A stretch of DNA of 64,000 nucleotides. Source: an uncultured Eubacteriales bacterium. Lineage in GTDB: Bacteria > Bacillota > Clostridia > Christensenellales > Aristaeellaceae. The stretch is from contig OMYT01000010.1 of assembly GCA_900315315.1 (NCBI GenBank), positions 25,673 to 89,672 on the forward strand, in the 5' to 3' direction. Below, one piece after another: positions 1 through 64,000 of the stretch. The translations under genes were made by a program, and so were the position numbers. How positions within the stretch are numbered: position 1 is the stretch's first letter; each line of letters begins with the position of its first letter. The notes beneath the pieces were generated by a model. It was not told the origin of the DNA. It saw only the letters and a list, made by a program, of their open reading frames with translations, and made no database searches.

Positions 1-1
1 C

Positions 2-352
2 GGCCGGTATGTCCATGACCGGGCCGCGCTTGATTTCGTATGGGATGTTCACGATAATGAATATAACATCCTGCTGACCTGGGGCGAGAGCGCTGACCAA
101 ACCTGGGATTATATACTGAAAGGCACTTATATTCCCGAGACCGAAACCGTGAAGTTCCAGGGCCTGAAGCAGCTGCTGACATACAAGGAAGACGGGGAAA
201 TTGACACGACGGCCGAGATCGAACAGGGTGAAGTGAAAGGAAGCTGCTTCTTCAATGAAAACGGCGGTCTGGTATGGCAGGCATCCGATCTCGATGAAGG
301 AGAGATTGTGTTTGAAAACGAACTCCTTCCGATCTGGGAGCTGGAAATGTGA
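2..352 (+). CDS. hypothetical protein, 3' part
   Basis: The frame is open from base 2 to a TGA at 350-352, so the gene begins upstream of the window. The visible 116 residues are acidic and rich in Trp, Glu and Thr, with alternating hydrophobic residues suggesting beta strands, and end in WELEM. I do not recognise a family and no catalytic motif is visible. A weak hairpin follows at 389-414. An ATG-less GTG at 149 lies in the same frame but is internal, because the reading frame upstream of it is equally protein-like. Confidence 0.6.
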   Translation, partial: GRYVHDRAALDFVWDVHDNEYNILLTWGESADQTWDYILKGTYIPETETVKFQGLKQLLTYKEDGEIDTTAEIEQGEVKGSCFFNENGGLVWQASDLDEGEIVFENELLPIWELEM

Positions 353-388
353 TCACCGGCTTTTCCGGAACAGAAAGACTTTTTTATC

Positions 389-414
389 AGGACAAGGGCA
401 GAACCCCCTGTCCT
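389..414 (+). terminator. weak terminator-like hairpin
   Basis: GGACAAGGG and CCCCCTGTCC can pair around a short loop 37 nt after the preceding stop codon. Only a broken pyrimidine run follows, so termination is uncertain. Confidence 0.35.
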
Positions 415-445
415 GTTTCCCTTCTGCGGGGGTTGTAAAAAGAAG

Positions 446-497
446 CCGTTTGCGGTATGCTCATGCTGTTGTTAACCGAAACGGTATCCGCAAACGG
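446..497 (+). promoter_or_regulatory. 10-bp inverted repeat upstream of the DUF308 operon
   Basis: CCGTTTGCGG (446-455) and CCGCAAACGG (488-497) form a perfect 10-bp stem around a 32-nt loop. It ends 20 nt before the GTG start at 518 and just ahead of the ribosome binding site (AGAGAGGAAG). It could be an mRNA leader hairpin or a protein operator; nothing else in the sequence decides between them. Confidence 0.4.
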
Positions 498-517
498 AAA
501 AGAGAGGAAGAACCAAA

Positions 518-1057
518 GTGAACGAAACAACGAATGAATTAATCAAAAGACTTCATCGCGCCAAACTGGTGCCGGCTGTTATCAGTATTGCCTTCGGCAT
601 TGCACTGATCATCGCCCGGCAGTCCGCCATGGAAGTGATTGTGAAGATCGCGGCCGCTATGCTGATCGCCTGCGGCGTCGGCTGCGTGCTGGTCTATCTG
701 TTCGGGCCGGTCAAAGACTCCTCGCAGTTTGTCGTCGGCGGCTTTGCCGCATTGATCGGCTTCCTGGCCTGGTTCAACTCCGGCTTTGTCGTGGGTCTGT
801 TCCCAATTATCACAGGCATCGTCCTGCTGATGAACGGTCTGAGCAACCTGGCCACGCTCAGCGCACCCGGATTCTATCCCAACAGGGGACTGATTGTGGT
901 TTTCTCGGTGCTGATGATCGCGGCCGGCATACTGATCCTGATCCATCCCGCCGCGATTGAAGGCGCGCTGATGGTCGTCATCGGCATCAGCTATCTGGTC
1001 AGCGGCATCTTTGACCTGATTCTCCTGTACCAGGCGAAGAACATACTGATGAGCTGA
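518..1057 (+). CDS. HdeD/DUF308 family membrane protein
   Basis: This 179-residue protein is almost entirely hydrophobic, with about six membrane helices arranged as repeated hairpins. Small residues fill the helices (for example VVGGFAALIGFLAW), as in the HdeD/DUF308 family of small bacterial inner-membrane proteins; in E. coli HdeD is linked to acid resistance. The GTG start is chosen because AGAGAGGAAG lies 8 nt upstream. It is first in a three-gene operon: the next gene begins 2 nt after its stop. The exact role in this organism is not evident. Confidence 0.75.
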   Translation: MNETTNELIKRLHRAKLVPAVISIAFGIALIIARQSAMEVIVKIAAAMLIACGVGCVLVYLFGPVKDSSQFVVGGFAALIGFLAWFNSGFVVGLFPIITGIVLLMNGLSNLATLSAPGFYPNRGLIVVFSVLMIAAGILILIHPAAIEGALMVVIGISYLVSGIFDLILLYQAKNILMS

Positions 1058-1059
1058 CG

Positions 1060-1581
1060 ATGAAAAGAATACGCAGAAACATCTCCCCGCTGATCCTTTC
1101 CGGAGTCGGAATCTGGATGCTGGTGAACCAGAATGCTTCCATGCTGATTCTGGGGATCGCGATTGCCGCCCTGAGCGGAATCGGTATTGTGCTGGCAGCA
1201 ACGGACAAAGAAACCTCCAAGACCGGCAAAGGCGTGCATATCGGACTGAACGGTATTTTTGCAGCGGCCGGCGCCCTGCTGGCGATCAGCCCCGGAATAC
1301 TGCAAAAGTACCTGAAATATCTCATGGGAGGTTTCGCGATCATCTACAGCCTGCTGGTCCTGAGGCGGATGATTAAAAACAAATACCAGAAAGGCTTCAT
1401 TATCGCGGAGTGTGTTCCGGTGCTTCTGGGCGCCGCATTGATGCTGGTGCCCATGGGTGAAGAAATCTGTGCGCCCGCCGCCGGCGGCGTACTGGCGGCT
1501 ACCGGTATCATTACGCTGATCGGGAACCTGTTCGGGAAAAAGAAGGAAGACGAAAAGAGGATGGCTCATGAAAACGGATAA
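1060..1581 (+). CDS. second DUF308-like membrane protein
   Basis: This 173-residue protein starts 2 nt after the preceding DUF308 gene and has a similar layout: a basic N-terminus (MKRIRRNIS), about six short helices and a charged cytosolic tail (GKKKEDEKR). It is probably a divergent paralog, and the two may form a heteromer. No strong ribosome binding site is visible, so translation is probably coupled to the upstream gene. Its end overlaps the next gene by 14 nt. Family assignment is by hydropathy and neighbourhood and is less sure than for its partner. Confidence 0.65.
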   Translation: MKRIRRNISPLILSGVGIWMLVNQNASMLILGIAIAALSGIGIVLAATDKETSKTGKGVHIGLNGIFAAAGALLAISPGILQKYLKYLMGGFAIIYSLLVLRRMIKNKYQKGFIIAECVPVLLGAALMLVPMGEEICAPAAGGVLAATGIITLIGNLFGKKKEDEKRMAHENG

Positions 1582-2146
1582 ACTATGGGTGAACGGCAGC
1601 ATCCGCCGGACCAGTGAAGTGAATGAGATTCTGAGCGACTTTGCGCACAAGGCAGGTATCATCGGGAAGAACTTTCAGCACATGATTCTGCTGACAGAGG
1701 AAACTCTGGGCATGGCGAACCAGATGCTGAAGGATTTCGCCGGAGAAATCTGGCTGGAGACGACGCCCGGGGGCTATGATATCATCCTGGAAGCGGATGT
1801 AAGCGAATGTTCTTCGGACATGCCGAACAAGACGGAAGGATTTATGGCGAAGATCGCGGAAATGCTGAACTGCTCCTATATGTTTGAGAACATTTCGGAG
1901 ATGCCGGAGAACCTGGTTTCTGCGCTTCCGGATTATCTGAGCTACGGAATCCGGGAATCCGAAAATGCGCCGGTATGGGCCGGAAAATGGTCCCTGTCCG
2001 CTTACCGGGACCATCTGCGCGGTAATTCCGCTTCAGAAGTAAACCTGGATGAGCTGGAGAAGTCCATTGTTGCCCGCCTGGCAAATGAGGTGACGATCGG
2101 CATCCATGGCCACAGGATCCGGCTGGTGATCAGCAGAAATGTTTAA
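1568..2146 (+). CDS. uncharacterised cytosolic protein, weakly ATPase-fold-like
   Basis: This 192-residue soluble protein overlaps the preceding membrane-protein gene, and AGAGGA lies ahead of its ATG. The N-terminal third reads like the N-box helix of the anti-sigma/histidine-kinase ATPase fold (LLTEETLGMANQML), but I see no clear G1 or G2 boxes, so nucleotide binding is not established. The C-terminus ends in a strand-rich segment with HGHRIRLVI. As the last gene of the DUF308 operon it may be the cytosolic partner of the two membrane proteins. Function unknown. Confidence 0.55.
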   Translation: MKTDKLWVNGSIRRTSEVNEILSDFAHKAGIIGKNFQHMILLTEETLGMANQMLKDFAGEIWLETTPGGYDIILEADVSECSSDMPNKTEGFMAKIAEMLNCSYMFENISEMPENLVSALPDYLSYGIRESENAPVWAGKWSLSAYRDHLRGNSASEVNLDELEKSIVARLANEVTIGIHGHRIRLVISRNV

Positions 2147-2245
2147 TGCGGGCTAAAGACCCGTTCCTGCCGGCCTGTCCCTCTCCGGCCCATCAGCCAT
2201 CGGTTTCAAAGTCCGGCGGGGGATTCCCGGTTCGTTTTCCGTTGG

Positions 2246-2279
2246 TCCGGAAGACTTTCCGCATGGAGAGTCTTTTTTG
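2246..2279 (+). terminator. intrinsic terminator of the DUF308 operon
   Basis: AAGACT and AGTCTT form a stem around a GC-rich loop and are followed directly by a run of T. It lies about 100 nt after the last stop codon of the operon. Confidence 0.6.
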
Positions 2280-2418
2280 TATGCTTCCGCTTTCTGGAAG
2301 AAGTGCCGATCTATATGGCCATGCCGGATGCTGCAGACCGTTTCAACAGCCATGCTGAAGAGCGGGAACTTTGAGTCATAAGAGCTTATCTGAGTATTAT
2401 CAGAGGCCTATGACATTC

Positions 2419-2460
2419 AAGGAGACAGAGAACCGTCCCTTGTCTCCTGTGTCTCCTGTA
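2419..2460 (+). repeat. REP-like palindrome, GGAGACAG family, copy 1
   Basis: GGAGACAG and TTGTCTCC flank AGAACCGTCCC, and a second CTCCTGT follows. The same palindrome recurs at 3062-3081 and 39591-39658. Such short dispersed palindromes in other bacteria can be moved by REP-associated tyrosine transposases, none of which is in this window. Confidence 0.6.
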
Positions 2461-2523
2461 TTTAAGGATGGTTTTTTAATCTGACATATGGTAATATATA
2501 AATCCAAAATAAAGAAAAGGAAC

Positions 2524-2769
2524 ATGTGCGAAATGTATCTGAAACGATTAAAAGAGCTCCGTGAGGAACGCGGCCTGACATGTAAACAGGTGGGTGAAGT
2601 TCTCGGTAAAGACGGGAAAAAGTACAGGAAGATCGAGAACGGAAAAAAGAACCTGAAAATCAGCGAACTGATAAAATTGTGCGATTATTATGATGTTACG
2701 CCGGACTATCTGCTGGAACGTGATTCGACTGTTAAGAGCGAAACAGCGGAAAATGAGGAACCGGGCTGA
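2524..2769 (+). CDS. small XRE-family helix-turn-helix regulator
   Basis: This 81-residue protein is essentially one HTH_3 domain: LKELREERGLTCKQVGEVL is the helix 1-2 region, and YRKIENGKKNLKISELIKL carries the recognition helix and helix 4. It ends with the usual DVTPDYLLERD and a short acidic tail. I place the start at ATG 2524, which has AAAGAAAAGGA ahead of it; an in-frame ATG 36 nt upstream has no such site. It stands alone between REP-like palindromes and may regulate itself or a lost neighbour. Confidence 0.8.
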   Translation: MCEMYLKRLKELREERGLTCKQVGEVLGKDGKKYRKIENGKKNLKISELIKLCDYYDVTPDYLLERDSTVKSETAENEEPG

Positions 2770-3163
2770 TGATGATCCGGAAATCGTTGCAAAAAAGATA
2801 AATTGGCCGTAAACATCGACAGCACCCCGAAAACAGAAGAATAAAACCCTGTATATGCCGGGAAACGCCAGAAAGTTCCGGAAGGGCGCCGAAAGTCCGG
2901 GAAGCCCTCTCGTTGACGCTTACGATCGAGCGGGCAAAATCGGAAATAAAGATCGATGTGCGGCCGTAAGCAGCAGGCGATTGCCGGGCCCTCAAATAAC
3001 ATCAGATGTGTAAAAAACCGATTCGATCCGGTAAAACCGTTACAGGGGACCGGAAGAGACAGGAGACAGAAAACTGTCTCCTGTTTTGTATAAGCTTAAA
3101 ATGGCCGTAAGCTGACATTCATAAACAGCCATCTGCCGGATTGGTGACGAAAGTCATGGCTGC
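2770..3163. other. gene-free stretch
   Basis: I see no coding sequence here on either strand. The only structure is the REP-like palindrome near its right end. Confidence 0.5.
3062..3081 (+). repeat. REP-like palindrome, GGAGACAG family, copy 2
   Basis: GGAGACAG and CTGTCTCC form a perfect 8-bp stem with an AAAA loop and are followed by TGTTTTG. It shares the GGAGACAG arm with the copies at 2419 and 39626, and a degenerate GGGGACCGGAA precedes it. Confidence 0.55.
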
Positions 3164-3414
3164 TTAACGGACGTAGTACCTGGTCAGGAAGTAGGTTCTG
3201 TCCCAGTCAACAATATTCAGGTCGGATTCTTTCTCCGGATGGATGTCGAACTCATCGAAGACCATCACGTTCTTGTCCTCGGGGTCGTAGAGCGGCCACA
3301 CCTTGGCCTTGCCGTCTTGTGGGCTGCTTCAGCAAAAACGGTGGTATAACCGGCTGTTGTGAGCAGCAACACCATGGTCACCGCCAAAAATCTCTGAATA
3401 AACCTGTGTTTCAT
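3164..3414 (-). pseudogene. deletion remnant of a secreted carboxylesterase
   Basis: The 5' end encodes an export signal (basic MKHRFIQRF, then AVTMVLLLTTAGYTTVFAEA) behind a strong GGGGGAGG ribosome binding site. After about 35 residues the sequence jumps, out of frame, to the last 50 or so codons of a type-B carboxylesterase. That C-terminal piece (VMVFDEFDIH, then DWDRTYFLTRYYVR) aligns closely with the end of the intact esterase at 4655-6256. Everything between, including the catalytic serine region, is gone. It is most simply a secreted paralog reduced by one large internal deletion. Confidence 0.75.
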
Positions 3415-3701
3415 AAATTTTTCCTCCCCCCAAAAAAGTGATGAATTATTGAAATGAAACCATTGCAATTCATCAATACGGGCAAAACCTGTATGAATAC
3501 TGATCCATATGGAATACAGCAAAAAAACCGGTTCAAAAACGATGAAATTTCCGTGAATTATTCCGAACAGGAGGCAAAGGACAAATGCTTAAGAGACAAA
3601 TATACTGTTGGAAAGAAGATTGAAAAAGGTCGCTTGTCGGGAGACCGTTTAGAGGATGGGCCATGTAAAGGGGGGTGCAAAGTATTCATTTTTTTTGCAT
3701 G

Positions 3702-3736
3702 AAAAAGGGCAGCTGCCTGTCGCGGGCAGCTGCCTG
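3702..3736 (-). terminator. intrinsic terminator of the small secreted protein gene
   Basis: Read on the minus strand, two GGCAGCTGCC blocks pair around GCGACA and are followed by CTTTTT. It begins about 25 nt after the stop codon of the gene at 3760-4302. Confidence 0.8.
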
Positions 3737-3759
3737 AGGAAGTGAAGGGGCTTCCTCTG

Positions 3760-4302
3760 TCAGTTATTGATATATGCGGCGGTCGGATCCAGGATGGTCA
3801 CGTCCATGTCTCCCTCATGGTCCTGCTCCAGCACGACGATCAGGTCATCACGCACGATCATTTCCTTGCAGTCCTTCAGATCGCCGTCGTCGTCGATCAC
3901 GTACCGGGCGCTGCCGATGTTCGCGGCGTCAAAGGGAACCGCGTCGCCGTAGGTCTTTACCAGAATATCCTTGATGGCTTCATAGTTGGTGCCCTCTTCC
4001 AGATCGTAGTGGATAGCAACGAGGCTGTTGCCGACGAAGCAGAACTTCATGTCTCCGTTAATGCCGTCGCCGCCGTTGACATGATCATATTCCAGTTCCC
4101 AGAACTCCACGGCGCCGCGGGTCCGCTCCCTGTCAATTTCCGGATTTGGCAGGTTCATCAGCTGCATCACCTGGTCCATATCCATATTGAACTGGACGCC
4201 GGCTGTAAAGGTTGGCGCGGCGGATTCCTCCGCCAGGGCGGCGCCTGCCGCGACGGTTACCATCAGGGTCAGAGCCAGTAAGGTTGCAAGTACTTTCTTC
4301 AT
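3760..4302 (-). CDS. small secreted protein of unknown function
   Basis: This 180-residue protein starts with a clear signal peptide (MKKVLATLLALTLMV, then AGAALAEE, cleavage expected after LA). There is no lipobox cysteine, so the protein should be released or held non-covalently. The mature part is acidic, with a conserved-looking centre (YEAIKDILVKTYGDAVPFD) resembling small secreted proteins that combine short alpha and beta elements. GAGGAGG precedes the ATG. It is monocistronic with its own terminator. I do not recognise a named family. Confidence 0.7.
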   Translation of the reverse strand: MKKVLATLLALTLMVTVAAGAALAEESAAPTFTAGVQFNMDMDQVMQLMNLPNPEIDRERTRGAVEFWELEYDHVNGGDGINGDMKFCFVGNSLVAIHYDLEEGTNYEAIKDILVKTYGDAVPFDAANIGSARYVIDDDGDLKDCKEMIVRDDLIVVLEQDHEGDMDVTILDPTAAYINN

Positions 4303-4654
4303 CGTTGTGTCCTCCTCTTTTTTTATAACATCGTTTTCTTATACTTATTTGCGCCGGTCTGCCCAGCGGCCCGACATCTGTTTATACGCTAATCGTTTGC
4401 ATGGTGGCAGCATGGCCATCACTTTTTTTTATCCACAGGACGAAGTTTTTCTTTTTGTTCACGCTGTACAGGAAAGGACAGGCAATGATGCCTGAAACGG
4501 TTGAAAAATAAGGGATTGAGCCATGACCGACGGAGGTGCAATCCACAGATCAGAAGGACAGATCTGAGTGAGACTTCCTTTGGGCTGCAGATGCTTTCGC
4601 TCCTGAACCTCTACAGCCTCACCCGGTATGTGCCGTGATGGTGTGACAGTGCGG
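4303..4654. other. gene-free stretch
   Basis: No convincing reading frame, hairpin with T-run or repeat was found between the secreted-protein gene and the esterase. It should hold the promoter of the minus-strand gene at 3760-4302, but I could not pick a confident pair of boxes. Confidence 0.4.
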
Positions 4655-6256
4655 TCATATGCAATAATATTTCGTTAAGAAGTATGTCCTCTCCCAGTCA
4701 AGGATCTTCATCCCGGCTTCCTTCTCTGAATGTATATTGAACTCATCGAAGACCATCACATACCTGTCCTTCGTGTCATACATCGGCCACTCATGTGCCT
4801 TGCCGTCAGGGGACTTCTCCGCGCTGAGTGACGGGTTACCGGTCTTTGCAAACTGAACCCACATCTTGCGCAGGATCTTGCAGAATGTTTCATCAAGCGC
4901 CCTTCCGGTGACAAGAGTTTCCTCCGGATGATTGAATACGACCGAAAGCTCCAGACCGTGTCCGCAGCGAATCAAAGGCGTGCCGGACTCCGGCGTGAAG
5001 AAATAGGTGTAGTTTCTTCCGCCCCCCATGGTCTGGTTCTCCGACATGCGAAACAGCGGCGCGATAAACACGATCTGATCAAACAAACGGCTTTCGCAGG
5101 TGTACTCAGGGCTTGTATCCTTCAAGTCCCTGCAGTAACTCTCCACCAGCGCTTTCTCATCCGCCGTCAGCTGTGTCATTTTTTTCGCCTTACGGCTGTC
5201 GGCGAACATATTGTAGGCGTCCAGCCCAAAGCCCCACACGAAATAACCCATTTCATCCTTGTTGCAGCCCTGGAGGAAGTCCACATTCTTCGCGGCCCCG
5301 TCCTTATAAGCCGCATAGGGATCCAGGGGCACAATCCTTCCGTCCCGTGCCGCCCAGACGCGCAGGTTGAGTGCGATTCCTGATTCATATAAGAGCTTTT
5401 CCACATCAACCTTTTGCAGATCGGCAACTGTTTTGCAGCCGAGGCGTTCCATCACTTCATTTGTGCAGGCAATGGCTTCTTCCTCAGACCGCGTGAAAAC
5501 GGGAGAACCGCTCTCGGCAATGACACGCCGGAAATATTTCTGAGCACCATCGATCAGCGGAAGCAGGGTCACGCTTCCCCCACCGGCGGATTCACCAAAG
5601 ATCGTCACATTGTCGGGATCGCCGCCAAAGGCAGCGATATTCTCATGTACCCACTTTAAGGCCATTACCTGATCCAGGAGCCCCAGATTCTGGGCATCCG
5701 GATAGTCTCCTCCGTCCGGAAGATGGGACAAATGGAAGAATCCAAAGACACCCAGGCGATACTCGACGGAAACGAGGATAACATCCGGATTCTCCTGAAC
5801 GAAATTTGTGCCCTCCTCCCGCGGTTCAGCCGTCGCACCGATCTCAAAAGCGCCGCCGTGGATCCATACCATGACCGGTTTTTTCTTCCCGCTGTCTGCC
5901 GCCGCCCAAATATTCAGATACAGGCATTCTTCACTCTGCGGGTAAAACGATCCCACCTGACCCGCGCTTTCCCCCTGGCGGGGCGCTTTTCCAATGTAAT
6001 ACGCCTCGTAAACGTCGTCATCCGGCACACAGTCAACCGGTGCTTTCCAGCGCAGCCCGCCAACCGGCTGCTTCCCGACAAAAGGGATGCCCTTGTAAGC
6101 GATGACATCTCCAGACTTCTTACCGACAAAGGTGCCGTTCTTGCACTTCACCGCAAGCGACTTGTCGTAATTGCCGTCGGCGATCTTTTTGTTTTCCCCG
6201 TACAGTGCTTTCATTCTCTTTCTTGCTTCTTCCATGTTTAAGTCTGCGATACTCAT
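4655..6256 (-). CDS. type-B carboxylesterase
   Basis: This 533-residue alpha/beta hydrolase of the carboxylesterase/PnbA family should hydrolyse ester bonds of small substrates in the cytosol. The hallmark motifs are present in order: YLNIWAA, the oxyanion loop HGGAFEIGA, the nucleophile elbow GESAGG, an acidic residue near CNKDEMG and a histidine in CGHGLELS. There is no signal peptide. I start at ATG 6256, which has AAAGGAA upstream; the frame also runs 75 nt further up. The gene is monocistronic, and its last 50 residues match the esterase remnant at 3164-3320. Confidence 0.88.
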   Translation of the reverse strand: MSIADLNMEEARKRMKALYGENKKIADGNYDKSLAVKCKNGTFVGKKSGDVIAYKGIPFVGKQPVGGLRWKAPVDCVPDDDVYEAYYIGKAPRQGESAGQVGSFYPQSEECLYLNIWAAADSGKKKPVMVWIHGGAFEIGATAEPREEGTNFVQENPDVILVSVEYRLGVFGFFHLSHLPDGGDYPDAQNLGLLDQVMALKWVHENIAAFGGDPDNVTIFGESAGGGSVTLLPLIDGAQKYFRRVIAESGSPVFTRSEEEAIACTNEVMERLGCKTVADLQKVDVEKLLYESGIALNLRVWAARDGRIVPLDPYAAYKDGAAKNVDFLQGCNKDEMGYFVWGFGLDAYNMFADSRKAKKMTQLTADEKALVESYCRDLKDTSPEYTCESRLFDQIVFIAPLFRMSENQTMGGGRNYTYFFTPESGTPLIRCGHGLELSVVFNHPEETLVTGRALDETFCKILRKMWVQFAKTGNPSLSAEKSPDGKAHEWPMYDTKDRYVMVFDEFNIHSEKEAGMKILDWERTYFLTKYYCI

Positions 6257-6307
6257 TTTGCTTTTTCCTTTCTTTGTTTTTTTTCTGAAAACTGTTTTAT
6301 CCATGAA

Positions 6308-6322
6308 CCTGAATTGTTCAGG
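6308..6322. promoter_or_regulatory. perfect palindrome upstream of the carboxylesterase
   Basis: CCTGAATTGTTCAGG is a 6-3-6 inverted repeat about 50 nt upstream of the chosen esterase start, where an operator would be expected. No regulator is adjacent, so the role is inferred from position and symmetry only. Confidence 0.35.
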
Positions 6323-6407
6323 AGTATTCACCAGGACCCAGAACGCTGCCCAAATTACTGACAGGACATCATAAACGCCCGAAACCGTGTATGTGACGGT
6401 GTGACGT

Positions 6408-6650
6408 TCAGTGTACTACAATGCATGCATTCGGACACAAAGCTTCCATTTGACATACTGTTTCACAGGTGGGAGGGGTACCGTCTGAAACGCACCAGCC
6501 GCCTCCGGAAATTGCTTCCAGTTGTCCCTGAGACAGCTCATATCCGGCTTCCTTTGCCAGGGCAAGAAGCTCTTCCGGGGTCTGTGCGGCTTAAACCATT
6601 TTCTTCTGCTCGTCCGTGAGTTTGCTGAGGATGCTTTCGTCAATGTTCAT
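6408..6650 (-). pseudogene. Nif11-type RiPP precursor with a nonsense codon
   Basis: The frame starts MNIDESILSKLTDEQKKMV, meets TAA at 6591-6593, then continues AAQTPEELLALAKEAGYEL and LEAISGG. This is the Nif11-like leader with its double-glycine cleavage site. A cysteine-rich core follows (GWCVSDGTPPTC, then CQMEALCPNACIVVH) and ends at TGA 6408-6410. The intact neighbour at 6927-7145 has a sense codon (AAG, Lys) at the aligned place, and Glu is common in this leader family, so one base change such as GAA to TAA explains the stop. No in-frame restart codon follows it. The promoter region is still similar to that of the neighbour. Confidence 0.8.
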
Positions 6651-6697
6651 GATGAAGCCCTTCCTTGTTTTCAGTATGGTTTCTTTCTCTGCCATTT

Positions 6698-6726
6698 ATT
6701 GTATATCGACTGTCTGCGTAAAGCAA
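6698..6726 (-). promoter_or_regulatory. promoter of the broken Nif11 precursor gene
   Basis: On the minus strand TTGCTT and TACAAT are 17 bp apart. The segment from the -10 box to the start codon resembles the matching region of the intact copy at 7143-7218, so gene and promoter were duplicated together. Confidence 0.5.
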
Positions 6727-6772
6727 GAATAAATTCTGAATTGGGGGTATCGTCACGGCCGGCAACGTTTAA

Positions 6773-6913
6773 TCTCTCCCTGACTGCAAGTCCGTCCTGT
6801 ATCACCCGGATGCCGGGACGGCTAACCTGCAAAAAGTGCCTGACCGGCCCTTCGACCGGACAGGCACCAACCTGACCTATACGCTGCCCGCAACGACGAT
6901 CACGGAGCAGTGA
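6773..6913 (+). pseudogene. possible 3' remnant of a lost protein gene
   Basis: A 46-codon frame without a start reads VLYHPDAGTANLQKV, then GTNLTYTLPATTITEQ and a stop. The last part resembles the closing beta strands of secreted sugar-active enzymes, but this is an impression only. It lies between the two Nif11 genes on the opposite strand. Confidence 0.25.
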
Positions 6914-6926
6914 ACCGGAACAATTC

Positions 6927-7145
6927 TCACTCATTCCCCATCCATCCGTATATTGCCGGCTCGCAATGAAAATGCTTGCAGTACGGACAATTCCATCCGC
7001 CCGAAACCGCTTCCAGCTGGCCCGGAGACAGTTCATAGCCCGCTTCCTTTGCAAAGGCAAGGAGCTCTTCCGGAGATTGGGCTGTTTTGACCTTTTTCTT
7101 CTGCTCATCGGTGAGTGTGTTAAGGATGTTCTCAGGAATATTCAT
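6927..7145 (-). CDS. Nif11-like RiPP precursor peptide
   Basis: This 72-residue peptide has the Nif11-like (TIGR03798-type) leader: MNIPENILNTLTDEQKKKV, SPEELLAFAKEAGYEL, then LEAVSGG, where a double-glycine protease would cut. The remaining core of about 22 residues, starting WNCPYCKHFHC, holds three cysteines with Trp, Tyr and Pro. Leaders of this class guide LanM-type, radical SAM or other modifying enzymes. No such enzyme or peptidase-transporter is in this window, so the maturase must be elsewhere or lost. A sigma-A-like promoter is visible. The homologous gene at 6408-6650 is broken. Confidence 0.82.
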   Translation of the reverse strand: MNIPENILNTLTDEQKKKVKTAQSPEELLAFAKEAGYELSPGQLEAVSGGWNCPYCKHFHCEPAIYGWMGNE

Positions 7146-7190
7146 GACCGGACCCCCTCATTTCAGTATGGCCTTGCTTCTGCCGGATAT

Positions 7191-7218
7191 TGTATAACGA
7201 GTTTTTTTTTCGATGCAA
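7191..7218 (-). promoter_or_regulatory. promoter of the intact Nif11 precursor gene
   Basis: On the minus strand TTGCAT lies 16 bp from TATACA (or 18 bp from TACAAT), with a run of nine A in the spacer. The start codon is about 45 nt downstream. Confidence 0.55.
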
Positions 7219-7360
7219 GGAGAATAATTTCCTGAGCATGCCATCAAGATCATTGAACTGTATGAGGAGCCCCGGGAGGAATGAATTCCGGGCGGAATGG
7301 CCTTCGGGGGAACGGTCCTGACAGCATCGGGAAGAAAGCGGGAAGAAAGGCAAAGAAAAC

Positions 7361-7390
7361 TTGCGTCAGGGGGACTGGAAGTGGTATACT
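7361..7390 (+). promoter_or_regulatory. secA promoter
   Basis: TTGCGT (7361-7366) and TATACT (7385-7390) are separated by 18 bp, about 50 nt before the secA start. A GC-rich hairpin lies further upstream near 7270-7290. Confidence 0.6.
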
Positions 7391-7440
7391 AAAATGTAAT
7401 TTTGTGCGCTGTTTCAAGGCGCTTCGGTAAGGAGAAACGG

Positions 7441-10134
7441 ATGCTTGATTTTCTGAAGAAGGTGCTGGGGAACGGGAACGATACCCAGCTGAAGAAACTG
7501 GAAAAACCCGTCGGGGCCGTGATGGCGCTCGAGAACGAATACAGGAAGCTGACGGACGAGCAGCTGCAGGCAAAGACGGCTGAATTCAAAACGCGGCTGG
7601 CAAACGGGGAGACGGAAGACGACCTGCTGCCCGAGGCCTTTGCCACGGTGCGGGAGGCGGCGGACCGGGTGCTGGGCATGCGGCCGTACCGCGTTCAGGT
7701 GCTGGGCGGTATCGTGCTGCACCAGGGCCGGATTGCCGAGATGAAGACCGGCGAAGGCAAAACGCTGGTTTCCACGATGCCCGCGTACCTGAACGCCCTG
7801 CGGGGCGAAGGCGTCCACATCGTGACGGTGAACGACTACCTGGCCCGTCGGGACAGCGAATGGATGGGCAAGGTGCACCGGTTCCTGGGCCTGAGCGTGG
7901 GCCTGATCGTCCACGACCTGGACAGCGCGGAGCGGCAGAAGGCCTATGCCTGCGACATCACCTACGGGACGAATAACGAGCTGGGCTTCGACTATCTGCG
8001 GGACAACATGGTGATCCGGCAGAGCAACCTGGTGCAGCGGGGCCACGCGTTCGCAATCGTGGACGAGGTGGACAGCATCCTGATCGACGAAGCCCGGACG
8101 CCGCTGATCATCTCCGGCCAGGGCGAAAAGAGCACGGAGCTGTATGACCGGGTGGACGCCGTGGTCCGGACGATGAAACCGGGCGTCCACTTTGAGGTGG
8201 AAGAGAAGAAGAAGGCCGTGACCCTTACGGACGAGGGCGCCCAGAAGGTTGAGACGGCTTTCAGCATCGACAACATCAACGATCCGGAGAACAGCGAGCT
8301 GAACCACCACGTGAACTGCGCGCTGCGGGCGCATAACCTGATGAAGCGCGACGTGGACTACGTGGTGCAGAACGGCCAGGTGATTATCGTGGACGAGTTC
8401 ACCGGCCGCCTGATGATCGGCCGCCGGTATTCGGAAGGCCTGCACCAGGCCATCGAGGCGAAGGAGCACGTCAAGGTTGAGCGGGAAAGCAAGACCCTGG
8501 CCACGATCACATTCCAGAACTACTTCCGGATGTATAAAAAACTTTCCGGCATGACCGGTACGGCAAAGACGGAAGAGGCCGAGTTCCAGGGCATCTACGC
8601 GCTGGACGTGGTGGAGATTCCGACGAACAAGCCGAACATCCGCAACGACCTGGAAGACATGGTCTACAAGAACAAGAATGCGAAGTTCAACGCCGTAGTG
8701 ACCAGCATTGAAGAGCGCCACAAAACGGGCCAGCCGCTGCTGGTCGGCACGATCAGCGTGGAAGTCAGCGAGATGCTGAGCGACATGCTCAAGCGCAGGG
8801 GAATTCCGCACGAAGTGCTGAACGCCAAGAACCACGCGAAGGAAGCGGAGATCGTGGCACAGGCCGGCCACTGGGGCGCGGTGACCATCGCGACGAACAT
8901 GGCGGGCCGCGGCACGGACATCCTGCTGGGCGGCAATCCCGAATATCTGGCCCGGAAGGCGCTGCGGCAGGAAGGCATCGACGAGGAGATTATCGAAGAG
9001 GCTGTCGGCCACAGCGAACAGGTGAGCGAGGAAGTGCTGGAAGCGCGGAAGCTGTACAACGAACAGTACAACCGCTTCAAGGCCGAGACGGACAAGGAAC
9101 ACGAGCGGGTGCTGCAGACCGGCGGACTGCACATCATCGGCACGGAACGGCACGAGAGCCGCCGGATCGACAACCAGCTGCGGGGCCGGAGCGCCCGGCA
9201 GGGCGACCCGGGTTCCACCCAGTTCTTTATCAGCCTGGAGGATGACCTGATGCGCCTGTTCGGCAGCGACCGGATCGGCACGATGGTGGACCGGCTGGGC
9301 CTGAAGGACGACGAGCCGCTGACGGCCGGGCTGCTGACCAAGCAGATCGAGAGCGCCCAGAAGCGGATTGAGAGCCGGAACTACGAGACCCGGAAACACG
9401 TGCTGGAATATGACGACGTGATGAACCGCCAGCGCGAAGTGATCTACGGACAGCGCAGGCGCGTGCTGATGGGCGAGAACGTCCGGGACAGCATCCAGCG
9501 CATGGCAGACCACGTGATCGACTTTGCCGCCGGCCGATGGATGACCGGGGAGGACGCGGAAGAGTGGGAGTGGCGGGAAGCCACCAACTATCTGGAAAAC
9601 CTGTGCAACCACCACGGCGTGCTGGAAGAGAACCGGAAGCTGGCTGAAGAAGAGAACCGCGAAGGCTTTATCGAAGCGCTGAAGGAGGACGCAAAGGCGT
9701 TCTACGAAGAGCGGGAGAAAATGATCAGCGATATGCAGATCGATATGCGCGAGGTGGAGCGGGTGATGCTGCTGCGCAGCGTAGACAGCCGGTGGATGGA
9801 CCACATCGACGCAATGGACCAGCTGCGGGACGGCATCGGATACCGTGCATACAGCGGAAAGAACCCGGTGACAGAATACCAGATCGAAGCCGGGCACATG
9901 TTTGAGGAACTGAACCACCTGATCCGGGAGGATACGGTCAGACGGGTGTATCAGACCAAGATCCAGGTGACGCCGGAACGGGTGCAAGCCGCGAAGCCTA
10001 CGGAAGCCCGGATAGCCGGGGATGGGCCGCGGCAGCCCCGGAAAGTGAGTGCTTCTGCCAAGATTGGCAGAAACGATCCGTGTCCATGTGGGAGCGGGAA
10101 GAAGTATAAGAATTGCTGTATGAATAAGGAATAA
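7441..10134 (+). CDS. secA: preprotein translocase ATPase SecA
   Basis: SecA is the motor ATPase that drives unfolded preproteins through SecYEG at the cell membrane. The 897-residue length is usual. The first ATPase domain has MKTGEGKT near residue 101 and [16 protein letters not shown] near 208. The second domain, the preprotein cross-linking and helical scaffold regions follow, ending in the SEC-C zinc motif [13 protein letters not shown]. The start is ATG 7441 (GGTAAGGAG upstream); a GTG 39 nt earlier is in frame but lacks a ribosome site. Its TAA stop abuts a structured intergenic element, and its last bases are duplicated downstream. Confidence 0.97.
10093..10113 (+). repeat. direct repeat, secA 3' end, copy 1
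   Basis: The 21 bp beginning AGCGGGAAGAAGTATAAG code for part of the SecA zinc tail. An identical copy lies at 10222-10242. Confidence 0.85.
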
Positions 10135-10173
10135 GGGGGCTTTCCGATCGCCCCCTTAGACCCCTTCGGGTCC
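10132..10173 (+). repeat. intergenic GGGGGC-TTTCCG element, copy 1 (short form)
   Basis: TAAGGGGGCTTTCCGATCG is followed by CCCCC and a GACCCCTTCGGGTC tail. The TAA is the secA stop codon. GGGGGC pairs with GCCCCC, and GACCC pairs with GGGTC. Confidence 0.85.
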
Positions 10174-10221
10174 TGTGGGGAAGAGCAGGAAGAAAGAACC
10201 TCCTTCGGGTCCGTTGAGGAA

Positions 10222-10242
10222 AGCGGGAAGAAGTATAAGAAT
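10222..10242 (+). repeat. direct repeat, secA 3' end, copy 2 (non-coding)
   Basis: This is a perfect 21-bp copy of 10093-10113 located after the secA stop. It is followed at 10249-10267 by ATAAGGGAACCCCTTCGGA, which looks like the intergenic element with its hairpin deleted. The pair records a tandem duplication of the secA end plus its element, followed by decay. Confidence 0.8.
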
Positions 10243-10280
10243 ACAAGGATAAGGGAACCCCTTCGGAGGAGATATAGGAT

Positions 10281-11381
10281 ATGCTGGAACTGGAACAATA
10301 CGCGCAGGATATTACAGGGATCCGCAAGAGCATTCTGGCGGCCGGCGAGGCGCTGCACATCGATCACATCAAGGAACAGATTGATGAACTGACGGAAGAG
10401 ATGAACCAGCCGGAATTCTGGAACGACACGGACCGTTCCACAAAGGTGAACCAGAAGCTGGGTCACCTGAAGAACAAGCTGGAACACTATGAGCACCTGC
10501 TGGCTGCCGCGGACGACATCGACACCATGATGGAACTCGCCAAGGAAGAGAACGACGAGGAAATGGTGGCGGAGATCGGCGAAGAGATGGCGAAGCTGAA
10601 GGAGCAGGCGGACGCGCTGGAACTGGAAACCCTGATGCGGGGCGACTATGACGACAGCGACGCGGTGCTGAGCCTGCATGCCGGCGCCGGCGGAACGGAA
10701 GCCCAGGACTGGACGCAAATGCTGTACCGGATGTACACCCGCTACTGCGAGCGGATGGGCTTCCAGGTGAAACTGCTGGACCTGCTGGACGGGGATGAGG
10801 CCGGAATCAAGAGCGTGACCTTTGAAGTCAGCGGAGACCACGCGTATGGCTATCTGCGGGGAGAGAAGGGCGTGCACCGGCTGGTTCGGATCAGTCCGTT
10901 TGACTCCAACGCCCGGCGGCATACCAGTTTCTCCAGCCTGGACGTGGCACCGATGCTGGAGGACGACGGGGATGAGATCAAGATCGACATGAAGGACGTG
11001 CGGGTGGATACCTACCACTCCAGCGGCGCCGGCGGTCAGAACGTCAACAAGACCAGCTCCGCCGTGCGGATGACCCACTATCCCACCGGAATCGTGGTGG
11101 CATGCCAGACGGAACGGGATCAGGTGCAGAACCGCGCAACCTGTTTGAAAATGCTGAAGGCGAAGCTGCTGGAACTGCGGGAACGCGAGAAGGAACAGCA
11201 GATGGCGGATATCAAGGGCGAGATGAAGAAGATCGAATGGGGAAGCCAGATCCGGTCTTACGTGTTCCAGCCCTATACGATGGTGAAGGATCACCGGACG
11301 AATTACGAGAGCGGCAATATTGACGACGTGATGAACGGGAATCTTGAGGGATTCGTTACCGCATACCTCAAGATGCAATGA
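10281..11381 (+). CDS. prfB: peptide chain release factor 2
   Basis: RF2 recognises UAA and UGA and triggers peptide release on the ribosome. The 366-residue protein shows the stop-codon reading tripeptide in RISPFDSNARRHTSF and the catalytic GGQ in SGAGGQNVNKTSSAV. The start ATG is preceded by GGAGGAG. The whole protein lies in one frame: the programmed +1 frameshift with an early UGA, which autoregulates many bacterial prfB genes, is absent. The stop overlaps the next start (ATGA), so the downstream membrane protein is translationally coupled. Confidence 0.96.
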   Translation: MLELEQYAQDITGIRKSILAAGEALHIDHIKEQIDELTEEMNQPEFWNDTDRSTKVNQKLGHLKNKLEHYEHLLAAADDIDTMMELAKEENDEEMVAEIGEEMAKLKEQADALELETLMRGDYDDSDAVLSLHAGAGGTEAQDWTQMLYRMYTRYCERMGFQVKLLDLLDGDEAGIKSVTFEVSGDHAYGYLRGEKGVHRLVRISPFDSNARRHTSFSSLDVAPMLEDDGDEIKIDMKDVRVDTYHSSGAGGQNVNKTSSAVRMTHYPTGIVVACQTERDQVQNRATCLKMLKAKLLELREREKEQQMADIKGEMKKIEWGSQIRSYVFQPYTMVKDHRTNYESGNIDDVMNGNLEGFVTAYLKMQ

Positions 11382-12058
11382 AAGCTGCGGGAATCATACT
11401 CGCCTGGGCGGTGATTCTTTTCACGGTGGCGGCGGCGGTATGCGGGATTGCCGGGAACGGCGGACTGCTGGCGTCGGAGATGCTGAGGAACGCGCCGCCG
11501 GAGGTTACCGGGCTGCCGGAGAAGGAATATGAGGCCGTGGGGCGGATGACGGCGGACTACCTGAGCGGACGGACGGACGTGTTCCAGCACACGTTTTCGG
11601 ATGAGAACGGCACGATTTACCAGTGCTTTCAGCCCCATGAGGCGGAGCATATGGCGGACTGCCGGAAACTGATCCGACTGGCGGAGATCCTGAGACTGGT
11701 GTTCTGGTTGCTCGGGATGATGATCGTGATTGCGGGAATCCTGATGCCGAAAAGACGGAAAGGGATTGCCCGGGGCGTAATCATCGGACTTGTGTCAGCG
11801 GGGGCTGTCGGGACGGTGCTCCTGATCTGGGGTGTGATCGATTTTGACGGACTTTTCACGGCGTTTCACCGGATCGCGTTTACGAACGACGGGTGGCTGC
11901 TGGATCCGCGGACGGATCTGCTGATCCGGCTGATGCCGACGGAACTGTTTATCAGGCTTGCAGCCCGAATCCTGCTTTGGGTGATGGGGGCAGCAATCGT
12001 TATGGCGATTGTTGCAAGAGTAATATATAGGGGGGCTTTCCGATCGAATCCAACGTAA
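11378..12058 (+). CDS. DUF1461 integral membrane protein
   Basis: This 226-residue protein has an N-terminal membrane helix, an extracytoplasmic domain of about 100 residues and three further helices, with the family motif FHRIAFTNDGWLLDP and then LIRLMP. This is the layout of the TIGR01906/DUF1461 family, whose function is unknown. It overlaps prfB by 4 nt. The last ten residues (RGAFRSNPT before the stop) are encoded by the 5' box of an intergenic element, so the original C-terminus may have been replaced by read-through into that element. Confidence 0.8.
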   Translation: MKAAGIILAWAVILFTVAAAVCGIAGNGGLLASEMLRNAPPEVTGLPEKEYEAVGRMTADYLSGRTDVFQHTFSDENGTIYQCFQPHEAEHMADCRKLIRLAEILRLVFWLLGMMIVIAGILMPKRRKGIARGVIIGLVSAGAVGTVLLIWGVIDFDGLFTAFHRIAFTNDGWLLDPRTDLLIRLMPTELFIRLAARILLWVMGAAIVMAIVARVIYRGAFRSNPT

Positions 12059-12096
12059 GCGCCACTGGCGCTTACGCCCCCAAACCCCTTCGGCCG
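12030..12096 (+). repeat. intergenic GGGGGC-TTTCCG element, copy 2 (with internal hairpin)
   Basis: GGGGGGCTTTCCGATCG opens the element and CCCCCAAACCCCTTCGG closes it. Between them lies a perfect 9-bp hairpin (GTAAGCGCC, loop ACT, GGCGCTTAC). The first 29 bases are translated as the end of the DUF1461 protein. Confidence 0.85.
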
Positions 12097-12134
12097 GATC
12101 TTTTACCTAAACTCCGTCAAGTAAGGAAGTAATA

Positions 12135-13217
12135 ATGAATTACTATGAGATATCCCGCCGGAAGGCGGAGGAACTGAGAGAACGGGGTACGGCGCGGATT
12201 CTGGCGCTGGAGACCAGCTGTGACGAGACGGCAGCAGCCGTGATCGAAAACGGCCGGAAGATCCTGAGCAACGTGGTATTCAGCCAGATTGACCTGCATG
12301 AGCTGTACGGCGGCGTGGTTCCGGAAATCGCCAGCCGGGCGCACATGGAAGCCTGCGACCGGGTGGTGGATCAGGCGCTGAAAGAAGCCGGCATGGGACT
12401 GCAGGACACGGACGCGCTGGCGGTGACCAAAGGGCCGGGACTGGTCGGCGCGCTGCTGACCGGAGTCAACTGCATGAAGGGATTGGCTTTCGCTGCGGAG
12501 AAACCGCTGGTGGGCGTGAACCACATCGAAGGGCATGTGAGCGCCAACTATCTGAGCCATCCGGAACTTGAACCCCCGTTCCTGTGCCTGGTGGTATCCG
12601 GCGGACACAGCCACCTGGTGGAAGTGGCAGATTACGGAGTCTACCGTCCGCTGGGCCAGACGGCGGACGACGCGGCGGGCGAAGCCTTTGACAAGGCAGC
12701 CCGGGCGCTGGGACTGCCATATCCCGGCGGCCCGCGGATCGACGCCCTGGCAGAGGAAGGAAACCCGGAGGCATTCACGCTGCCAAGTCCGAAAACGGAA
12801 GGGCGGTACGACTACAGTTTCAGCGGACTGAAGACCGCATTCATGAACACGGTGCACACGCTGGAGCAGCGGGGAGAATCCCTGCCGAAGGCGGATCTGG
12901 CGGCAAGCTTCCGGAGGGCCGTATGCCGGGAACTGATCGGGAAAGCCAGGCTTCTGATCGAAGAACGCGGCGGGGACGGATACCGGGGATTTGCCCTGGC
13001 CGGGGGCGTGAGCGCCAACCGGGAACTGAGACGAATGGCGACGGAGATGTGCACAGAGCTGGGAATGGCGCTGTATATGCCGGAGATCGGGCTGTGCACG
13101 GATAACGGGGCGATGATCGGGAGCGCGGGTTTCTATCGATTAATGAAGGGGGAAGTTGCTGACCTTGCATTGAATGCAATGCCAGCATTAAGACTTGTAG
13201 AACACAAAGGGGTGTAA
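12135..13217 (+). CDS. tsaD: tRNA threonylcarbamoyladenosine biosynthesis protein TsaD
   Basis: TsaD, with TsaB and TsaE, transfers the threonylcarbamoyl group to A37 of ANN-decoding tRNAs in the cytosol. The 360-residue protein carries ALETSCDETAAAV, the metal-binding pair in NHIEGHVSANYL, VVSGGHSHL, and GLCTDNGAMI near the end, all typical of the Kae1/TsaD ASKHA fold. TAAGGAAG precedes the ATG. It has a slightly long N-terminus (about 18 residues before the first strand). The next gene starts 7 nt after its stop. Confidence 0.95.
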   Translation: MNYYEISRRKAEELRERGTARILALETSCDETAAAVIENGRKILSNVVFSQIDLHELYGGVVPEIASRAHMEACDRVVDQALKEAGMGLQDTDALAVTKGPGLVGALLTGVNCMKGLAFAAEKPLVGVNHIEGHVSANYLSHPELEPPFLCLVVSGGHSHLVEVADYGVYRPLGQTADDAAGEAFDKAARALGLPYPGGPRIDALAEEGNPEAFTLPSPKTEGRYDYSFSGLKTAFMNTVHTLEQRGESLPKADLAASFRRAVCRELIGKARLLIEERGGDGYRGFALAGGVSANRELRRMATEMCTELGMALYMPEIGLCTDNGAMIGSAGFYRLMKGEVADLALNAMPALRLVEHKGV

Positions 13218-13224
13218 GCAGGCC

Positions 13225-14382
13225 GTGAAGGAAAAACTCCAATTCTGGAACCAGTACGGGTTTGAGATGGATGTCTTCGACAAGTACCGTGACTCGGTCA
13301 CAAGAAGCAACCGGGTGGCAATCAAGGTGTTCAGCTCTCTGGTGCTTGTCATCACAATAGTGATCATTATCTTCGGACTTATCACCCATCAGCCGCTGGC
13401 AGGTGCGGTATTTTGCGGTATATCGCTGATTGCCGGCATTTACAGCATGCGCATCACCTTCCGGGAGGAAAGCACAAGGAAGAAAATCCTGACAGCGGGT
13501 TATTTCCTGTGCATCGCGACCTATATGCTGTCCATTTACGGATCCTATTCGTTCCGGACCGATGTGTTCTGGGTTGGGACGCTGGTGGCAGTGGGATGTT
13601 ACATTTTTGACTACGCATGGCGGGTGGGCCTTTTACAGATTGCCAGCTATGCTGCGATGATGCTGGTTTGGAATATGGCGGGTACCGAGCTGAACGCCAT
13701 TCGGATTATTTTCAGCAGTATCTATCTGCTGATCAGCCTGGTGACGATCTACGCACTGAATCGGTCAAGAGTAAAGCTGATCGCGGGGCAGCAGCAGAGC
13801 CAGTACCAGGCGGATACGGACCTGCTGACCGGGCTGACGATGCGGACGGCCGCGCAGAAACAGATTGAGGAACACCTGAAGACGGACGAGCATGGCGTGA
13901 TGATGCTGTTGGACCTGGACCGTTTCAAGAGCGTGAATGACCGGCTGGGTCACCAAATGGGTGATGCAGTGTTGATTGATGTGGCGGCTGACCTGAAGCG
14001 GATGTTCCGGAACAGTGACGTGCTGAGCCGGCTGGGCGGCGACGAATTTGTGGTCTATATGAACAGTGTGCCGGAGAAAGAATGGGCACAGCAACGAGCC
14101 AGCCACGTGGTGCGTGCGGTACGCCGGTGGGTCGGCAACGGGACAACAAATATCCAGATCACAGCAAGCGTAGGTATTGTGATGACCGACATGGTGGAAC
14201 GAAACTACGACGAGCTTTACAGAGCAGCGGATATCGCGATGTATGCGGCCAAGAGCCAGGGCGGAAACCGGGCGCTGTTCTATTCGCCTGAGATGCTGGA
14301 ACACGCGCAGGAAATGGAAGATCAGCGGCATCTGACCAGCGAAAAGGTCAAGAGTGAAGAAGAGATGAGCGAGTTGAGATAA
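13225..14382 (+). CDS. membrane-bound GGDEF diguanylate cyclase
   Basis: This 385-residue protein has about six membrane helices in its N-terminal half, without an extracellular sensor domain, and a C-terminal GGDEF domain. The active-site GGDEF is intact near residue 271 (RLGGDEFVVYM), preceded by LLDLDRFKSVND and followed by ITASVGIV and ADIAMYAAKSQG. It should make cyclic di-GMP from two GTP. I see no RxxD inhibitory site five residues upstream. The start is GTG, 7 nt after tsaD. A structured element abuts its TAA. Confidence 0.88.
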   Translation: MKEKLQFWNQYGFEMDVFDKYRDSVTRSNRVAIKVFSSLVLVITIVIIIFGLITHQPLAGAVFCGISLIAGIYSMRITFREESTRKKILTAGYFLCIATYMLSIYGSYSFRTDVFWVGTLVAVGCYIFDYAWRVGLLQIASYAAMMLVWNMAGTELNAIRIIFSSIYLLISLVTIYALNRSRVKLIAGQQQSQYQADTDLLTGLTMRTAAQKQIEEHLKTDEHGVMMLLDLDRFKSVNDRLGHQMGDAVLIDVAADLKRMFRNSDVLSRLGGDEFVVYMNSVPEKEWAQQRASHVVRAVRRWVGNGTTNIQITASVGIVMTDMVERNYDELYRAADIAMYAAKSQGGNRALFYSPEMLEHAQEMEDQRHLTSEKVKSEEEMSELR

Positions 14383-14418
14383 GGGGGCTTTCCGGTCGCC
14401 CCCAAACCCCTTCGGCCG
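14380..14418 (+). repeat. intergenic GGGGGC-TTTCCG element, copy 3 (short form)
   Basis: TAAGGGGGCTTTCCGGTCG is followed by CCCCCAAACCCCTTCGG. The TAA is the stop codon of the GGDEF gene. Confidence 0.85.
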
Positions 14419-14480
14419 AATTGCGTTAGTTTAGACCTTCGGACGAATAAAACAAGTTTGTTGGATGATTAAAAATATTT

Positions 14481-17315
<2,835 letters not shown>

Positions 17316-17393
17316 GGAAACGTACGTGCGCGCCGGCGCCCTGCTCCCTTCGGAGAAAACGGTATATTACAGGTTCTTTAGGAGTATAGTGCA

Positions 17394-19487
17394 ATGTGGA
17401 CGATGATACTCAAGATGACGGGAGCAACTCTGCTCTATGTGGCGATCACGGCAGGGCTGTGGTTCATGCGCCGGAAGAAGGAAAAACTCGGGACGGGACT
17501 TCAGGTGCTGATCGGGCTGATCTACGGCGGCTGCTCCGTGCTGGCGAATCATATCGGCATCGATTATGGCGATATGGTCCTGAACGTACGTGATATCGGC
17601 CCGCTGGCAGCCGGTCTGTTCTTCAGCCCGGTGAGCGGTATCATCGCCGGCATCATCGGCGGCGTGGAACGCATCCTGGCCGGGGAACTGTGGAACATCG
17701 GACGATTTACGGAGATTGCCTGCGGCATAAGCACGTGCCTGGCAGGATTCCTGGCTGCCCTGCTCAATAAGAAGATCTATCAGGGAAAGCGTCCGCCGGT
17801 GCCCCAGGCCTTTTTCCTGGGCGCGGTGATGGAAGTATTCCATATGTACGCGGTGCTGTTTACCAACCGGCAGGATATGGCGATGGCATACAGGGTGGTA
17901 CAGACGGCGGCGGTTCCGATGATCAGTTTCACGGCGGTCGGCATGGCGCTGTGCTCCGCGGTGGTGATGAAGGTATCCGGCGAGAAGCGGGAATCCAGAT
18001 TGCTGGACGACGAGGGCAGGATTCCGCTGACCGTCCATTTCCAGCGGCGCCTGGTCATTGTGACCACCGGGATATTCCTGGTTAACTTTGTCATTTCCTG
18101 GGGAATCCAGACACGGATAGCGGACTCGAACGCCTCCATCGCGCTGAGTTATATCAGCTACGGAAACAGAAAGATCTATGAGGAAAACGGAAAGAATATC
18201 GAGGCGCTGAAGAACCACCTGCAGGAACAGTACCATACAGATATCTTCTTCTGGCTGGTCGACGCCGACAGCGGGGAATTCCTTATGGATCCCGGCCTTG
18301 AGATCCCCGGCAACAGAATCAAAGGGGAGGATCTGGAGAAAGCAAAGGAACAGGCGGACCAGGATGTTTACAGGATGGAGATCCGGACCGCGTATGATAC
18401 GGAGGTGCTGTGCAGCAGCAGATACATCGGGGAGAAAGCGCTGCTGATGGTCATGGAGCCGCTCTCTATTGTCTATCAGAACCGGAACGGGCAGGTTTAT
18501 GAGAACACGCTGTCAGATCTGCTGGTGTTCACGGTTCTGTACGTGCTGGTTGCGATGCTGCTGGACAAGCTGGTGATCAGAAGCCTGCAGCGGGTCAACG
18601 TCTCGCTGGACCGGATCACGGACGGCCATCTGGACGAGAAAGTCTGGGTGCGCAGTTCTTCGGAGTTTTCGGAACTGAGTGATGACATCAACCAGATGGT
18701 GACAGCGCTGCGGGGGTATATCGACCAGGCGGAAAAGCGGATGCAGGACGAGCTGAAACTGGCGAGAAACATCCAGGATGCCGCGCTGCCAAAGAACTTT
18801 ACCCTGTCTGAGGAAAGCATCGACCTGTATGCCCTGATGACACCGGCGAAACAGGTCGGCGGTGATTTCTACGACTTCTTCTACTGTGACCGGGACAAGC
18901 TGTGCCTGGTGATCGCGGACGTGAGCGGCAAAGGCGTGCCGGCGGCGCTGTTCATGATGCGGGCCAAGACGGCCATCAAGAACTACGCAAGCCACGGGCA
19001 TGGCCCCGCGAAGGTGCTGGAGCATGTGAACCATACCCTGTGCGAGGGCAACGACGCGGAGATGTTTGTGACGGTCTGGCTGGGAATCCTCGACCTGAAC
19101 ACCGGGAAGATCCAATGCGCAAATGCCGGCCATGAGTATCCGGTGCTGATGCGCGCCGGCGGCGACTATGAGCTGTTGAAGGACAAGCACGGGCTGGCAC
19201 TGGCCGCGATGGATGGCATTTCCATGAAGGAATATGAGATCGACCTGGATCCCGGCGACAGGTTGTTCGTCTACACGGACGGCGTACCGGAAGCCATCAA
19301 CGAAAAGGTGGAGGCATACGGGACGGAGCGGCTGTGCGAGAAGTTGAACGCGCTGAAGAACGTGTCGCAGCAGCAGACGCTGGAAAGCGTGCTGCGTGAT
19401 ATCCGGAATTTCGCGGGTGCAGCGGAGCAGTTCGACGATATTACGATGCTCGGGATCACATACGGGGGAGCGGTCAGCGGAGAGTGA
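17394..19487 (+). CDS. LytS-type membrane sensor fused to a PP2C (RsbU/SpoIIE) phosphatase
   Basis: The N-terminal 200 residues hold about six membrane helices with NVRDIGPLAAGLFF, as in 5TM-5TMR_LYT sensors. A second membrane-flanked extracellular domain (about 225-385), a HAMP-like linker and a C-terminal SpoIIE-type PP2C domain follow. Phosphatase motifs are DFYDFFY, IADVSGKGVPAAL, CANAGHEYP, FVYTDGVPEA and FDDITMLGI, with all metal-binding aspartates present. Such proteins dephosphorylate anti-anti-sigma factors to release a sigma factor. No STAS or anti-sigma partner is adjacent, so the target is unknown. Length 697 residues. Confidence 0.85.
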   Translation: MWTMILKMTGATLLYVAITAGLWFMRRKKEKLGTGLQVLIGLIYGGCSVLANHIGIDYGDMVLNVRDIGPLAAGLFFSPVSGIIAGIIGGVERILAGELWNIGRFTEIACGISTCLAGFLAALLNKKIYQGKRPPVPQAFFLGAVMEVFHMYAVLFTNRQDMAMAYRVVQTAAVPMISFTAVGMALCSAVVMKVSGEKRESRLLDDEGRIPLTVHFQRRLVIVTTGIFLVNFVISWGIQTRIADSNASIALSYISYGNRKIYEENGKNIEALKNHLQEQYHTDIFFWLVDADSGEFLMDPGLEIPGNRIKGEDLEKAKEQADQDVYRMEIRTAYDTEVLCSSRYIGEKALLMVMEPLSIVYQNRNGQVYENTLSDLLVFTVLYVLVAMLLDKLVIRSLQRVNVSLDRITDGHLDEKVWVRSSSEFSELSDDINQMVTALRGYIDQAEKRMQDELKLARNIQDAALPKNFTLSEESIDLYALMTPAKQVGGDFYDFFYCDRDKLCLVIADVSGKGVPAALFMMRAKTAIKNYASHGHGPAKVLEHVNHTLCEGNDAEMFVTVWLGILDLNTGKIQCANAGHEYPVLMRAGGDYELLKDKHGLALAAMDGISMKEYEIDLDPGDRLFVYTDGVPEAINEKVEAYGTERLCEKLNALKNVSQQQTLESVLRDIRNFAGAAEQFDDITMLGITYGGAVSGE

Positions 19488-19503
19488 AGAGTGGAGAGAT
19501 CCG

Positions 19504-19532
19504 TTGACAAAGAAGGCTTCGGGATATACAAT
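19504..19532 (+). promoter_or_regulatory. purA promoter
   Basis: A consensus TTGACA (19504-19509) lies exactly 17 bp from TACAAT (19527-19532). The predicted leader is about 75 nt. No PurBox or purine riboswitch is seen. Confidence 0.75.
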
Positions 19533-19570
19533 ATCAATATTCACCGGATTTTTTGGAACCGAGTTGTCAG

Positions 19571-19590
19571 ACGAAACGAGACGAGACGAA
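19571..19590 (+). repeat. 5-bp tandem repeat in the purA leader
   Basis: Four ACGAA/ACGAG units follow each other directly in the untranslated leader, upstream of the ribosome binding site. Slippage here would change leader length without touching the protein. Confidence 0.5.
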
Positions 19591-19615
19591 AACAACCCGA
19601 AAGGTGGATCAGATT

Positions 19616-20893
19616 ATGGCATGCACAGCTATCGTGGGCATTAACTGGGGAGATGAAGGCAAGGGCCGGATGGTCGATTTGCTGACCGAGGCTTTCGACG
19701 TTGTTGTGCGCTTTCAGGGCGGCGGGAATGTCAGCCATGAAGTAATCAATCAGTACGGACGGTTTAAACTGCATACGCTGCCTTCCGGGGTCTGCCGGAA
19801 AGGCGTCGTGAACATCCTGGGAAACGGTGTGGCGCTGGACCCGGAAAGCCTGTCCAAAGAGATCGAGGATGTACAATCCAAAGGCATTGAGATTACGCCT
19901 GATAATCTGAAAATCAGCGACCGGGCGAGCCTGCTGCTTCCATGGCACCGGGAACTGGACACGCTGGAAGAGGCGCGGCTGAAGGACAAGAAGTTCGGCA
20001 GCACGAAGCAGGGAATTGCCCCCTTCTACAGCGACAAATATCAGAAGAAGACCGTCATGGCCGGCGAACTGTTCTATCCGAAGACGCTGAAAAAGCATCT
20101 GAAGGATCTGATGACCTGGAAGAACATGATCCTGACCAAGGTGTACGGCGCGGAGCCGGTAACGGAAGCGGACCTTGACAAATGGATGAAGGAAAGCTGC
20201 GAGAAGATCAAACCCTACATCCAGGACACGCGGGCCTACCTGCTGCAGGCGCAGAACGACAACAAACGGATTCTGTTTGAAGCGACGCTGGGCACGCTGC
20301 GGGACCTGGACTACGGGATTTATCCCTTCACGACGAGCTCCAACACGCTGGCGGCCTATGCACCGGTGGGAAGCGGACTGCCCGGCGCGGACATCGACCG
20401 CGTGATCGGCGTGGTGAAAGCCTACTCAACCTGCATCGGTGAAGGACCGTTCGTCTGCGAGTATTTCGGAGAGGACGCGGAGCTCCTCCGGAAAATCGGT
20501 CATGAAGGCGGAGACGCCAGCGAACGGCCGCGCCGGATCGGCCCGATCGACCTGGTGGCTACACGCTACGGGGTGGAAGTTCAGGCAGCGACGGAAATTG
20601 CCCTGACGAAGCTGGACGTGCTGAGCGAACTGGATGAGATTCCGCTGTGCACACATTACGAGCTGAACGGCGAAAAAATCGACTATATGCCTTTCCCGGC
20701 AGTGCTGAACGACTGCAAGCCGGTATATGAGAGCATGCCGGGCTGGAAGTGCGACATCTCCAAGGTCCGGACCTGGTGGGACCTGCCGGAGGAAGCCAAG
20801 AACTACATCATCCGCATCGAGCACGCGCTTGGCCGGGTCGTCAAATGGATCTCCATCGGACCGGAACGTCACAGCATTATCCGCCGCGGATAA
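19616..20893 (+). CDS. adenylosuccinate synthetase family protein, divergent active site
   Basis: PurA couples IMP, aspartate and GTP to make adenylosuccinate. The 425-residue protein has the P-loop NWGDEGKG with Asp13 and Lys16, His41 and the overall length of PurA. Several conserved substrate loops differ: NAGH is NVSH (38-41), the Gln of the E-G-Q/A-Q-G segment is Thr (EATLG near 222-226), and the TTGR aspartate loop is ASER (about 301-304) although RPRR is kept. ATG 19616 has AAAGGTGG upstream; the frame extends earlier without support. It may be the normal enzyme of this lineage or a paralog with altered substrate. Confidence 0.8.
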   Translation: MACTAIVGINWGDEGKGRMVDLLTEAFDVVVRFQGGGNVSHEVINQYGRFKLHTLPSGVCRKGVVNILGNGVALDPESLSKEIEDVQSKGIEITPDNLKISDRASLLLPWHRELDTLEEARLKDKKFGSTKQGIAPFYSDKYQKKTVMAGELFYPKTLKKHLKDLMTWKNMILTKVYGAEPVTEADLDKWMKESCEKIKPYIQDTRAYLLQAQNDNKRILFEATLGTLRDLDYGIYPFTTSSNTLAAYAPVGSGLPGADIDRVIGVVKAYSTCIGEGPFVCEYFGEDAELLRKIGHEGGDASERPRRIGPIDLVATRYGVEVQAATEIALTKLDVLSELDEIPLCTHYELNGEKIDYMPFPAVLNDCKPVYESMPGWKCDISKVRTWWDLPEEAKNYIIRIEHALGRVVKWISIGPERHSIIRRG

Positions 20894-20972
20894 AAATCAC
20901 ACAGATGCGAAGCCGGACCGAAAGGCCGGAACGTCATAAAAAGAAATCTTATGAAAGAAGGGTATCTCACAC

Positions 20973-22232
20973 ATGAAAGGTAACGTTATTGTCGGTCAGT
21001 CCGGCGGCCCCACTGCTGTTATCAACTCCAGCCTTGCGGGCGTTTACAAGACGGCGATGGAGCGCGGCTTTACCAAGGTGTACGGCATGCGCAACGGCAT
21101 CCAGGGCTTCCTGGACGAGCAGTACATCGATATGAGCCAGTATATCCGGAACGAGCTGGATCTGGAACTGCTGAAGCGGACGCCTTCCGCCTTCCTGGGC
21201 ACCTGCCGCTACAAGCTGCCTGAGATCCACGAAGGCAAGGAGATCTATGAGCGGATCTTCGAACTGCTGAACAAGCTGGATATCGAAGTGTTCATCTACA
21301 TCGGCGGTAACGACAGCATGGATACCATCAAGAAGCTGAGCGACTACAGCCTGCTGACCGGCGCCAAGCAGCGCTTCGTCGGCTGTCCGAAGACCATCGA
21401 TAACGACCTGGCCATGACAGACCATACCCCCGGCTTCGGCAGCGCGGCCAAGTACATCGCCACCTCCACAAAGGAGATTATCTGCGACGCGATGGGCTTC
21501 AGCTACAAAAAGAAGAACGTGAATATTATCGAGGTCATGGGCCGGAACGCCGGCTGGCTGACCGGCGCGGCGGCACTGTGCCGCAGCGAGGACAATGACG
21601 GTCCCGACCTGATCTATCTGCCCGAGCTGACCTTCGATATCGACAAATTTGTCGAGAAGATCCGGAAGCTGCTGGAGAAGAAGGACGTGATCGTGGCGGT
21701 TGTGAGCGAAGGCATCAAGACCGCGGACGGCCACTATGTGTGTGAGAAATCTGCCGGTTCTGAGACCACGGACGCTTTCGGCCATATCCAGATGACCGGT
21801 ACCGCCAGCTATCTGGCCAGTGTTGTGCAGAAGGAACTGGGCTGCAAGACCCGCGCCGTGGAACTCTCCACCCTGCAGCGCGCGGCGGCTCACCTGGCCA
21901 GCAAGATCGACGTGGATGAAGCGTTCAACGTCGGCGGCGCCTGCGTGAAGGCTGCGGACGAAGGACGGACCGGCGTCATGGTCGTCATCGTGCGCGTGTC
22001 CGACGATCCCTATCAGAGCACGACAGATGTGAACGACGTGCACCGGATTGCCAACGACGAGAAGATTGTTCCGCGCGAGTGGATCAACAAGACCGGCGAC
22101 TATGTGACCGAAGAATTCCTGGACTATGTACGGCCGCTGATTCAGGGCCAGTACACGCCCATGATGGTTGAGGGCCTGCCGCGGCATCTCACCATGAATC
22201 TGAAGAATTACGATTGGGCTTCTCATAAGTGA
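20973..22232 (+). CDS. pfp: PPi-type 6-phosphofructokinase
   Basis: This 419-residue enzyme of the PFK family phosphorylates fructose 6-phosphate in glycolysis. Residues that set the phosphoryl donor point to pyrophosphate: GGNDS at about 111-115, where ATP enzymes have GGDGS, and PKTIDND at 139-145, where Lys replaces Gly. EVMGRNAGWLTG supplies substrate contacts. GAAAGAAGGG lies ahead of the ATG. A PPi-linked enzyme makes the step reversible and saves ATP, common in anaerobes. The gene ends 5 nt before a structured element and then a strong terminator. Confidence 0.88.
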   Translation: MKGNVIVGQSGGPTAVINSSLAGVYKTAMERGFTKVYGMRNGIQGFLDEQYIDMSQYIRNELDLELLKRTPSAFLGTCRYKLPEIHEGKEIYERIFELLNKLDIEVFIYIGGNDSMDTIKKLSDYSLLTGAKQRFVGCPKTIDNDLAMTDHTPGFGSAAKYIATSTKEIICDAMGFSYKKKNVNIIEVMGRNAGWLTGAAALCRSEDNDGPDLIYLPELTFDIDKFVEKIRKLLEKKDVIVAVVSEGIKTADGHYVCEKSAGSETTDAFGHIQMTGTASYLASVVQKELGCKTRAVELSTLQRAAAHLASKIDVDEAFNVGGACVKAADEGRTGVMVVIVRVSDDPYQSTTDVNDVHRIANDEKIVPREWINKTGDYVTEEFLDYVRPLIQGQYTPMMVEGLPRHLTMNLKNYDWASHK

Positions 22233-22237
22233 TGACA

Positions 22238-22278
22238 GGGGGGCTTTCCGATCGCCCCCCAAACCCCCTTCGGTTCGG
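22238..22278 (+). repeat. intergenic GGGGGC-TTTCCG element, copy 4 (short form)
   Basis: GGGGGGCTTTCCGATCG is followed by CCCCCCAAACCCCCTTCGG and TTCGG. It starts 5 nt after the phosphofructokinase stop and lies just upstream of a separate intrinsic terminator, so termination is not the element's only possible role. Confidence 0.85.
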
Positions 22279-22280
22279 TG

Positions 22281-22308
22281 CCTCCCCGTAAAGACGGGGA
22301 GGTTTTTT
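22281..22308 (+). terminator. strong intrinsic terminator
   Basis: CCTCCCCGT and ACGGGGAGG form a perfect 9-bp stem around AAAG, followed by TTTTTT. It ends the phosphofructokinase transcript. Confidence 0.92.
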
Positions 22309-22347
22309 ACGGAGATCTTTAAATTATTACAAAAAGATGAAAAGTTG

Positions 22348-22376
22348 TTGACATTTTGTGACGATTAAGATACAAT
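22348..22376 (+). promoter_or_regulatory. promoter of the peptidoglycan-binding exoprotein
   Basis: TTGACA (22348-22353) and TACAAT (22371-22376) are 17 bp apart. The AT-rich stretch upstream could be an UP element. Confidence 0.8.
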
Positions 22377-22439
22377 CACCGTGTATACGAATGTCAACGG
22401 GACAACTGTGTCCCAAGGCTGTGTGCGGGAGGTTTTGAA

Positions 22440-24647
22440 ATGTTCAAGCTGAAAAAGAGACTTCACATTCTGCCGGTGCTGGCGATGGTGACCGTGCTTG
22501 CTTTCAGTGCTGTTCCGGTGACGGGCGGCGCGGCAGGAAGCGATGCGGAGCCGACGGCAACGCTGGAGATCGTGAGCAGCTATCCTTACACCACAAAAAC
22601 AAAGGTGAAGGTGAATCTGCGCGCTTCCCGCTCTGTTCGCAGCGAACTGCTGAAACATATTCCGGCCGGCGCTGAGATTACGGTAAACAGCGTGAGCCAG
22701 AAAAGCGGCTGGGCCAATGTAACCTACGGCAAGTACACCGGCTATCTGAAATCCGAGTATATCGTGCTGAAGGAAGTCAAGAAGATCAAGGTGACGCCTA
22801 CGCCCACCCCTGTTCCTACGCTGAGCCCGGAGGAAGATGCCGGCGGATATCAGATTCTTCAGAAAAACGATTCCGGAGCTGCCGTAAAAGCGCTGCAGGA
22901 AGCGCTGATTGAACTGGGATATCTGAAAGGAACGGCGGACGGCAAATTCGGCGCCGGCACAGAGAAGGCCGTGAAGGCTTTCCAGGAGAAAAACGATTAT
23001 CCGGTTACAGGCATTATGGACGCCAACATCCAGGCTTTCCTGTATACGGGATCACCGAAGAGCGCAAGCGGGGACAAAACCAATGTCAGAACCCTGAGCC
23101 CTGTGGAAGGCGTTTCCATGAAAAAAGGCAACAAAGGCTCCCAGGTCACGGCGCTGCAGGAGAGACTGAAAGAACTGGGCTACTATAAGGATGCGCCGAC
23201 AGGCACCTATGATACGAACACCATCGGCGCGGTACGCTCCTTCCAGAAAAAGAACGGCCTGAAGGCAGACGGTACGGCAGGGGAAGAAACCCAGAAAGCG
23301 ATTTATTCCGCAGATGCAATCACTGCTGACGCCACACCGACGCCGAAGGTGACTGAGGAGCCGACACCCACGCCCACTGTGGCGGTGCCGGAGGAGTCCC
23401 TGAAGGACGGAGCCAAAGGCGCCGACGTCAAAACACTGCAGAAGCGGCTGAAAGATCTGGGCTATTTCAAGCATACCGTTGACGGCAAGTTCGGCCGGGA
23501 TACCACGAACGCGCTCAAAGAATTCCAGGCGGATCACGGACTGGAAGCTGACGGCGTGGCGGGAAAAGCCACCTATGAGGTTCTGTTCAGTGAAAACGCG
23601 ATGAAGAAAGGGACAACGCCGACGCCTGTTCCCACGGAGACACCGAATCCCGAAGATGAAGAGGATGCCGTCGCATGGCCCAAGCTGACAAAAGACAGCA
23701 CGGGCGACAACGTGGCACAGCTGCAGGAAGCGCTGATTGAATTGGGCTACCTGAGCGGAAAGGCAGACGGAACATACGGGGAAAAGACCGTGACGGCGGT
23801 GAAGAACTTCCAGAAGGCCAATGGACTGACCGCAGACGGTACGGCCGGAGAAGAAACCCAGAAGGTCCTTTACGGCGGAAACGCCAAGGCCGCTTCGGCA
23901 GCGGCAAAGGCTACGGCGACTCCGAAAGCGACAGCTACGCCCACTCCGACGCCGGAGCCCACCGTGCTGAAAACCGGATCCAAAGGCAGCGAAGTCAAGG
24001 AACTGCAGAACAAACTGATCAAGCTGGGATATCTGACCGGCAAGGCGGACGGCGTATACGGAACGAAGACGGCAGAAGCTGTGGCTGCTTTCCAGAAAGC
24101 CAGCAAACTGACCGCGGACGGCGTGGCGGGAGAGAAAACGCTGAGTAAGCTGAACAGCGCTTCCGCGACGGCGGGCAGTACGACGACAACAGCAGCAAGC
24201 ACTTCCTCAGCAAAGTCCAGCAGTTCGGGAGCGCAGTACGCGAACTGGTATGACAAGATTAAAGCCATAGCCCGGAAGTATCCGTATGTTACCATAACTG
24301 ATATCGGTACCGGGATCAGCTGGCAGGGGCACATTATTTCCCTGGGCGCGCACGCAGACTATGAGCCTGTGACCGCGAACGATACGGCAAAACTTCTGAA
24401 AGCGTTCGGCGGCAATACCTGGACGCCCAGAGCGGTGTATGTCAAATTCTCGGACGGGAGCGTTTATATCGGATCGACGCATTCCATGCCTCACGATGTG
24501 TATCACATCAAAGACAATAACTTCAACGGACACAGCTGTATTCACTTCCCGCGGACGCAGGAACAGGTTTCTGCAATCGGACCGTACGCGACGAAGCATC
24601 AGGAGACAATCGACGCAGCCTGGGGAGCAAGTCAAAAGACGAAGTAA
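22440..24647 (+). CDS. secreted multi-domain peptidoglycan-binding protein
   Basis: The 735-residue protein starts with a signal peptide (MFKLKKRLHILPVLAMVTVLAF), then a bacterial SH3 domain (about 45-110; VNLRASRSVRSELL). Five PG_binding_1 repeats follow, each built on ALQEALIELGYLKGTADG-like helices and separated by Thr/Pro linkers (TPTPTPVPT). The last 140 residues form a conserved-looking domain with ADYEPVTANDT, PHDVYHIKDNNFNG and HSCIHFPR. The His/Cys pattern suggests a wall-directed enzyme, but it is not a standard YkuD motif. GGGAGG lies ahead of the ATG. Confidence 0.85.
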   Translation: MFKLKKRLHILPVLAMVTVLAFSAVPVTGGAAGSDAEPTATLEIVSSYPYTTKTKVKVNLRASRSVRSELLKHIPAGAEITVNSVSQKSGWANVTYGKYTGYLKSEYIVLKEVKKIKVTPTPTPVPTLSPEEDAGGYQILQKNDSGAAVKALQEALIELGYLKGTADGKFGAGTEKAVKAFQEKNDYPVTGIMDANIQAFLYTGSPKSASGDKTNVRTLSPVEGVSMKKGNKGSQVTALQERLKELGYYKDAPTGTYDTNTIGAVRSFQKKNGLKADGTAGEETQKAIYSADAITADATPTPKVTEEPTPTPTVAVPEESLKDGAKGADVKTLQKRLKDLGYFKHTVDGKFGRDTTNALKEFQADHGLEADGVAGKATYEVLFSENAMKKGTTPTPVPTETPNPEDEEDAVAWPKLTKDSTGDNVAQLQEALIELGYLSGKADGTYGEKTVTAVKNFQKANGLTADGTAGEETQKVLYGGNAKAASAAAKATATPKATATPTPTPEPTVLKTGSKGSEVKELQNKLIKLGYLTGKADGVYGTKTAEAVAAFQKASKLTADGVAGEKTLSKLNSASATAGSTTTTAASTSSAKSSSSGAQYANWYDKIKAIARKYPYVTITDIGTGISWQGHIISLGAHADYEPVTANDTAKLLKAFGGNTWTPRAVYVKFSDGSVYIGSTHSMPHDVYHIKDNNFNGHSCIHFPRTQEQVSAIGPYATKHQETIDAAWGASQKTK

Positions 24648-24653
24648 AATAAT

Positions 24654-24666
24654 GGGGGGCTTTCCG
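24654..24666 (+). repeat. intergenic GGGGGC-TTTCCG element, copy 5 (5' half only)
   Basis: GGGGGGCTTTCCG lies 6 nt after a stop codon, and then the sequence switches directly into a different dispersed repeat at 24669. The 3' box is missing, so this copy looks truncated by insertion. Confidence 0.65.
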
Positions 24667-24668
24667 AA

Positions 24669-24715
24669 CCTCGGGATGACACGGAGGAGATCCCTCGACT
24701 TCGCTCGGGATGACA
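24669..24715 (+). repeat. dispersed REP-like repeat (GAGATCC-CGGGATGACA type)
   Basis: CCTCGGGATGACACGG is followed by AGATCCCTCGACTTCGCTC and GGGATGACAT; the CGGGATGAC motif occurs twice. A relative of it (GAGATCCTTCACTGCGTTC then AGGATGACACGG) is found inside mfd at 29298-29331. Confidence 0.6.
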
Positions 24716-24775
24716 TAGTTTGCATGTGCGGAAACAAAAAAAGAAAAGAGTCGTTTCCTATATTCTGGCAAAACG

Positions 24776-24808
24776 AAAAGCCGGGCTTTAATGCTTCCGG
24801 CTTTTTTC
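24776..24808. terminator. bidirectional terminator
   Basis: AAAAGCCGG and CCGGCTTTTTT form a stem with A and T runs on both sides, suited to stop convergent transcription. It overlaps the last codons of the minus-strand L,D-transpeptidase gene. Confidence 0.8.
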
Positions 24809-25990
24809 GTTGAGTTCGTCTATTTTTTCCCGGCGGCCCTGGGGGGCGCAGCCCGGGCAGGGGGTCAGTTTGCTGTAAGGCTTTTCATCCAGCTCGCCGT
24901 AGGTGAAGGATGTCATGGGCTCGTATTTATCCTTGACGAGGGAACAGGTCGGCTGGGAGTGGTAGTTGGTTCCGCCTTTAGGATTATAGTACAGGAGCAG
25001 CTCATCGGAAGGATAGGTCAGCTCCCGGTCCAGATCATCCCAGATGATCACTTTGGTATAGGGTTTACGGTGCAGGTTATCCCAGAGCCACTTGGCATTG
25101 ACGCCCTCGGGAGTGAGCTGGCGCTGCACACGGATACAGCCATGGCTGGCTTTTTCGCCCAGATAGCGCTCACAGCGGGCATAGGAGGTGAAAGTTACCC
25201 CGTTCCGGTCGGTTTCTTCCCGGCTGGGCACCTCATGGACGAGGATACCGCTGTTGATGCGGATGCCGTAGGCGCACCAGAGCGTTTCCGCCTGGAAGCC
25301 GCCGACCCAGCTGACCATCAGGAATTCACCGGCGGGGGTCTCGTGGAAGAGATGCTCTTTGTTCTTGGCAAAACCGGTGGAGCAGAGCATGGTTGTAAAA
25401 AGCTTGCCTTCTTTAAAGACATAGAGCCGCTGCTGCAGCTTATCGATGACGATGCCGTAGGTTTGGTCGACCTCTTCTTCTTTCAGGCGGTCGGTTCTGA
25501 CATACCCCTGGAACTGCTCGGCAAAGACCTTGACCGCGGAGCCTTCCTCCGAAGAGGAATAGGCTTCGATCAGTGTCCACGTATCGCCCCGCTCCAGGAC
25601 ATGGACCGCCTGGCTGGCACAGGTGACTACCCCTACATAATCCTTGCAGTCCTCATCCGGCCGGGCAAGCACACGAACCTGTTCCCGCTGTTTGCCTGTG
25701 AGCACGGTGACCGGCTGGGTAAGGACTTTCCAGATGGCTTCCTCATCCATATGCCCCATTTCCAGCTTCCAGAAACAGACATCATGATCACATTTGACCG
25801 CGCTGTGCTCATTGGGTGTATGGTAAAAGACATCCGTGGCCAGCAGGGTATCCCCGGGACCGTCCGGAAGGTCCTCCCACTCTTCGATTTCGTCCTGTTC
25901 TTCGGACAGGTCGATCTCCTCATCCTCCGCAAGGGCAAAGGAGAAGAGAACTGTCAGACAAAGCAGCAGGGCTGTGATTTTCTTTTTCAT
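24788..25990 (-). CDS. secreted L,D-transpeptidase (YkuD family)
   Basis: L,D-transpeptidases make 3-3 cross-links in peptidoglycan or attach proteins to it. The 400-residue protein begins with a signal peptide (MKKKITALLLCLTVLFSFALA), then an SH3-like region. A YkuD domain follows (VIDKLQQRLYVFKEGKL to the catalytic SHGCIRV), then about 70 extra C-terminal residues with a Cys-x-x-Cys pair (CPGC). ATG 25990 overlaps the asnA stop (TGATG); a GTG one codon earlier is possible. Cotranscription with asnA is likely. Confidence 0.9.
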   Translation of the reverse strand: MKKKITALLLCLTVLFSFALAEDEEIDLSEEQDEIEEWEDLPDGPGDTLLATDVFYHTPNEHSAVKCDHDVCFWKLEMGHMDEEAIWKVLTQPVTVLTGKQREQVRVLARPDEDCKDYVGVVTCASQAVHVLERGDTWTLIEAYSSSEEGSAVKVFAEQFQGYVRTDRLKEEEVDQTYGIVIDKLQQRLYVFKEGKLFTTMLCSTGFAKNKEHLFHETPAGEFLMVSWVGGFQAETLWCAYGIRINSGILVHEVPSREETDRNGVTFTSYARCERYLGEKASHGCIRVQRQLTPEGVNAKWLWDNLHRKPYTKVIIWDDLDRELTYPSDELLLYYNPKGGTNYHSQPTCSLVKDKYEPMTSFTYGELDEKPYSKLTPCPGCAPQGRREKIDELNEKSRKH

Positions 25991-26994
25991 CACAGCAGGG
26001 GGATGTTGCCGTTATGGCAGGCGCGAACGACTTCCTCGGGCCAGAGGCTGGCCTGGACTTCACCTACGTGGGCCTTGCGAAGGAAATAAACACACATGCG
26101 GCTCTGACCGATACCGCCGCCGATGGTCTGGGGCAGCTCACCGTTCAGGAGGGCCTTCTGGAAGGGCAGCTCCGCTCTTTCCTCACAGCCGCGGATGGCC
26201 AGCTGTTTCCGAAGGGTTTCCGGATCAACACGAATGCCCATGGAGGATACTTCGAGGGAGATATCCAGCAGGGGATCATAGAGCAGGATATCGCCGTTCA
26301 GGCTCCAGTCGTCATAGTCCGGGGCGCGGCCGTCATGGATTTTGCCGCTGCGCAGCAGCCCGCCGACCTGCATCAGGAACACGGCGCCGTACTCCTTGGC
26401 GGCCAGGTATTCCCGCTCTTTGGAGGTTTTGTCCGGATAGCGGTCCTCCAGCTCCTGGGTGGTGACGAAAGAAATCTTCTCCGGCAGCTCCGGACGGATA
26501 TGGGGATAATGGGCGCAGACATATCCTTCGGTTTTCCGGAAAGTCAGGTAGATTCGGTTGACAATTTCCCGGAGGAAGGCTTCATTGCGCTCACTGGGGG
26601 CCATGATCCGCTCCCAGTCCCACTGGTCGACGAAGATGGAATGGATATTATCGGTCATCTCATCCCGGCGGATGGCGTTCATATCCGTATAGAGGCCTTC
26701 CCCGACGGAAAACCCGTAAGTTTTGAGCGCCAGGCGCTTCCATTTGGCCAGGGAATGAACGATTTCCGCGTGAGCGCCGGTCTCCAGAATATCGAAGGAT
26801 ACAGGGCGCTCCACGCCGTTCAGGTTATCGTTCAGGCCGCTCTCGGGCAAAACCATGATGGGAGCGGAAACACGGGTCAGGTTCAGCGCCTTGGCCAGTT
26901 CCTGCTCAAAGAAGTCCTTAACGAGCTTGATGGCGATTTCCGTATCGCGCAGGTCCAGGACGGGATTGTAGTTTTTCGGGATAATCAGGTTCAT
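25990..26994 (-). CDS. asnA: aspartate-ammonia ligase (asparagine synthetase A)
   Basis: AsnA makes asparagine from aspartate, ammonia and ATP and is related to class II aminoacyl-tRNA synthetases. The 334-residue protein shows LTRVSAPIMV, NDNLNGVERPVSF, VDQWDWE, GGGIGQSRMCVYFL and other hallmark stretches along its full length. I start at ATG 26994 (MNLIIPKNYNP), with GGGGGGC upstream; the frame runs 42 nt further with no ribosome site. It is the first gene of a two-gene minus operon and diverges from pth. Confidence 0.95.
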   Translation of the reverse strand: MNLIIPKNYNPVLDLRDTEIAIKLVKDFFEQELAKALNLTRVSAPIMVLPESGLNDNLNGVERPVSFDILETGAHAEIVHSLAKWKRLALKTYGFSVGEGLYTDMNAIRRDEMTDNIHSIFVDQWDWERIMAPSERNEAFLREIVNRIYLTFRKTEGYVCAHYPHIRPELPEKISFVTTQELEDRYPDKTSKEREYLAAKEYGAVFLMQVGGLLRSGKIHDGRAPDYDDWSLNGDILLYDPLLDISLEVSSMGIRVDPETLRKQLAIRGCEERAELPFQKALLNGELPQTIGGGIGQSRMCVYFLRKAHVGEVQASLWPEEVVRACHNGNIPLL

Positions 26995-27163
26995 AAAGAT
27001 GCCCCCCGGATGAAAAATGATATCAAATAATAACACTTTTACGGCGAAAAAGAAAGTATTGCCTGTGTTCTTGACAGTGCAGGCAAAAAATGAGAAACTG
27101 TGGGCAGCGAAGGTGGGGAAAGCTCATCTTCGCGAAAAGGTGTTTTTGGGGCTGGAGGAAAAA

Positions 27164-27733
27164 ATGGAAATCTATCTGATTATCGGGCTGGGAAACCCGG
27201 GAGAGCAATATGCCCACACCAGGCATAACGCCGGGTTTGAAGTGATGAGCCGGCTGGAGGATCGGTTCGGCGTGAAGCTGAAGAAAAAACTGCTGCTGCA
27301 GGGCGCGACGGCGGAGATTACCGACGGGGAGAAGAAGATCGTGCTTTGTGAGCCGCTGACGTTTATGAACCGGAGCGGCGAGTGCGTGAAGCGGGTGAAA
27401 GCCCGGTTTCAGGTGCCGGACGAGCGGATGCTGGTGATTTACGACGATATCGACCTGCCGCCGGGGAAAGTTCGGGTCCGGAAGAACGGTGGCCCGGGAA
27501 CGCACAACGGCATGCGGAGCATTGCGGAGCAGCTGGGGGAGACCAATTTTCCGCGGATCCGGGTCGGCACGGGAGACCGGCCGGCCGGGCAGGATCTGGC
27601 AGCATGGGTGCTGGGGCATTACGCGGCGGAGGAAAAGCCGATGATGGAAGAGGCTTTTGATCGCGCTGCGAACAGCGCTGCGATATGGGTTAATGAAGGG
27701 ATTGAGAAGGCGATGATGAAGGGGAATAGTTAA
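27164..27733 (+). CDS. pth: peptidyl-tRNA hydrolase
   Basis: Pth cleaves peptidyl-tRNAs released by stalled ribosomes. The 189-residue protein has the family signatures LIIGLGNPGEQYAHTRHNAGF with the catalytic His, PLTFMNRSGE and GGPGTHNGMRSI. ATG 27164 is preceded by CTGGAGGA; the frame is open for 147 nt upstream but that part is not conserved in type. Pth and mfd adjacency is common in Firmicutes. A long-form structured element follows its stop. Confidence 0.96.
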   Translation: MEIYLIIGLGNPGEQYAHTRHNAGFEVMSRLEDRFGVKLKKKLLLQGATAEITDGEKKIVLCEPLTFMNRSGECVKRVKARFQVPDERMLVIYDDIDLPPGKVRVRKNGGPGTHNGMRSIAEQLGETNFPRIRVGTGDRPAGQDLAAWVLGHYAAEEKPMMEEAFDRAANSAAIWVNEGIEKAMMKGNS

Positions 27734-27735
27734 AT

Positions 27736-27827
27736 GTGGGGGCTTTCCGCAAGGAATCGCACGCGCACCGCGGCCGGTGTGCCGGCTCGCGCACCGCGCG
27801 CGACATCGCCCAACCCCTTCGGCCGGG
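27736..27827 (+). repeat. intergenic GGGGGC-TTTCCG element, copy 6 (long form)
   Basis: GGGGGCTTTCCG opens 2-4 nt after the pth stop, and CCCAACCCCTTCGGCCGGG closes it. The 70-nt interior holds a GCCGG-TGTG-CCGGC hairpin flanked by two copies of CGCACCGCG. Confidence 0.8.
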
Positions 27828-27875
27828 TATTTTTCAAGGCGTGTGGAATATTTTGAGTATGTTGTAAGGTAAGAT

Positions 27876-30800
27876 ATGATAGACAGAATCATTTCGATTC
27901 CGGAGATGCCGGGAATAGAGGAACTGATGCGCACCGCGCCGGGAGAGGCGACGGTGCTTTCCGGCGTGAATCCAGCACTGGCGGCGATGATCGCCTGTGA
28001 GACAGCAGCGCAGGGGAAGAAAATCCTGATCATCGCGGAGAACGACCTGAAAGCAGCGCGGCTGGCGGACGACGTGCGTCAGCTGACCGGCGGGGAAGGC
28101 AGCTGCCTGCCGGGCGGGGAGATCGACCTGACCCGGGCGGCCGGAAGCCTGGAGACCAGCTGGCGGCGGCTGGAAGCGCTGAGCGCGGTGAGCGAAGGGA
28201 AGGTCAGGATCCTGTGCGCCGGGGCGGAAGCAGCAGCCCAACGGATGGGGCGGCCGGAACCTTTCCGGGAGCTGAGCCTGCGGCTGAAGACAGGAGACGT
28301 GTTTCCGCCGACGGACCTGGACCGGCGGCTGAGCCGGATGGGCTACGACCGGGTGGGCATGGTGGAGGGCAAGGGACAGTTTGCCCGCCGAGGCTCGATC
28401 CTGGACGTGTATCCTCCGGCACTAAGCCAGGGATTGCGGATCGAGTTTTTTGACGACGAGATCGACGGGATCCGGCTGTTTGACTGTATCAGCCAGCGGA
28501 GCTTGGGAGAAGCAGAAGAAGCGGTGTTGACGCCGGCGGCCGAAGCTCTGCTGCCGGAAGGGGAATATCCCGAAGCCGCAAAGCGGATGCAGGAGGCGCT
28601 GGAGACGATCCCGGGAAGCGGGAACACGAACACCAATCTGTTTGACGACCTGCCGCCGCTGCCGGAAGACGAGGACGACGCGGCAGTGTTTGACAAGGCC
28701 GTCGGGCCGAAGGTTCGGGAAAAGAAATATCAGGAAGCACGGGCAGAAGAAGCGGACCGGCGGATCGAACGGCTGCGGGAGGACGCGGAGCTGCTGGAGC
28801 AGGGGATGCCCTTCCGGCGGATGCGCGCCTGGCTGCCGGTGCTGACAGACCGGACGGCCACGGTATGCGACTGGTTCGGGCCGGAACTGATCCTGCTGTG
28901 CGAGCCGGACCGCCTGCGGACGCGGATCGAAGAGCGGCTGCAGGGCTTCGCCGAGGACCTGAAAAGCGCGATGGAGCGCCGGGAGGCGGTGGCCGGACAG
29001 AGCGAGCTGCTGACAGACTGGACAGGCGTACTCCGGATGATTGCGCCTTATCCGCTGGGGCTTCTGACGGAACTGCTTCACGGACTGGGCGGGATCCGGC
29101 CGGAAACAGCGGTAAACCTTGACGCGGCGGGGATTCCCGGATACAGCGGACAGATGCGGAACCTGAAGAACGATATCGCGCAGTGGCGGGAGAAAGGATA
29201 CCGGGTCTATCTGCTGAGCGGCGGAAGTTCCCGCGGAAAGCGGCTGGAGGAAACGCTGAGGGAGCTGGGAGAAAAGGCTGTCCTGTATGAAACGCCTGAG
29301 GAGATCCTTCACTGCGTTCAGGATGACACGGACGGAGCCGGCATTCCGGTGATCCTGCCGATCACGCTGAGCGGCGGCTTTGTGCTGAAGGAACGCGACG
29401 GGATGCCGGGGACGGCGGTGGTCTCGGACGCGGATATCTGGGGAGAAGGATACCGGCGGAGCAAGAGCCGGAAACACTGCGGCGAACGGATCTCCACCTT
29501 CACGGACCTGAAGGTGGGGGATTATGTGGTGCACGAGGATCACGGCGTGGGCATCTATCAGGGCATCACGCGGATCCAGAGCGAAGGCAGCTGGCACGAC
29601 TACCTGCTGATCCTCTACGGCGGAAACGACAAACTGTACGTGCCGGTGGAACAGCTGGAACGGGTGCAGCGCTATATCGGCAATCCGAACCAGGCGCCGA
29701 AGCTGAACCGGCTGGGCGGCGGCGAATGGGCCCGGCAGAAGGGCAAGGTCAAAGAGGGCCTCAAAACCCTGGCTTTTGACCTGAAGGCACTGTATGCCGA
29801 ACGGAGTCAGAACACGGGGCATGCCTTCAGCCCGGACAGCGCGTGGCAGCGGGAGTTTGAGGACGAGTTTCCCTGGGAGCTGACGGCGGACCAGGCCCAG
29901 AGCGTGCGCGAGATCCGGGAGGACATGGAAAGCGACCGGAACATGGACCGGCTGCTGTGCGGCGACGTGGGATACGGGAAGACGGAGGTCAGCCTGCGGG
30001 CGGCGTTCAAGGCGATCGCGGACAACAAGCAGGTGGCCATGCTCGCGCCGACGACGATCCTCGTGCAGCAGCACTACAATACGATTGTCAAACGTTTCCG
30101 CCATACGGGTGCGCGGGTGGATTTCCTGAGCCGGTTCCGCACGGCGGCGGAACAGCGGGAAGTGCTGAAAAAGCTGGAGGCCGGGGATATCGACCTGATC
30201 GTGGGCACGCACCGGCTGCTGGCGAAGGACGTGAAGTTCAAAGACCTGGGGCTGCTGATCGTGGACGAGGAACAGCGCTTCGGCGTGGCCCACAAAGAGA
30301 TCATCAAAAATATGAAAAAGCAGGTGGACGTGCTGACCCTGAGCGCGACGCCGATTCCGCGGACGCTGCATATGAGCATGACGGGGATCCGGGACATGAG
30401 CGTACTGGAGACGCCGCCGGAGGAGCGAATCCCGGTGCAGACGGTGGTGACGGAATACTCTGATGCGCTGATCCGGGACGCGATCCTGCGTGAGCTTGGT
30501 CGGGGCGGGCAGGTCTATTTCCTGTACAACCGGGTACGGAGCATCGGCAGCTTCTATGAGCGGCTGCGGGCGCTGGTGCCGGAAGCCCGGGTGGGCGTTG
30601 CCCACGGGCAGATGAAGGAGCATCAACTGGAAGACGTGATGATGGACTTCTACAGCGGGAACTACGACGTACTACTGTGCACGACGATCATCGAGAACGG
30701 GCTGGACGTACCCAGCGCGAACACCCTGATCGTCTACGATGCGGAACGGTTCGGCCTGAGCCAGCTGTACCAACTGCGGGGCCGGGTGGGCCGGAGCAAC

Positions 30801-31586
30801 CGGCAGGCATACGCTTACTTTACGGTACGGGCGGACCACATGCTGACGGAGACGGCTCAGCAGCGGTTGACGGCGATCCGGGAATTCACGGAGTTCGGCG
30901 CCGGATTCCGGATCGCGATGCGCGACCTGGAGATCCGCGGAGCGGGCAACATTCTCGGTCCGGAGCAGCACGGGCACCTGGCCACGGTCGGGTATGACAT
31001 GTACTGCAAGCTGATGGAAGAAACGCTGAACGAGGTGCAGGGAAAGCCTGCGGCCAGGGAACTGGAGACCCGGGTCGACCTGCGGGTGGATGCTTACCTG
31101 CCTTCCGACTATGTGACGGAAGAGAAGCAGCGGATGGAGATGTACAAGCGTATCGCCTCGGTGGTGACGGATGAAGACCGGGCGGACGTGACGGATGAAC
31201 TGATCGACCGCTACGGCGAACTGCCGGACGCGGCGAAAACGCTGCTGGATGTGAGCCAGCTGCGGGCGCTGTGCAACCGGCTGGGTGTGAGCCGGGTAAC
31301 CCGCGGGAAAGAAGGGCTGATCATGATGCTGGATGAACGCTTCGTGCCGGATCCGGCATGCCTGCTGCAGGCGATCAGCGAGACGGACGGGCGGCTGGTC
31401 CTGAGCGCGCGGGCATCGGCCAGGATGATCCTGAAGACGCCGAACCTGCAGGAACAGGAACTGCTGCAGGAGGCCCTGCAGGTGATCCGGAAACTGGCGG
31501 CGCGGGTGAGCGAACTGGAGGAAGCCGCGCGGGAAAAGGCGGAAAAGGAAGCGGCGGCAAAGGCGGCGGAGGAAGCGCGTGAATAG
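27876..31586 (+). CDS. mfd: transcription-repair coupling factor
   Basis: Mfd removes RNA polymerase stalled at DNA lesions and recruits UvrA. The 1236-residue protein has a UvrB-like N-terminal region, the RNA polymerase interacting domain (about 505-570; DLKVGDYVVHEDHGVGIY), a RecG-like helicase core with GDVGYGKTEVSLRAAF near 694 and DEEQRFGV, and the C-terminal D7 domain. Residues at about 475-485 (PEEILHCVQDD) are encoded by a dispersed REP-like repeat inserted in frame in a variable linker. A Lys/Glu/Ala-rich coiled tail ends the protein. It overlaps lspA by 8 nt. Confidence 0.96.
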   Translation: MIDRIISIPEMPGIEELMRTAPGEATVLSGVNPALAAMIACETAAQGKKILIIAENDLKAARLADDVRQLTGGEGSCLPGGEIDLTRAAGSLETSWRRLEALSAVSEGKVRILCAGAEAAAQRMGRPEPFRELSLRLKTGDVFPPTDLDRRLSRMGYDRVGMVEGKGQFARRGSILDVYPPALSQGLRIEFFDDEIDGIRLFDCISQRSLGEAEEAVLTPAAEALLPEGEYPEAAKRMQEALETIPGSGNTNTNLFDDLPPLPEDEDDAAVFDKAVGPKVREKKYQEARAEEADRRIERLREDAELLEQGMPFRRMRAWLPVLTDRTATVCDWFGPELILLCEPDRLRTRIEERLQGFAEDLKSAMERREAVAGQSELLTDWTGVLRMIAPYPLGLLTELLHGLGGIRPETAVNLDAAGIPGYSGQMRNLKNDIAQWREKGYRVYLLSGGSSRGKRLEETLRELGEKAVLYETPEEILHCVQDDTDGAGIPVILPITLSGGFVLKERDGMPGTAVVSDADIWGEGYRRSKSRKHCGERISTFTDLKVGDYVVHEDHGVGIYQGITRIQSEGSWHDYLLILYGGNDKLYVPVEQLERVQRYIGNPNQAPKLNRLGGGEWARQKGKVKEGLKTLAFDLKALYAERSQNTGHAFSPDSAWQREFEDEFPWELTADQAQSVREIREDMESDRNMDRLLCGDVGYGKTEVSLRAAFKAIADNKQVAMLAPTTILVQQHYNTIVKRFRHTGARVDFLSRFRTAAEQREVLKKLEAGDIDLIVGTHRLLAKDVKFKDLGLLIVDEEQRFGVAHKEIIKNMKKQVDVLTLSATPIPRTLHMSMTGIRDMSVLETPPEERIPVQTVVTEYSDALIRDAILRELGRGGQVYFLYNRVRSIGSFYERLRALVPEARVGVAHGQMKEHQLEDVMMDFYSGNYDVLLCTTIIENGLDVPSANTLIVYDAERFGLSQLYQLRGRVGRSNRQAYAYFTVRADHMLTETAQQRLTAIREFTEFGAGFRIAMRDLEIRGAGNILGPEQHGHLATVGYDMYCKLMEETLNEVQGKPAARELETRVDLRVDAYLPSDYVTEEKQRMEMYKRIASVVTDEDRADVTDELIDRYGELPDAAKTLLDVSQLRALCNRLGVSRVTRGKEGLIMMLDERFVPDPACLLQAISETDGRLVLSARASARMILKTPNLQEQELLQEALQVIRKLAARVSELEEAAREKAEKEAAAKAAEEARE
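29298..29331 (+). repeat. REP-like repeat inside mfd
   Basis: GAGGAGATCCTTCACTGCG, then TTCAGGATGACACGG, matches the type of repeat seen at 24669-24715. It is read in frame as EEILHCVQDDTD, so the gene stays open. Confidence 0.6.
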
Positions 31587-32037
31587 GAGAGGACTGTTTT
31601 GGGGGATTACCCTGGCGGTGATCGCGCTTGACCGGGTGACGAAGCTGCTGGCGCCGGGGCTGCCGGCGGAGGGGATTACGCTGATTTCCGGAGTGATCGG
31701 CCTGCGGTACGCGGAGAACCGGGGAATCGCTTTTTCCCTGCTGAGCGGCTATCCGAGACTGCTGGGAGTGGTGAGCCTGATGCTGATCGCTGCCGGGTAT
31801 CTCTGGCTGCGGAAGAAGCAATTCGGCAGCTTTCCGCTGGCCGGACTGGCGCTGATGGCCGGGGGCGCGGCGGGAAACATGATTGACCGGCTGATCAGCG
31901 GATATGTGCCGGATATGATCGAGACGCTGTTTGTCCGTTTCCCGATTTTCAATATCGCGGACAGCTGCCTGACAGTGGGCTGTGTAATGCTGATCATCAG
32001 CCTGCTGGCACGGCCGGGAGACTGGGAAAAGCGCTGA
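31579..32037 (+). CDS. lspA: lipoprotein signal peptidase
   Basis: LspA cleaves the signal peptide of prolipoproteins in the membrane. The 152-residue protein has four membrane helices and both catalytic aspartates in GNMIDRL and FNIADSC, with the conserved RYAENRGIAFSLL. It starts at GTG within the end of mfd, so the two are translationally coupled. Its presence shows lipoproteins are made, although the exported proteins in this window lack lipoboxes. Confidence 0.95.
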   Translation: MNRRGLFWGITLAVIALDRVTKLLAPGLPAEGITLISGVIGLRYAENRGIAFSLLSGYPRLLGVVSLMLIAAGYLWLRKKQFGSFPLAGLALMAGGAAGNMIDRLISGYVPDMIETLFVRFPIFNIADSCLTVGCVMLIISLLARPGDWEKR

Positions 32038-32074
32038 CGGGACGGAGATCTGATGATTTGAGGCTAAGGGAACG

Positions 32075-33019
32075 ATGAGCGAAAGAAAAGGAACGGAATA
32101 CCGGGTTGTTTCCGATGGCCGGCGGCTGGATGTACTGCTGAGCGAGGAGACGGGCTTAAGCCGAAGCAGGGTGGCATCCCTGATGGAAGAAGGCCTGTGC
32201 GAAGCCGGCGGGAAGGAAATCCGGAAGGCCGGAACAAAGATTCCTGCGGGGCAGGAAGCGATTCTGCGGGTCCCGGCTCCGCGGGAGGCCATCCCGCAGG
32301 CGGAGGAGATTCCGCTGGAAGTGCTGTATGAGGACGCGGACCTGGCGGTGGTGGTGAAACCGCGGGGCATGGTCGTGCATCCGGCGGCGGGCCATCCGGA
32401 CGGAACGCTGGTGAACGCACTGCTGGCCCGGCTGGATACCCTCGGCGGGATCGGCGGGGAACTGCGCCCCGGAATCGTTCACCGGCTGGACAAGGATACC
32501 AGCGGGCTGATGCTGGTGGCAAAGAACGACGAGACCCAGGCTGCGCTGAGTCAGATGCTGAAGGACCGGGAGATTGAGAAGCACTACCGGGCGCTGGCGG
32601 AAGGCCGGATGAAGGAACCGGAAGGCGAGATCGACGTGCCGATCGACCGGAGCAAAAAAGACCGGAAAAAGATGACGGTCGATCCGGAAGGCCGGCCGGC
32701 GGTGACGAGATGGAAAGTGCTGGCGGAAGGGCGGGACTGCACGCTGCTGGATGTGCGGATCCTGACCGGACGGACGCATCAGATCCGGGTTCACCTGAAA
32801 AGCATTCACCATCCGGTATGCGGGGATCCGCTGTACGGGTTTGAGAAGGGTGTGAAGGCGCCATGCCTGATGCTGCATGCGTACAGCCTTTCTTTTGCCC
32901 ATCCCCGGACAAAAGAAAAAATGACCTTTCAGGCGCCTCTGCCGGAGGACTTTCTGAAAGGTCTGAAAATGAACGGGATAGAACGGGGAAATAAAAATGA
33001 AAGTATGGAACAGGGTTAG
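32075..33019 (+). CDS. RluA/RluD family pseudouridine synthase
   Basis: Enzymes of this family isomerise uridines in 23S rRNA or tRNA. The 314-residue protein has an N-terminal S4 RNA-binding domain (SRSRVASLMEEGLCEAGGKEI) and the catalytic HRLDKDTSGLMLVAKND, with GRTHQIRVHL near the end. The lspA-rluD order, here 37 nt apart after mfd, is the usual Firmicute arrangement (ylyB/rluD). AAGGGA lies ahead of the ATG. The gene converges with a minus-strand GNAT gene, with only 12 nt between stop codons. Confidence 0.93.
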   Translation: MSERKGTEYRVVSDGRRLDVLLSEETGLSRSRVASLMEEGLCEAGGKEIRKAGTKIPAGQEAILRVPAPREAIPQAEEIPLEVLYEDADLAVVVKPRGMVVHPAAGHPDGTLVNALLARLDTLGGIGGELRPGIVHRLDKDTSGLMLVAKNDETQAALSQMLKDREIEKHYRALAEGRMKEPEGEIDVPIDRSKKDRKKMTVDPEGRPAVTRWKVLAEGRDCTLLDVRILTGRTHQIRVHLKSIHHPVCGDPLYGFEKGVKAPCLMLHAYSLSFAHPRTKEKMTFQAPLPEDFLKGLKMNGIERGNKNESMEQG

Positions 33020-33031
33020 GAGGCGTTCCGA

Positions 33032-33793
33032 TTAATGGGTTCTGTTTCCGCCGGAAAGTTCATACACGGTATACTCATGATCGAATTCGTAGCCGAGTTT
33101 TTCGGCTAATCTGACCGAATCCATGTTCTGGGCATCCCAGCTGGGATAGAGACCTTCTTTCAGACACAACAGAATCAGCGAGGCGCAGGCGATACTCGCG
33201 AGTCCTTTGCGGCGTTCTTCCGGAAAGGTGTCAACCTCGATCTCGATGCCTTCCCGGTATCTTGTATATGAGGACGCGCCTGAGGCGATTTTACCGTCTT
33301 TCAGGATCACAACACCCCGGCCCAGCCCGAGGTATTTTTCTTTGCTTCCAAAGGGAGCGACAAAGTCGGCTGTGACAGGATCCTGCAGGCAGAGATCGTA
33401 CAGAGCGGCGTCGATTTCCTTCAGTTCATAGCCCGCGGGAAGGCCTGAGACGATTTTTTGCAAAGCGTCTTTGTCAAAGCGGGTATCTTTCCTGATCGCG
33501 TAGCGTGCAGTCTTTTTTGCGTCCGGGAAGCATTCTTCGATCAGCCCGGCCCAGGCTTCATTCTGCGGCGTCATGATGACAAACCCTTCGGGCTTTGCGA
33601 GAACGAGTTCGCGATCCGGTTTTCCGGCGACAAACGCAAAGCAGCCTACGAAAGCCATGGCGGATTCCGGACGGGCCGGATCCGTAACGAATACTTTGCC
33701 CATGACTTTCTGCAGGCATGACCAGATCAGCGTTTCCTGCCAGCCGTCAAACAGGCCGGAGGCAAGGGATGTGTCTTCCAGTTCGTAAATCAT
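33032..33793 (-). CDS. GNAT-family acetyltransferase
   Basis: This 253-residue protein has an N-terminal region of about 120 residues and a C-terminal GNAT fold (IEIEVDTFPEERRKGLAS as the acetyl-CoA loop, then YPSWDAQNMDSVRLAEKLGY). This arrangement matches the GNAT_acetyltr_2 type found in Clostridia. Substrate unknown. I start at ATG 33793 (MIYELEDTS) because family members begin so; an upstream in-frame ATG would add 13 basic residues. Confidence 0.75.
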   Translation of the reverse strand: MIYELEDTSLASGLFDGWQETLIWSCLQKVMGKVFVTDPARPESAMAFVGCFAFVAGKPDRELVLAKPEGFVIMTPQNEAWAGLIEECFPDAKKTARYAIRKDTRFDKDALQKIVSGLPAGYELKEIDAALYDLCLQDPVTADFVAPFGSKEKYLGLGRGVVILKDGKIASGASSYTRYREGIEIEVDTFPEERRKGLASIACASLILLCLKEGLYPSWDAQNMDSVRLAEKLGYEFDHEYTVYELSGGNRTH

Positions 33794-33841
33794 GTTTCTG
33801 ATCAGCCTCTTTCCGCATGTTCTTACAGCCATGCACGATCA

Positions 33842-33949
33842 TGCACTGACGGGTTTGACAATGTGATGCCCGGCGGCGCGTCGGAAGTGATCCTGCGAAA
33901 TGAAGAGGAACTGCGGGAGTATATGCTGAAGCTGAAGGCGGAGGGTTAA
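33842..33949 (+). pseudogene. possible 3' end of a lost gene
   Basis: A start-less frame of about 35 codons reads FDNVMPGGASEVILRNEEE, then a Leu/Lys/Glu helix and TAA. It looks like the C-terminus of a soluble enzyme whose 5' part is missing. The stop lies within the 3' end of the neighbouring convergent hydrolase gene. No family could be assigned. Confidence 0.3.
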
Positions 33950-34881
33950 CCGAGGGACAGGATCCTTTCTTTCAGGATGGAGATGAAGCGGTCCCCGTCG
34001 AGCTTCAGCATCACGGTTGCGTTTTTGAAGGGGAACTGCTTGTCGCTGTACAGGTCGGTCACGGTTTTCCCGACGGTGACCGATCCGCTGAGCTCCACCG
34101 CTACCCCCGCCAGCTCGCCTTCGAACAGCTCGGGATGGATCAGATACATGACCGGACAGGCGTCGTGCATGGAAGCGCCGGTCAGCCCGTAACGCCTGAC
34201 GCCTTTCATATAGCACTGCAGGCAGGCCCTGACGAAAGCGCCGGCTTTGGCGCCGCAGGAACCGAGTTCATCCAGGTCATCCGCCGTCAGCGCTTCCTGC
34301 AGCGTTACGTCCAGACCGAACATGAACAGCCTCGCCCCGCTGCGGAAGACGATGCCGGCAGCATGGGGATCGGCGTGGATATTGAACTCCGCCGCGGGGG
34401 TCACATTGCCGGCACCGGCAGAGCCGCCCATCAGGAGAATCGAGTGGAGCAGCTCCGACAGATCCGGATGCAGGCCGAGGGCAATGGCGATATTGGTCAG
34501 CGGCGCGGTTGCGACAAGCCGCAGCTCGCCCGGATGTGCCTTCGCGCAGGCATAGAGGGCCTCCCAGGCGTTTTCCTCCGGAACCACAGCATTTTCCGGA
34601 ACGGGCAGATTTACATTGCCCAGGCCGTTTTCGCCGTGGAACAGGGTCGCGATCTTCAATTCCCGGATCAGGGGTTTTTCCGCCCCGCGGTAAACAGGAT
34701 ATGCCGTTCCGAGCAGACCGTTGAGCCGCTGGGTATTCCAGTAGGCCAGATCCTGCACCGTGTTGCCGCCGGCGGTCGAGATTCCCAGCAGCTCCAGCTC
34801 CGGGGAGGCGTGGGCAAGCATGATCGCCACCGCGTCATCCGTTCCCGTGTCACAGTCCATCCAAACAGGGATCCTGTTCAT
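33946..34881 (-). CDS. nucleoside hydrolase (IUNH family), first copy
   Basis: Nucleoside hydrolases split ribonucleosides into base and ribose. The 311-residue protein has the calcium-binding DCDTGTDDAVAIML at the N-terminus, ISTAGGNT, LTNIAIAL and EFNIHADPHAA, as in IunH/RihA enzymes. Its start overlaps the stop of the second hydrolase by 4 nt (ATGA), placing it last in the nucleoside uptake operon. Substrate preference cannot be read from sequence; the second copy suggests two specificities. Confidence 0.92.
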   Translation of the reverse strand: MNRIPVWMDCDTGTDDAVAIMLAHASPELELLGISTAGGNTVQDLAYWNTQRLNGLLGTAYPVYRGAEKPLIRELKIATLFHGENGLGNVNLPVPENAVVPEENAWEALYACAKAHPGELRLVATAPLTNIAIALGLHPDLSELLHSILLMGGSAGAGNVTPAAEFNIHADPHAAGIVFRSGARLFMFGLDVTLQEALTADDLDELGSCGAKAGAFVRACLQCYMKGVRRYGLTGASMHDACPVMYLIHPELFEGELAGVAVELSGSVTVGKTVTDLYSDKQFPFKNATVMLKLDGDRFISILKERILSLG

Positions 34882-35837
34882 TCCGCGACCCCCTTTCCAT
34901 AAGCGGCAATCAGGCCGACCAACGCATCGGCGAAGGCCTCCCTGTCCACATCCACGAGGCAGGTGGCATTCGGCGCCTCACCGGTAATCCCGTACCAGTC
35001 TGGGACGGTCGCGCCCCGGCAGTAATCGCCGCCGGTTTCAATCTGCACATAATAATCCCGCATGGTGAAGATCTCCGGATGGATGAGCGCCATTACCGCG
35101 CAGGGATCATGCATGGGGGCGCCTTTGTAGTCCAGATTCCGGTGGAAGCGGTAGAAAAACTCCAGCCACTGCCAGACGATCCCGCTGACGGGGTTTCCCA
35201 GGCTGCGGATCCTTTCAAAATCCTCCGGGTAAATCAGCGCTTTCTCCGTCACATCCAGCCCGGCCATGAGGATCGGGACGCCGGATTCGAAGACGATCTT
35301 CGCCGCCTCCGGATCCACGAGGATATTGAACTCCGCGGCCGGGGTCCAGTTGCCGAAACCCAGGCCGCCGCCCATCAGGCTGATCCGCCCGATCCGTTCC
35401 CTCAGCTCCGGATGGGACAGGAGGAAGGCGGCGGTATTGGTCAGCGGCCCCGTGGAAACGATCGTAACCTTCTCTTCGCAGGAGCGGATGACGCGCGCCA
35501 TCAACTCCACGGCGGGCAGAGGCTCCTCTTCCATCACGGGAGCCGGCAGCGCCGGCCCGTCCAGCCCGGTTTCCCCATGGATGGAGGGGGCGTTCATCAG
35601 GTCCGCGAGCAGCGGATGCGAACAGCCCCGGGCGATGGGCGCCTTCAGGCCGATCAGCGTGCAGACCCGGCGGGCGTTATAAGTCGTTTTTTCAATGGTC
35701 TGGTTACCGGCGGCCGTGGTGACCGCAAGGATGCGGAACCGCCCGCTGCCATGGGCAATGGTCCAGGCGATGGCATCATCATGGCCGGGATCCCCATCCA
35801 GGATGACGGGGATCTTCGGAAAATCATTCATCTGCAT
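34878..35837 (-). CDS. nucleoside hydrolase (IUNH family), second copy
   Basis: This 319-residue paralog has DGDPGHDDAIAW, VTTAAGNQT, STGPLTNTAAFLL and EFNILVDPEAAKIV, all metal- and ribose-binding elements of the family. The AAAGGAAC site lies 10 nt before ATG 35837. It follows the last permease gene by 24 nt and overlaps the first hydrolase, so imported nucleosides would be hydrolysed by proteins made from the same message. Confidence 0.93.
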   Translation of the reverse strand: MQMNDFPKIPVILDGDPGHDDAIAWTIAHGSGRFRILAVTTAAGNQTIEKTTYNARRVCTLIGLKAPIARGCSHPLLADLMNAPSIHGETGLDGPALPAPVMEEEPLPAVELMARVIRSCEEKVTIVSTGPLTNTAAFLLSHPELRERIGRISLMGGGLGFGNWTPAAEFNILVDPEAAKIVFESGVPILMAGLDVTEKALIYPEDFERIRSLGNPVSGIVWQWLEFFYRFHRNLDYKGAPMHDPCAVMALIHPEIFTMRDYYVQIETGGDYCRGATVPDWYGITGEAPNATCLVDVDREAFADALVGLIAAYGKGVAE

Positions 35838-35861
35838 TTCGGGCCGTTCCTTTATCGCATT

Positions 35862-36839
35862 TCATTTCTTTGCTTTTGCTTCGGAGACCGCGGCAAGGGT
35901 ATGACGCTTTTTCATCCGGTTATTCCTGGCAACCGCGAAGATCACCAGGCCGATGATCGTCACCGCGTAGGGGATGGGAGAGGCCAGATTGGAATCCAGG
36001 CCGATGGCGGAGAATTTGATGCCAAGGGCCTGCGCAAAGCCGAAGACGAGTGCAGAGAGCGTGCCGCCCAGACATTCCCCGCCGCCCATGGCCTGGGCGG
36101 CCAGCGCGATGAAGCCGCGGCCTGAGACCATATCCTGGGACCAGCCCTGGGCGTAGGCCATCGACATGAAGGCGCCGCCGAAGCCGCTCATCAGGCCGGA
36201 GAACGCAATCGCGGTATATTTGATTTTCAGGACGGAAACGCCGACGGAGGACGCGGCATTCGGATTTTCACCGGTGGCGCGGATGTTCAGGCCGAGCGGC
36301 GTTTTATAAAGCATGACTGAGGTCAGGATGCAGAAGAGGAAGGCCAGGTAGGTCAGCAGATTATGGCCGGAAATGATCCCGCCCAGGAAAGGGATCTTTT
36401 CAATCAGCGGGATATCGATATTCGGGATGCACAGCGCCCTGGTGATCAGGCCTGTGGTGGATGCCATGGCCTTGCCCTCCGTCAGGTTGGTGATGACCTT
36501 GCAGAGGAAGAGCGTTCCGCCGGAGCCCATCATGTTTATCGCGATACCGACAAGGATAATATCCGTCTTCAGCCTGAAGGCGAAGAAACCCATCGCAAGC
36601 GACATCAAAACACCCGTGGCCAGCGCAGCCAGCAAGCCCCAGAACCAGCTGCCGGCATAATAACTGACCAGGGAACCGGACAGGGCGGAGAACATCATCA
36701 GGCCTTCCAGACCGATGTTGGCAAAACCGGCTTTTTCAACTACGATGGCCGCCAGCGTGGCGAAAATAATCGGAACGGAGATGCGGATAATCGAGAAGAA
36801 AAACTCCGGAGTGGCCAGCTTACCCAGAAAATCCAACAT
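35862..36839 (-). CDS. nucleoside ABC transporter permease (second)
   Basis: This 325-residue protein of the BPD_transp_2/NupQ type has eight to nine membrane helices and the sequence GLNIRATGENPNAASSVGV that contacts the ATPase. AAGGAGG sits inside the end of the upstream permease gene, 3 nt away. Together with its partner it forms the membrane channel of a ribonucleoside importer. Confidence 0.92.
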   Translation of the reverse strand: MLDFLGKLATPEFFFSIIRISVPIIFATLAAIVVEKAGFANIGLEGLMMFSALSGSLVSYYAGSWFWGLLAALATGVLMSLAMGFFAFRLKTDIILVGIAINMMGSGGTLFLCKVITNLTEGKAMASTTGLITRALCIPNIDIPLIEKIPFLGGIISGHNLLTYLAFLFCILTSVMLYKTPLGLNIRATGENPNAASSVGVSVLKIKYTAIAFSGLMSGFGGAFMSMAYAQGWSQDMVSGRGFIALAAQAMGGGECLGGTLSALVFGFAQALGIKFSAIGLDSNLASPIPYAVTIIGLVIFAVARNNRMKKRHTLAAVSEAKAKK

Positions 36840-36842
36840 ATC

Positions 36843-37997
36843 TCAGTCCTCCTTCAGCGCGCCCGCCCGGGCCAGCTCTTCTTCCGCGGATTTCACGACC
36901 AGCTTCTGGCGATACTTCGACAGGAACCGGTCCGCCGCGAAGAACAGGAAAATGACCCCCTGGATGATATTGATCAGCTGCGCCGGGACCCTGGCATAGG
37001 TAGCCATCAGATCGCACCCCTTGGACAGGTAGGCCATAAAGAATGCCGCCAGGGGAACCATGTACGGATTGTTTCCCGCCAGGATCGCGATGGTGATACC
37101 GGTCCACCCGTACCCCGGAAGCGCGTTCCAGGAAAAGGTTTCGTAGCGCCCGAGCATCTCGATGCCGCCGCCCGCGCCGGCAAGGAAGCCGCCGATCAGC
37201 TGGGAAAGCACGATGGTTTTCCCGACATTCATGCCGGAATAACGGGCGAATTCCTGATTGATTCCGATCATCCGGATCGAATAACCCCAGCGGGAGCGAT
37301 ACATAAACAACCCGCACAGCAGAACCGCAATGAGTGCAAGCGGGAAGCCCCATGTGAGCTTGGCGCCGATGAAGAGCGGATCGTTCACCATGGCCGGGAT
37401 GTTGGCGCTTTCCAGAAAACGATGGGACTGGATCTGGCCCTTGCTCTTGTCCGCCAGGAAGGAATTCATCAGGAATTTGATGACATACATGATGATGTAA
37501 TTCAGCATCAGGGAACAGACCATCTCGCTCACGTTCAGCTTTGCTTTCAGCAAAGCCGGAATGAGCATGACAACGGAGACAGCCGTTCCGCAGAGCAGCA
37601 CAGCCACCAGAGGATGGATACCTGCCGGCAGCGGCAGGTAGATCGCCACCATGGCCGCGACAAAGGCGCCCAGCATGATGCCGCCTTCGGCGCCCAGGTT
37701 GAACTGGTTGGCGGAGAACATCACACAAACCGAAAGGCCGGTAAAGATGATGGGGATCATGGCGGCAAAGATATCCAGCAGCCGCTTTGCCTCAAAGCTG
37801 AGGCCGGCATTTTTGCTGAAGCGGAAAATCGGCCCGAGAAGCAGTTGCTTGAGGGCTTCCCCGGTGGCCTGCAGCTTATCCATGAAGGTCTTGCCTTCCG
37901 CACTGATGAAAATCAGTACGGTGGCAACCAGAAGCGCGATCAGGATCGCTACCAGGCTCCGGATGACGGTAAATCGAAGCTGTCTTTTCCTAGTCAT
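36843..37997 (-). CDS. nucleoside ABC transporter permease (first)
   Basis: This 384-residue permease of the NupP type has an N-terminal cytosolic helix, about nine membrane helices and a charged tail. FSANQFNLGAEGGIMLG is the typical family signature, and GINQEFARYSGMNV the coupling loop. It overlaps the ATPase gene by 8 nt and lies 3 nt before the second permease. Confidence 0.92.
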   Translation of the reverse strand: MTRKRQLRFTVIRSLVAILIALLVATVLIFISAEGKTFMDKLQATGEALKQLLLGPIFRFSKNAGLSFEAKRLLDIFAAMIPIIFTGLSVCVMFSANQFNLGAEGGIMLGAFVAAMVAIYLPLPAGIHPLVAVLLCGTAVSVVMLIPALLKAKLNVSEMVCSLMLNYIIMYVIKFLMNSFLADKSKGQIQSHRFLESANIPAMVNDPLFIGAKLTWGFPLALIAVLLCGLFMYRSRWGYSIRMIGINQEFARYSGMNVGKTIVLSQLIGGFLAGAGGGIEMLGRYETFSWNALPGYGWTGITIAILAGNNPYMVPLAAFFMAYLSKGCDLMATYARVPAQLINIIQGVIFLFFAADRFLSKYRQKLVVKSAEEELARAGALKED

Positions 37998-39570
37998 GGC
38001 AAACCCTCCCGATTTCTTCCGCGCTCTGCTGCTTCAGGCCGAGCATGTATTCACCCATGATATCATCCGTCAGGTCGGAGGTGTCCTCAAAATACGCGGC
38101 AATCTGCCCGCCGTGCATGACGATCAGACTGTCGGACAGCTCCATGACCTCGTTGAGGTCCGCGGAAACCAGCAACACCGCGACGCCCGACCGGGAAAGT
38201 TCCACCAGCTTCTTCCGGATGAACTCGGTAGCGCCCACGTCGATTCCCCGGGTGGGCTGGTCCGCGAGGATCAGGACGGGGCTGCTGGAAAACTCCCGGG
38301 CGACAACCACCTTCTGGATATTTCCCCCGGAAAGCATGCCGATATGCTGGCTGCGGGATTTGCAGAGCACCGCGTATTCCCGGATGAGCCTGTCCGCCTC
38401 CTCATGGATCGCTTTCATATTGAAGAGCGGCCCCCGGTTGAACTTCTTTTTGCTCGCGCGGTCGGAGATCACGTTTTCCTCAATGGACGCGCCGGCAGCA
38501 ATCCCGTTGAGCATCCTGTCCTCCGGGACAAGGGATATGCCGAGCGCGCGGATCTTCTCCTGCGGGCAGCCGAGGATGCTGACGCCGTTGACCGTCGCTT
38601 CCCCCGCATCCGGGGTGTTGAAACTGAAGAGCATATCGATCAGCTCCTTCTGACCGTTTCCCTCCACGCCGGCGATGCCGAGGATTTCTCCCTCCCGGAC
38701 ATCGAAGGATATTTTATCCAGCATCTTCTTGTTCCAGTCGTTCACATATTCCAGGTTCCGTACGCGCAGGACGGGCCTGCCCGGAACCGCCTTGCCCTTC
38801 TGCACCTCCAGTACCACGTCGCGGCCGACCATCAGGCGGGAGATTTCCTCCTTGGACACGTCACAGGTGTTGTAAACGCCCATGCTGCGGCCGCCGCGCA
38901 AAATGGTCAGCCGGTCGGTGATTTCCATGATCTCATTCAGCTTATGGGAGATGAAGACGATCGTATACCCCTGTGCTTTCAGGTGCTTCAGCTCGACGAA
39001 GAGCTCCGCGGTTTCCTGGGAGGTCAGCACCGCCGTGGGTTCATCCATGATCAGGATCTTTGCGCCGCGGACCAACGCCTTCAGGATTTCCACCTTCTGC
39101 TTCATGCCGACGGGAATATCCATCACTTTTGCTTCCGGTTCCACAAAGAGGTTGAACCGTTCGGAGTATTCCTTCGTAAGCTCGATTGCCTTCGCCCGGT
39201 CGATGAACATGCCCGATTTCTGCGGAACCATTCCGAGCACCATGTTTTCCGCCACGGAAAGGCTCGGGACCAGCATAAAATGCTGATGGACCATGCCGAT
39301 CCCATGGGCGATGGCCACGGAAGGGGAGGTCAGCTTCAGCGTTTCCCCGTTCACAACAATTGTTCCGCTTGTCGGCTGCTCGAGCCCGAAGAGCATTTTC
39401 ATCAGGGTGCTCTTTCCGGCACCGTTTTCTCCCATGAGGGCATGGATTTCACCCTTTCGAAGGTCAAAATCCACTTCCCGGTTTGCTGCGGCGCCGTTCG
39501 AATACACCTTAGTGATCTTTTTCATCCGAACAACATACTCTTCTGCCGCGAGTTTTTTTTCATCCGGCAT
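37990..39570 (-). CDS. nucleoside ABC transporter ATPase (two ABC domains)
   Basis: The 526-residue protein carries two ABC domains as in NupO and sugar-type ATPases. The N-terminal domain has GENGAGKSTLMKML and the C-terminal one GVEGNGQKELIDML with LSGGNIQKVV. The first signature reads VGMKQKVEI in place of a strict LSGGQ, as often seen in this family. It powers import by the two downstream permeases. The ATPase gene is separated from the binding-protein gene by 105 nt that hold a REP-like palindrome. Confidence 0.93.
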   Translation of the reverse strand: MPDEKKLAAEEYVVRMKKITKVYSNGAAANREVDFDLRKGEIHALMGENGAGKSTLMKMLFGLEQPTSGTIVVNGETLKLTSPSVAIAHGIGMVHQHFMLVPSLSVAENMVLGMVPQKSGMFIDRAKAIELTKEYSERFNLFVEPEAKVMDIPVGMKQKVEILKALVRGAKILIMDEPTAVLTSQETAELFVELKHLKAQGYTIVFISHKLNEIMEITDRLTILRGGRSMGVYNTCDVSKEEISRLMVGRDVVLEVQKGKAVPGRPVLRVRNLEYVNDWNKKMLDKISFDVREGEILGIAGVEGNGQKELIDMLFSFNTPDAGEATVNGVSILGCPQEKIRALGISLVPEDRMLNGIAAGASIEENVISDRASKKKFNRGPLFNMKAIHEEADRLIREYAVLCKSRSQHIGMLSGGNIQKVVVAREFSSSPVLILADQPTRGIDVGATEFIRKKLVELSRSGVAVLLVSADLNEVMELSDSLIVMHGGQIAAYFEDTSDLTDDIMGEYMLGLKQQSAEEIGRVCHD

Positions 39571-39590
39571 GCCTGACTCCTCCCGCGAGG

Positions 39591-39658
39591 CAGGGGACGG
39601 TTCCCGGCCTCATCATGATGGCGAAAAGGAGACAGAGAACCGTCCCCTGTCTCCTTTG
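39591..39658. repeat. REP-like palindrome pair, GGAGACAG family, copy 3
   Basis: AGGGGACGGTTC (39591) and GAACCGTCCCCT (39638) are perfect inverted repeats. The right arm is itself embedded in GGAGACAG...CTGTCTCC. Between the binding-protein and ATPase genes it could stabilise or attenuate the message. Confidence 0.7.
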
Positions 39659-39675
39659 AGCTGAACTCCGGCGTG

Positions 39676-40773
39676 TTACGGACGGACAGCTTCACGAATG
39701 GCAACCACGTCAGTCGCGTTCGGGCCGATGGCTGTTTCGACAACCACCTTGCCGGACAGCACGTCTTCCTGGGCCGCGGTGACAGCCGCCTTGGTCGCAT
39801 CGGAAGCATACTTGCTGTAATTCTTGTCTGTAACGATGCCGACGCCGCCTTCCTCGATGCCGAGGCAGACTTCCGTGCCCCAGTATTCCTTGCCGGCATC
39901 CAGTTCATCAAACACCCAGACGATGGAGTTGCCGATGTTCTTCAGGCCGGAGGTCAGGGTTAGGGCCGCCAGGTCGGAACTGAGGGTCAGCTCCTGATCG
40001 GAGTCAACGCCGATGAACCAGGCCTTGCCTGTTTCCAGTGCAGCTTCCGCCGCGCCGTTGCCCGCGTTGCCGGCGACGCCCCAGACGATGTCGCACTTGT
40101 TGTCATTGATCATGGACAGGCCGTACTCCTTGGCGATGGCGGTGTCCACATAGTCATTGGTATAGCGGGTGTCGATCTTAATATCCGGATTGACGGACTG
40201 CGCACCCTTGATGAAACCCAGGAGGAAGTCGTTGATTACCGGGGAGTCAACGCCGCCGACAAAGCCGACGACCGGTTCCGGATTGATCTTGTCCAGGGAA
40301 GTGTCAACGGTGGTGCAGGCTGCGAAGACGCCGATCAGGTAACCCATATCGTTCTGCCTGTAGGTCAGGTTCAGCACATTGCTGTTATCGCCGACATAGG
40401 TGTTGTCATCAAAGATGATGTATTTCTGATCCGGATACGCGGTGGCGACTTCCTTCAGATAGTCAGGCATCTGATAGGTTCCGCAGATAATGATATCGTA
40501 ATCACCGGACGCGGAGACATCATACAGCGTGGCCAGCCAGCGGGGCTTGTCTTCATCCGTGCCACCCATCTCGATCGTTTCGCAGTTGATGCGGCCGGCT
40601 TTCACCAGCTCGACAATGCCGGAATGCGCAGAGTCGAAGAAGGACTTGTCGCCCAGGTTGCCGTTCACCAGGTAGGCAACGTTATAAACCTTTTTCTCCT
40701 CGGCGACGGCGGACACTGCCGCCACTGCAAAAACCATGGACAGAACCAGAATAAACGCCAACAGTTTTTTCAT
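39676..40773 (-). CDS. BMP-family nucleoside-binding protein
   Basis: This 365-residue solute-binding protein of the BMP/Med/NupN family should capture nucleosides outside the membrane. It has a signal peptide ending VSAVAEE, then YLVNGNLGDKSFFDSAHSG, FVGGVDSPVINDFLLGF and GVDSDQE, the latter part of the ligand pocket. The usual lipobox cysteine is missing, so it is cut by signal peptidase I and not anchored by lipid. CGGAGGG lies ahead of the ATG. It is the first gene of the operon, with a consensus promoter. Confidence 0.92.
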   Translation of the reverse strand: MKKLLAFILVLSMVFAVAAVSAVAEEKKVYNVAYLVNGNLGDKSFFDSAHSGIVELVKAGRINCETIEMGGTDEDKPRWLATLYDVSASGDYDIIICGTYQMPDYLKEVATAYPDQKYIIFDDNTYVGDNSNVLNLTYRQNDMGYLIGVFAACTTVDTSLDKINPEPVVGFVGGVDSPVINDFLLGFIKGAQSVNPDIKIDTRYTNDYVDTAIAKEYGLSMINDNKCDIVWGVAGNAGNGAAEAALETGKAWFIGVDSDQELTLSSDLAALTLTSGLKNIGNSIVWVFDELDAGKEYWGTEVCLGIEEGGVGIVTDKNYSKYASDATKAAVTAAQEDVLSGKVVVETAIGPNATDVVAIREAVRP

Positions 40774-40821
40774 TTGAATCCCTCCGGTATTTTATTTTGA
40801 GGAAACGCCCTCTGACGATAT

Positions 40822-40850
40822 ATTTTACTATGGTTTTCATTCAATGTCAA
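40822..40850 (-). promoter_or_regulatory. promoter of the nucleoside uptake operon
   Basis: On the minus strand TTGACA and TAAAAT are 17 bp apart, about 50 nt before the binding-protein start. Confidence 0.8.
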
Positions 40851-40904
40851 CAAAACGGCAGGATATTGAGAAAGCACGCCAACCCTGTTCCGTGAACGAA
40901 ACAC

Positions 40905-40928
40905 GGATCAGCCAAAGACGGCTGATCC
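40905..40928 (-). terminator. terminator-like hairpin after the rfbD-type gene
   Basis: GGATCAGCC and GGCTGATCC form a perfect 9-bp stem with a 6-nt loop. The following GTGTTTCGTT is a poor T-run. Confidence 0.45.
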
Positions 40929-40986
40929 GGCAAAGAGGCATCTTACAGCGTTTCAGGTGCTGAAAGGGGAATACGTGTTTTGGGAA

Positions 40987-41844
40987 TTACGGATTTATCT
41001 CATCTCTGATTTCATCGAGGTAGCGGGTGAGAGCGTCCTCGACGGAAGGCATGGGCTTAATGCCGGCTTCGGCGAGGCGGGACCCGTCCAGGCGGGAATT
41101 CAGGGGACGTTTGGCCGGCGTGGGATATTCGGCGGAGGAGACGGGCAGCACCCGGCAGGGGAGGCCGGCTTTCTCCATAATCATGGCGGCAAAGTCGAAC
41201 CAGGACATGAAGCCCTCGTTGCGGACATGATAGATGCCGTACTTCTCGGTGGGCAGCAGATCACAGATCACGCGGGCAAGATCCTGCGTATAGGTGGGGG
41301 AGCCGATCTGGTCGTTCACCACGCGGATTTCCTTTTTCTCCCGGCCCAGTCTCAGCATGGTGCGGACGAAATTGCGGCCGTTCTTTCCGAAGACCCAGCT
41401 GGTGCGCAGAATGAAGAAACGGGTCATCAGGGAGCGGACGGCGTCCTCGCCCTGGACCTTGCTCATGCCGTAAACATTCTGGGGACCGTAGGGATCGTCC
41501 ACCTTGTACGGCTGATCGCCTGTGCCGGGGAAAACGTAGTCGGTTGAGATGAAGACCATCTTTGCCCCGACGCTGAGCGCGGCCCGGACCATGTTCAGGG
41601 TTCCCATGCCGTTGACATTGGCGCAGATTTCCGGTTCGGACTCCGCTTTATCCACGTTGGTATAGGCGGCACAGTGAACGACGGCGTCCGGCCGATAGTC
41701 AAGGACATAGTTTTTGACAGCCTGCGCGTCGGTGAGGCTGAAGTCCTGGATATCGACGCCGCGGCATTCGACGCCGCGGGCTTCCAGCTGGTGAACCGTG
41801 TCCCAGCCGAGCTGGCCTGCATAACCTGTGACAAGAACTTTCAT
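40987..41844 (-). CDS. dTDP-4-dehydrorhamnose reductase family protein
   Basis: This 285-residue short-chain dehydrogenase of the RfbD type reduces dTDP-4-keto-rhamnose to dTDP-rhamnose for cell-surface sugars. It has the NAD(P) loop VTGYAGQLG, CAAYTNVDKAESE, the catalytic FISTDYVFPG with YGMSKVQGE (YxxxK), and NDQIGSPTYTQDLAR. No other rhamnose-pathway gene is near, so a related substrate is possible. A structured element lies upstream between it and lysC. Confidence 0.88.
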   Translation of the reverse strand: MKVLVTGYAGQLGWDTVHQLEARGVECRGVDIQDFSLTDAQAVKNYVLDYRPDAVVHCAAYTNVDKAESEPEICANVNGMGTLNMVRAALSVGAKMVFISTDYVFPGTGDQPYKVDDPYGPQNVYGMSKVQGEDAVRSLMTRFFILRTSWVFGKNGRNFVRTMLRLGREKKEIRVVNDQIGSPTYTQDLARVICDLLPTEKYGIYHVRNEGFMSWFDFAAMIMEKAGLPCRVLPVSSAEYPTPAKRPLNSRLDGSRLAEAGIKPMPSVEDALTRYLDEIRDEINP

Positions 41845-41857
41845 AAAATTTCTTTAC

Positions 41858-41893
41858 GTGGGGGCTTTCCGATCGCCCCCACACCCCTTCGGT
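41858..41893 (+). repeat. intergenic GGGGGC-TTTCCG element, copy 7 (short form, opposite to flanking genes)
   Basis: GTGGGGGCTTTCCGATCG is followed by CCCCCACACCCCTTCGG. Both neighbours (lysC and the rfbD-like gene) are on the minus strand, so this copy is antisense to their transcript. Confidence 0.8.
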
Positions 41894-41924
41894 CACAATT
41901 TGCTTGAATGAATATATCCTTCAC

Positions 41925-43247
41925 TTACTCGACGAACTCGTGATAGATCGCGTGGATGGTGGATTCAAAGTCGCTGTCGTTGACACCGACGATGATGCTC
42001 AGCTCGCTGGAGCCCTGATCGATCATCCGCACGTTGATCCGGGCACGGCTCATGGCTTTGAACAGACGGGCGGCGGTACCGCAGTTATGCACCATGCCGC
42101 GGCCGACGGTCGCGATAATGGACATATTATCGCTCACGGAAACGCTGCCGCTGTTCTCCACAAGGGCTTCAATCTCCCGGAGAATTTCCACCCGGTGAGG
42201 CTCGAACGCCTCGCTCTGGACTACGACGCACATACTGTCGATCCCGGTGGGCATATGTTCGAAGGAGACGCCGTAGTTTTCCAGCACCTGGAGCACCTTG
42301 CGGCCGAAACCGACCTCGCTGTTCATCATGTTCTTTTCCACGGAGATCACGCTGTATCCCTTGTGGCCGGCGATGCCGGTGATGGTGGGAACGGAGATCT
42401 CGTTCGGCGCGTTCTTGCTGATCATGGTGCCGGGATGATAAGGCTTGTTGGTATTGCGGATATTGGTGGGGATGCCGGCCCTGTGGACCGGGAACATCGC
42501 ATCCTCATGAAGCACGGAAGCGCCCATATGGCTCAGCTCCCGCAGTTCTTTATAGGTGATGGAGGAAATCTCGGCCGGGCTGTCAATCACCCGCGGATCC
42601 GCCATCAGGAAACCGGAAACATCGGTCCAGTTTTCATACACGTCGGCATTGACCGCGCGGGCGACCAGGGCGCCGGTAATATCACTGCCGCCGCGGGAGA
42701 AAGTGCAGACTTCGCCGTTTTCCTTTGCCCCGTAGAACCCGGGTACGACGGCAGGTTTCCCGTCACTGAGGACGGCGGAGAGCTTTTCCTGAGTTTTTTC
42801 ATCATTCAGCGTGCCGTCGTCATGAAAAACGATCCCGTCGGCCGCGTCCACAAAACGCCAGCCCAGATAGTCCGCCATGAGCAGCGCGCAGAGGTATTCC
42901 CCGCGGCTGGCGCACCAGTCCCGGCCTTTGCCGGAAGCGATCCCCTGTTCCACCTCATCCAGATGGGCGGCGATGTCGACTTTCAGATGCAGGCCCTGGG
43001 CAATGGACAGATAACGGTCCCGGATCTTGATAAATTCATCCCGAAAGGACTTTCCTTCCGAAGCAAGAGCGTGACAGAGATAGAGCAGATCGGTCACCTT
43101 ATCGTCTTCCGAAAAACGCTTTCCGGGAGCGCTGGGGACCAGATAACGACGGGTGGGCTCCAGCTCCAGGATGCTCCGGACCTTCCGGAACTGCTCATCA
43201 TTGGCCAGCGAGCTGCCGCCGAACTTGGTTACGATACATTCAAGCAC
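41925..43247 (-). CDS. lysC: aspartate kinase
   Basis: Aspartate kinase starts the lysine, threonine and methionine pathways by phosphorylating aspartate. The 440-residue protein has KFGGSSLAN, the catalytic FSRGGSDITGALVA and two C-terminal ACT domains (about 305-440) that normally bind inhibitory amino acids. The start is GTG with GGAGGG upstream. The 97-nt leader after comF is too short for a full lysine riboswitch, and I saw none. Confidence 0.95.
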   Translation of the reverse strand: MLECIVTKFGGSSLANDEQFRKVRSILELEPTRRYLVPSAPGKRFSEDDKVTDLLYLCHALASEGKSFRDEFIKIRDRYLSIAQGLHLKVDIAAHLDEVEQGIASGKGRDWCASRGEYLCALLMADYLGWRFVDAADGIVFHDDGTLNDEKTQEKLSAVLSDGKPAVVPGFYGAKENGEVCTFSRGGSDITGALVARAVNADVYENWTDVSGFLMADPRVIDSPAEISSITYKELRELSHMGASVLHEDAMFPVHRAGIPTNIRNTNKPYHPGTMISKNAPNEISVPTITGIAGHKGYSVISVEKNMMNSEVGFGRKVLQVLENYGVSFEHMPTGIDSMCVVVQSEAFEPHRVEILREIEALVENSGSVSVSDNMSIIATVGRGMVHNCGTAARLFKAMSRARINVRMIDQGSSELSIIVGVNDSDFESTIHAIYHEFVE

Positions 43248-43344
43248 AGGTTTCCCTCCAACACAGCTTTCCGTAAGCCGGCCGACACCGGCCGCACATC
43301 ACAGACTAAAAGCTATTTTACCGCCTGAAGGGCTTGTGTGTCAA

Positions 43345-44052
43345 TCATTTTCCATCATGCGCGCGGGTTACGGTGATTGCGGTGACCTGCTGCGCGCCGC
43401 CGTCCCGCAGCGCTTCGGCACATCGGGCCAGAGTGGTGCCTGTCGTACGCACGTCATCTACCAGCAAAACGGGGAAAGATATTTCTTCCAGCGGTTCAAA
43501 AACCCCTTTCAGGTTAGCCTTCCGACCGGTACCGGAAAGCGAAACCTGGCTTTTCGCGTGATCGTCGCGACGCGCGAGGAGCTGACGGCAGGGCAGGGAG
43601 AGCTGCCGGGCAACGGCTTCCGCCAGCAGCCGGCCGTGATCGATTGCCCGGCTGCGGCAGCGGGATTCCGGCATGGTCACCCAGGTCACCACGGTATCCG
43701 GTGAAAAGGCAATTGTTTCCGGCAGCGGCAGGACCAGGGATGCCAGCGCTTCCGCAGCTCGGGCTTCTGCGCCGTATTTCAGCCTGTGTACAAGGGTGCG
43801 GTGAATACCCGCGTGCGGCCGCAGACCCCAGGCGATGACACCGGGGGCAGGTTCAGCCTGATCCCAGGAAAAGACATAGCCCTGCGCCTGAAGATCCTCA
43901 CGGCAGGCTGGACAGAGGACCTCCCCGTCGGTAATCCTGCCGCAGGCGCAGCACAGCGCGGTTTCGGGCCAGACGGCATCCCGGACCCAGGAAGCCAGCG
44001 CGTGTTCTGCCGGTCCGAACTTTCCGAAGAGCCAGGATTCAAAGGTGCTCAT
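43345..44052 (-). CDS. comFC: ComF-family phosphoribosyltransferase-like protein
   Basis: This 235-residue protein has a zinc finger (CCACGR, then CPAC) and a C-terminal PRTase-type loop VLLVDDVRTTGTTL, the standard ComFC build. ComF proteins take part in DNA uptake in competent bacteria, although no other competence gene is nearby. Its ATG overlaps the recD2 stop by 4 nt, so the pair is cotranslated. Confidence 0.9.
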   Translation of the reverse strand: MSTFESWLFGKFGPAEHALASWVRDAVWPETALCCACGRITDGEVLCPACREDLQAQGYVFSWDQAEPAPGVIAWGLRPHAGIHRTLVHRLKYGAEARAAEALASLVLPLPETIAFSPDTVVTWVTMPESRCRSRAIDHGRLLAEAVARQLSLPCRQLLARRDDHAKSQVSLSGTGRKANLKGVFEPLEEISFPVLLVDDVRTTGTTLARCAEALRDGGAQQVTAITVTRAHDGK

Positions 44053-46280
44053 CGGACCAGCTCCCGTGTTTCGATCAGACGCTGTGAAAGCGTGGTATAG
44101 CGGCGGACAACATGATCATTCGCAACCATACGGCGGATGACTTCCTCTGTGCCGACGAGAACCACGAGATTCTTTGCGCGGGTGAGGGCGGTGTAGAGCA
44201 GGTTCCGGGTCAGCAGCATCGGCGAACCGCCGGTCACAGGCATCACGATGACCGGAAACTCACTGCCCTGGGCTTTATGAACACTCAGGCAGTAAGCCTG
44301 TTCCAGATATTCCAGGTCGCCTGACTCATAGACGACCTCTTTTTCTTCGTCAAAAAGAACCGTAAGGGAATGGCTTTCCGGATCCACGGCGGTGACAAAA
44401 CCGACGTCACCGTTAAAGATTCCTGCTCCTTCTTCCCCTGTGAAGCCGAGTTTGCGCCAGGATATTTTATAATCATTCCGTGTCTGGATGACCTTGTCGC
44501 CGAGACGGAAGATACTTTCTCCCCAGGTCAGCTGAGGCTTGTCCGGCGCCGGAGGATTGAGCGCTTCCTGCAGGAGCAGGTTGAGGCTGTTGACACCGCA
44601 CTCGCCTTTACGGGCAGGCGCCAGCACCTGGATATTGCGCACGGAAAGGGCAGCAAACTGATCCTCCGGATAGCCGAGATAAGCGGGAAGGCGCCGCGTG
44701 ACGAGCGCCGCGATGCTTGAGGCTGCATCAACAGCGGAGGGCTTGCGCTCGAAGAAGAAGTCGGTTCCTTTTTCGTTCAGGACCGGCATCTGACCGGAAT
44801 TGATCAGATGGGCGTTCAGAACGATCCGGCTTTGCCCGGACTGGCGGTAGATCTCTGTGAGACGAATGGAGGGGACTTCGCCGCTTTCCAGGATATCGCC
44901 GAGGACGTTGCCCGCACCGACGCTGGGCAGCTGATCTGCATCGCCGACCAGGATCAGGCGGGTGCCCGGCTCGATGGCCCGGAGCAGGGCGCGCATGAGC
45001 GGAAGATCAATCATGGAGGTTTCATCAGCGATCACACAGTCTGCCTCAATGGGATTGTCCTCATTTCGGGAGAAAACACCCTCATCTCCGCCGTATTCGA
45101 GCAGGCGGTGAATCGTACGGGCCTCAGTCCCGGTTGCCTCGGTCATCCGTTTGGCGGCACGGCCGGTCGGCGCGCACAGAACGGTCTGATTATCGGGAGA
45201 GAGAAGCTCCAGGATGCAGTTAATGATTGTGGTTTTGCCGGTGCCCGGACCGCCGGTGATGACAAAGACCCCGTTTTCCAAAGCACCGCGGATTGCCTGC
45301 CGCTGGGTCTGGGAGAAGGTGATGCCGTGTACCTTTTCAAAGGCTGAAATTGCCCGGAGCGCGCCGGCAAATTTGTCCGGCCGGATGGCGGTCATCAGTT
45401 CCCGGAGGCGCAGGGCCACCTCCTGCTCCGCCCGCCAGTAGAAAGGCAGGTAAATCCGGCGGCTTTCCGTTCCGTCATCCATCTCACCTTTCAGGGCACC
45501 GGAAACCAGCAGGGCACGAAGCGCCTGCTGACACAAATCAGGCGAAACCTGCAGCATGGAGGCGGTGGATGCGCACAGTTCCTTCTCCGGCAGATATACA
45601 TGACCGGAGGCGGAAGCTGCGTCACGCAGGATGTATTTCATGGCGCAGCGGATCCGGCTGTCACTTTCCGGCGGGATGCCGAGGGAAAGACCGATGCGGT
45701 CCGCCGTTTTGAAGCCGACACCCTCCAGATCGTCGCAGAGGCGATAGGGATCTTCACGGACAATCTCCGGAGTTCGATCCCCATAGAATTTGCTGATTTT
45801 GACCGCGAGCGCCGGGGAGATCCCGTAGGACTGGAGAAACACGATGGCCCGGCGGGCGCTCTGCTGCTCCAGAAAACTCTCGGCAATCATGGCGGCACGT
45901 TTTTTGCCGATGCCTTTCACTTCGGTCAGGCGTTCAGGATGTTCGGAAAGGATGGTAAGGGTTTCTTCCCCGAAAGCTTCGACAATAAGGGTTGCGGTGG
46001 AAGGGCCGACCCCATGGATCAGCCCGCTGCCGAGGTACCGCTCGATCCCGAGAAGGGTGGTGGGAACCTTCAGCTCACAGGCGCGGCAGCTGAACTGACG
46101 CCCGTAGGTCCGGTGCTCAATCCATTCACCGGAGAAGACAGCTTGCTCCCCGGAAGAAAGCTCCGGCAGGGAACCGACAACCGTCAGTTCGCTGCGGCCG
46201 GAGCGAACGGTCACAACGGACCAGCCGTTTTCCGGATTTCGGAAAACGGTACCGAGGATCGTTGCTTCAAGCTGCTCCAT
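44049..46280 (-). CDS. recD2: ATP-dependent RecD2-like DNA helicase
   Basis: RecD2 is a 5'-3' helicase in bacteria without RecBC. The 743-residue protein has the typical N-terminal extension with helix-hairpin-helix segments (VKGIGKKRAAMIAESF), a Walker A ITGGPGTGKTTIINCIL near 345, DETSMIDLPL, and a C-terminal motif with SVHKAQGSEFPVI. I start at ATG 46280 (MEQLEATILG) behind GGAGGG; the open frame extends 189 nt further into the divergent promoter region. It leads a recD2-comF operon. Confidence 0.94.
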   Translation of the reverse strand: MEQLEATILGTVFRNPENGWSVVTVRSGRSELTVVGSLPELSSGEQAVFSGEWIEHRTYGRQFSCRACELKVPTTLLGIERYLGSGLIHGVGPSTATLIVEAFGEETLTILSEHPERLTEVKGIGKKRAAMIAESFLEQQSARRAIVFLQSYGISPALAVKISKFYGDRTPEIVREDPYRLCDDLEGVGFKTADRIGLSLGIPPESDSRIRCAMKYILRDAASASGHVYLPEKELCASTASMLQVSPDLCQQALRALLVSGALKGEMDDGTESRRIYLPFYWRAEQEVALRLRELMTAIRPDKFAGALRAISAFEKVHGITFSQTQRQAIRGALENGVFVITGGPGTGKTTIINCILELLSPDNQTVLCAPTGRAAKRMTEATGTEARTIHRLLEYGGDEGVFSRNEDNPIEADCVIADETSMIDLPLMRALLRAIEPGTRLILVGDADQLPSVGAGNVLGDILESGEVPSIRLTEIYRQSGQSRIVLNAHLINSGQMPVLNEKGTDFFFERKPSAVDAASSIAALVTRRLPAYLGYPEDQFAALSVRNIQVLAPARKGECGVNSLNLLLQEALNPPAPDKPQLTWGESIFRLGDKVIQTRNDYKISWRKLGFTGEEGAGIFNGDVGFVTAVDPESHSLTVLFDEEKEVVYESGDLEYLEQAYCLSVHKAQGSEFPVIVMPVTGGSPMLLTRNLLYTALTRAKNLVVLVGTEEVIRRMVANDHVVRRYTTLSQRLIETRELVR

Positions 46281-46308
46281 GTTCCCTCCGATGGCTGATG
46301 AATGCCTT

Positions 46309-46359
46309 ATTTTATCACAGAAAACGGGGATTGTCATTACTGCCGGGGTTTGGTATAAT
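46309..46359. promoter_or_regulatory. divergent promoters sharing the -35 region
   Basis: The plus-strand promoter is TTGTCA (46331-46336), 17 bp, TATAAT (46354-46359). The minus-strand recD2 promoter is ATGACA (46332-46337), 17 bp, TAAAAT (46309-46314). The two -35 boxes overlap by five bases, so only one polymerase can bind at a time. Confidence 0.7.
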
Positions 46360-46396
46360 ATCCGTAAATGCACGGAAACAAAGGGGAGTGGCGGAA

Positions 46397-47770
46397 ATGG
46401 ATATGATGAAGACCCTGCTGATCTACCTGTCGGCAACGATGGCGCTTGCCGTACAAAGCACGTCAGCACCGAAGGAACCGCCTACTCCCGCACCGGAAAG
46501 CACAGCGATCGTGGAAACCGTCGCTCCGGGCGGAGAAGAGAACGGAACGACGGACATTACAGCGGCCCTTGCGGACACACCCGCGCCGACAGCCACCGCG
46601 ACCGCAAAACCGACGCCTGTGCCGGTGCCGACCATTACGCCTAACCTGAAAGGGTATCACAACCTGGGAATGGGCGCGAAGGGCAAGGATGTCAAAAAGC
46701 TGCAGGAAAAACTGGTCGAATTGAAGTATCTTCCTGAAGACGGTGCAGACGGAGCCTACGGCCGGCAGACCTATAACGCAGTCAAAAAGTTCCAGTACTA
46801 TAACGGGCTAAAGCAGGACGGTGTCGCCGGCCGCGCCACACAGACGAATTTGTTTGAGAATCCGGATATCGTACCGAATCCCGAAGCGAAGGAAGAAACC
46901 CCGACGCCGGAAATAACGCCGAAGCCGGAAACGGCGGAAACAGAGGAAGGCGAAACCGCCGGACAGGGTACGGCACCGGAGGAAGAGGAGTCGGCCCTGA
47001 CGGCTGTCCCGCCGGACCTGCTGGACAAATATATGAATACCGGGGAAGCCGAAAAGACCGGTGCGAAAGAAGAACCTACCGAGAAAGTAACAGAGAAACC
47101 CACAGAGAAACCGACCGAGAAACCCACGGAAAAGCCGACAGAAAAACCTACCGGGAAACCGACAGAAGAACCTACCGGGAAACCGACAGAAGAACCTAAG
47201 GAAAACGAGGAAGACACAAACAAAACGGCCGAAGGACAAAAGAAAGTAACAGCCGGAAAGTCTGCCGAAGAACCGACAGCGGAGCCCGAGGAAGAACCGG
47301 ATGAAATCGTGGAGAACGTTGATCTGGACGCTGAAGTATATGATGCCATTATCGGTTCCGTGGCGCTGAACGAGAGCAACGGCCCGCTGGAATTCATCGC
47401 GACGGAAGACGGCGTTCCGGTGACAGCCAGGCCGAGACTGATGCAGAACGGCGCAAAGATCCGGGTGAGCCTGGACGATCTGTGCCAGTGCGTGAAAGGC
47501 TGGCAGCTGACCGACGAAGGCGTCGGAACGATTGTGCTGGAAGCAGCCGGTTATACCCTTGCGATCTACAATGAAGAGAGCGGGTACTCTGCTTCCGTGG
47601 ATGGAACCGAAATTGAGATGAAAGACGATGACCTGGATTTTTCAAACGAAGGACATTTTATCAATGCTGAGTTCCTTGCGAAGGCGCTGAATGGCGAGGC
47701 TGTCTGGGAACCGGAAGAAAGTACGCTGATGCTGAGAATCCGGGATAAGGTGGAGGGGAATTCAGACTGA
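46397..47770 (+). CDS. secreted peptidoglycan-binding protein with Pro/Thr-rich repeats
   Basis: This 457-residue protein has a short hydrophobic N-terminus (MMKTLLIYLSATMALAV), a Thr/Pro-rich linker and one PG_binding_1 domain (about 92-150; KKLQEKLVELKYLPEDGADG). A long acidic linker with ten TEKP-like tetrapeptides follows, then a C-terminal domain of about 120 residues (RPRLMQNGAKIRVSLDDLC, then GHFINAEFLAKAL) resembling the copper amine oxidase N-terminal/stalk domain. It probably sits in the wall. Start chosen at ATG 46397 with GGGGAG upstream. It resembles the exoprotein at 22440 in linkers and wall-binding domain. Confidence 0.75.
   Translation: MDMMKTLLIYLSATMALAVQSTSAPKEPPTPAPESTAIVETVAPGGEENGTTDITAALADTPAPTATATAKPTPVPVPTITPNLKGYHNLGMGAKGKDVKKLQEKLVELKYLPEDGADGAYGRQTYNAVKKFQYYNGLKQDGVAGRATQTNLFENPDIVPNPEAKEETPTPEITPKPETAETEEGETAGQGTAPEEEESALTAVPPDLLDKYMNTGEAEKTGAKEEPTEKVTEKPTEKPTEKPTEKPTEKPTGKPTEEPTGKPTEEPKENEEDTNKTAEGQKKVTAGKSAEEPTAEPEEEPDEIVENVDLDAEVYDAIIGSVALNESNGPLEFIATEDGVPVTARPRLMQNGAKIRVSLDDLCQCVKGWQLTDEGVGTIVLEAAGYTLAIYNEESGYSASVDGTEIEMKDDDLDFSNEGHFINAEFLAKALNGEAVWEPEESTLMLRIRDKVEGNSD
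47078..47197 (+). repeat. 12-bp coding tandem repeat (TEKP units)
   Basis: Ten 12-bp units encode TEKV, five TEKP, then TGKP/TEEP pairs. Codons vary between units, so it is an old repeat, but unit number could still change by recombination and alter linker length. Confidence 0.85.
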
Positions 47771-47797
47771 TTGGTCAGAATATAACCGGATTACGTA

Positions 47798-47826
47798 TTG
47801 AAAATGATATTGGAATCCTGTATGAT
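47798..47826 (+). promoter_or_regulatory. promoter of the HPr-like gene
   Basis: TTGAAA (47798-47803) and TATGAT (47821-47826) are 17 bp apart, about 58 nt before the GTG start. Confidence 0.65.
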
Positions 47827-47884
47827 CTGCATCTGATGTCCGGAACGTCCGGGCAGGAAATAAAAAACAAGGAGGTGCTTTGCC

Positions 47885-48124
47885 GTGAAGTCTGTTATGA
47901 TCCGACTGAGCCTTGTGGAGAATGTCAATAAGTTTGTGAATATTGTAGCGCGCTATCCGTTTGAAATGGATCTGCGGGCAGGGCGCCACGTGGTGGATGC
48001 CAAATCGATTCTGGGCATTTTTTCACTGGATTTGAGCAAACCGATTGCACTGGAGATTTACGGGGACGACTGCGAAGAACTGCTGAAGGAAATTTCTCCT
48101 TTCATTGCAGCAGAAGCAGAATAA
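47885..48124 (+). CDS. HPr-like protein without the phosphorylatable histidine
   Basis: This 79-residue protein aligns along its length with HPr of the sugar phosphotransferase system. The Ser46 helix is kept (AKSILGIFSLDL), but the active-site region is LVENVNKFVNIVARY where HPr has IHARPA, so His15 is lost. It cannot pass phosphate to sugar transporters; like Bacillus Crh it may act only as a regulator or structural homolog. The GTG start follows a strong AAGGAGGTG. It is monocistronic, with its own promoter, structured element and terminator. Confidence 0.82.
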   Translation: MKSVMIRLSLVENVNKFVNIVARYPFEMDLRAGRHVVDAKSILGIFSLDLSKPIALEIYGDDCEELLKEISPFIAAEAE

Positions 48125-48225
48125 GGGGGCTTTCCGAGTGCCCAGGGCTTCCGCCCGTTCTTCGTTGAAAAAGAGCCACTGGCTCTTTTTCCGAGCACTC
48201 AGAACCCCCCTAAAACCCCTTCGGC
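48122..48225 (+). repeat. intergenic GGGGGC-TTTCCG element, copy 8 (long, three-stem form)
   Basis: TAAGGGGGCTTTCCGAGTGC pairs imperfectly with GAGCACTCAGAACCCCCC. Inside are a GGGC-TTCC-GCCC hairpin and a 10-bp hairpin (AAAAAGAGCC, loop ACT, GGCTCTTTTT). The tail is AAAACCCCTTCGGC. The TAA is the stop of the HPr-like gene. Confidence 0.88.
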
Positions 48226-48262
48226 TGCATGAAGGAAAGGAAGAATAAGAGAGCTTCGGATA

Positions 48263-48289
48263 CCTGCCGTTTTTCGGCAGGTTTTTTTG
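48263..48289 (+). terminator. intrinsic terminator of the HPr-like gene
   Basis: CCTGCCG and CGGCAGG pair around TTTT and are followed by seven T. Confidence 0.92.
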
Positions 48290-48300
48290 TTGGAAAATAA

Positions 48301-48386
48301 AAATCCGAACGATAGATGAGAAAATGCTTTCAATCATTCGTGTTTTGTGATAAAATATCCGACTAAGGGGCATCCCCCGAACGATC
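48301..48386 (+). promoter_or_regulatory. purR promoter with PurBox-like operators
   Basis: AAATCCGAACGAT (48301-48313) closely matches the PurR target AWWWCCGAACWWT. A second CCCGAACGAT lies at about 48376-48385, and an inverted weaker copy at 48334-48345. They surround TTTCAA (48328) - 17 bp - TAAAAT (48351). Autoregulation by PurR is the natural reading. Confidence 0.7.
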
Positions 48387-48419
48387 CGCTGATCAGGCAG
48401 AATCAAGGAGATATGAGAC

Positions 48420-49235
48420 ATGGACAGGATCCGCCGGAATGAACGTATGACCGCAATGATGAAGCTTTTATCGGGTACGCCGAACAGAATCTTTACACTC
48501 AGCAGCTTTTGTGAGATGTTCGGTTCTGCCAAATCGACCATGAGTGAGGATGTCGATCTGCTGCAGCAGGTGACGAAAGCGTTTGACCTGGGTGAAGTGG
48601 ATACGGTGACCGGTGCTGCAGGCGGCGTGCGTTACCGGCCGACGGTGAGTCGGGCAAAGGCCAGGGCATATATCGAGGAATTATGCGGAAAGCTGAGCGG
48701 CAGTGAAAGGGTTCTGCCCGGGGATTTTCTGTATTACAGCGATATTCTCAGTACGCCGGAGATCGTAAATCGGATGGGAGAAATTATTGCAACAGAATAT
48801 TATGCGACGGAACCGGATTTTGTTTTGACCATGGAGACCAAGGGAATTCCGGTGGCATTTGCTACAGCCAATGCGCTCGGGGTGCCGCTGGTGATTGCCA
48901 GGCATTTTTCCCGGGTGTATGAAGGTTCGGCGGTGAACATCAATTATGTTTCAGGAAGCGGTAATATCGAAACCATGAGCTTAAGCCGCAGGGCGGTGAA
49001 AGAGAACCAGCGGGCGCTGATCGTTGATGATTTCCTGAAAGGCGGCGGTACGGCACGGGGCATGGTGGAACTGATGAGGGAATTTAATGTCAGCGTGGTC
49101 GGGATGGCATTTGTCATGGCGACGGCCGCTCCCGAAAAGAAGAGAGTTACGGGAGAAAAGGCGCTTATGACGTTGGAGATCATCGCGGGGGAACCGACAA
49201 AGGCAATTGTAAAACCGGCTGAATGGCTTAAGTAA
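48420..49235 (+). CDS. purR: purine operon regulator PurR (PRTase type)
   Basis: This 271-residue protein has an N-terminal winged helix (about 1-75) and a phosphoribosyltransferase-like domain with the PRPP loop ALIVDDFLKGGGTARG, as in Bacillus PurR. PurR binds paired PurBoxes and senses PRPP to control purine genes. AAGGAG lies ahead of ATG 48420. PurBox-like sites sit in its own promoter. Its TAA abuts a structured element. Confidence 0.94.
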   Translation: MDRIRRNERMTAMMKLLSGTPNRIFTLSSFCEMFGSAKSTMSEDVDLLQQVTKAFDLGEVDTVTGAAGGVRYRPTVSRAKARAYIEELCGKLSGSERVLPGDFLYYSDILSTPEIVNRMGEIIATEYYATEPDFVLTMETKGIPVAFATANALGVPLVIARHFSRVYEGSAVNINYVSGSGNIETMSLSRRAVKENQRALIVDDFLKGGGTARGMVELMREFNVSVVGMAFVMATAAPEKKRVTGEKALMTLEIIAGEPTKAIVKPAEWLK

Positions 49236-49273
49236 GGGGGGCTTTCCGATTGCCCCCTTGAACCCCTTCGGTT
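49233..49273 (+). repeat. intergenic GGGGGC-TTTCCG element, copy 9 (short form)
   Basis: TAAGGGGGGCTTTCCGATTG is followed by CCCCCTTGAACCCCTTCGGTT. The TAA is the purR stop codon. Confidence 0.85.
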
Positions 49274-49301
49274 GCATTATCATGAAAGATCATGATATAA
49301 T
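49272..49301 (+). promoter_or_regulatory. promoter of the HlyD-like gene
   Basis: TTGCAT (49272-49277) and TATAAT (49296-49301) are 18 bp apart, so the transcript should start near 49308 with a leader that contains a CGCGGCT-TC-AGCCGCG hairpin and element copy 10. Confidence 0.65.
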
Positions 49302-49333
49302 CTAATGTTGAGATTTCGCGGCTTCAGCCGCGA

Positions 49334-49422
49334 CCAGGGCTTTCCGAGTGCCCAGGGCTGCCGCCCGTTCCTTACTGAAAACGGGCACACCGGCCCGTTT
49401 TCCGGGCGTGCGGAACCCCTGG
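49334..49422 (+). repeat. intergenic GGGGGC-TTTCCG element, copy 10 (long, three-stem form, in an mRNA leader)
   Basis: CCAGGGCTTTCCGAGTGCCC pairs with GGGCGTGCGGAACCCCTGG. The interior has a GGGC-TGCC-GCCC hairpin and a 9-bp hairpin AAAACGGGC/GCCCGTTTT. It shares about 30 near-identical bases with copy 8, but its stem sequences differ while pairing is kept. The ACCCCTTCGG tail is absent. Confidence 0.8.
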
Positions 49423-49472
49423 ACCAGCCGCCGCAGCCGGTTCAGATGCCGCCGCAGCCGGAGAACAAGCGG

Positions 49473-50645
49473 ATGAGCGTTCCGCAGATTATGCTGATCG
49501 TACTGGTGCTGGGTTTTGCCGCCTGGTATCTTGTGACGACGCTGACCCCTCAGGCAGCACCCTATGCCACGATTACGGCGGGAGTGATGGGCGCCCGGTA
49601 TGAGGGGGACTGCCTCATCGTGCGGGATGAGACGCCTTTTGACGCCGAAGGCGTGACCAGTGTTGACTATATTGCGGAAGAAGGAAGCTGGGTTACCCGG
49701 GGAACCACGATCTGCAACGTCTACTCATCGGGTTTCAGTACGAGAGAGATGACGGCGCTGCAGGACTACCGGGATCAAATCAAGGAATACCAGATGAAAC
49801 TTCTGAAGGCCCAGGTGACAACAGATTCCTATATGGAAAAACTGGAAGCGGACGTCATGACCCGGGCCCGGGAAGTACGGGAGCTGATCGGCGGCGCGCG
49901 CGGAAACATGAACAATCAGGAAACCCTGCTGGCCGCAGCGATTCAGAGCCGGCAGAACCGGCTGAAGGAAATGTACAGCGAAGACCAGCGCATGACCCGA
50001 CTGTATGACGATGAACTGAGCCAGCTGCAGCGGATTTCCAGCTGGACCAAACAGTATGCTGCAACGGGAGACGGTCTCGTGAGTTTCTACAGCGACGGAT
50101 ACGAATACGGGCTGACCGTGACGAATTACGATCAGTTTACGCCGGGTGAAGTCCGGGCGATGCTGAACGGGAAAAAGCCGACGGACGATCTGACAGGGAA
50201 GGGCAAGACGACGATTTACCGCCTGATCCGCGAAGGACACTGGATCGTTCTGATGCTGATCAGGGACAGCAACTGGAATCCGGTGGAAGGTGCGGTTTAT
50301 GAACTGAAACTGGAGAACTTCAAGGATACGATGGTGGACGCCCGGGTGCTGAGCTTCACCCGGACAGGCGGGGAACTGCTGGTACGCCTTGACGTGAACA
50401 GCGAGGTTGAACCGGTTCTGTATGTCCGGACCTGTACGGGCGTGCTCGGGGACAGCGTAGCAAGCCTGACGGTGCCGGAAAGAGCGCTGTATTACCAGGA
50501 CAATATGCCGGGTGTTGTCGTGGTGGACGGAGATTACCAGTTCTTTATCCCGGTGAATGTGATGGATAAACGCGACGGGATGATTTTTATTTCGGCTATA
50601 CAGCAGGGAGTGCTGTATGAGGGGCAGACAGTGAGACTATTTTAG
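49473..50645 (+). CDS. HlyD-like membrane fusion protein
   Basis: One N-terminal membrane helix (IMLIVLVLGFAAWYLVTTL) is followed by a beta-barrel/biotinyl-lipoyl-like half, a long coiled coil (about 95-190) and a second beta region, the build of HlyD/MFP-type proteins. No partner transporter is adjacent. The start is uncertain: ATG 49473 has GGAG 9 nt upstream, while ATG 49446 and an open frame back to 49305 would add a PPQP-rich segment and residues encoded by element copy 10. With the promoter TSS near 49308, the 49305 ATG cannot be used from that transcript. Confidence 0.7.
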   Translation: MSVPQIMLIVLVLGFAAWYLVTTLTPQAAPYATITAGVMGARYEGDCLIVRDETPFDAEGVTSVDYIAEEGSWVTRGTTICNVYSSGFSTREMTALQDYRDQIKEYQMKLLKAQVTTDSYMEKLEADVMTRAREVRELIGGARGNMNNQETLLAAAIQSRQNRLKEMYSEDQRMTRLYDDELSQLQRISSWTKQYAATGDGLVSFYSDGYEYGLTVTNYDQFTPGEVRAMLNGKKPTDDLTGKGKTTIYRLIREGHWIVLMLIRDSNWNPVEGAVYELKLENFKDTMVDARVLSFTRTGGELLVRLDVNSEVEPVLYVRTCTGVLGDSVASLTVPERALYYQDNMPGVVVVDGDYQFFIPVNVMDKRDGMIFISAIQQGVLYEGQTVRLF

Positions 50646-50687
50646 GGGGCTTTCCGGTTGCTCCCCTTAAACCCCCTTCGGGTTCGG
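50643..50687 (+). repeat. intergenic GGGGGC-TTTCCG element, copy 11 (short form)
   Basis: TAGGGGGCTTTCCGGTTG is followed by CTCCCCTTAAACCCCCTTCGG and GTTCGG. The TAG stop of the HlyD-like gene overlaps the G run, and AACCC/GGGTT can pair in the tail. Confidence 0.85.
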
Positions 50688-50745
50688 CTTATGTTTGCTT
50701 CAGGAAAAGAGTTTGAGGGACAGCAACAGAGAGAGAAGGAAGACA

Positions 50746-51432
50746 ATGACCCGGGAAGAGCTTGAGCAAAGAGTGGAGCAGGTCCGGCGGGAACTGGAGA
50801 TTGCCGCGGATGGCCGGTGGCCGGTACCGAAACTGATTGCTGTGACAAAAACTCACAGTGCGGAGGAAATCCTGCCGCTGAAGGAGATCGGGGTGACTGA
50901 GATCGGGGAAAACCGGGTTCAGGAACTGAAGACAAAATTGCCGGAACTGCAGGGCTGCTTCGGGATTCACCTGATCGGAAGGCTTCAGCGCAACAAAGTC
51001 AGGCAAATCATCAATGATGTATGCATGATCCAGTCAGTGGACAGTATTCCGCTGGCTGAAGAGATCCACGCGCGCGCTCTGGCAGCTGAAAAGCAAATGC
51101 CTGTGCTGGTGGAGGTCAGCCCGGCGGGCGAGGAGCAGAAAGGCGGCGTTCCCTTTGAGGAAACGGAAACTTTTCTGAATCAGATTGCGAAACTGGACGG
51201 GATCCGGGTCCGCGGCCTGATGGCGGTCATGCCGCTGACAGACGACGAAGAATATCTGGACGGACTTTTCGCGAAGACGCGGGAGCTGTTTGACAGGCTG
51301 AAGGAGAGAAGCCTGAACGGAATCGGGATGGAAGAACTCAGCATGGGTATGTCGGGGGATTACCGCCTGGCCGCTGCCCACGGGGCGACCATGGTCCGGG
51401 TCGGCAGTGCAATCTTCGGGCCCCGTAACTGA
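50746..51432 (+). CDS. yggS: YggS/YlmE-family PLP-binding protein
   Basis: This 228-residue PLP homeostasis protein has the alanine-racemase-like barrel: the PLP lysine in LIAVTKTHSAEEI, GENRVQEL, HLIGRLQRNKVRQI and SMGMSGDYRLAAAHGATMVRVGSAIFG. I start at ATG 50746, behind AGAAGGAAG. It begins the yggS-sepF-divIVA cluster typical of Firmicutes (ylmE-sepF-divIVA), with 27 nt to sepF. Confidence 0.94.
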   Translation: MTREELEQRVEQVRRELEIAADGRWPVPKLIAVTKTHSAEEILPLKEIGVTEIGENRVQELKTKLPELQGCFGIHLIGRLQRNKVRQIINDVCMIQSVDSIPLAEEIHARALAAEKQMPVLVEVSPAGEEQKGGVPFEETETFLNQIAKLDGIRVRGLMAVMPLTDDEEYLDGLFAKTRELFDRLKERSLNGIGMEELSMGMSGDYRLAAAHGATMVRVGSAIFGPRN

Positions 51433-51459
51433 CGGAAGGAAAAGGAGCGAAACAGACCA

Positions 51460-52326
51460 ATGGCATTCAAAGACCTGATCAGGGAATTCGAAGGATTGTT
51501 CAGCCGCGTCCGGGGGGACGGCACCCGCAGGCCGGACGGCGGAACAAGCCATTACAGCCCGATGAGGAAAAAGACGGCAGACCAGACAGCGCAGCAGTCT
51601 GCCGGGAATATGCAGTATGTCCACACAGGGTTTACAGGGATGACGCCGCCATCCGAATACGGCTTCGGACAGGAGAACATAAACAGCGGATCCGCCTGGA
51701 CACAGTCCGCCGAACGGACACAATATTCAGGCCAGGCGCCGGCCGGAGGAAGATACTTCACGTCAAACACGGGAACAGAAACGGGATTCCCCAGGGCGAG
51801 ACAGGACAACATCTCCTATATGCCGGGCTTCGCGCCGGCAAACCGGGATATGCACAATACGCTCCATGTGGAGCATATTATGACGCTGACCGGCCTGAAG
51901 AGCTGCTACGAAGCGATTGAGTGCATGAAGAACGGGGAGACCCTGATCGTAATGCTTGACGCGATTGCCAACGAAAGCGAAAGCATGCGCTGTCAGGATA
52001 TGCTGGCAGGAGCCGCCTTTACGCTGGGATGCACGGTCCGGCTGCTGGCCGGGTCGCGGATCGTTCTGATTGCTCCGGAGGGGGTACTGATTCTGCCGGA
52101 GAAGCAGGGTATGCCGGAGGGAATCCGGCCGCCGGAAATGCCGGCGGCCCGGATGAACGCGGCGGCGGAAGCGCCGCGGCCGGGGCGGCGGGAACGCCGG
52201 ACAAGCCCCAACGCTTCGGACTGGACAGCCGCGCGCAACGGCGAGATGGACAACTATAATCCCTATACCGGCACGATGCCGGTAGCGGCGGGATCATACG
52301 CAAGTTTCGGCGGATACGGTTATTGA
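51460..52326 (+). CDS. sepF: cell division protein SepF
   Basis: SepF tethers FtsZ to the membrane and aligns its filaments. The 288-residue protein has an amphipathic N-terminal helix (MAFKDLIREFEGLFSRV), a long Gly/Gln/Ser-rich linker and the SepF core (about 130-205; TGLKSCYEAIECMKNGETL, then VRLLAGSRIVLIAPEGV). About 80 disordered, Pro/Arg-rich residues then end in FGGYGY. It is nearly twice as long as the Bacillus protein because of the linker and tail. Confidence 0.9.
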   Translation: MAFKDLIREFEGLFSRVRGDGTRRPDGGTSHYSPMRKKTADQTAQQSAGNMQYVHTGFTGMTPPSEYGFGQENINSGSAWTQSAERTQYSGQAPAGGRYFTSNTGTETGFPRARQDNISYMPGFAPANRDMHNTLHVEHIMTLTGLKSCYEAIECMKNGETLIVMLDAIANESESMRCQDMLAGAAFTLGCTVRLLAGSRIVLIAPEGVLILPEKQGMPEGIRPPEMPAARMNAAAEAPRPGRRERRTSPNASDWTAARNGEMDNYNPYTGTMPVAAGSYASFGGYGY

Positions 52327-52345
52327 TTAAAGGAGGGAGAGGCAC

Positions 52346-52813
52346 ATGGAACGGATCACTGCGGACGTGATCGCGGAAAAGGAGTTTTCCATCGAATCCA
52401 AGGGCTACAGCAAGAACGAGGTGGATAATTTTCTGGATGAGATCTGCGAGGAAATGGACCGGCTGAACAACGAGATCTTTGATCTTCGCCAGAAGACGAC
52501 CATGGTACGGCCCCAGGCCCCTGCGGAGAACGCTCCGACAGGAGCCGAGGAAAGCCGTTTCCGGGAAATCCTGGAAATGGCGGCCCAGGTGAAGGAGGAG
52601 ACGATCCGCCGGGCAAAAGAGGATGCGGAAGCGATCCGGATGAAAGCCGAAACAGAGGCGACTGAACGCCTGGAAGGCCTTGAGGCGGAGCGGGATGATC
52701 TGAAGACGGAGATTGAGAACCTGAAACAGACGGCGGCGGATTACCGCCGGAAGTTTGAAGAACTGCTGCATGCGCAGCAGGAGGCGCTGGAGAAAGCAAC
52801 AGGGTTGTTTTGA
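52346..52813 (+). CDS. divIVA: DivIVA-family cell division/polarity protein
   Basis: The 155-residue protein opens with the DivIVA membrane-binding domain (DVIAEKEFSIESKGYSKNEV, then DNFLDEICEEMD) and continues as coiled coil to the end. It binds curved membrane at poles and septa. AGGAGGGAG precedes the ATG. The ylmG and ylmH genes that usually lie between sepF and divIVA are missing. Confidence 0.93.
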   Translation: MERITADVIAEKEFSIESKGYSKNEVDNFLDEICEEMDRLNNEIFDLRQKTTMVRPQAPAENAPTGAEESRFREILEMAAQVKEETIRRAKEDAEAIRMKAETEATERLEGLEAERDDLKTEIENLKQTAADYRRKFEELLHAQQEALEKATGLF

Positions 52814-52842
52814 TGATGTGAGAAATGAGGGAAAGATAGATT

Positions 52843-53733
52843 ATGTTCGGACACAGAGCGGACGGAAAAAGACTCAGGCATCTGGACCCGATTATCCAGA
52901 TTACGCCGTATCTGATGCCGATGCGCTGCGACGCGCAGGTGTTTCTGGAACATAAGGTGGACTATGAAAAGCTGGCCAGATACATCGCGGAAAAGAACCG
53001 GCAGGGTGAGAAAATCACTTTCATGCAGATTCTTGTGGCCGGGTATGTCCGGGCGATCAGCCAGAATCCGGCGGTGAACCGGTTCATCTTCAACAAACAG
53101 TACTATGCGCGGAACAACTGTTCCGTATCGTACGCGGTCCTGAAGGATCCGCAGGATAACGAGAGCAAAGAGACGACGGTGCAGATCCGGTTTGACCTGA
53201 CGGACACGCTGTTCGACGTGCGCGACCGGATGAACGACGCAGTGGAAAAAGCCCGCGCCACGGAAGACGGTGATTTTGTGATCAAACTCGCAAAAGCAGT
53301 CCTGAAAATCCCCGGCCTTCCGACTTTGATCGTGGCCCTGTACAAACTGCTGGACCGGTACGGAATCGCCCCGAAGTTCATCGTGAAAGGGCTGCCGTTC
53401 TACAGCGGCATGTTTATAACAAACAACGCATCTATCGGCCTGAGCCATCCGCTGCATCATATCTACAATTTCGGCGACGTCAGCCTGTTTATCGGAATGG
53501 GAAACGTCGTCAAAGAAGCGGCAACGGATAGCGAAGGCAACATCCGGATGAAACGGTGGCTGCCTCTGGGGCTGACCGCTGACGAGCGGGTGTGCTCCGG
53601 GGCGCACTATGCGAAGTTCTTTGCAGATGCGACCAGGAATTTCGGGAATCCGGAGCTGCTTGAGCAGCCGCCGGAACAGGTGTTCTTCGACGAAGGCGTC
53701 GAATATCACGTTCCGAAAATCAAAAAAGCATAA
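52843..53733 (+). CDS. 2-oxoacid dehydrogenase acyltransferase-like protein, degenerate active site
   Basis: The 296 residues match the catalytic domain of E2 acyltransferases without lipoyl or E1-binding domains (FMQILVAGYVRAISQNP, then ITNNASIGL). The catalytic HxxxDG segment reads DERVCSGAHYAKFF: the His is Glu and the Asp is Ser. Classical CoA-dependent acyl transfer is therefore unlikely. It follows divIVA by 29 nt, so it may be part of the division operon. Function unknown. Confidence 0.78.
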   Translation: MFGHRADGKRLRHLDPIIQITPYLMPMRCDAQVFLEHKVDYEKLARYIAEKNRQGEKITFMQILVAGYVRAISQNPAVNRFIFNKQYYARNNCSVSYAVLKDPQDNESKETTVQIRFDLTDTLFDVRDRMNDAVEKARATEDGDFVIKLAKAVLKIPGLPTLIVALYKLLDRYGIAPKFIVKGLPFYSGMFITNNASIGLSHPLHHIYNFGDVSLFIGMGNVVKEAATDSEGNIRMKRWLPLGLTADERVCSGAHYAKFFADATRNFGNPELLEQPPEQVFFDEGVEYHVPKIKKA

Positions 53734-53739
53734 AGGGAA

Positions 53740-53958
53740 TTAATCTTCCGGATCCACATAGTATTTTCCATCGGGTGTTTTGCCGATTACATCCATATCT
53801 GCCAGTTGATCTGTATACTCCTGAAACTGGTCCGGGTTTTCCAGGTCCGTTTCGGATAAGGCTTTTGCCGATTTCGGACTCTGTGCACCTGCTTTTTGGA
53901 GCGCTTCGATGATGAGCTTTTTCCGCAGAGACAGTGCTGAAGATGTGAAAACTGCCAT
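53740..53958 (-). CDS. small protein of unknown function
   Basis: This 72-residue acidic protein starts MAVFTSSALSLRKKLIIEAL behind a strong AAGGAGG. It has three predicted helices and a terminal hairpin (MDVIGKTPDGKYYVDPED), which would fit a small winged helix. The stop lies 6 nt from the stop of the convergent gene. Not recognised. Confidence 0.7.
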   Translation of the reverse strand: MAVFTSSALSLRKKLIIEALQKAGAQSPKSAKALSETDLENPDQFQEYTDQLADMDVIGKTPDGKYYVDPED

Positions 53959-54080
53959 ATGTTCTCCTCCTTGTTTTCCAGGCAATATCCTCTGTTTAGC
54001 ATATCATAAATCGACGCTTTAGGGAACAGGTTTTTAAAAATATGGGCTGCGTCCGCGAACACAGAATTGACGGGAGTGAG

Positions 54081-54181
54081 TGAAAGATGAAAAAACTGCT
54101 GATTGTTATTCTGTGCCTGTGCCTTTGTCTGCCGGCCGCCTTTGCGGAGGAATCCGCGGAAAGCAAAAGCAATATCGGGAT
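54081..54181 (+). repeat. duplicated signal-peptide cassette, copy 1
   Basis: About 100 bp covering the TGAAAG leader, the start codon and the first 30 or so codons is nearly identical to 54916-55016. Differences are mostly silent. Confidence 0.9.
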
Positions 54182-54779
54182 CGTCTCTGCGACGGGAGCG
54201 GAGGACTTAGACGAAACCGGAGCCGCGATTCCCGCCGGGACCGGGTTCAGCTATGAACATGATCCGCGGGACAATCCCAAAGCCATGCGCGATATTGTGG
54301 TGAACCCGGAGGCGGTATACGGGTTTTCCCCCAGCACGGAAGACGGATCCACGCTGAAGGATTACGCGAACGCCCTTGACTGGACTGACCCGGAACAGGT
54401 GGCCGAGGCCAGGGAAACACGGCAGGCGTATCACGACAGCATGTCCGAACTGTACGATATAATGCTCTCCATGGTCCAGGAGGACAAGGACGTGGAGACG
54501 ATCGCCAGAGCGGTCAGCAAGCGCCGGAACGAACTGCGCCTGGAGGCTGAGAAGGACAATCCGGAAGCGCTGGCGCTGGTCAGGAAGAGAAACCTCGAAA
54601 CATATGGAAATGAAGAAGGCCCGACGGCGGATGACCTGCTCCAGAAGTACGGCTCCTGGGATATGGTGCTGTACAAGGCGCTGGGAACCAACGCGGGGAT
54701 GGATGCCTGCCTGGGATTTTACGACGAATATTACTATCTGTACGATCTGGAAAACGAGATCGGAGCAGCAGATGAATGA
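54087..54779 (+). CDS. secreted protein with a borrowed signal peptide, function unknown
   Basis: The first 34 residues (MKKLLIVILCLCLCLPAAFA, EESAESKS, then IGIVSA) match the N-terminus of the exported nucleosidase at 54922, including the first residues of its catalytic domain. After IGIVSA the sequence changes to an unrelated, acidic, mostly helical 190-residue domain (SKRRNELRLEAEKDNPEALA, then LETYGNEEGPTADDLLQKYG and GMDACLGFYDEYYYLYD). Related domains may occur in other Clostridia, but I know no function. The join suggests recombination at the duplicated cassette. Confidence 0.75.
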   Translation: MKKLLIVILCLCLCLPAAFAEESAESKSNIGIVSATGAEDLDETGAAIPAGTGFSYEHDPRDNPKAMRDIVVNPEAVYGFSPSTEDGSTLKDYANALDWTDPEQVAEARETRQAYHDSMSELYDIMLSMVQEDKDVETIARAVSKRRNELRLEAEKDNPEALALVRKRNLETYGNEEGPTADDLLQKYGSWDMVLYKALGTNAGMDACLGFYDEYYYLYDLENEIGAADE

Positions 54780-54915
54780 AAACAATCCGGGCGGCTCAGG
54801 CCCGGATTGAACGGGGAAGAATCCTGCATTGTCGGTTTTTGCGCTTTGTGGTAAGATTCACAAAGGAAGCAGATTCATTGACTGCATCCGGAAATACAAA
54901 GACGACAGGAGCGTG

Positions 54916-55016
54916 TGAAAGATGAAAAAACTGCTGATTGTTATTCTGTGCCTGTGCCTTTGCCTGCCGGCTGCCTTCGCAGAGGAAACAGCGGAAAGCA
55001 AAAGCAGAATCGGGAT
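54916..55016 (+). repeat. duplicated signal-peptide cassette, copy 2
   Basis: This is the nearly identical partner of 54081-54181, 835 bp downstream. Similarity begins a few bases before the ribosome binding region and ends soon after the signal peptide. Confidence 0.9.
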
Positions 55017-55713
55017 TATCTCCGCGATGGAGAATGAGGTGAAGCTGCTTCTTTCCGAGGCGGAGATCGAGCGGACTGATACGATCGGCGGCGTGAACTT
55101 TCATGTCGGCACGCTTTGCGGCCAGAATGTGGTGATTGCCAAGGCGGGCATCGGGAAGGTCCTTTCCGCCGCCGGCACAGCGACGATGCTGAACCGGTAT
55201 CCGGTTTCTTACCTGATATTCACCGGCATTGCCGGGGGCGTCGGGGATGAAACGAAGGTGATGGACATGGTGATCGGCACAAAGCTGGTGCAGCATGATT
55301 ACGGAAATCAGAACCAGGACGGATTTGAATGGTCTTCCGCCTACAACGAAGCCGACGGATACTATACCTGCGACGATGACCTGGTCAGACTGGCTTATGA
55401 GGCAGCGAAGGAAGTTGTCGGCGAAAAGCATGTCTTCAAAGGCGTGATTGCCACAGGAGACCAGTTCGTTGCTTCCGGGACTTATGTAAAATATCTTCAG
55501 GATCAGTTTGATGCTCTGGCCTGCGAGATGGAAGGCGCGTCTGTGGCCGCCGTGTGTGAACAGTTCGGGATTCCTTATGTCATCATCCGCTGCATGTCGG
55601 ATAAAGCAGACGGAAAAGCATATGAAACATATGAGAACTTCGGCGATACAGCTGCGGACAACTCCGGCCGGATTGTCAGGAAGATGCTGAAAGGCCTGGA
55701 AGGGAAACAATAA
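54922..55713 (+). CDS. exported MTA/SAH nucleosidase-like protein
   Basis: The mature domain is a full-length 5'-methylthioadenosine/S-adenosylhomocysteine nucleosidase: IGIISAMENEVKLLL with the catalytic Glu, AGIGKVLSAAGTATML, FTGIAGGVGD, the purine-binding ALACEMEGASVAAVC and IIRCMSDKAD with the catalytic Asp. Unlike the usual cytosolic enzyme it carries a signal peptide ending AAFAEE and no lipobox. It would act outside the membrane on nucleosides. The gene stands alone 142 nt after its cassette-sharing neighbour. Confidence 0.88.
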   Translation: MKKLLIVILCLCLCLPAAFAEETAESKSRIGIISAMENEVKLLLSEAEIERTDTIGGVNFHVGTLCGQNVVIAKAGIGKVLSAAGTATMLNRYPVSYLIFTGIAGGVGDETKVMDMVIGTKLVQHDYGNQNQDGFEWSSAYNEADGYYTCDDDLVRLAYEAAKEVVGEKHVFKGVIATGDQFVASGTYVKYLQDQFDALACEMEGASVAAVCEQFGIPYVIIRCMSDKADGKAYETYENFGDTAADNSGRIVRKMLKGLEGKQ

Positions 55714-55758
55714 TGACCATATTTTATTAGACATTGCGTAAAATGTATGATAGTATTT

Positions 55759-55785
55759 AACGTCCCGATTCAGGGACGTTATTTT
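55759..55785 (+). terminator. hairpin after the nucleosidase gene
   Basis: AACGTCCC and GGGACGTT form a perfect 8-bp stem followed by ATTTTG. The next gene's ribosome binding site (CAGGAGGA) follows at once, so it may also affect translation. Confidence 0.6.
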
Positions 55786-55801
55786 GCAGGAGGAAATGAA
55801 A

Positions 55802-56038
55802 ATGGAAGAGTTTAAAAAGAATCCGGTTCTGATGGGCATCGCGAGCGCTGCAGGCTGCGCGCTGATACTGCTGGCCATCGACTTTGTGCTTGGTCTGGTT
55901 ACCAAAAAACCCTTTGCTGACAGGATCAGCGATCCGATCAGCATTGCCATCCTGATCATCGGACCCATTGCCTGCGGGATTTCGACCTGGAAAAAGGTGA
56001 AGGAAAAGGCTGAAGGCAAGGAAAAGAAGGAACTGTAA
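55802..56038 (+). CDS. small two-helix membrane protein
   Basis: This 78-residue protein has two membrane helices (VLMGIASAAGCALILLAID and ISIAILIIGPIACGIS) and a Lys/Glu-rich tail. ATG 55802 is chosen for CAGGAGGA upstream; an earlier in-frame ATG lacks one. Not recognised. A structured element follows its stop. Confidence 0.65.
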   Translation: MEEFKKNPVLMGIASAAGCALILLAIDFVLGLVTKKPFADRISDPISIAILIIGPIACGISTWKKVKEKAEGKEKKEL

Positions 56039-56042
56039 TTCA

Positions 56043-56086
56043 GGGGCTTTCCGGGCGCTGCGAACCCCTTACCCCCTTCGGCCCGG
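56043..56086 (+). repeat. intergenic GGGGGC-TTTCCG element, copy 12 (variant)
   Basis: AGGGGCTTTCCGGGCGC pairs with TGCGAACCCC, and the ACCCCCTTCGG tail follows. It starts 4 nt after a stop codon and has a shorter G run than most copies. Confidence 0.75.
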
Positions 56087-56126
56087 AGAAACAGATAACG
56101 AATATTTGAATCAGGAGTTAATGTCT

Positions 56127-56864
56127 ATGCTGCAGATCAATCACTACACGAAACAGTACAGCGCGGACGGCCCCAAGGCCGTGGATGACCTGAGCCTTCA
56201 TATCAAGCCGGGCGAGATCTACGGTTTCCTGGGCCATAACGGCGCCGGCAAGACCACGACGATCAAGGCCTGCTGCGGCCTGCTGGACTTTACCGAAGGC
56301 GAGATCCTGGTGAACGGCATGTCCATCAAAAAGCAGCCGCTGGAATGCAAGAAAATCATGAGCTATATCCCGGACAATCCGGATCTGTATGAGTTCATGA
56401 GCGGTATCCGCTACCTGAACTTCGTGGGCGACGTGTACGGCGTTCCCACCGACATGCGGGAAAAGCGGATCGCGGAGTTTGCCAACGACATGGGTATCAC
56501 AGACGCGCTGGCGGAAAAAGTGGCTTCCTATTCCCACGGGATGAAGCAGAAGCTGGCGATCGTTGCCGCGCTGATGCATGACCCGAAGCTGCTGATCATG
56601 GACGAGCCCTTCGTCGGCCTGGACCCAAAGGCGGCGTTCATCCTGAAGAAGTTCATGCGGACCTTCTGCGACAACGGCGGCGCGATCTTCTTCTCCACCC
56701 ACGTGCTGGAAGTGGCGGAAAAGCTGTGCGACAAGATTGCCATCATCAAGGGCGGCAAACTGCTGGCTGACGGCGACATTGAGACCGTCCGGGGCAACGA
56801 GAGCCTGGAAGAAGTCTTCCTCGAACTGGTGGACGATATAAAGGCGGAGGAAGAGCATGCTTAA
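56127..56864 (+). CDS. ABC transporter ATP-binding protein
   Basis: This 245-residue ATPase has GHNGAGKTTTIKACCGLL, a Q-loop region YIPDNPDLYEF, a signature read as YSHGMKQKL, LLIMDEPFVGLDP and the switch His in FSTHVLEVAEKLCDK. The form is that of ABC-2 type exporters (EcsA-like). ATG 56127 is 9 nt from TCAGGAG; the ATG at 56121 is too close. Its stop overlaps the permease start by 8 nt. Confidence 0.93.
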   Translation: MLQINHYTKQYSADGPKAVDDLSLHIKPGEIYGFLGHNGAGKTTTIKACCGLLDFTEGEILVNGMSIKKQPLECKKIMSYIPDNPDLYEFMSGIRYLNFVGDVYGVPTDMREKRIAEFANDMGITDALAEKVASYSHGMKQKLAIVAALMHDPKLLIMDEPFVGLDPKAAFILKKFMRTFCDNGGAIFFSTHVLEVAEKLCDKIAIIKGGKLLADGDIETVRGNESLEEVFLELVDDIKAEEEHA

Positions 56865-58485
56865 AATACTGCTGAAAAACCGGCTGCTGGCCCTGGCGGA
56901 TCAGCTTACCGGCCAGTCAAAGGGGAAGAAGGCGGCGAAGCTCAGCACCTACGCGCTGCTGATTGTGCTGGGTATCCTGATCCTGATCGGCTGCTGCGCC
57001 GGCGTCAACGCGCTGTTCGGCAATATCTGCGTCAGACTGGCACAGCGGGGCGAGGTCTGGGCGGTTTACGGATTTGCCGGTGCGGCCGGGTTTCTCCTGG
57101 CCCTGTTCCTGACGCTGTTCTACGCGCAGGGCGTAATCTTTGAAGCGAAAGACAACGAACTGCTGCTGAGCATGCCGATCTCCCCGTCCGCGATCCTCGC
57201 GAGCCGCGTCGGATCGGTCTATTTCCTGAACTCGCTGTTTACCCTGGTGCTGCTGTGCGCTGCCGGCTACACGGTTTCGGCACAGACCGGAGGCATCGGT
57301 ATCCTGAACTGGATTCTCGTGATTGTATGCGCACTGCTGCTTCCGCTGCTGTCCACGACGGTCTCGTGCCTGCTGGCCTGGCTGGTCTCGTACATCACGC
57401 GGCGCACCGGCAGGAAAGTGCTGGTTCAGACGATCCTGTCCCTGGTGGCAATTGCCGCGCTCTTTCTTGTGACCATGGGCGTGAACAGGAACTTTTTCTC
57501 CACCTTCGCGGAGAGCGCCGGCGACATTGCCCAGGCATTCCGCCGGTCACTGTATCCCCTGTATGCGATGGGCCTGGCGATCGCGGAGACCAACTGGGGG
57601 ATGCTGGCGATCTTCGCGGCGATCTGTATCGTGCCCTTCGCCATCGTCTATTATGTACTGAGCAGGAGCTTCATCAGGATCGTGACGGCACGGAACGCTG
57701 CGAAGAAGCAGAAGTATGAAGCGACGGCGCTGAAGGGTTCTTCCGTGGTATGGTCCATGACAAAGAAGGACCTGACCCGGTTCTTCAGCAGCCCGCCCTA
57801 TATGACAAACGCCGGTCTGGGCCTGCTCTACAGCATCGGCCTGACCATCTTCGCAATGGTTTCCGGAGATTCCGTCATCAGGAATATTCTGGAAAAAACC
57901 GACCGGTTTTCGGATCCGGGCGCCTATACCACCGTGATCGCGGCCTTTGTGATCAGCTTCTTTGCTGCTCTGACGACCATCTCCGGCTGCTCTGTCTCAG
58001 TGGAAGGCAAGAACCTGTGGATTCTCAAAAGCATGCCGGTGCGGGCGAAGGACGTGCTGACGGGCAAGCTTCTGTCCCACCTGGTGCTGGCGATTCCGGT
58101 ATCCGTTCTTTGCTCAATCCTGTATCTGTTTGTCGCCAGAATTCTGACGGTTCCGGGCGTTATTCTGATGTTCCTGATGCCGATCGCGTTCAACTGCTTC
58201 AATGCTCTGTTCGGCCTGATCTCCAACCTGCACTTCGGCAAGCTGGACTATCCGAGCATTGCCAAGGCGGCGAAAAGCACAACCAGTTCCCTCATTCCGA
58301 TCCTGGCAACGATCCTGCTGGTGATCGGATCCGCCGTCCTGTATTTCACGGCGCTTCACGGCAAGATTGACGTTACGGTCTACGGAATCATCGTCACCGC
58401 AGTGATTTTTGCAGTGGATCTCTGCATGTTCTCCTACCTCGGGTCAACCGGGGCCCAGAAACGCTGGGACGAGCTGGGACAGTAA
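56857..58485 (+). CDS. ABC-2-type transporter permease
   Basis: This 542-residue membrane protein has 12 or so helices with basic cytosolic loops (RNAAKKQKYEATALKGSS), as in large two-component exporters of Firmicutes. It overlaps the ATPase gene by 8 nt and is surely its partner. Substrate unknown. Confidence 0.88.
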   Translation: MLKILLKNRLLALADQLTGQSKGKKAAKLSTYALLIVLGILILIGCCAGVNALFGNICVRLAQRGEVWAVYGFAGAAGFLLALFLTLFYAQGVIFEAKDNELLLSMPISPSAILASRVGSVYFLNSLFTLVLLCAAGYTVSAQTGGIGILNWILVIVCALLLPLLSTTVSCLLAWLVSYITRRTGRKVLVQTILSLVAIAALFLVTMGVNRNFFSTFAESAGDIAQAFRRSLYPLYAMGLAIAETNWGMLAIFAAICIVPFAIVYYVLSRSFIRIVTARNAAKKQKYEATALKGSSVVWSMTKKDLTRFFSSPPYMTNAGLGLLYSIGLTIFAMVSGDSVIRNILEKTDRFSDPGAYTTVIAAFVISFFAALTTISGCSVSVEGKNLWILKSMPVRAKDVLTGKLLSHLVLAIPVSVLCSILYLFVARILTVPGVILMFLMPIAFNCFNALFGLISNLHFGKLDYPSIAKAAKSTTSSLIPILATILLVIGSAVLYFTALHGKIDVTVYGIIVTAVIFAVDLCMFSYLGSTGAQKRWDELGQ

Positions 58486-58537
58486 AAGAGGTTTTCCCGG
58501 CACAACGAACCCCGTTCAGAAATAACGTATAAAGCAC

Positions 58538-58567
58538 GGCCGTGACCTTTGTGTCACGGTCTTTTTT
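58538..58567 (+). terminator. intrinsic terminator of the ABC exporter
   Basis: CCGTGAC and GTCACGG pair around CTTTGT and are followed by TCTTTTTT. Confidence 0.9.
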
Positions 58568-58619
58568 CGGAAAAGTCGGTTTCTTTCGCGAAAAAAGGGC
58601 CGGGTGGGCCAAAAGGAGA

Positions 58620-58993
58620 ACCATCCCTACCGGCCTATTGACGCTTTGGTGTATTGATCCACGATTTCCTGCGGAACAGATGACAAAGCAATACCATGTT
58701 CACGTGCATATTTTATCACTCTGATTTTTAAGCAAGTTTGTACTACAAATCATCTCGATCAGTCTCTAACCGTTGAAATTCCTTGATTTATGAACGATGC
58801 CATAAATACCAGATTTACAGGCTGTACGGGCGAATACTTACTCCGGATGGTTTACGCTTGATCTGTGCTGCTCTTGATTATGACCCTGAGAAAATTGGGA
58901 AACATATGTTGGAAATACTAGCCAAGTTCAGGAATGAAGGAATCATAGAATGAAATCTTCAGGACAATTCCAAAAAAATCCGGGCAGACGGTA
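58620..58993. other. AT-richer island with gene remnants
   Basis: This stretch is visibly lower in GC than its surroundings and holds no intact gene. On the plus strand 58777-58953 reads, without a start, YQIYRLYGRILTPDGLRLIC and AALDYDPEKIGKHMLEILAK to a stop. On the minus strand near 58650-58730 a short frame reads KIRVIKYAREHGIALSSVPQ. Both look like pieces of foreign genes; neither is identified. Confidence 0.35.
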
Positions 58994-59035
58994 TTGACAG
59001 GCGACAATATGCTTGATAAAATATATTTGTATCAA
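58994..59035 (+). promoter_or_regulatory. promoter and operator of the OhrR/MarR-peroxidase operon
   Basis: TTGACA (58994-58999), 17 bp, TAAAAT (59017-59022). The inverted repeat TTGATA (59013-59018) and TATCAA (59030-59035) covers the -10 box, where a MarR/OhrR dimer would block polymerase. Confidence 0.75.
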
Positions 59036-59055
59036 ACGAAATTGGAGGGTCAGTA

Positions 59056-59514
59056 ATGGATTACGATTACCATGAAGCGATGAAACTGGCCAATCAGCTT
59101 TGTTTTCCCCTGTACGCGGCCGCAAGGAATGTGACCGGCCTCTATACCCCCTGGCTGAAGCCGTTGGGGCTGACCTACACCCAGTACATTGTTTTCCTGG
59201 TGCTTTGGGAAAAAGACGGAGTGTCAGTGACAGAGATCGGTGAGAAACTGATGCTGGATAACGGGACGCTTTCCCCGCTGCTGAAGAAGATGGAACAGGC
59301 GGGGTATGTGCAAAGAAGCCGGTGCCGCGAGGACGACCGCGTGGTGGAGGTCAGGCTGACCGACGCGGGCAGGGCGCTGCAGGAAAAGGCGAAGGATGTT
59401 CCCGGGAAAGTAGCCGGCTGTATAGACCTGCCGCCCGAAAAAACGCAGACGCTGTACATGCTGCTCTATGAACTGCTAGGAAACCAGAAAGGAAAAGGAG
59501 GAAAAGAAAAATGA
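59056..59514 (+). CDS. MarR-family regulator, OhrR-like
   Basis: The 152-residue winged-helix protein has NQLCFPLYAAARNV at its start, matching the reactive cysteine (Cys16 here) of the organic peroxide sensor OhrR, and TEIGEKLMLDNGTLSPLLKK as the DNA-reading helices, followed by a DDR wing. The downstream glutathione peroxidase gene overlaps its stop, so the regulator probably controls peroxide defence and itself through the palindrome at 59013-59035. GGAGGG precedes the ATG. Confidence 0.9.
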   Translation: MDYDYHEAMKLANQLCFPLYAAARNVTGLYTPWLKPLGLTYTQYIVFLVLWEKDGVSVTEIGEKLMLDNGTLSPLLKKMEQAGYVQRSRCREDDRVVEVRLTDAGRALQEKAKDVPGKVAGCIDLPPEKTQTLYMLLYELLGNQKGKGGKEK

Positions 59515-60062
59515 AAACAGTCTATGATTTTACGGTGAAGGATCGGCAGGGGAATGAAGTGAGCCTGTCGGAATACCGCGGCAAGGTGCTGCTGATTGTC
59601 AATACGGCGACCGGATGCGGCTTCACTCCGCATTATGAGCCGCTGGAAGCGATGTATAAGGAAATGAAGGATCAGGGTTTCGAGATCCTGGACTTCCCCT
59701 GCAACCAGTTTGCCAATCAGGCCCCCGGCGACGCGGACGAGATCCATACCTTCTGCACGATGAAATTCGGTACGGAGTTTCCGCAGTTCGCGAAGATTGA
59801 CGTCAACGGTGAAACGGCGGATCCCCTGTTTGCCTTCCTTGCCGCTGAAAAGCCGTTCGCAGGGTTCGGCAAAGGGCTGAAAAACGCCGCGCTGAACAAG
59901 TTCGCCGCGATGAACAATAAGAAATACGGCGACAAGACGTATATCGGATGGAATTTCACGAAATTCCTGATCGACCGCGAAGGAAATGTCATTGCCCGGT
60001 TCGAGCCTACCACGGACATGAAGGATGTCCGCTCGGCTGTAGCGGCGGAACTGAAGAAATAA
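59511..60062 (+). CDS. glutathione peroxidase family protein, first copy
   Basis: The 183-residue thiol peroxidase has its catalytic Cys36 in NTATGCGFTPHY, the Gln in PCNQFANQAPG and the Trp in GWNFTKFLIDREG, completing the family triad. It is a cysteine, not selenocysteine, enzyme and likely uses thioredoxin. The start overlaps the regulator stop by 4 nt (ATGA). A second copy lies at 61802-62341. Confidence 0.94.
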   Translation: MKTVYDFTVKDRQGNEVSLSEYRGKVLLIVNTATGCGFTPHYEPLEAMYKEMKDQGFEILDFPCNQFANQAPGDADEIHTFCTMKFGTEFPQFAKIDVNGETADPLFAFLAAEKPFAGFGKGLKNAALNKFAAMNNKKYGDKTYIGWNFTKFLIDREGNVIARFEPTTDMKDVRSAVAAELKK

Positions 60063-60143
60063 AGAGGGCGGCGGGCAACCGGAAGGCCTTTGCGGCGACG
60101 CCCGCCTTCCGCTGAATGGATTCCGGCCGGAGAGGACCAGAGA

Positions 60144-60673
60144 GTGAAGCTGTATCATACAGGCAGGGAGGAGATCCGTAATCCGGATATCCGACGTGGA
60201 AGGAAAAACGCCGATTTCGGGCCGGGCTTCTATTTGTCGCCGGACAGGGAATTCGCTTCCCGATGGGCCGGCGCGGACGCGGTCATGAATGAATATGACT
60301 GGATGAAAGCGGCCTGCTGATTCACCGGTTCAGGCGCGATGAAGAATGGTTCAGCTACATCTTCCGGAATCGCGGAGCAAGGGATGATCTTTCGGCGGAC
60401 GTGGTGATCGGGCCGATCGCCAACGATACGATTTTTGAAACGCTCGGAATCATCAGCAGCGGTTTTCTGAAACCGGCGGAGGCCCTGAAGCTGCTGCTGG
60501 TGGGTCCGGAGTATACACAGGTCGCCATTAAAACAGAGAAGGCGGCAAGCCGGCTTAAGTGGATACAGTCTGTCAGGATCGGGCAAATCGAGACAAGCCG
60601 CCGGAAAGCAGAGCAGGAGGCGTATGACGTTTCTTTCGCGCGAATTCTGAAGGAGATCATCGGTGAGAAATGA
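60144..60673 (+). pseudogene. DUF3990-family protein, frameshifted
   Basis: A GTG start with GGAGAGGA upstream opens VKLYHTGREEIRNPDIRRG and FGPGFYLSPDREFASRWAG, the hallmark of DUF3990 proteins. Near 60298-60302 a missing base moves the frame: the first frame ends at TGA 60320, and the rest continues in another frame as GLLIHRFRRDEEWFSYIF to IIGEK and stop at 60671. Restoring one base joins a full protein of about 176 residues, so the change looks recent. DUF3990 proteins resemble ADP-ribosyltransferase folds; function unproven. Confidence 0.82.
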
Positions 60674-60761
60674 AACGGCGGCCTTCTGCTCTGAGCGGCA
60701 ATGGAAAGAAACACGCGGGAAGAACCGGTTATGAACCCGGAGAAGCATGAAAGGGGAAACA

Positions 60762-61786
60762 ATGGACAAAAGCTTCGACATCCAGGCATATATGACAAAA
60801 GGCGTTGAGCGCGTTGTCGGGGATATTGTCAGGGCGACTTTCCGGAATCCCAGGGAAAGCGCGTATATGGCCCGGTTCGCCCTGGCCAGCAGGGCCGCGT
60901 CCAAAAGGCGCAGAAAGGCTGAGAACGCGGGCGAGCATATCCCGGCATTCCTGATTGCCAGCATCACCAGCCAGTGCAACCTGCACTGCGCGGGATGTTA
61001 TTCACGCTGCAATCACGCGACGGTGGACGGGGAACCGGTGCGCCAGCTGACAGCGGAAGAATGGCTGCGAATCTTCGAGGAGGCGGATGAGCTTGGAATC
61101 AGCTTTATCCTGCTGGCAGGCGGCGAACCGATGATCCGGCGGGATGTGATCGAAATTTCGGGCTGCTTGACCGATGCCGGAACCTGATTCCTGTCATGAG
61201 TATTGAAGGTGAAAAGGAAACGACGGACGCCCGCCGGGGTGAAGGCGTTTATGCCCGGCTGATCGGCAATATGGACGCGCTTTCCCAAAGAGGCCTGGTT
61301 TTCGGAGCATCCGTTACGGTTACGACACAGAATATCCGGGAGGTCTCCTTAGACGCCTTCCTGAAAAAGCTCTCTGACCGCGGCTGCAAAGCGGTGATTT
61401 TCGTGGAGTTTGTTCCGGTGACGGACGAAAGCGCGGATCTCGCCCCCGGCGACGCGGAACGCGAATACCTGAGCAGGGAGATTGAACGCCTGCGGGAAGA
61501 ACATCCGGAAATGGTCTACATTTCCTTCCCGGGGGACGAGAAGAGCAGCGGCGGATGCGTTGCGGCGGGACGGGGATTCTTCCATATCAACTCTCACGGA
61601 GGAGCCGAACCCTGTCCTTTTTCACCCTACTCCGACATGAATGTGCGCGATACTTCCCTGCGGGAAGCGTTGCGCTCCCCGCTGTTCCGGGCGCTGCAAA
61701 ACGGCGGGCTTCTGGAGGACGATCACGCGGGAGGCTGCGTGCTGTATGAAAAGCGGGCGCAGGTTGAAGCGCTGCTGAATAAATGA
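60762..61786 (+). pseudogene. radical SAM protein with an internal deletion
   Basis: The 5' frame (MDKSFDIQAYMTKGVERVVG) holds the iron-sulfur motif CNLHCAGCYSRC and the GGEP motif (LLAGGEPMIRRDVIEI). Near 61155 it leaves frame and stops at 61187. A second frame reads LLDRCRNLIPVMSIEGEKE and continues through a C-terminal cysteine region (GCVAAGRGFFHINS, CPFSPYSD) to 61786. About 20-30 codons of the barrel appear deleted at the junction. The downstream piece could be made from ATG 61198 but would lack the cluster. It was probably a SPASM-like enzyme of unknown substrate. Confidence 0.82.
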
Positions 61787-61801
61787 AAGGACGGATGAAC
61801 G

Positions 61802-62341
61802 ATGATCTACGACTACACAATCACTACAGGCAAAGGTGAAACACTGAATCTGGTGGATTACAAAGGCAAGGTGATTATGGTGGTCAACACGGCCACCGGC
61901 TGCGGATTTACGCCCCAGTACGCGCCGATCGAACAGATGTACAGGGATTATCACGATCAGGGACTTGAGATCCTGGATATTCCCTGCAATCAGTTCGGCG
62001 GACAGGCTCCGGGAACGGACGACGAGATCCATGAGTTCTGCACGATGCATTTCAACACCACCTTCCCGCAGATGAAGAAAGCGGACGTGAACGGTCCGCA
62101 GGAGCTGCCGCTGTATACGTACCTGAAATCCGAAAAGGGCTTTGCCGGCTTTGAGGAGCATCCGTACAAGGCCCTGCTGGAGCAGATGTTCGCCCAGGCT
62201 GATCCGGACTGGGACAAGAAACCCGATATCAAGTGGAACTTCACCAAGTTTATCATCGACCGCGAAGGGAATGTGGTGGCCCGTTTCGAGCCGACGGCTG
62301 ATATGGCTGATGTGGAAGCCTGCGTGAAGGCCCTGCTGTGA
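61802..62341 (+). CDS. glutathione peroxidase family protein, second copy
   Basis: This 179-residue paralog has Cys34 in NTATGCGFTPQY, the Gln in PCNQFGGQAPG and KWNFTKFIIDREG. It is similar to the first copy but clearly divergent, so the duplication is not recent. AAGGACGG lies ahead of the ATG. Its stop is 32 nt from the nitroreductase start, and the two may be cotranscribed. Confidence 0.94.
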   Translation: MIYDYTITTGKGETLNLVDYKGKVIMVVNTATGCGFTPQYAPIEQMYRDYHDQGLEILDIPCNQFGGQAPGTDDEIHEFCTMHFNTTFPQMKKADVNGPQELPLYTYLKSEKGFAGFEEHPYKALLEQMFAQADPDWDKKPDIKWNFTKFIIDREGNVVARFEPTADMADVEACVKALL

Positions 62342-62373
62342 AGGCGGGAACAATCCTGAAGGGAGAAACCGGA

Positions 62374-63186
62374 ATGACTGAACTGCTCAGGACCATCAGG
62401 GAAAGAAAAAGCGTCCGTACTTTTGACGGGGAACCCGTCAGCGCGGAAGACCGGGAGAAGATCGAGCAGTATATCCGGACCATTGAGAATCCGTTTGGAG
62501 TACCGGTCCGGTTTGTCCTGCTTGACGCCGGGGCCCATGGATTATCCAGTCCTGTGCTGAGCCGGGAATCCCTGTATATCGCCGGCATTGTCAGCAAAGT
62601 ACCACACGCGGAGGAAGCGTTCGGCTTCTCTTTTGAGAAGCTGGTGCTTTACGCCCGGTCACTGGGAATCGGTACGACCTGGATCGGCGGCACAATGAAC
62701 CGGGAAGCGTTTGAGCGCGCGGCGGGACTTGCGGAAGGCGAAATGATGCCCTGCGTTTCCCCGCTTGGCTATCCCGCCAAAAGACGTTCCCTGAAGGAAA
62801 CGATGATGCGCAAGGGCGTCGGCGCCGATTCAAGGCTGCCGGTGGAAAAGATCTTTTTTGACGGAGCATGGGGTACAGCGCTGCCGCCGGAAAAGCAGGC
62901 GGAAATCTCGGATCTGGCCGAGATGGTACGGTGGGCGCCGTCCGCGGTGAACAGGCAGCCCTGGAGGATCATTGTTTCGGAGCATGGATACCACTTTTAT
63001 GAAAAACGGGATAAAGGCTATATCGGGGAAAAGGCGGGAGACCTGCAGAAGATCGACGTCGGGATCGCGCTGTGTCATTTTGTGATGGGGCTGGAGGAAC
63101 AGGGGAAAAAGCCGGTTGTGACCGTTGACAATCCGCGGTCTGAAATCCCGGAAAACGCAGAATACATCGCTACCGTCAACATATAA
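62374..63186 (+). CDS. nitroreductase-like flavoprotein (TM1586 type)
   Basis: The 270-residue protein has two nitroreductase-fold halves (RTIRERKSVRTFDGEPVS at the start and MVRWAPSAVNRQPWRIIV in the second half), as in the TM1586 type. It should bind FMN and use NAD(P)H, substrate unknown. Start ATG 62374 has GGGAG upstream. It lies between a peroxidase and a flavodoxin, in keeping with a redox cluster. Confidence 0.85.
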   Translation: MTELLRTIRERKSVRTFDGEPVSAEDREKIEQYIRTIENPFGVPVRFVLLDAGAHGLSSPVLSRESLYIAGIVSKVPHAEEAFGFSFEKLVLYARSLGIGTTWIGGTMNREAFERAAGLAEGEMMPCVSPLGYPAKRRSLKETMMRKGVGADSRLPVEKIFFDGAWGTALPPEKQAEISDLAEMVRWAPSAVNRQPWRIIVSEHGYHFYEKRDKGYIGEKAGDLQKIDVGIALCHFVMGLEEQGKKPVVTVDNPRSEIPENAEYIATVNI

Positions 63187-63221
63187 AAGCCTTTATGGAT
63201 GTGAATCAGGAGGAACAGTAT

Positions 63222-63695
63222 ATGAAAGCCCTTGTTGCGTATTTTTCCGCTGGCGGCGTAACGGCCGGCCTGGCCAGACGCCTTGCGGAAGCAATTCACG
63301 CGCCGGTATATGAAATCAGGCCCGCGGAGCCTTATACGCAGGCTGATCTGGATTGGAGAGACAAACAATCCCGTTCCACGATTGAGATGCTGGACAAGAA
63401 CTGCCGTCCTGCCCTGGCGGATACAGACGCGCCGGTGGCAGACGCGGACCTGATCTTTGTCGGTTATCCCGTCTGGTGGTACCGGGAGCCTTCCATCATT
63501 GACAGTTTTCTGTCAGCCTATGATTTTACAGGCAAGAAGATTGTTCTGTTCGCCACGTCCGGCGGCAGCGACATGGGAACGGAAGCCGCGGTCCGCGCCG
63601 CAGAGATCAGCCGGGCGGAAGTGCCGGTGGGAAAAAGGTTTGCGGCCGACGCGCCGGCTGATGAACTGAAGGAATGGGCGGCCGGGTATTGCTGA
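63222..63695 (+). CDS. flavodoxin-family protein
   Basis: The 157-residue protein has a phosphate loop YFSAGGVTAGLARRLAEA, FVGYPVWWYREPSIIDSFL and LFATSGGSDMGT, the layout of the flavodoxin_4 group. The phosphate loop reads SAGGVT instead of the common SxTGNT. It may carry electrons or reduce quinones. ATG 63222 follows AGGAGG; an upstream in-frame ATG has no site. Confidence 0.88.
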   Translation: MKALVAYFSAGGVTAGLARRLAEAIHAPVYEIRPAEPYTQADLDWRDKQSRSTIEMLDKNCRPALADTDAPVADADLIFVGYPVWWYREPSIIDSFLSAYDFTGKKIVLFATSGGSDMGTEAAVRAAEISRAEVPVGKRFAADAPADELKEWAAGYC

Positions 63696-63746
63696 AACCG
63701 GCACGGAACAGGCGGCCCGGGCAGGATGACCGGTGAAAACGATGAT

Positions 63747-63776
63747 ACCGGCTGGAGTGATCCGGCCGGTTTTTTG
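63747..63776 (+). terminator. intrinsic terminator of the redox cluster
   Basis: ACCGGCTGGA and TCCGGCCGGT pair around GTGA and are followed by TTTTT. Confidence 0.88.
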
Positions 63777-63777
63777 A

Positions 63778-63806
63778 TTGTTCAGGTTTTCTTTCTATGG
63801 TATTCT
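63778..63806 (+). promoter_or_regulatory. possible promoter of the last gene
   Basis: TTGTTC (63778-63783) and TATTCT (63801-63806) are 17 bp apart, directly after the terminator. Box quality is moderate. Confidence 0.4.
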
Positions 63807-63931
63807 ATGTCAAGACAGGAACGGCTCCCGGAGTATTCCGGGCAGTAAACCGAAGCGCGTTTTATCACTTTTCTGCTGCTTCTGACGGTCCCGATCTGAC
63901 TATGAAAAGCGGTAAATGAGGGAAGAGACAT

Positions 63932-64000
63932 ATGGGGGAAGAGAACTGCCGGGAAACGATTTCTTCTGAGGAACTGTTTTTCTTTGACAGAAAACCGGCG
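63932..64000 (+). CDS. 5' end of an unidentified gene
   Basis: ATG 63932 with GAGGGAAG upstream opens MGEENCRETISSEELFFFD and runs off the window. Too little is visible to assign a family. Confidence 0.5.
   Translation, partial: MGEENCRETISSEELFFFDRKPA

What the first reader, a model, noticed from the sequence alone, without database searches (positions are those of the whole stretch)
10132..56086. Twelve-copy family of structured intergenic elements, not recognised
A motif beginning (TAA)GGGGGCTTTCCG and ending ACCCCTTCGG recurs at 10132, 12030, 14380, 22238, 24654 (half), 27736, 41858, 48122, 49233, 49334 (no tail), 50643 and 56043. The G run pairs with a C run in each full copy, the TTTCCG and CTTCGG boxes are nearly invariant, and the interior is variable. 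All copies are on the same strand. This density (12 in 46 kb) and the fixed boxes fit a structured RNA placed at mRNA ends or a non-autonomous mobile palindrome.
Basis: seen in the sequence. Interest (0 to 1): 0.85.

Follow-up and report, generated by a model that had tools for sequence, protein, structure and literature searches.

The report
Capped triplex-forming DNA repeat family
A short DNA repeat, scattered between genes in rumen and gut Clostridia and their phages, keeps the base pattern of a three-stranded DNA knot, and in some genomes always points the way replication runs, so it looks like a small mobile DNA element rather than an RNA signal.

Summary
In detail: twelve places, all on +, ten with both boxes; the own genome holds 172 exact GGGGGCTTTCCG, reversed control 0. 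Anatomy: purine arm, C, loop TTTCCGATC, G, pyrimidine arm, third arm, TTCGG. Three couplings hold across copies: the arms covary; loop CCG pairs with the terminal CGG, including a double swap to GCG/CGC (105 of 109 listed, of 439 found); the third arm mirrors the purine arm in the G.GC/A.AT/T.AT code of a purine-motif DNA triplex on the complementary strand (564 of 613 positions, shuffles 465+-7). It is a capped intrastrand-triplex repeat, of the kind of E. coli PIT/BoxC but with other order, loop and cap. Direction follows GC skew, not genes: 117 of 117 copies, genes 476 of 643; likewise in G112 and, with one doubtful copy, G091; not in G024 or G219. Phage operons carry copies. Best reading: a non-autonomous mobile DNA repeat entering through fork single strands. 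The enzyme is unknown; resident Y1 transposases are not linked. Triplex formation and insertion are inferred, not measured. Not a known Rfam RNA, nor a terminator.

The parts
10132..10169 (+). short element; lower stem TAA (the stop codon of secA) pairs TTA; arm GGGGGC, loop TTTCCGATC, arm GCCCCC, third arm ACCCC, TTCGG
12031..12093 (+). long element; loop enlarged by a hairpin GTAAGCGCCACTGGCGCTTAC; third arm ACCCC, TTCGG; overlaps the called end (12058) of the gene before it
14380..14415 (+). short element directly after the TAA stop of a GGDEF protein gene
22239..22273 (+). short element, arm of six G and third arm of five C; a separate terminator-like hairpin with a T-run follows it
24655..24666 (+). 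left half only, running into an unrelated sequence (CGGGATGACA type)
27738..27822 (+). long element of type B (CAAGGAATCGCACGCGCACCGCGG... palindrome inside)
41858..41892 (+). short element between two minus-strand genes (RmlD-like, and amino-acid kinase/ACT); key case against gene-strand orientation
48122..48224 (+). long element of type A (inner hairpin GAAAAAGAGCCACTGGCTCTTTTTC), first three bases a TAA
49233..49271 (+). short element at the TAA stop (49233-49235) of a purine-repressor-like gene
49333..49425 (+). long element of type A preceded by the hairpin module TTTCGCGGCTTCAGCCGCGA, without the terminal TTCGG
50643..50681 (+). short element at the stop of a HlyD-like gene
56042..56081 (+). 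variant element (AGGGG arm, ACCCCC third arm, TTCGG)

Best explanation
The copies belong to a DNA repeat family whose conserved property is a single-strand fold: a hairpin whose purine arm is also matched by a third arm, with the end of the third arm locked to the hairpin loop by a short Watson-Crick cap (CCG/CGG, or GCG/CGC). The code fits the purine-motif triplex on the complementary strand (order: cap, third arm, purine arm, loop with cap partner, pyrimidine arm). The repeat carries no gene and would be moved in trans. Inferred: in this genome and two relatives it enters DNA through single-stranded lagging-strand template at the fork, which fixes its direction relative to replication whatever the genes do. 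Also inferred: the lower stem, whose left half can be host sequence such as a TAA stop codon, helps choose the site by pairing; and phages of the same hosts carry it between hosts. Shown here: hairpin, cap and third-arm couplings, copy numbers, polarity to GC skew, presence in phage operons, difference between species at the same sites. Not shown: that the triplex forms, the ssDNA route, pairing-guided targeting, or transposition itself.
For: Hairpin and cap: 62 distinct 37-nt copies, 12 pairs, 93.5% of cells paired (shuffles 81.7+-0.7), 83 cells changed on both sides (22.3+-3.5), covariation 0.328 against 0.010-0.179 when slid. Cap among 81 distinct 37-mers: CCG/CGG 56, GCG/CGC 14, CCA/TGG 1, against GCG/CGG 2, CCG/CGC 1 and 7 others; loop GCG ends in TTCGC in 105 and TTCGG in 4 of 109 listed matches (of 439 counted, 23 of 308 family genomes). 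Triplex code: 124 distinct third-arm strings from 415 copies; facing G gives C 461 of 485; facing A gives A or T 103 of 128; interior A gives T 15, A 11, C 4, G 1; 564 of 613 positions fit, 5000 shuffles 464.9+-7.2, highest 494; of 74 informative arms 0 fit Watson-Crick pairing with the purine arm, 42 the purine motif throughout, 6 the pyrimidine motif. Polarity: 117 of 117 intergenic copies on the skew-positive strand on contigs with skew of at least 0.05, genes 476 of 643; G112 19 of 19 short copies with clear skew; in G091 the elements are minus at 0.6-1.7 Mb (skew negative) and plus at 1.85-2.37 Mb (skew positive). Mobility: patchy numbers; at 11 window sites compared, G112 has no element at 8 and a different one at 3; copies in terminase/portal and tail operons of phage contigs. 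Site: 24 of 25 copies lying 0-3 nt after an upstream stop adjoin TAA, against 313 of 644 complete stops of called genes.
Against: No triplex was measured; E. coli BoxC folds in vitro but in-cell footprinting did not show it (PMC4666352). Syntenic comparisons (86 for G000 copies, counting self matches, and 12 for G112 copies) gave no exact empty site; the nearest, L017 15659 against G112, leaves 4 and 14 bases unaligned. GC skew stands in for replication direction. Polarity is absent in G024 (12 agree, 13 disagree, 95 with low skew), mixed in the other named assemblies on 8-kb stretches (29 agree, 15 disagree outside G024) and in phage contigs (44 agree, 10 disagree, 7 low), and broken in G219 (three of three on one stretch against the skew, five mixed on another). 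One G091 copy near 2.41 Mb is minus at local skew -0.016. No transposase is linked: none of 25 Y1 loci has a two-box element within about 1.5 kb, though one G112 locus has a left box alone, and G024, with 149 copies, has no Y1 match. Basal A facing A may partly be a fixed linker. Alleles are related, so shuffles overstate independence. Short-loop sister hairpins gave no clear mirror signal.
Confidence: 0.58

Rival explanations
1. A structured RNA at mRNA 3' ends: the + strand transcript folds as an H-type pseudoknot and protects or processes the message.
For: 92 of 119 intergenic copies follow a same-strand gene, 25 of them within 0-3 nt of its stop; hairpin and cap covary, which would serve an RNA equally well.
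Against: 15 copies lie between two opposite-strand genes and 11 more have the upstream gene opposite, and all keep the skew-positive strand; A opposite A does not fit an RNA triplex; no Rfam match at gathering score.
Confidence: 0.15
2. Same capped triplex, but polarity comes from loss: copies whose triplex-forming strand lies in the lagging-strand template block or slip during replication and are deleted, so only one direction survives.
For: Strict polarity: taking GC skew as guide, the strand that fits the purine code is never the lagging-strand template among these 117 copies; triplex repeats of E. coli sit in unstable intergenic regions (PMC4666352).
Against: G024 and G219 keep both directions, as do inverted pairs in G024 and G008; E. 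coli BoxC shows no strand bias.
Confidence: 0.17
3. A REP/REPIN-like element moved by a RAYT (Y1) transposase.
For: Short palindromic intergenic repeat, many copies, inverted pairs in G024; all 8 tested same-genus genomes have a Y1 match.
Against: None of 25 Y1 loci has a two-box element nearby (one has a left box alone); the four Y1 loci examined for palindromes carry other ones; G024, G008 and G033 have copies but no Y1 match.
Confidence: 0.1

Closest known systems
PIT / BoxC / TMECO intrastrand triplex repeats of E. coli and other bacteria (Holder et al. 2015, PMC4666352)
   Same: Intergenic, many copies, purine arm, pyrimidine arm and third purine arm in one strand with G.GC, A.AT and T.AT triplets; inverted pairs of two subtypes (here in G024); copy number differs sharply between relatives.
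   Different: Arm order is that of their class I, not class II; 9-nt loop (their finder allows 1-6) and short arms; a Watson-Crick cap joins third arm and loop; fixed boxes; strict polarity to GC skew in three genomes, where TMECO has no strand bias; copies found in phage operons.
REP / REPIN elements with RAYT transposases (partly recalled)
   Same: Short extragenic palindromes, many copies, non-autonomous, some inverted pairs.
   Different: No two-box copy near Y1 genes; third arm and cap; in the window genome, copies with one fixed direction.
IS200/IS605-type single-strand transposons and their small derivatives (recalled)
   Same: Subterminal hairpin, preference for one replication strand; pairing-guided target choice would match the lower stem.
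   Different: No Y1 transposase tied to the element; variable arms held together by a triplex code.

Membership tests
Intrastrand triplex repeats (PIT/BoxC kind) | third arm follows the triplex code of the purine arm in one strand | tested here: met
   564 of 613 positions, shuffles 464.9+-7.2
Intrastrand triplex repeats (PIT/BoxC kind) | finder limits of Holder et al.: stems 6-15, loops 1-6 | tested here: not met
   loop is 9 nt in the short type; limits read
Intrastrand triplex repeats (PIT/BoxC kind) | stable triplex of the oligonucleotide in vitro | not testable with these tools
   needs CD/NMR
TMECO itself | consensus CCCTCNCCC N3-6 GGGNGAGGG ... | tested here: not met
   0 matches to its first two arms in the window; not searched in the rest of the genome
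REP/RAYT | Y1 transposase gene flanked by the element | tested here: not met
   no two-box element at 25 Y1 loci, a left box alone at one G112 gene
REP/RAYT | inverted pairs | tested here: met
   met in G024; not the arrangement in the window genome
IS200/IS605-like single-strand mobile DNA | direction fixed by replication | tested here: met
   117 of 117 in G000 by GC skew, G112 and G091; not in G024 and G219
IS200/IS605-like single-strand mobile DNA | precise empty site without target duplication | tested here: inconclusive
   flanks too diverged between species
Rfam RNA family | match at gathering score | tested here: not met
   0 in the window; in 48000-50800 four matches below gathering score, best E 0.28, one of them over the 50645 copy
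Intrinsic terminator | T-run after the hairpin | tested here: not met
   6 of 122 copies

The most novel reading that the evidence does not exclude
A new kind of mobile single-strand DNA: its transposition signal is not a simple hairpin but a pseudoknot-capped purine-motif triplex, it chooses sites by pairing its lower stem with host bases such as TAA stop codons, it enters only lagging-strand template, and it is moved by an enzyme unrelated to the known Y1 transposases, with phages as carriers.
Probability: 0.2. Interest if true: 0.9.

Novelty: new variant of a known kind. Interest (0 to 1): 0.72.

Why it matters
Whether DNA triplexes matter in bacterial cells has been open since PIT elements were described. 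Here divergent copies keep the third arm, base by base, in step with the purine arm, together with a cap that swaps both bases at once: this is evolutionary evidence that the three-stranded fold itself is kept. The strict polarity in some genomes, independent of genes, gives a handle on how such repeats enter or survive in genomes.

Tried and rejected
RNA family: Rfam at gathering score found nothing in the window and only matches below gathering score in 48000-50800.

Terminator: a T-run follows 6 of 122 copies. RAYT/Y1: Y1 genes exist in the genus but carry no two-box element nearby; one G112 locus (L149, also L170) has a left box without the second. Third arm as an alternative Watson-Crick partner of the purine arm: 0 of 74 informative arms. 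Pyrimidine-motif triplex on the top strand: fails wherever A faces A. Exact empty sites: sought in G112 and other same-genus stretches, none exact. Mirror code in short-loop sister hairpins: in G024 168 of 391 against 149.3+-4.3 with shuffled tails, but 163 for the opposite register, so inconclusive; few hairpins in the other sets. A motif search of the paper library listed 14 papers with the letter strings, unrelated by title and abstract start; listings for triplex repeats, replication-oriented repeats and Clostridia repeats showed no description of this family. An ncbifam scan of Y1 proteins failed on coordinates and was not repeated. A script on alleles failed and was mended.

Corrected on recheck: an earlier count said G112 differs at 10 of 12 sites; the output shows 11 sites compared, 8 without and 3 with another element. 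The stop-codon count had included three gene calls overlapping the element; one search leaves them out.
Full report
Observation. The twelve places exist. GGGGGCTTTCCG is exact at 10 of 12, with one mismatch at 56042 and two at 49335; ten copies end in (A/C)CCCCTTCGG. All are on the + strand. The own genome (G000; 4,258,947 bases, 197 contigs) has 172 exact copies of the 12-mer and none of its reversal. A two-box pattern for the short type finds 163 in G000, 269 in G024, 34 in G112, 23 in G032, 10 in G064, 5 in G091, 3 in G423 of another family, and one each in six more: 13 of 396 genomes drawn from the order. Of 200 family genomes 103 have the 12-mer, mostly one or two copies, often no more than the reversed control.

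Anatomy. The short type is: lower stem, purine arm (usually GGGGG), C, loop TTTCCGATC, G, pyrimidine arm, lower stem, a short linker, third arm (usually CCCC), TTCGG. Of 122 two-box places in the fetched own-genome DNA, 87 are short and 35 long (a few may be chance matches in genes). Long copies keep both ends and carry an inner hairpin (type A, with GCCACTGGC-like loops) or a GC-rich palindrome (type B). The arms covary freely: TAAG/CTTA, CCAG/CTGG, GCGAG/CTCGC, TTGG/CCAA, TGTG/CACA.

Cap. The loop triplet CCG pairs with the terminal CGG. On 62 distinct 37-nt copies, hairpin plus cap gave 93.5% paired cells, and 83 cells changed on both sides against 22.3+-3.5 in shuffles; the sliding controls fall away on both sides. 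The 37-nt copies were chosen by the G-run, boxes and spacing, not by lower-stem or cap pairing, and thinned to those differing at two or more places (81 distinct to 62). Among the 81: CCG/CGG 56, GCG/CGC 14, CTG/CGG 3, GCG/CGG 2, and one each of CCA/TGG, CCG/CTG, CCG/TGA, CCG/CGA, CCG/CGC and CCT/CGG. A pattern allowing C or G as last base found loop GCG in 23 of 308 family genomes, 439 places in all; of the 109 listed, 105 end in TTCGC and 4 in TTCGG. The CCA/TGG copy is in G000 (L098).

Third arm. Its length and bases follow the purine arm. G-run and terminal C-run are rank-correlated at 0.89 over arms of the form A*G+. Over 124 distinct strings from 415 copies (all genomes and phage contigs fetched by then), a facing G has C in 461 of 485 cases and a facing A has A or T in 103 of 128 (A 83, T 20, G 14, C 11). 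Interior A has T 15, A 11, C 4, G 1. The same arm GGAGGG occurs with CCACC (9 copies) and CCTCC (5 copies). Shuffling third arms among arms of equal length gives 464.9+-7.2 fitting positions, at most 494 in 5000 shuffles; observed 564 of 613. Of 74 informative arms none fits Watson-Crick pairing of third and purine arms, 42 fit the purine motif throughout, 6 the pyrimidine motif. On the complementary strand this is G.GC with A.AT or T.AT, third arm antiparallel and at the 5' end: class I in the scheme of Holder et al. (PMC4666352; outline and parts 1-7 of 10 read). That paper states that purine-motif triplexes do not form in RNA and that the C-rich pyrimidine motif is more stable in acid. Hence I read the constraint as one on DNA. 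Basal A facing A could partly be a fixed linker; the interior positions are the cleaner test. Shared ancestry inflates these figures; the conclusion rests on the variety of arms.

Orientation. I called genes with a home-made hexamer model on 41 own-genome sources (window plus 40 stretches chosen around hits, about a fifth of the genome). Of 119 intergenic two-box places, 117 lie on contigs with GC skew of at least 0.05 in size, and all 117 are on the G-rich strand; genes of at least 150 bp on these contigs are 476 on that strand and 167 against (which left out the overlapping stretch L020). The other two are on contig C71, with skew -0.002. By neighbours: 67 same/same, 22 upstream same and downstream opposite, 15 opposite/opposite, 11 upstream opposite and downstream same, 2 with one neighbour missing. 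Six further two-box matches fall inside called genes: two are real type A copies overlapping a gene end, on the expected strand (L026, L084); four are chance matches without arms. In the window, 41860 lies between two minus genes with Pfam domains. In the single-contig chromosome G091 (20 stretches sampled) the skew turns from minus to plus between 1.72 and 1.85 Mb, and the elements turn with it; a + match at 1.7 Mb has no pyrimidine arm, and one element near 2.41 Mb is minus at skew -0.016. G112: 19 of 19 short copies on stretches with clear skew agree; a + match on its contig C4 is not an element. Against: G024 has 12 agreeing, 13 disagreeing and 95 undetermined; other named assemblies, on 8-kb stretches, 29 agreeing and 15 disagreeing; phage contigs 44, 10 and 7 with low skew. 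In G024 copies come as inverted pairs of a GGGGG and an AAAGGG subtype. G219, of the same genus, also breaks the rule. So polarity is strict in some genomes and not in the family at large.

Mobility. At 11 window sites that could be compared, G112 (about 89% identical in secA) has no element at eight and a different one at three: a GGAGG/CCTC copy at secA/prfB, a CCGGGGC copy with upstream hairpin module at the 22239 site, a type-B-like copy at the 24655 site; 56042 found no match. G204 has a TAAG copy at the secA site. No comparison gave an exact junction; the nearest leaves 4 and 14 bases unaligned. Tandem copies 50 or 58 bp apart occur (L028; C54). In IMG/VR, 49 stretches hold GGGCTTTCCGATCGCCC: 58 matches, 54 with TTCGG within 28 nt. 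On L323 a copy begins right after the stop of a terminase gene, before the portal gene; on L346 one lies between tape-measure and tail genes; L347 carries a capsid gene. Presence in phage or prophage DNA is therefore direct; that phages spread it is inference.

What moves it. Y1 transposases were the first suspect because of the polarity. Nine of 13 genomes tested have a Y1 match, including all eight of the genus tested; G024, G008, G033 and G035 have none. None of 25 Y1 loci has a two-box element within about 1.5 kb, though one G112 gene has a left box alone, and the four examined carry other palindromes. So the Y1 link is not supported and the enzyme remains unknown.

Site choice. Among 92 copies with a same-strand gene upstream, 25 lie 0-3 nt after its stop, and 24 of these stops are TAA; called genes have TAA 313, TGA 288, TAG 43. 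TAA is then the left half of the lower stem and TTA, often, the right half, so pairing-guided insertion is a natural reading. It is an inference: compensating change after insertion, or simple tolerance behind genes, is not excluded.

Known or new. Three features differ from the intrastrand triplex repeats described by Holder et al.: arm order, the cap, and polarity (TMECO: no strand bias). A 9-nt loop puts the family outside the published finder's limits. Searches of the held paper library, seen as listings, did not show it described; most subscription papers are not held, so this is not proof of absence. I rate it a new variant of a known kind. On recheck I lowered confidence slightly (0.60 to 0.58), because the mixed polarity in other assemblies and phages counts against a general fork route, and raised the purging rival to 0.17.

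Noticed in passing
L044 1280-1430 and 1900-2060; L056 1030-1160 (G024): Arrays of short-loop hairpins with a following C-run, e.g. GCAGGGGC-TCT-GCCCCTGC-ACCCC; a possible uncapped sister family, but the mirror test was inconclusive.
   Followed up: partly
window 24667-24720: A sequence with internal repeats (CGGGATGACA ... CTTCGCTCGGGATGACA) joins the left half element; its nature was not tested.
   Followed up: no
window 10257-10266 and 14434-14442: Orphan third boxes (ACCCCTTCGG, GACCTTCGG) downstream of full copies, perhaps remains of older copies.
   Followed up: no
window 49300-49334; L019 near 17020; G024 and G033 copies: A hairpin module TTTCGC...GCGACC(A/C) precedes many CCAGGG/CCAAAGGG copies in several genera.
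   Followed up: partly
L078 15450 (G112) against L013 13885-13917 (G000): Orthologous spacer with a similar left flank holds a long type B copy in one species and a short copy in the other, as if inner parts are exchanged.
   Followed up: no
L028 9716-9816; G000:C54 4126-4300: Tandem arrays of the element with 50-bp and 58-bp periods.
   Followed up: no
L150, L154, L162: Y1 transposase genes of the genus have palindromes of their own nearby (e.g. TGGACACTGGGGAC), perhaps a separate repeat system.
   Followed up: partly
window 50644-50684: A full-length but sub-threshold Rfam match to PhotoRC-I RNA (17.4 bits, gathering 45, E 0.28) over the 50645 copy; taken as chance.
   Followed up: no
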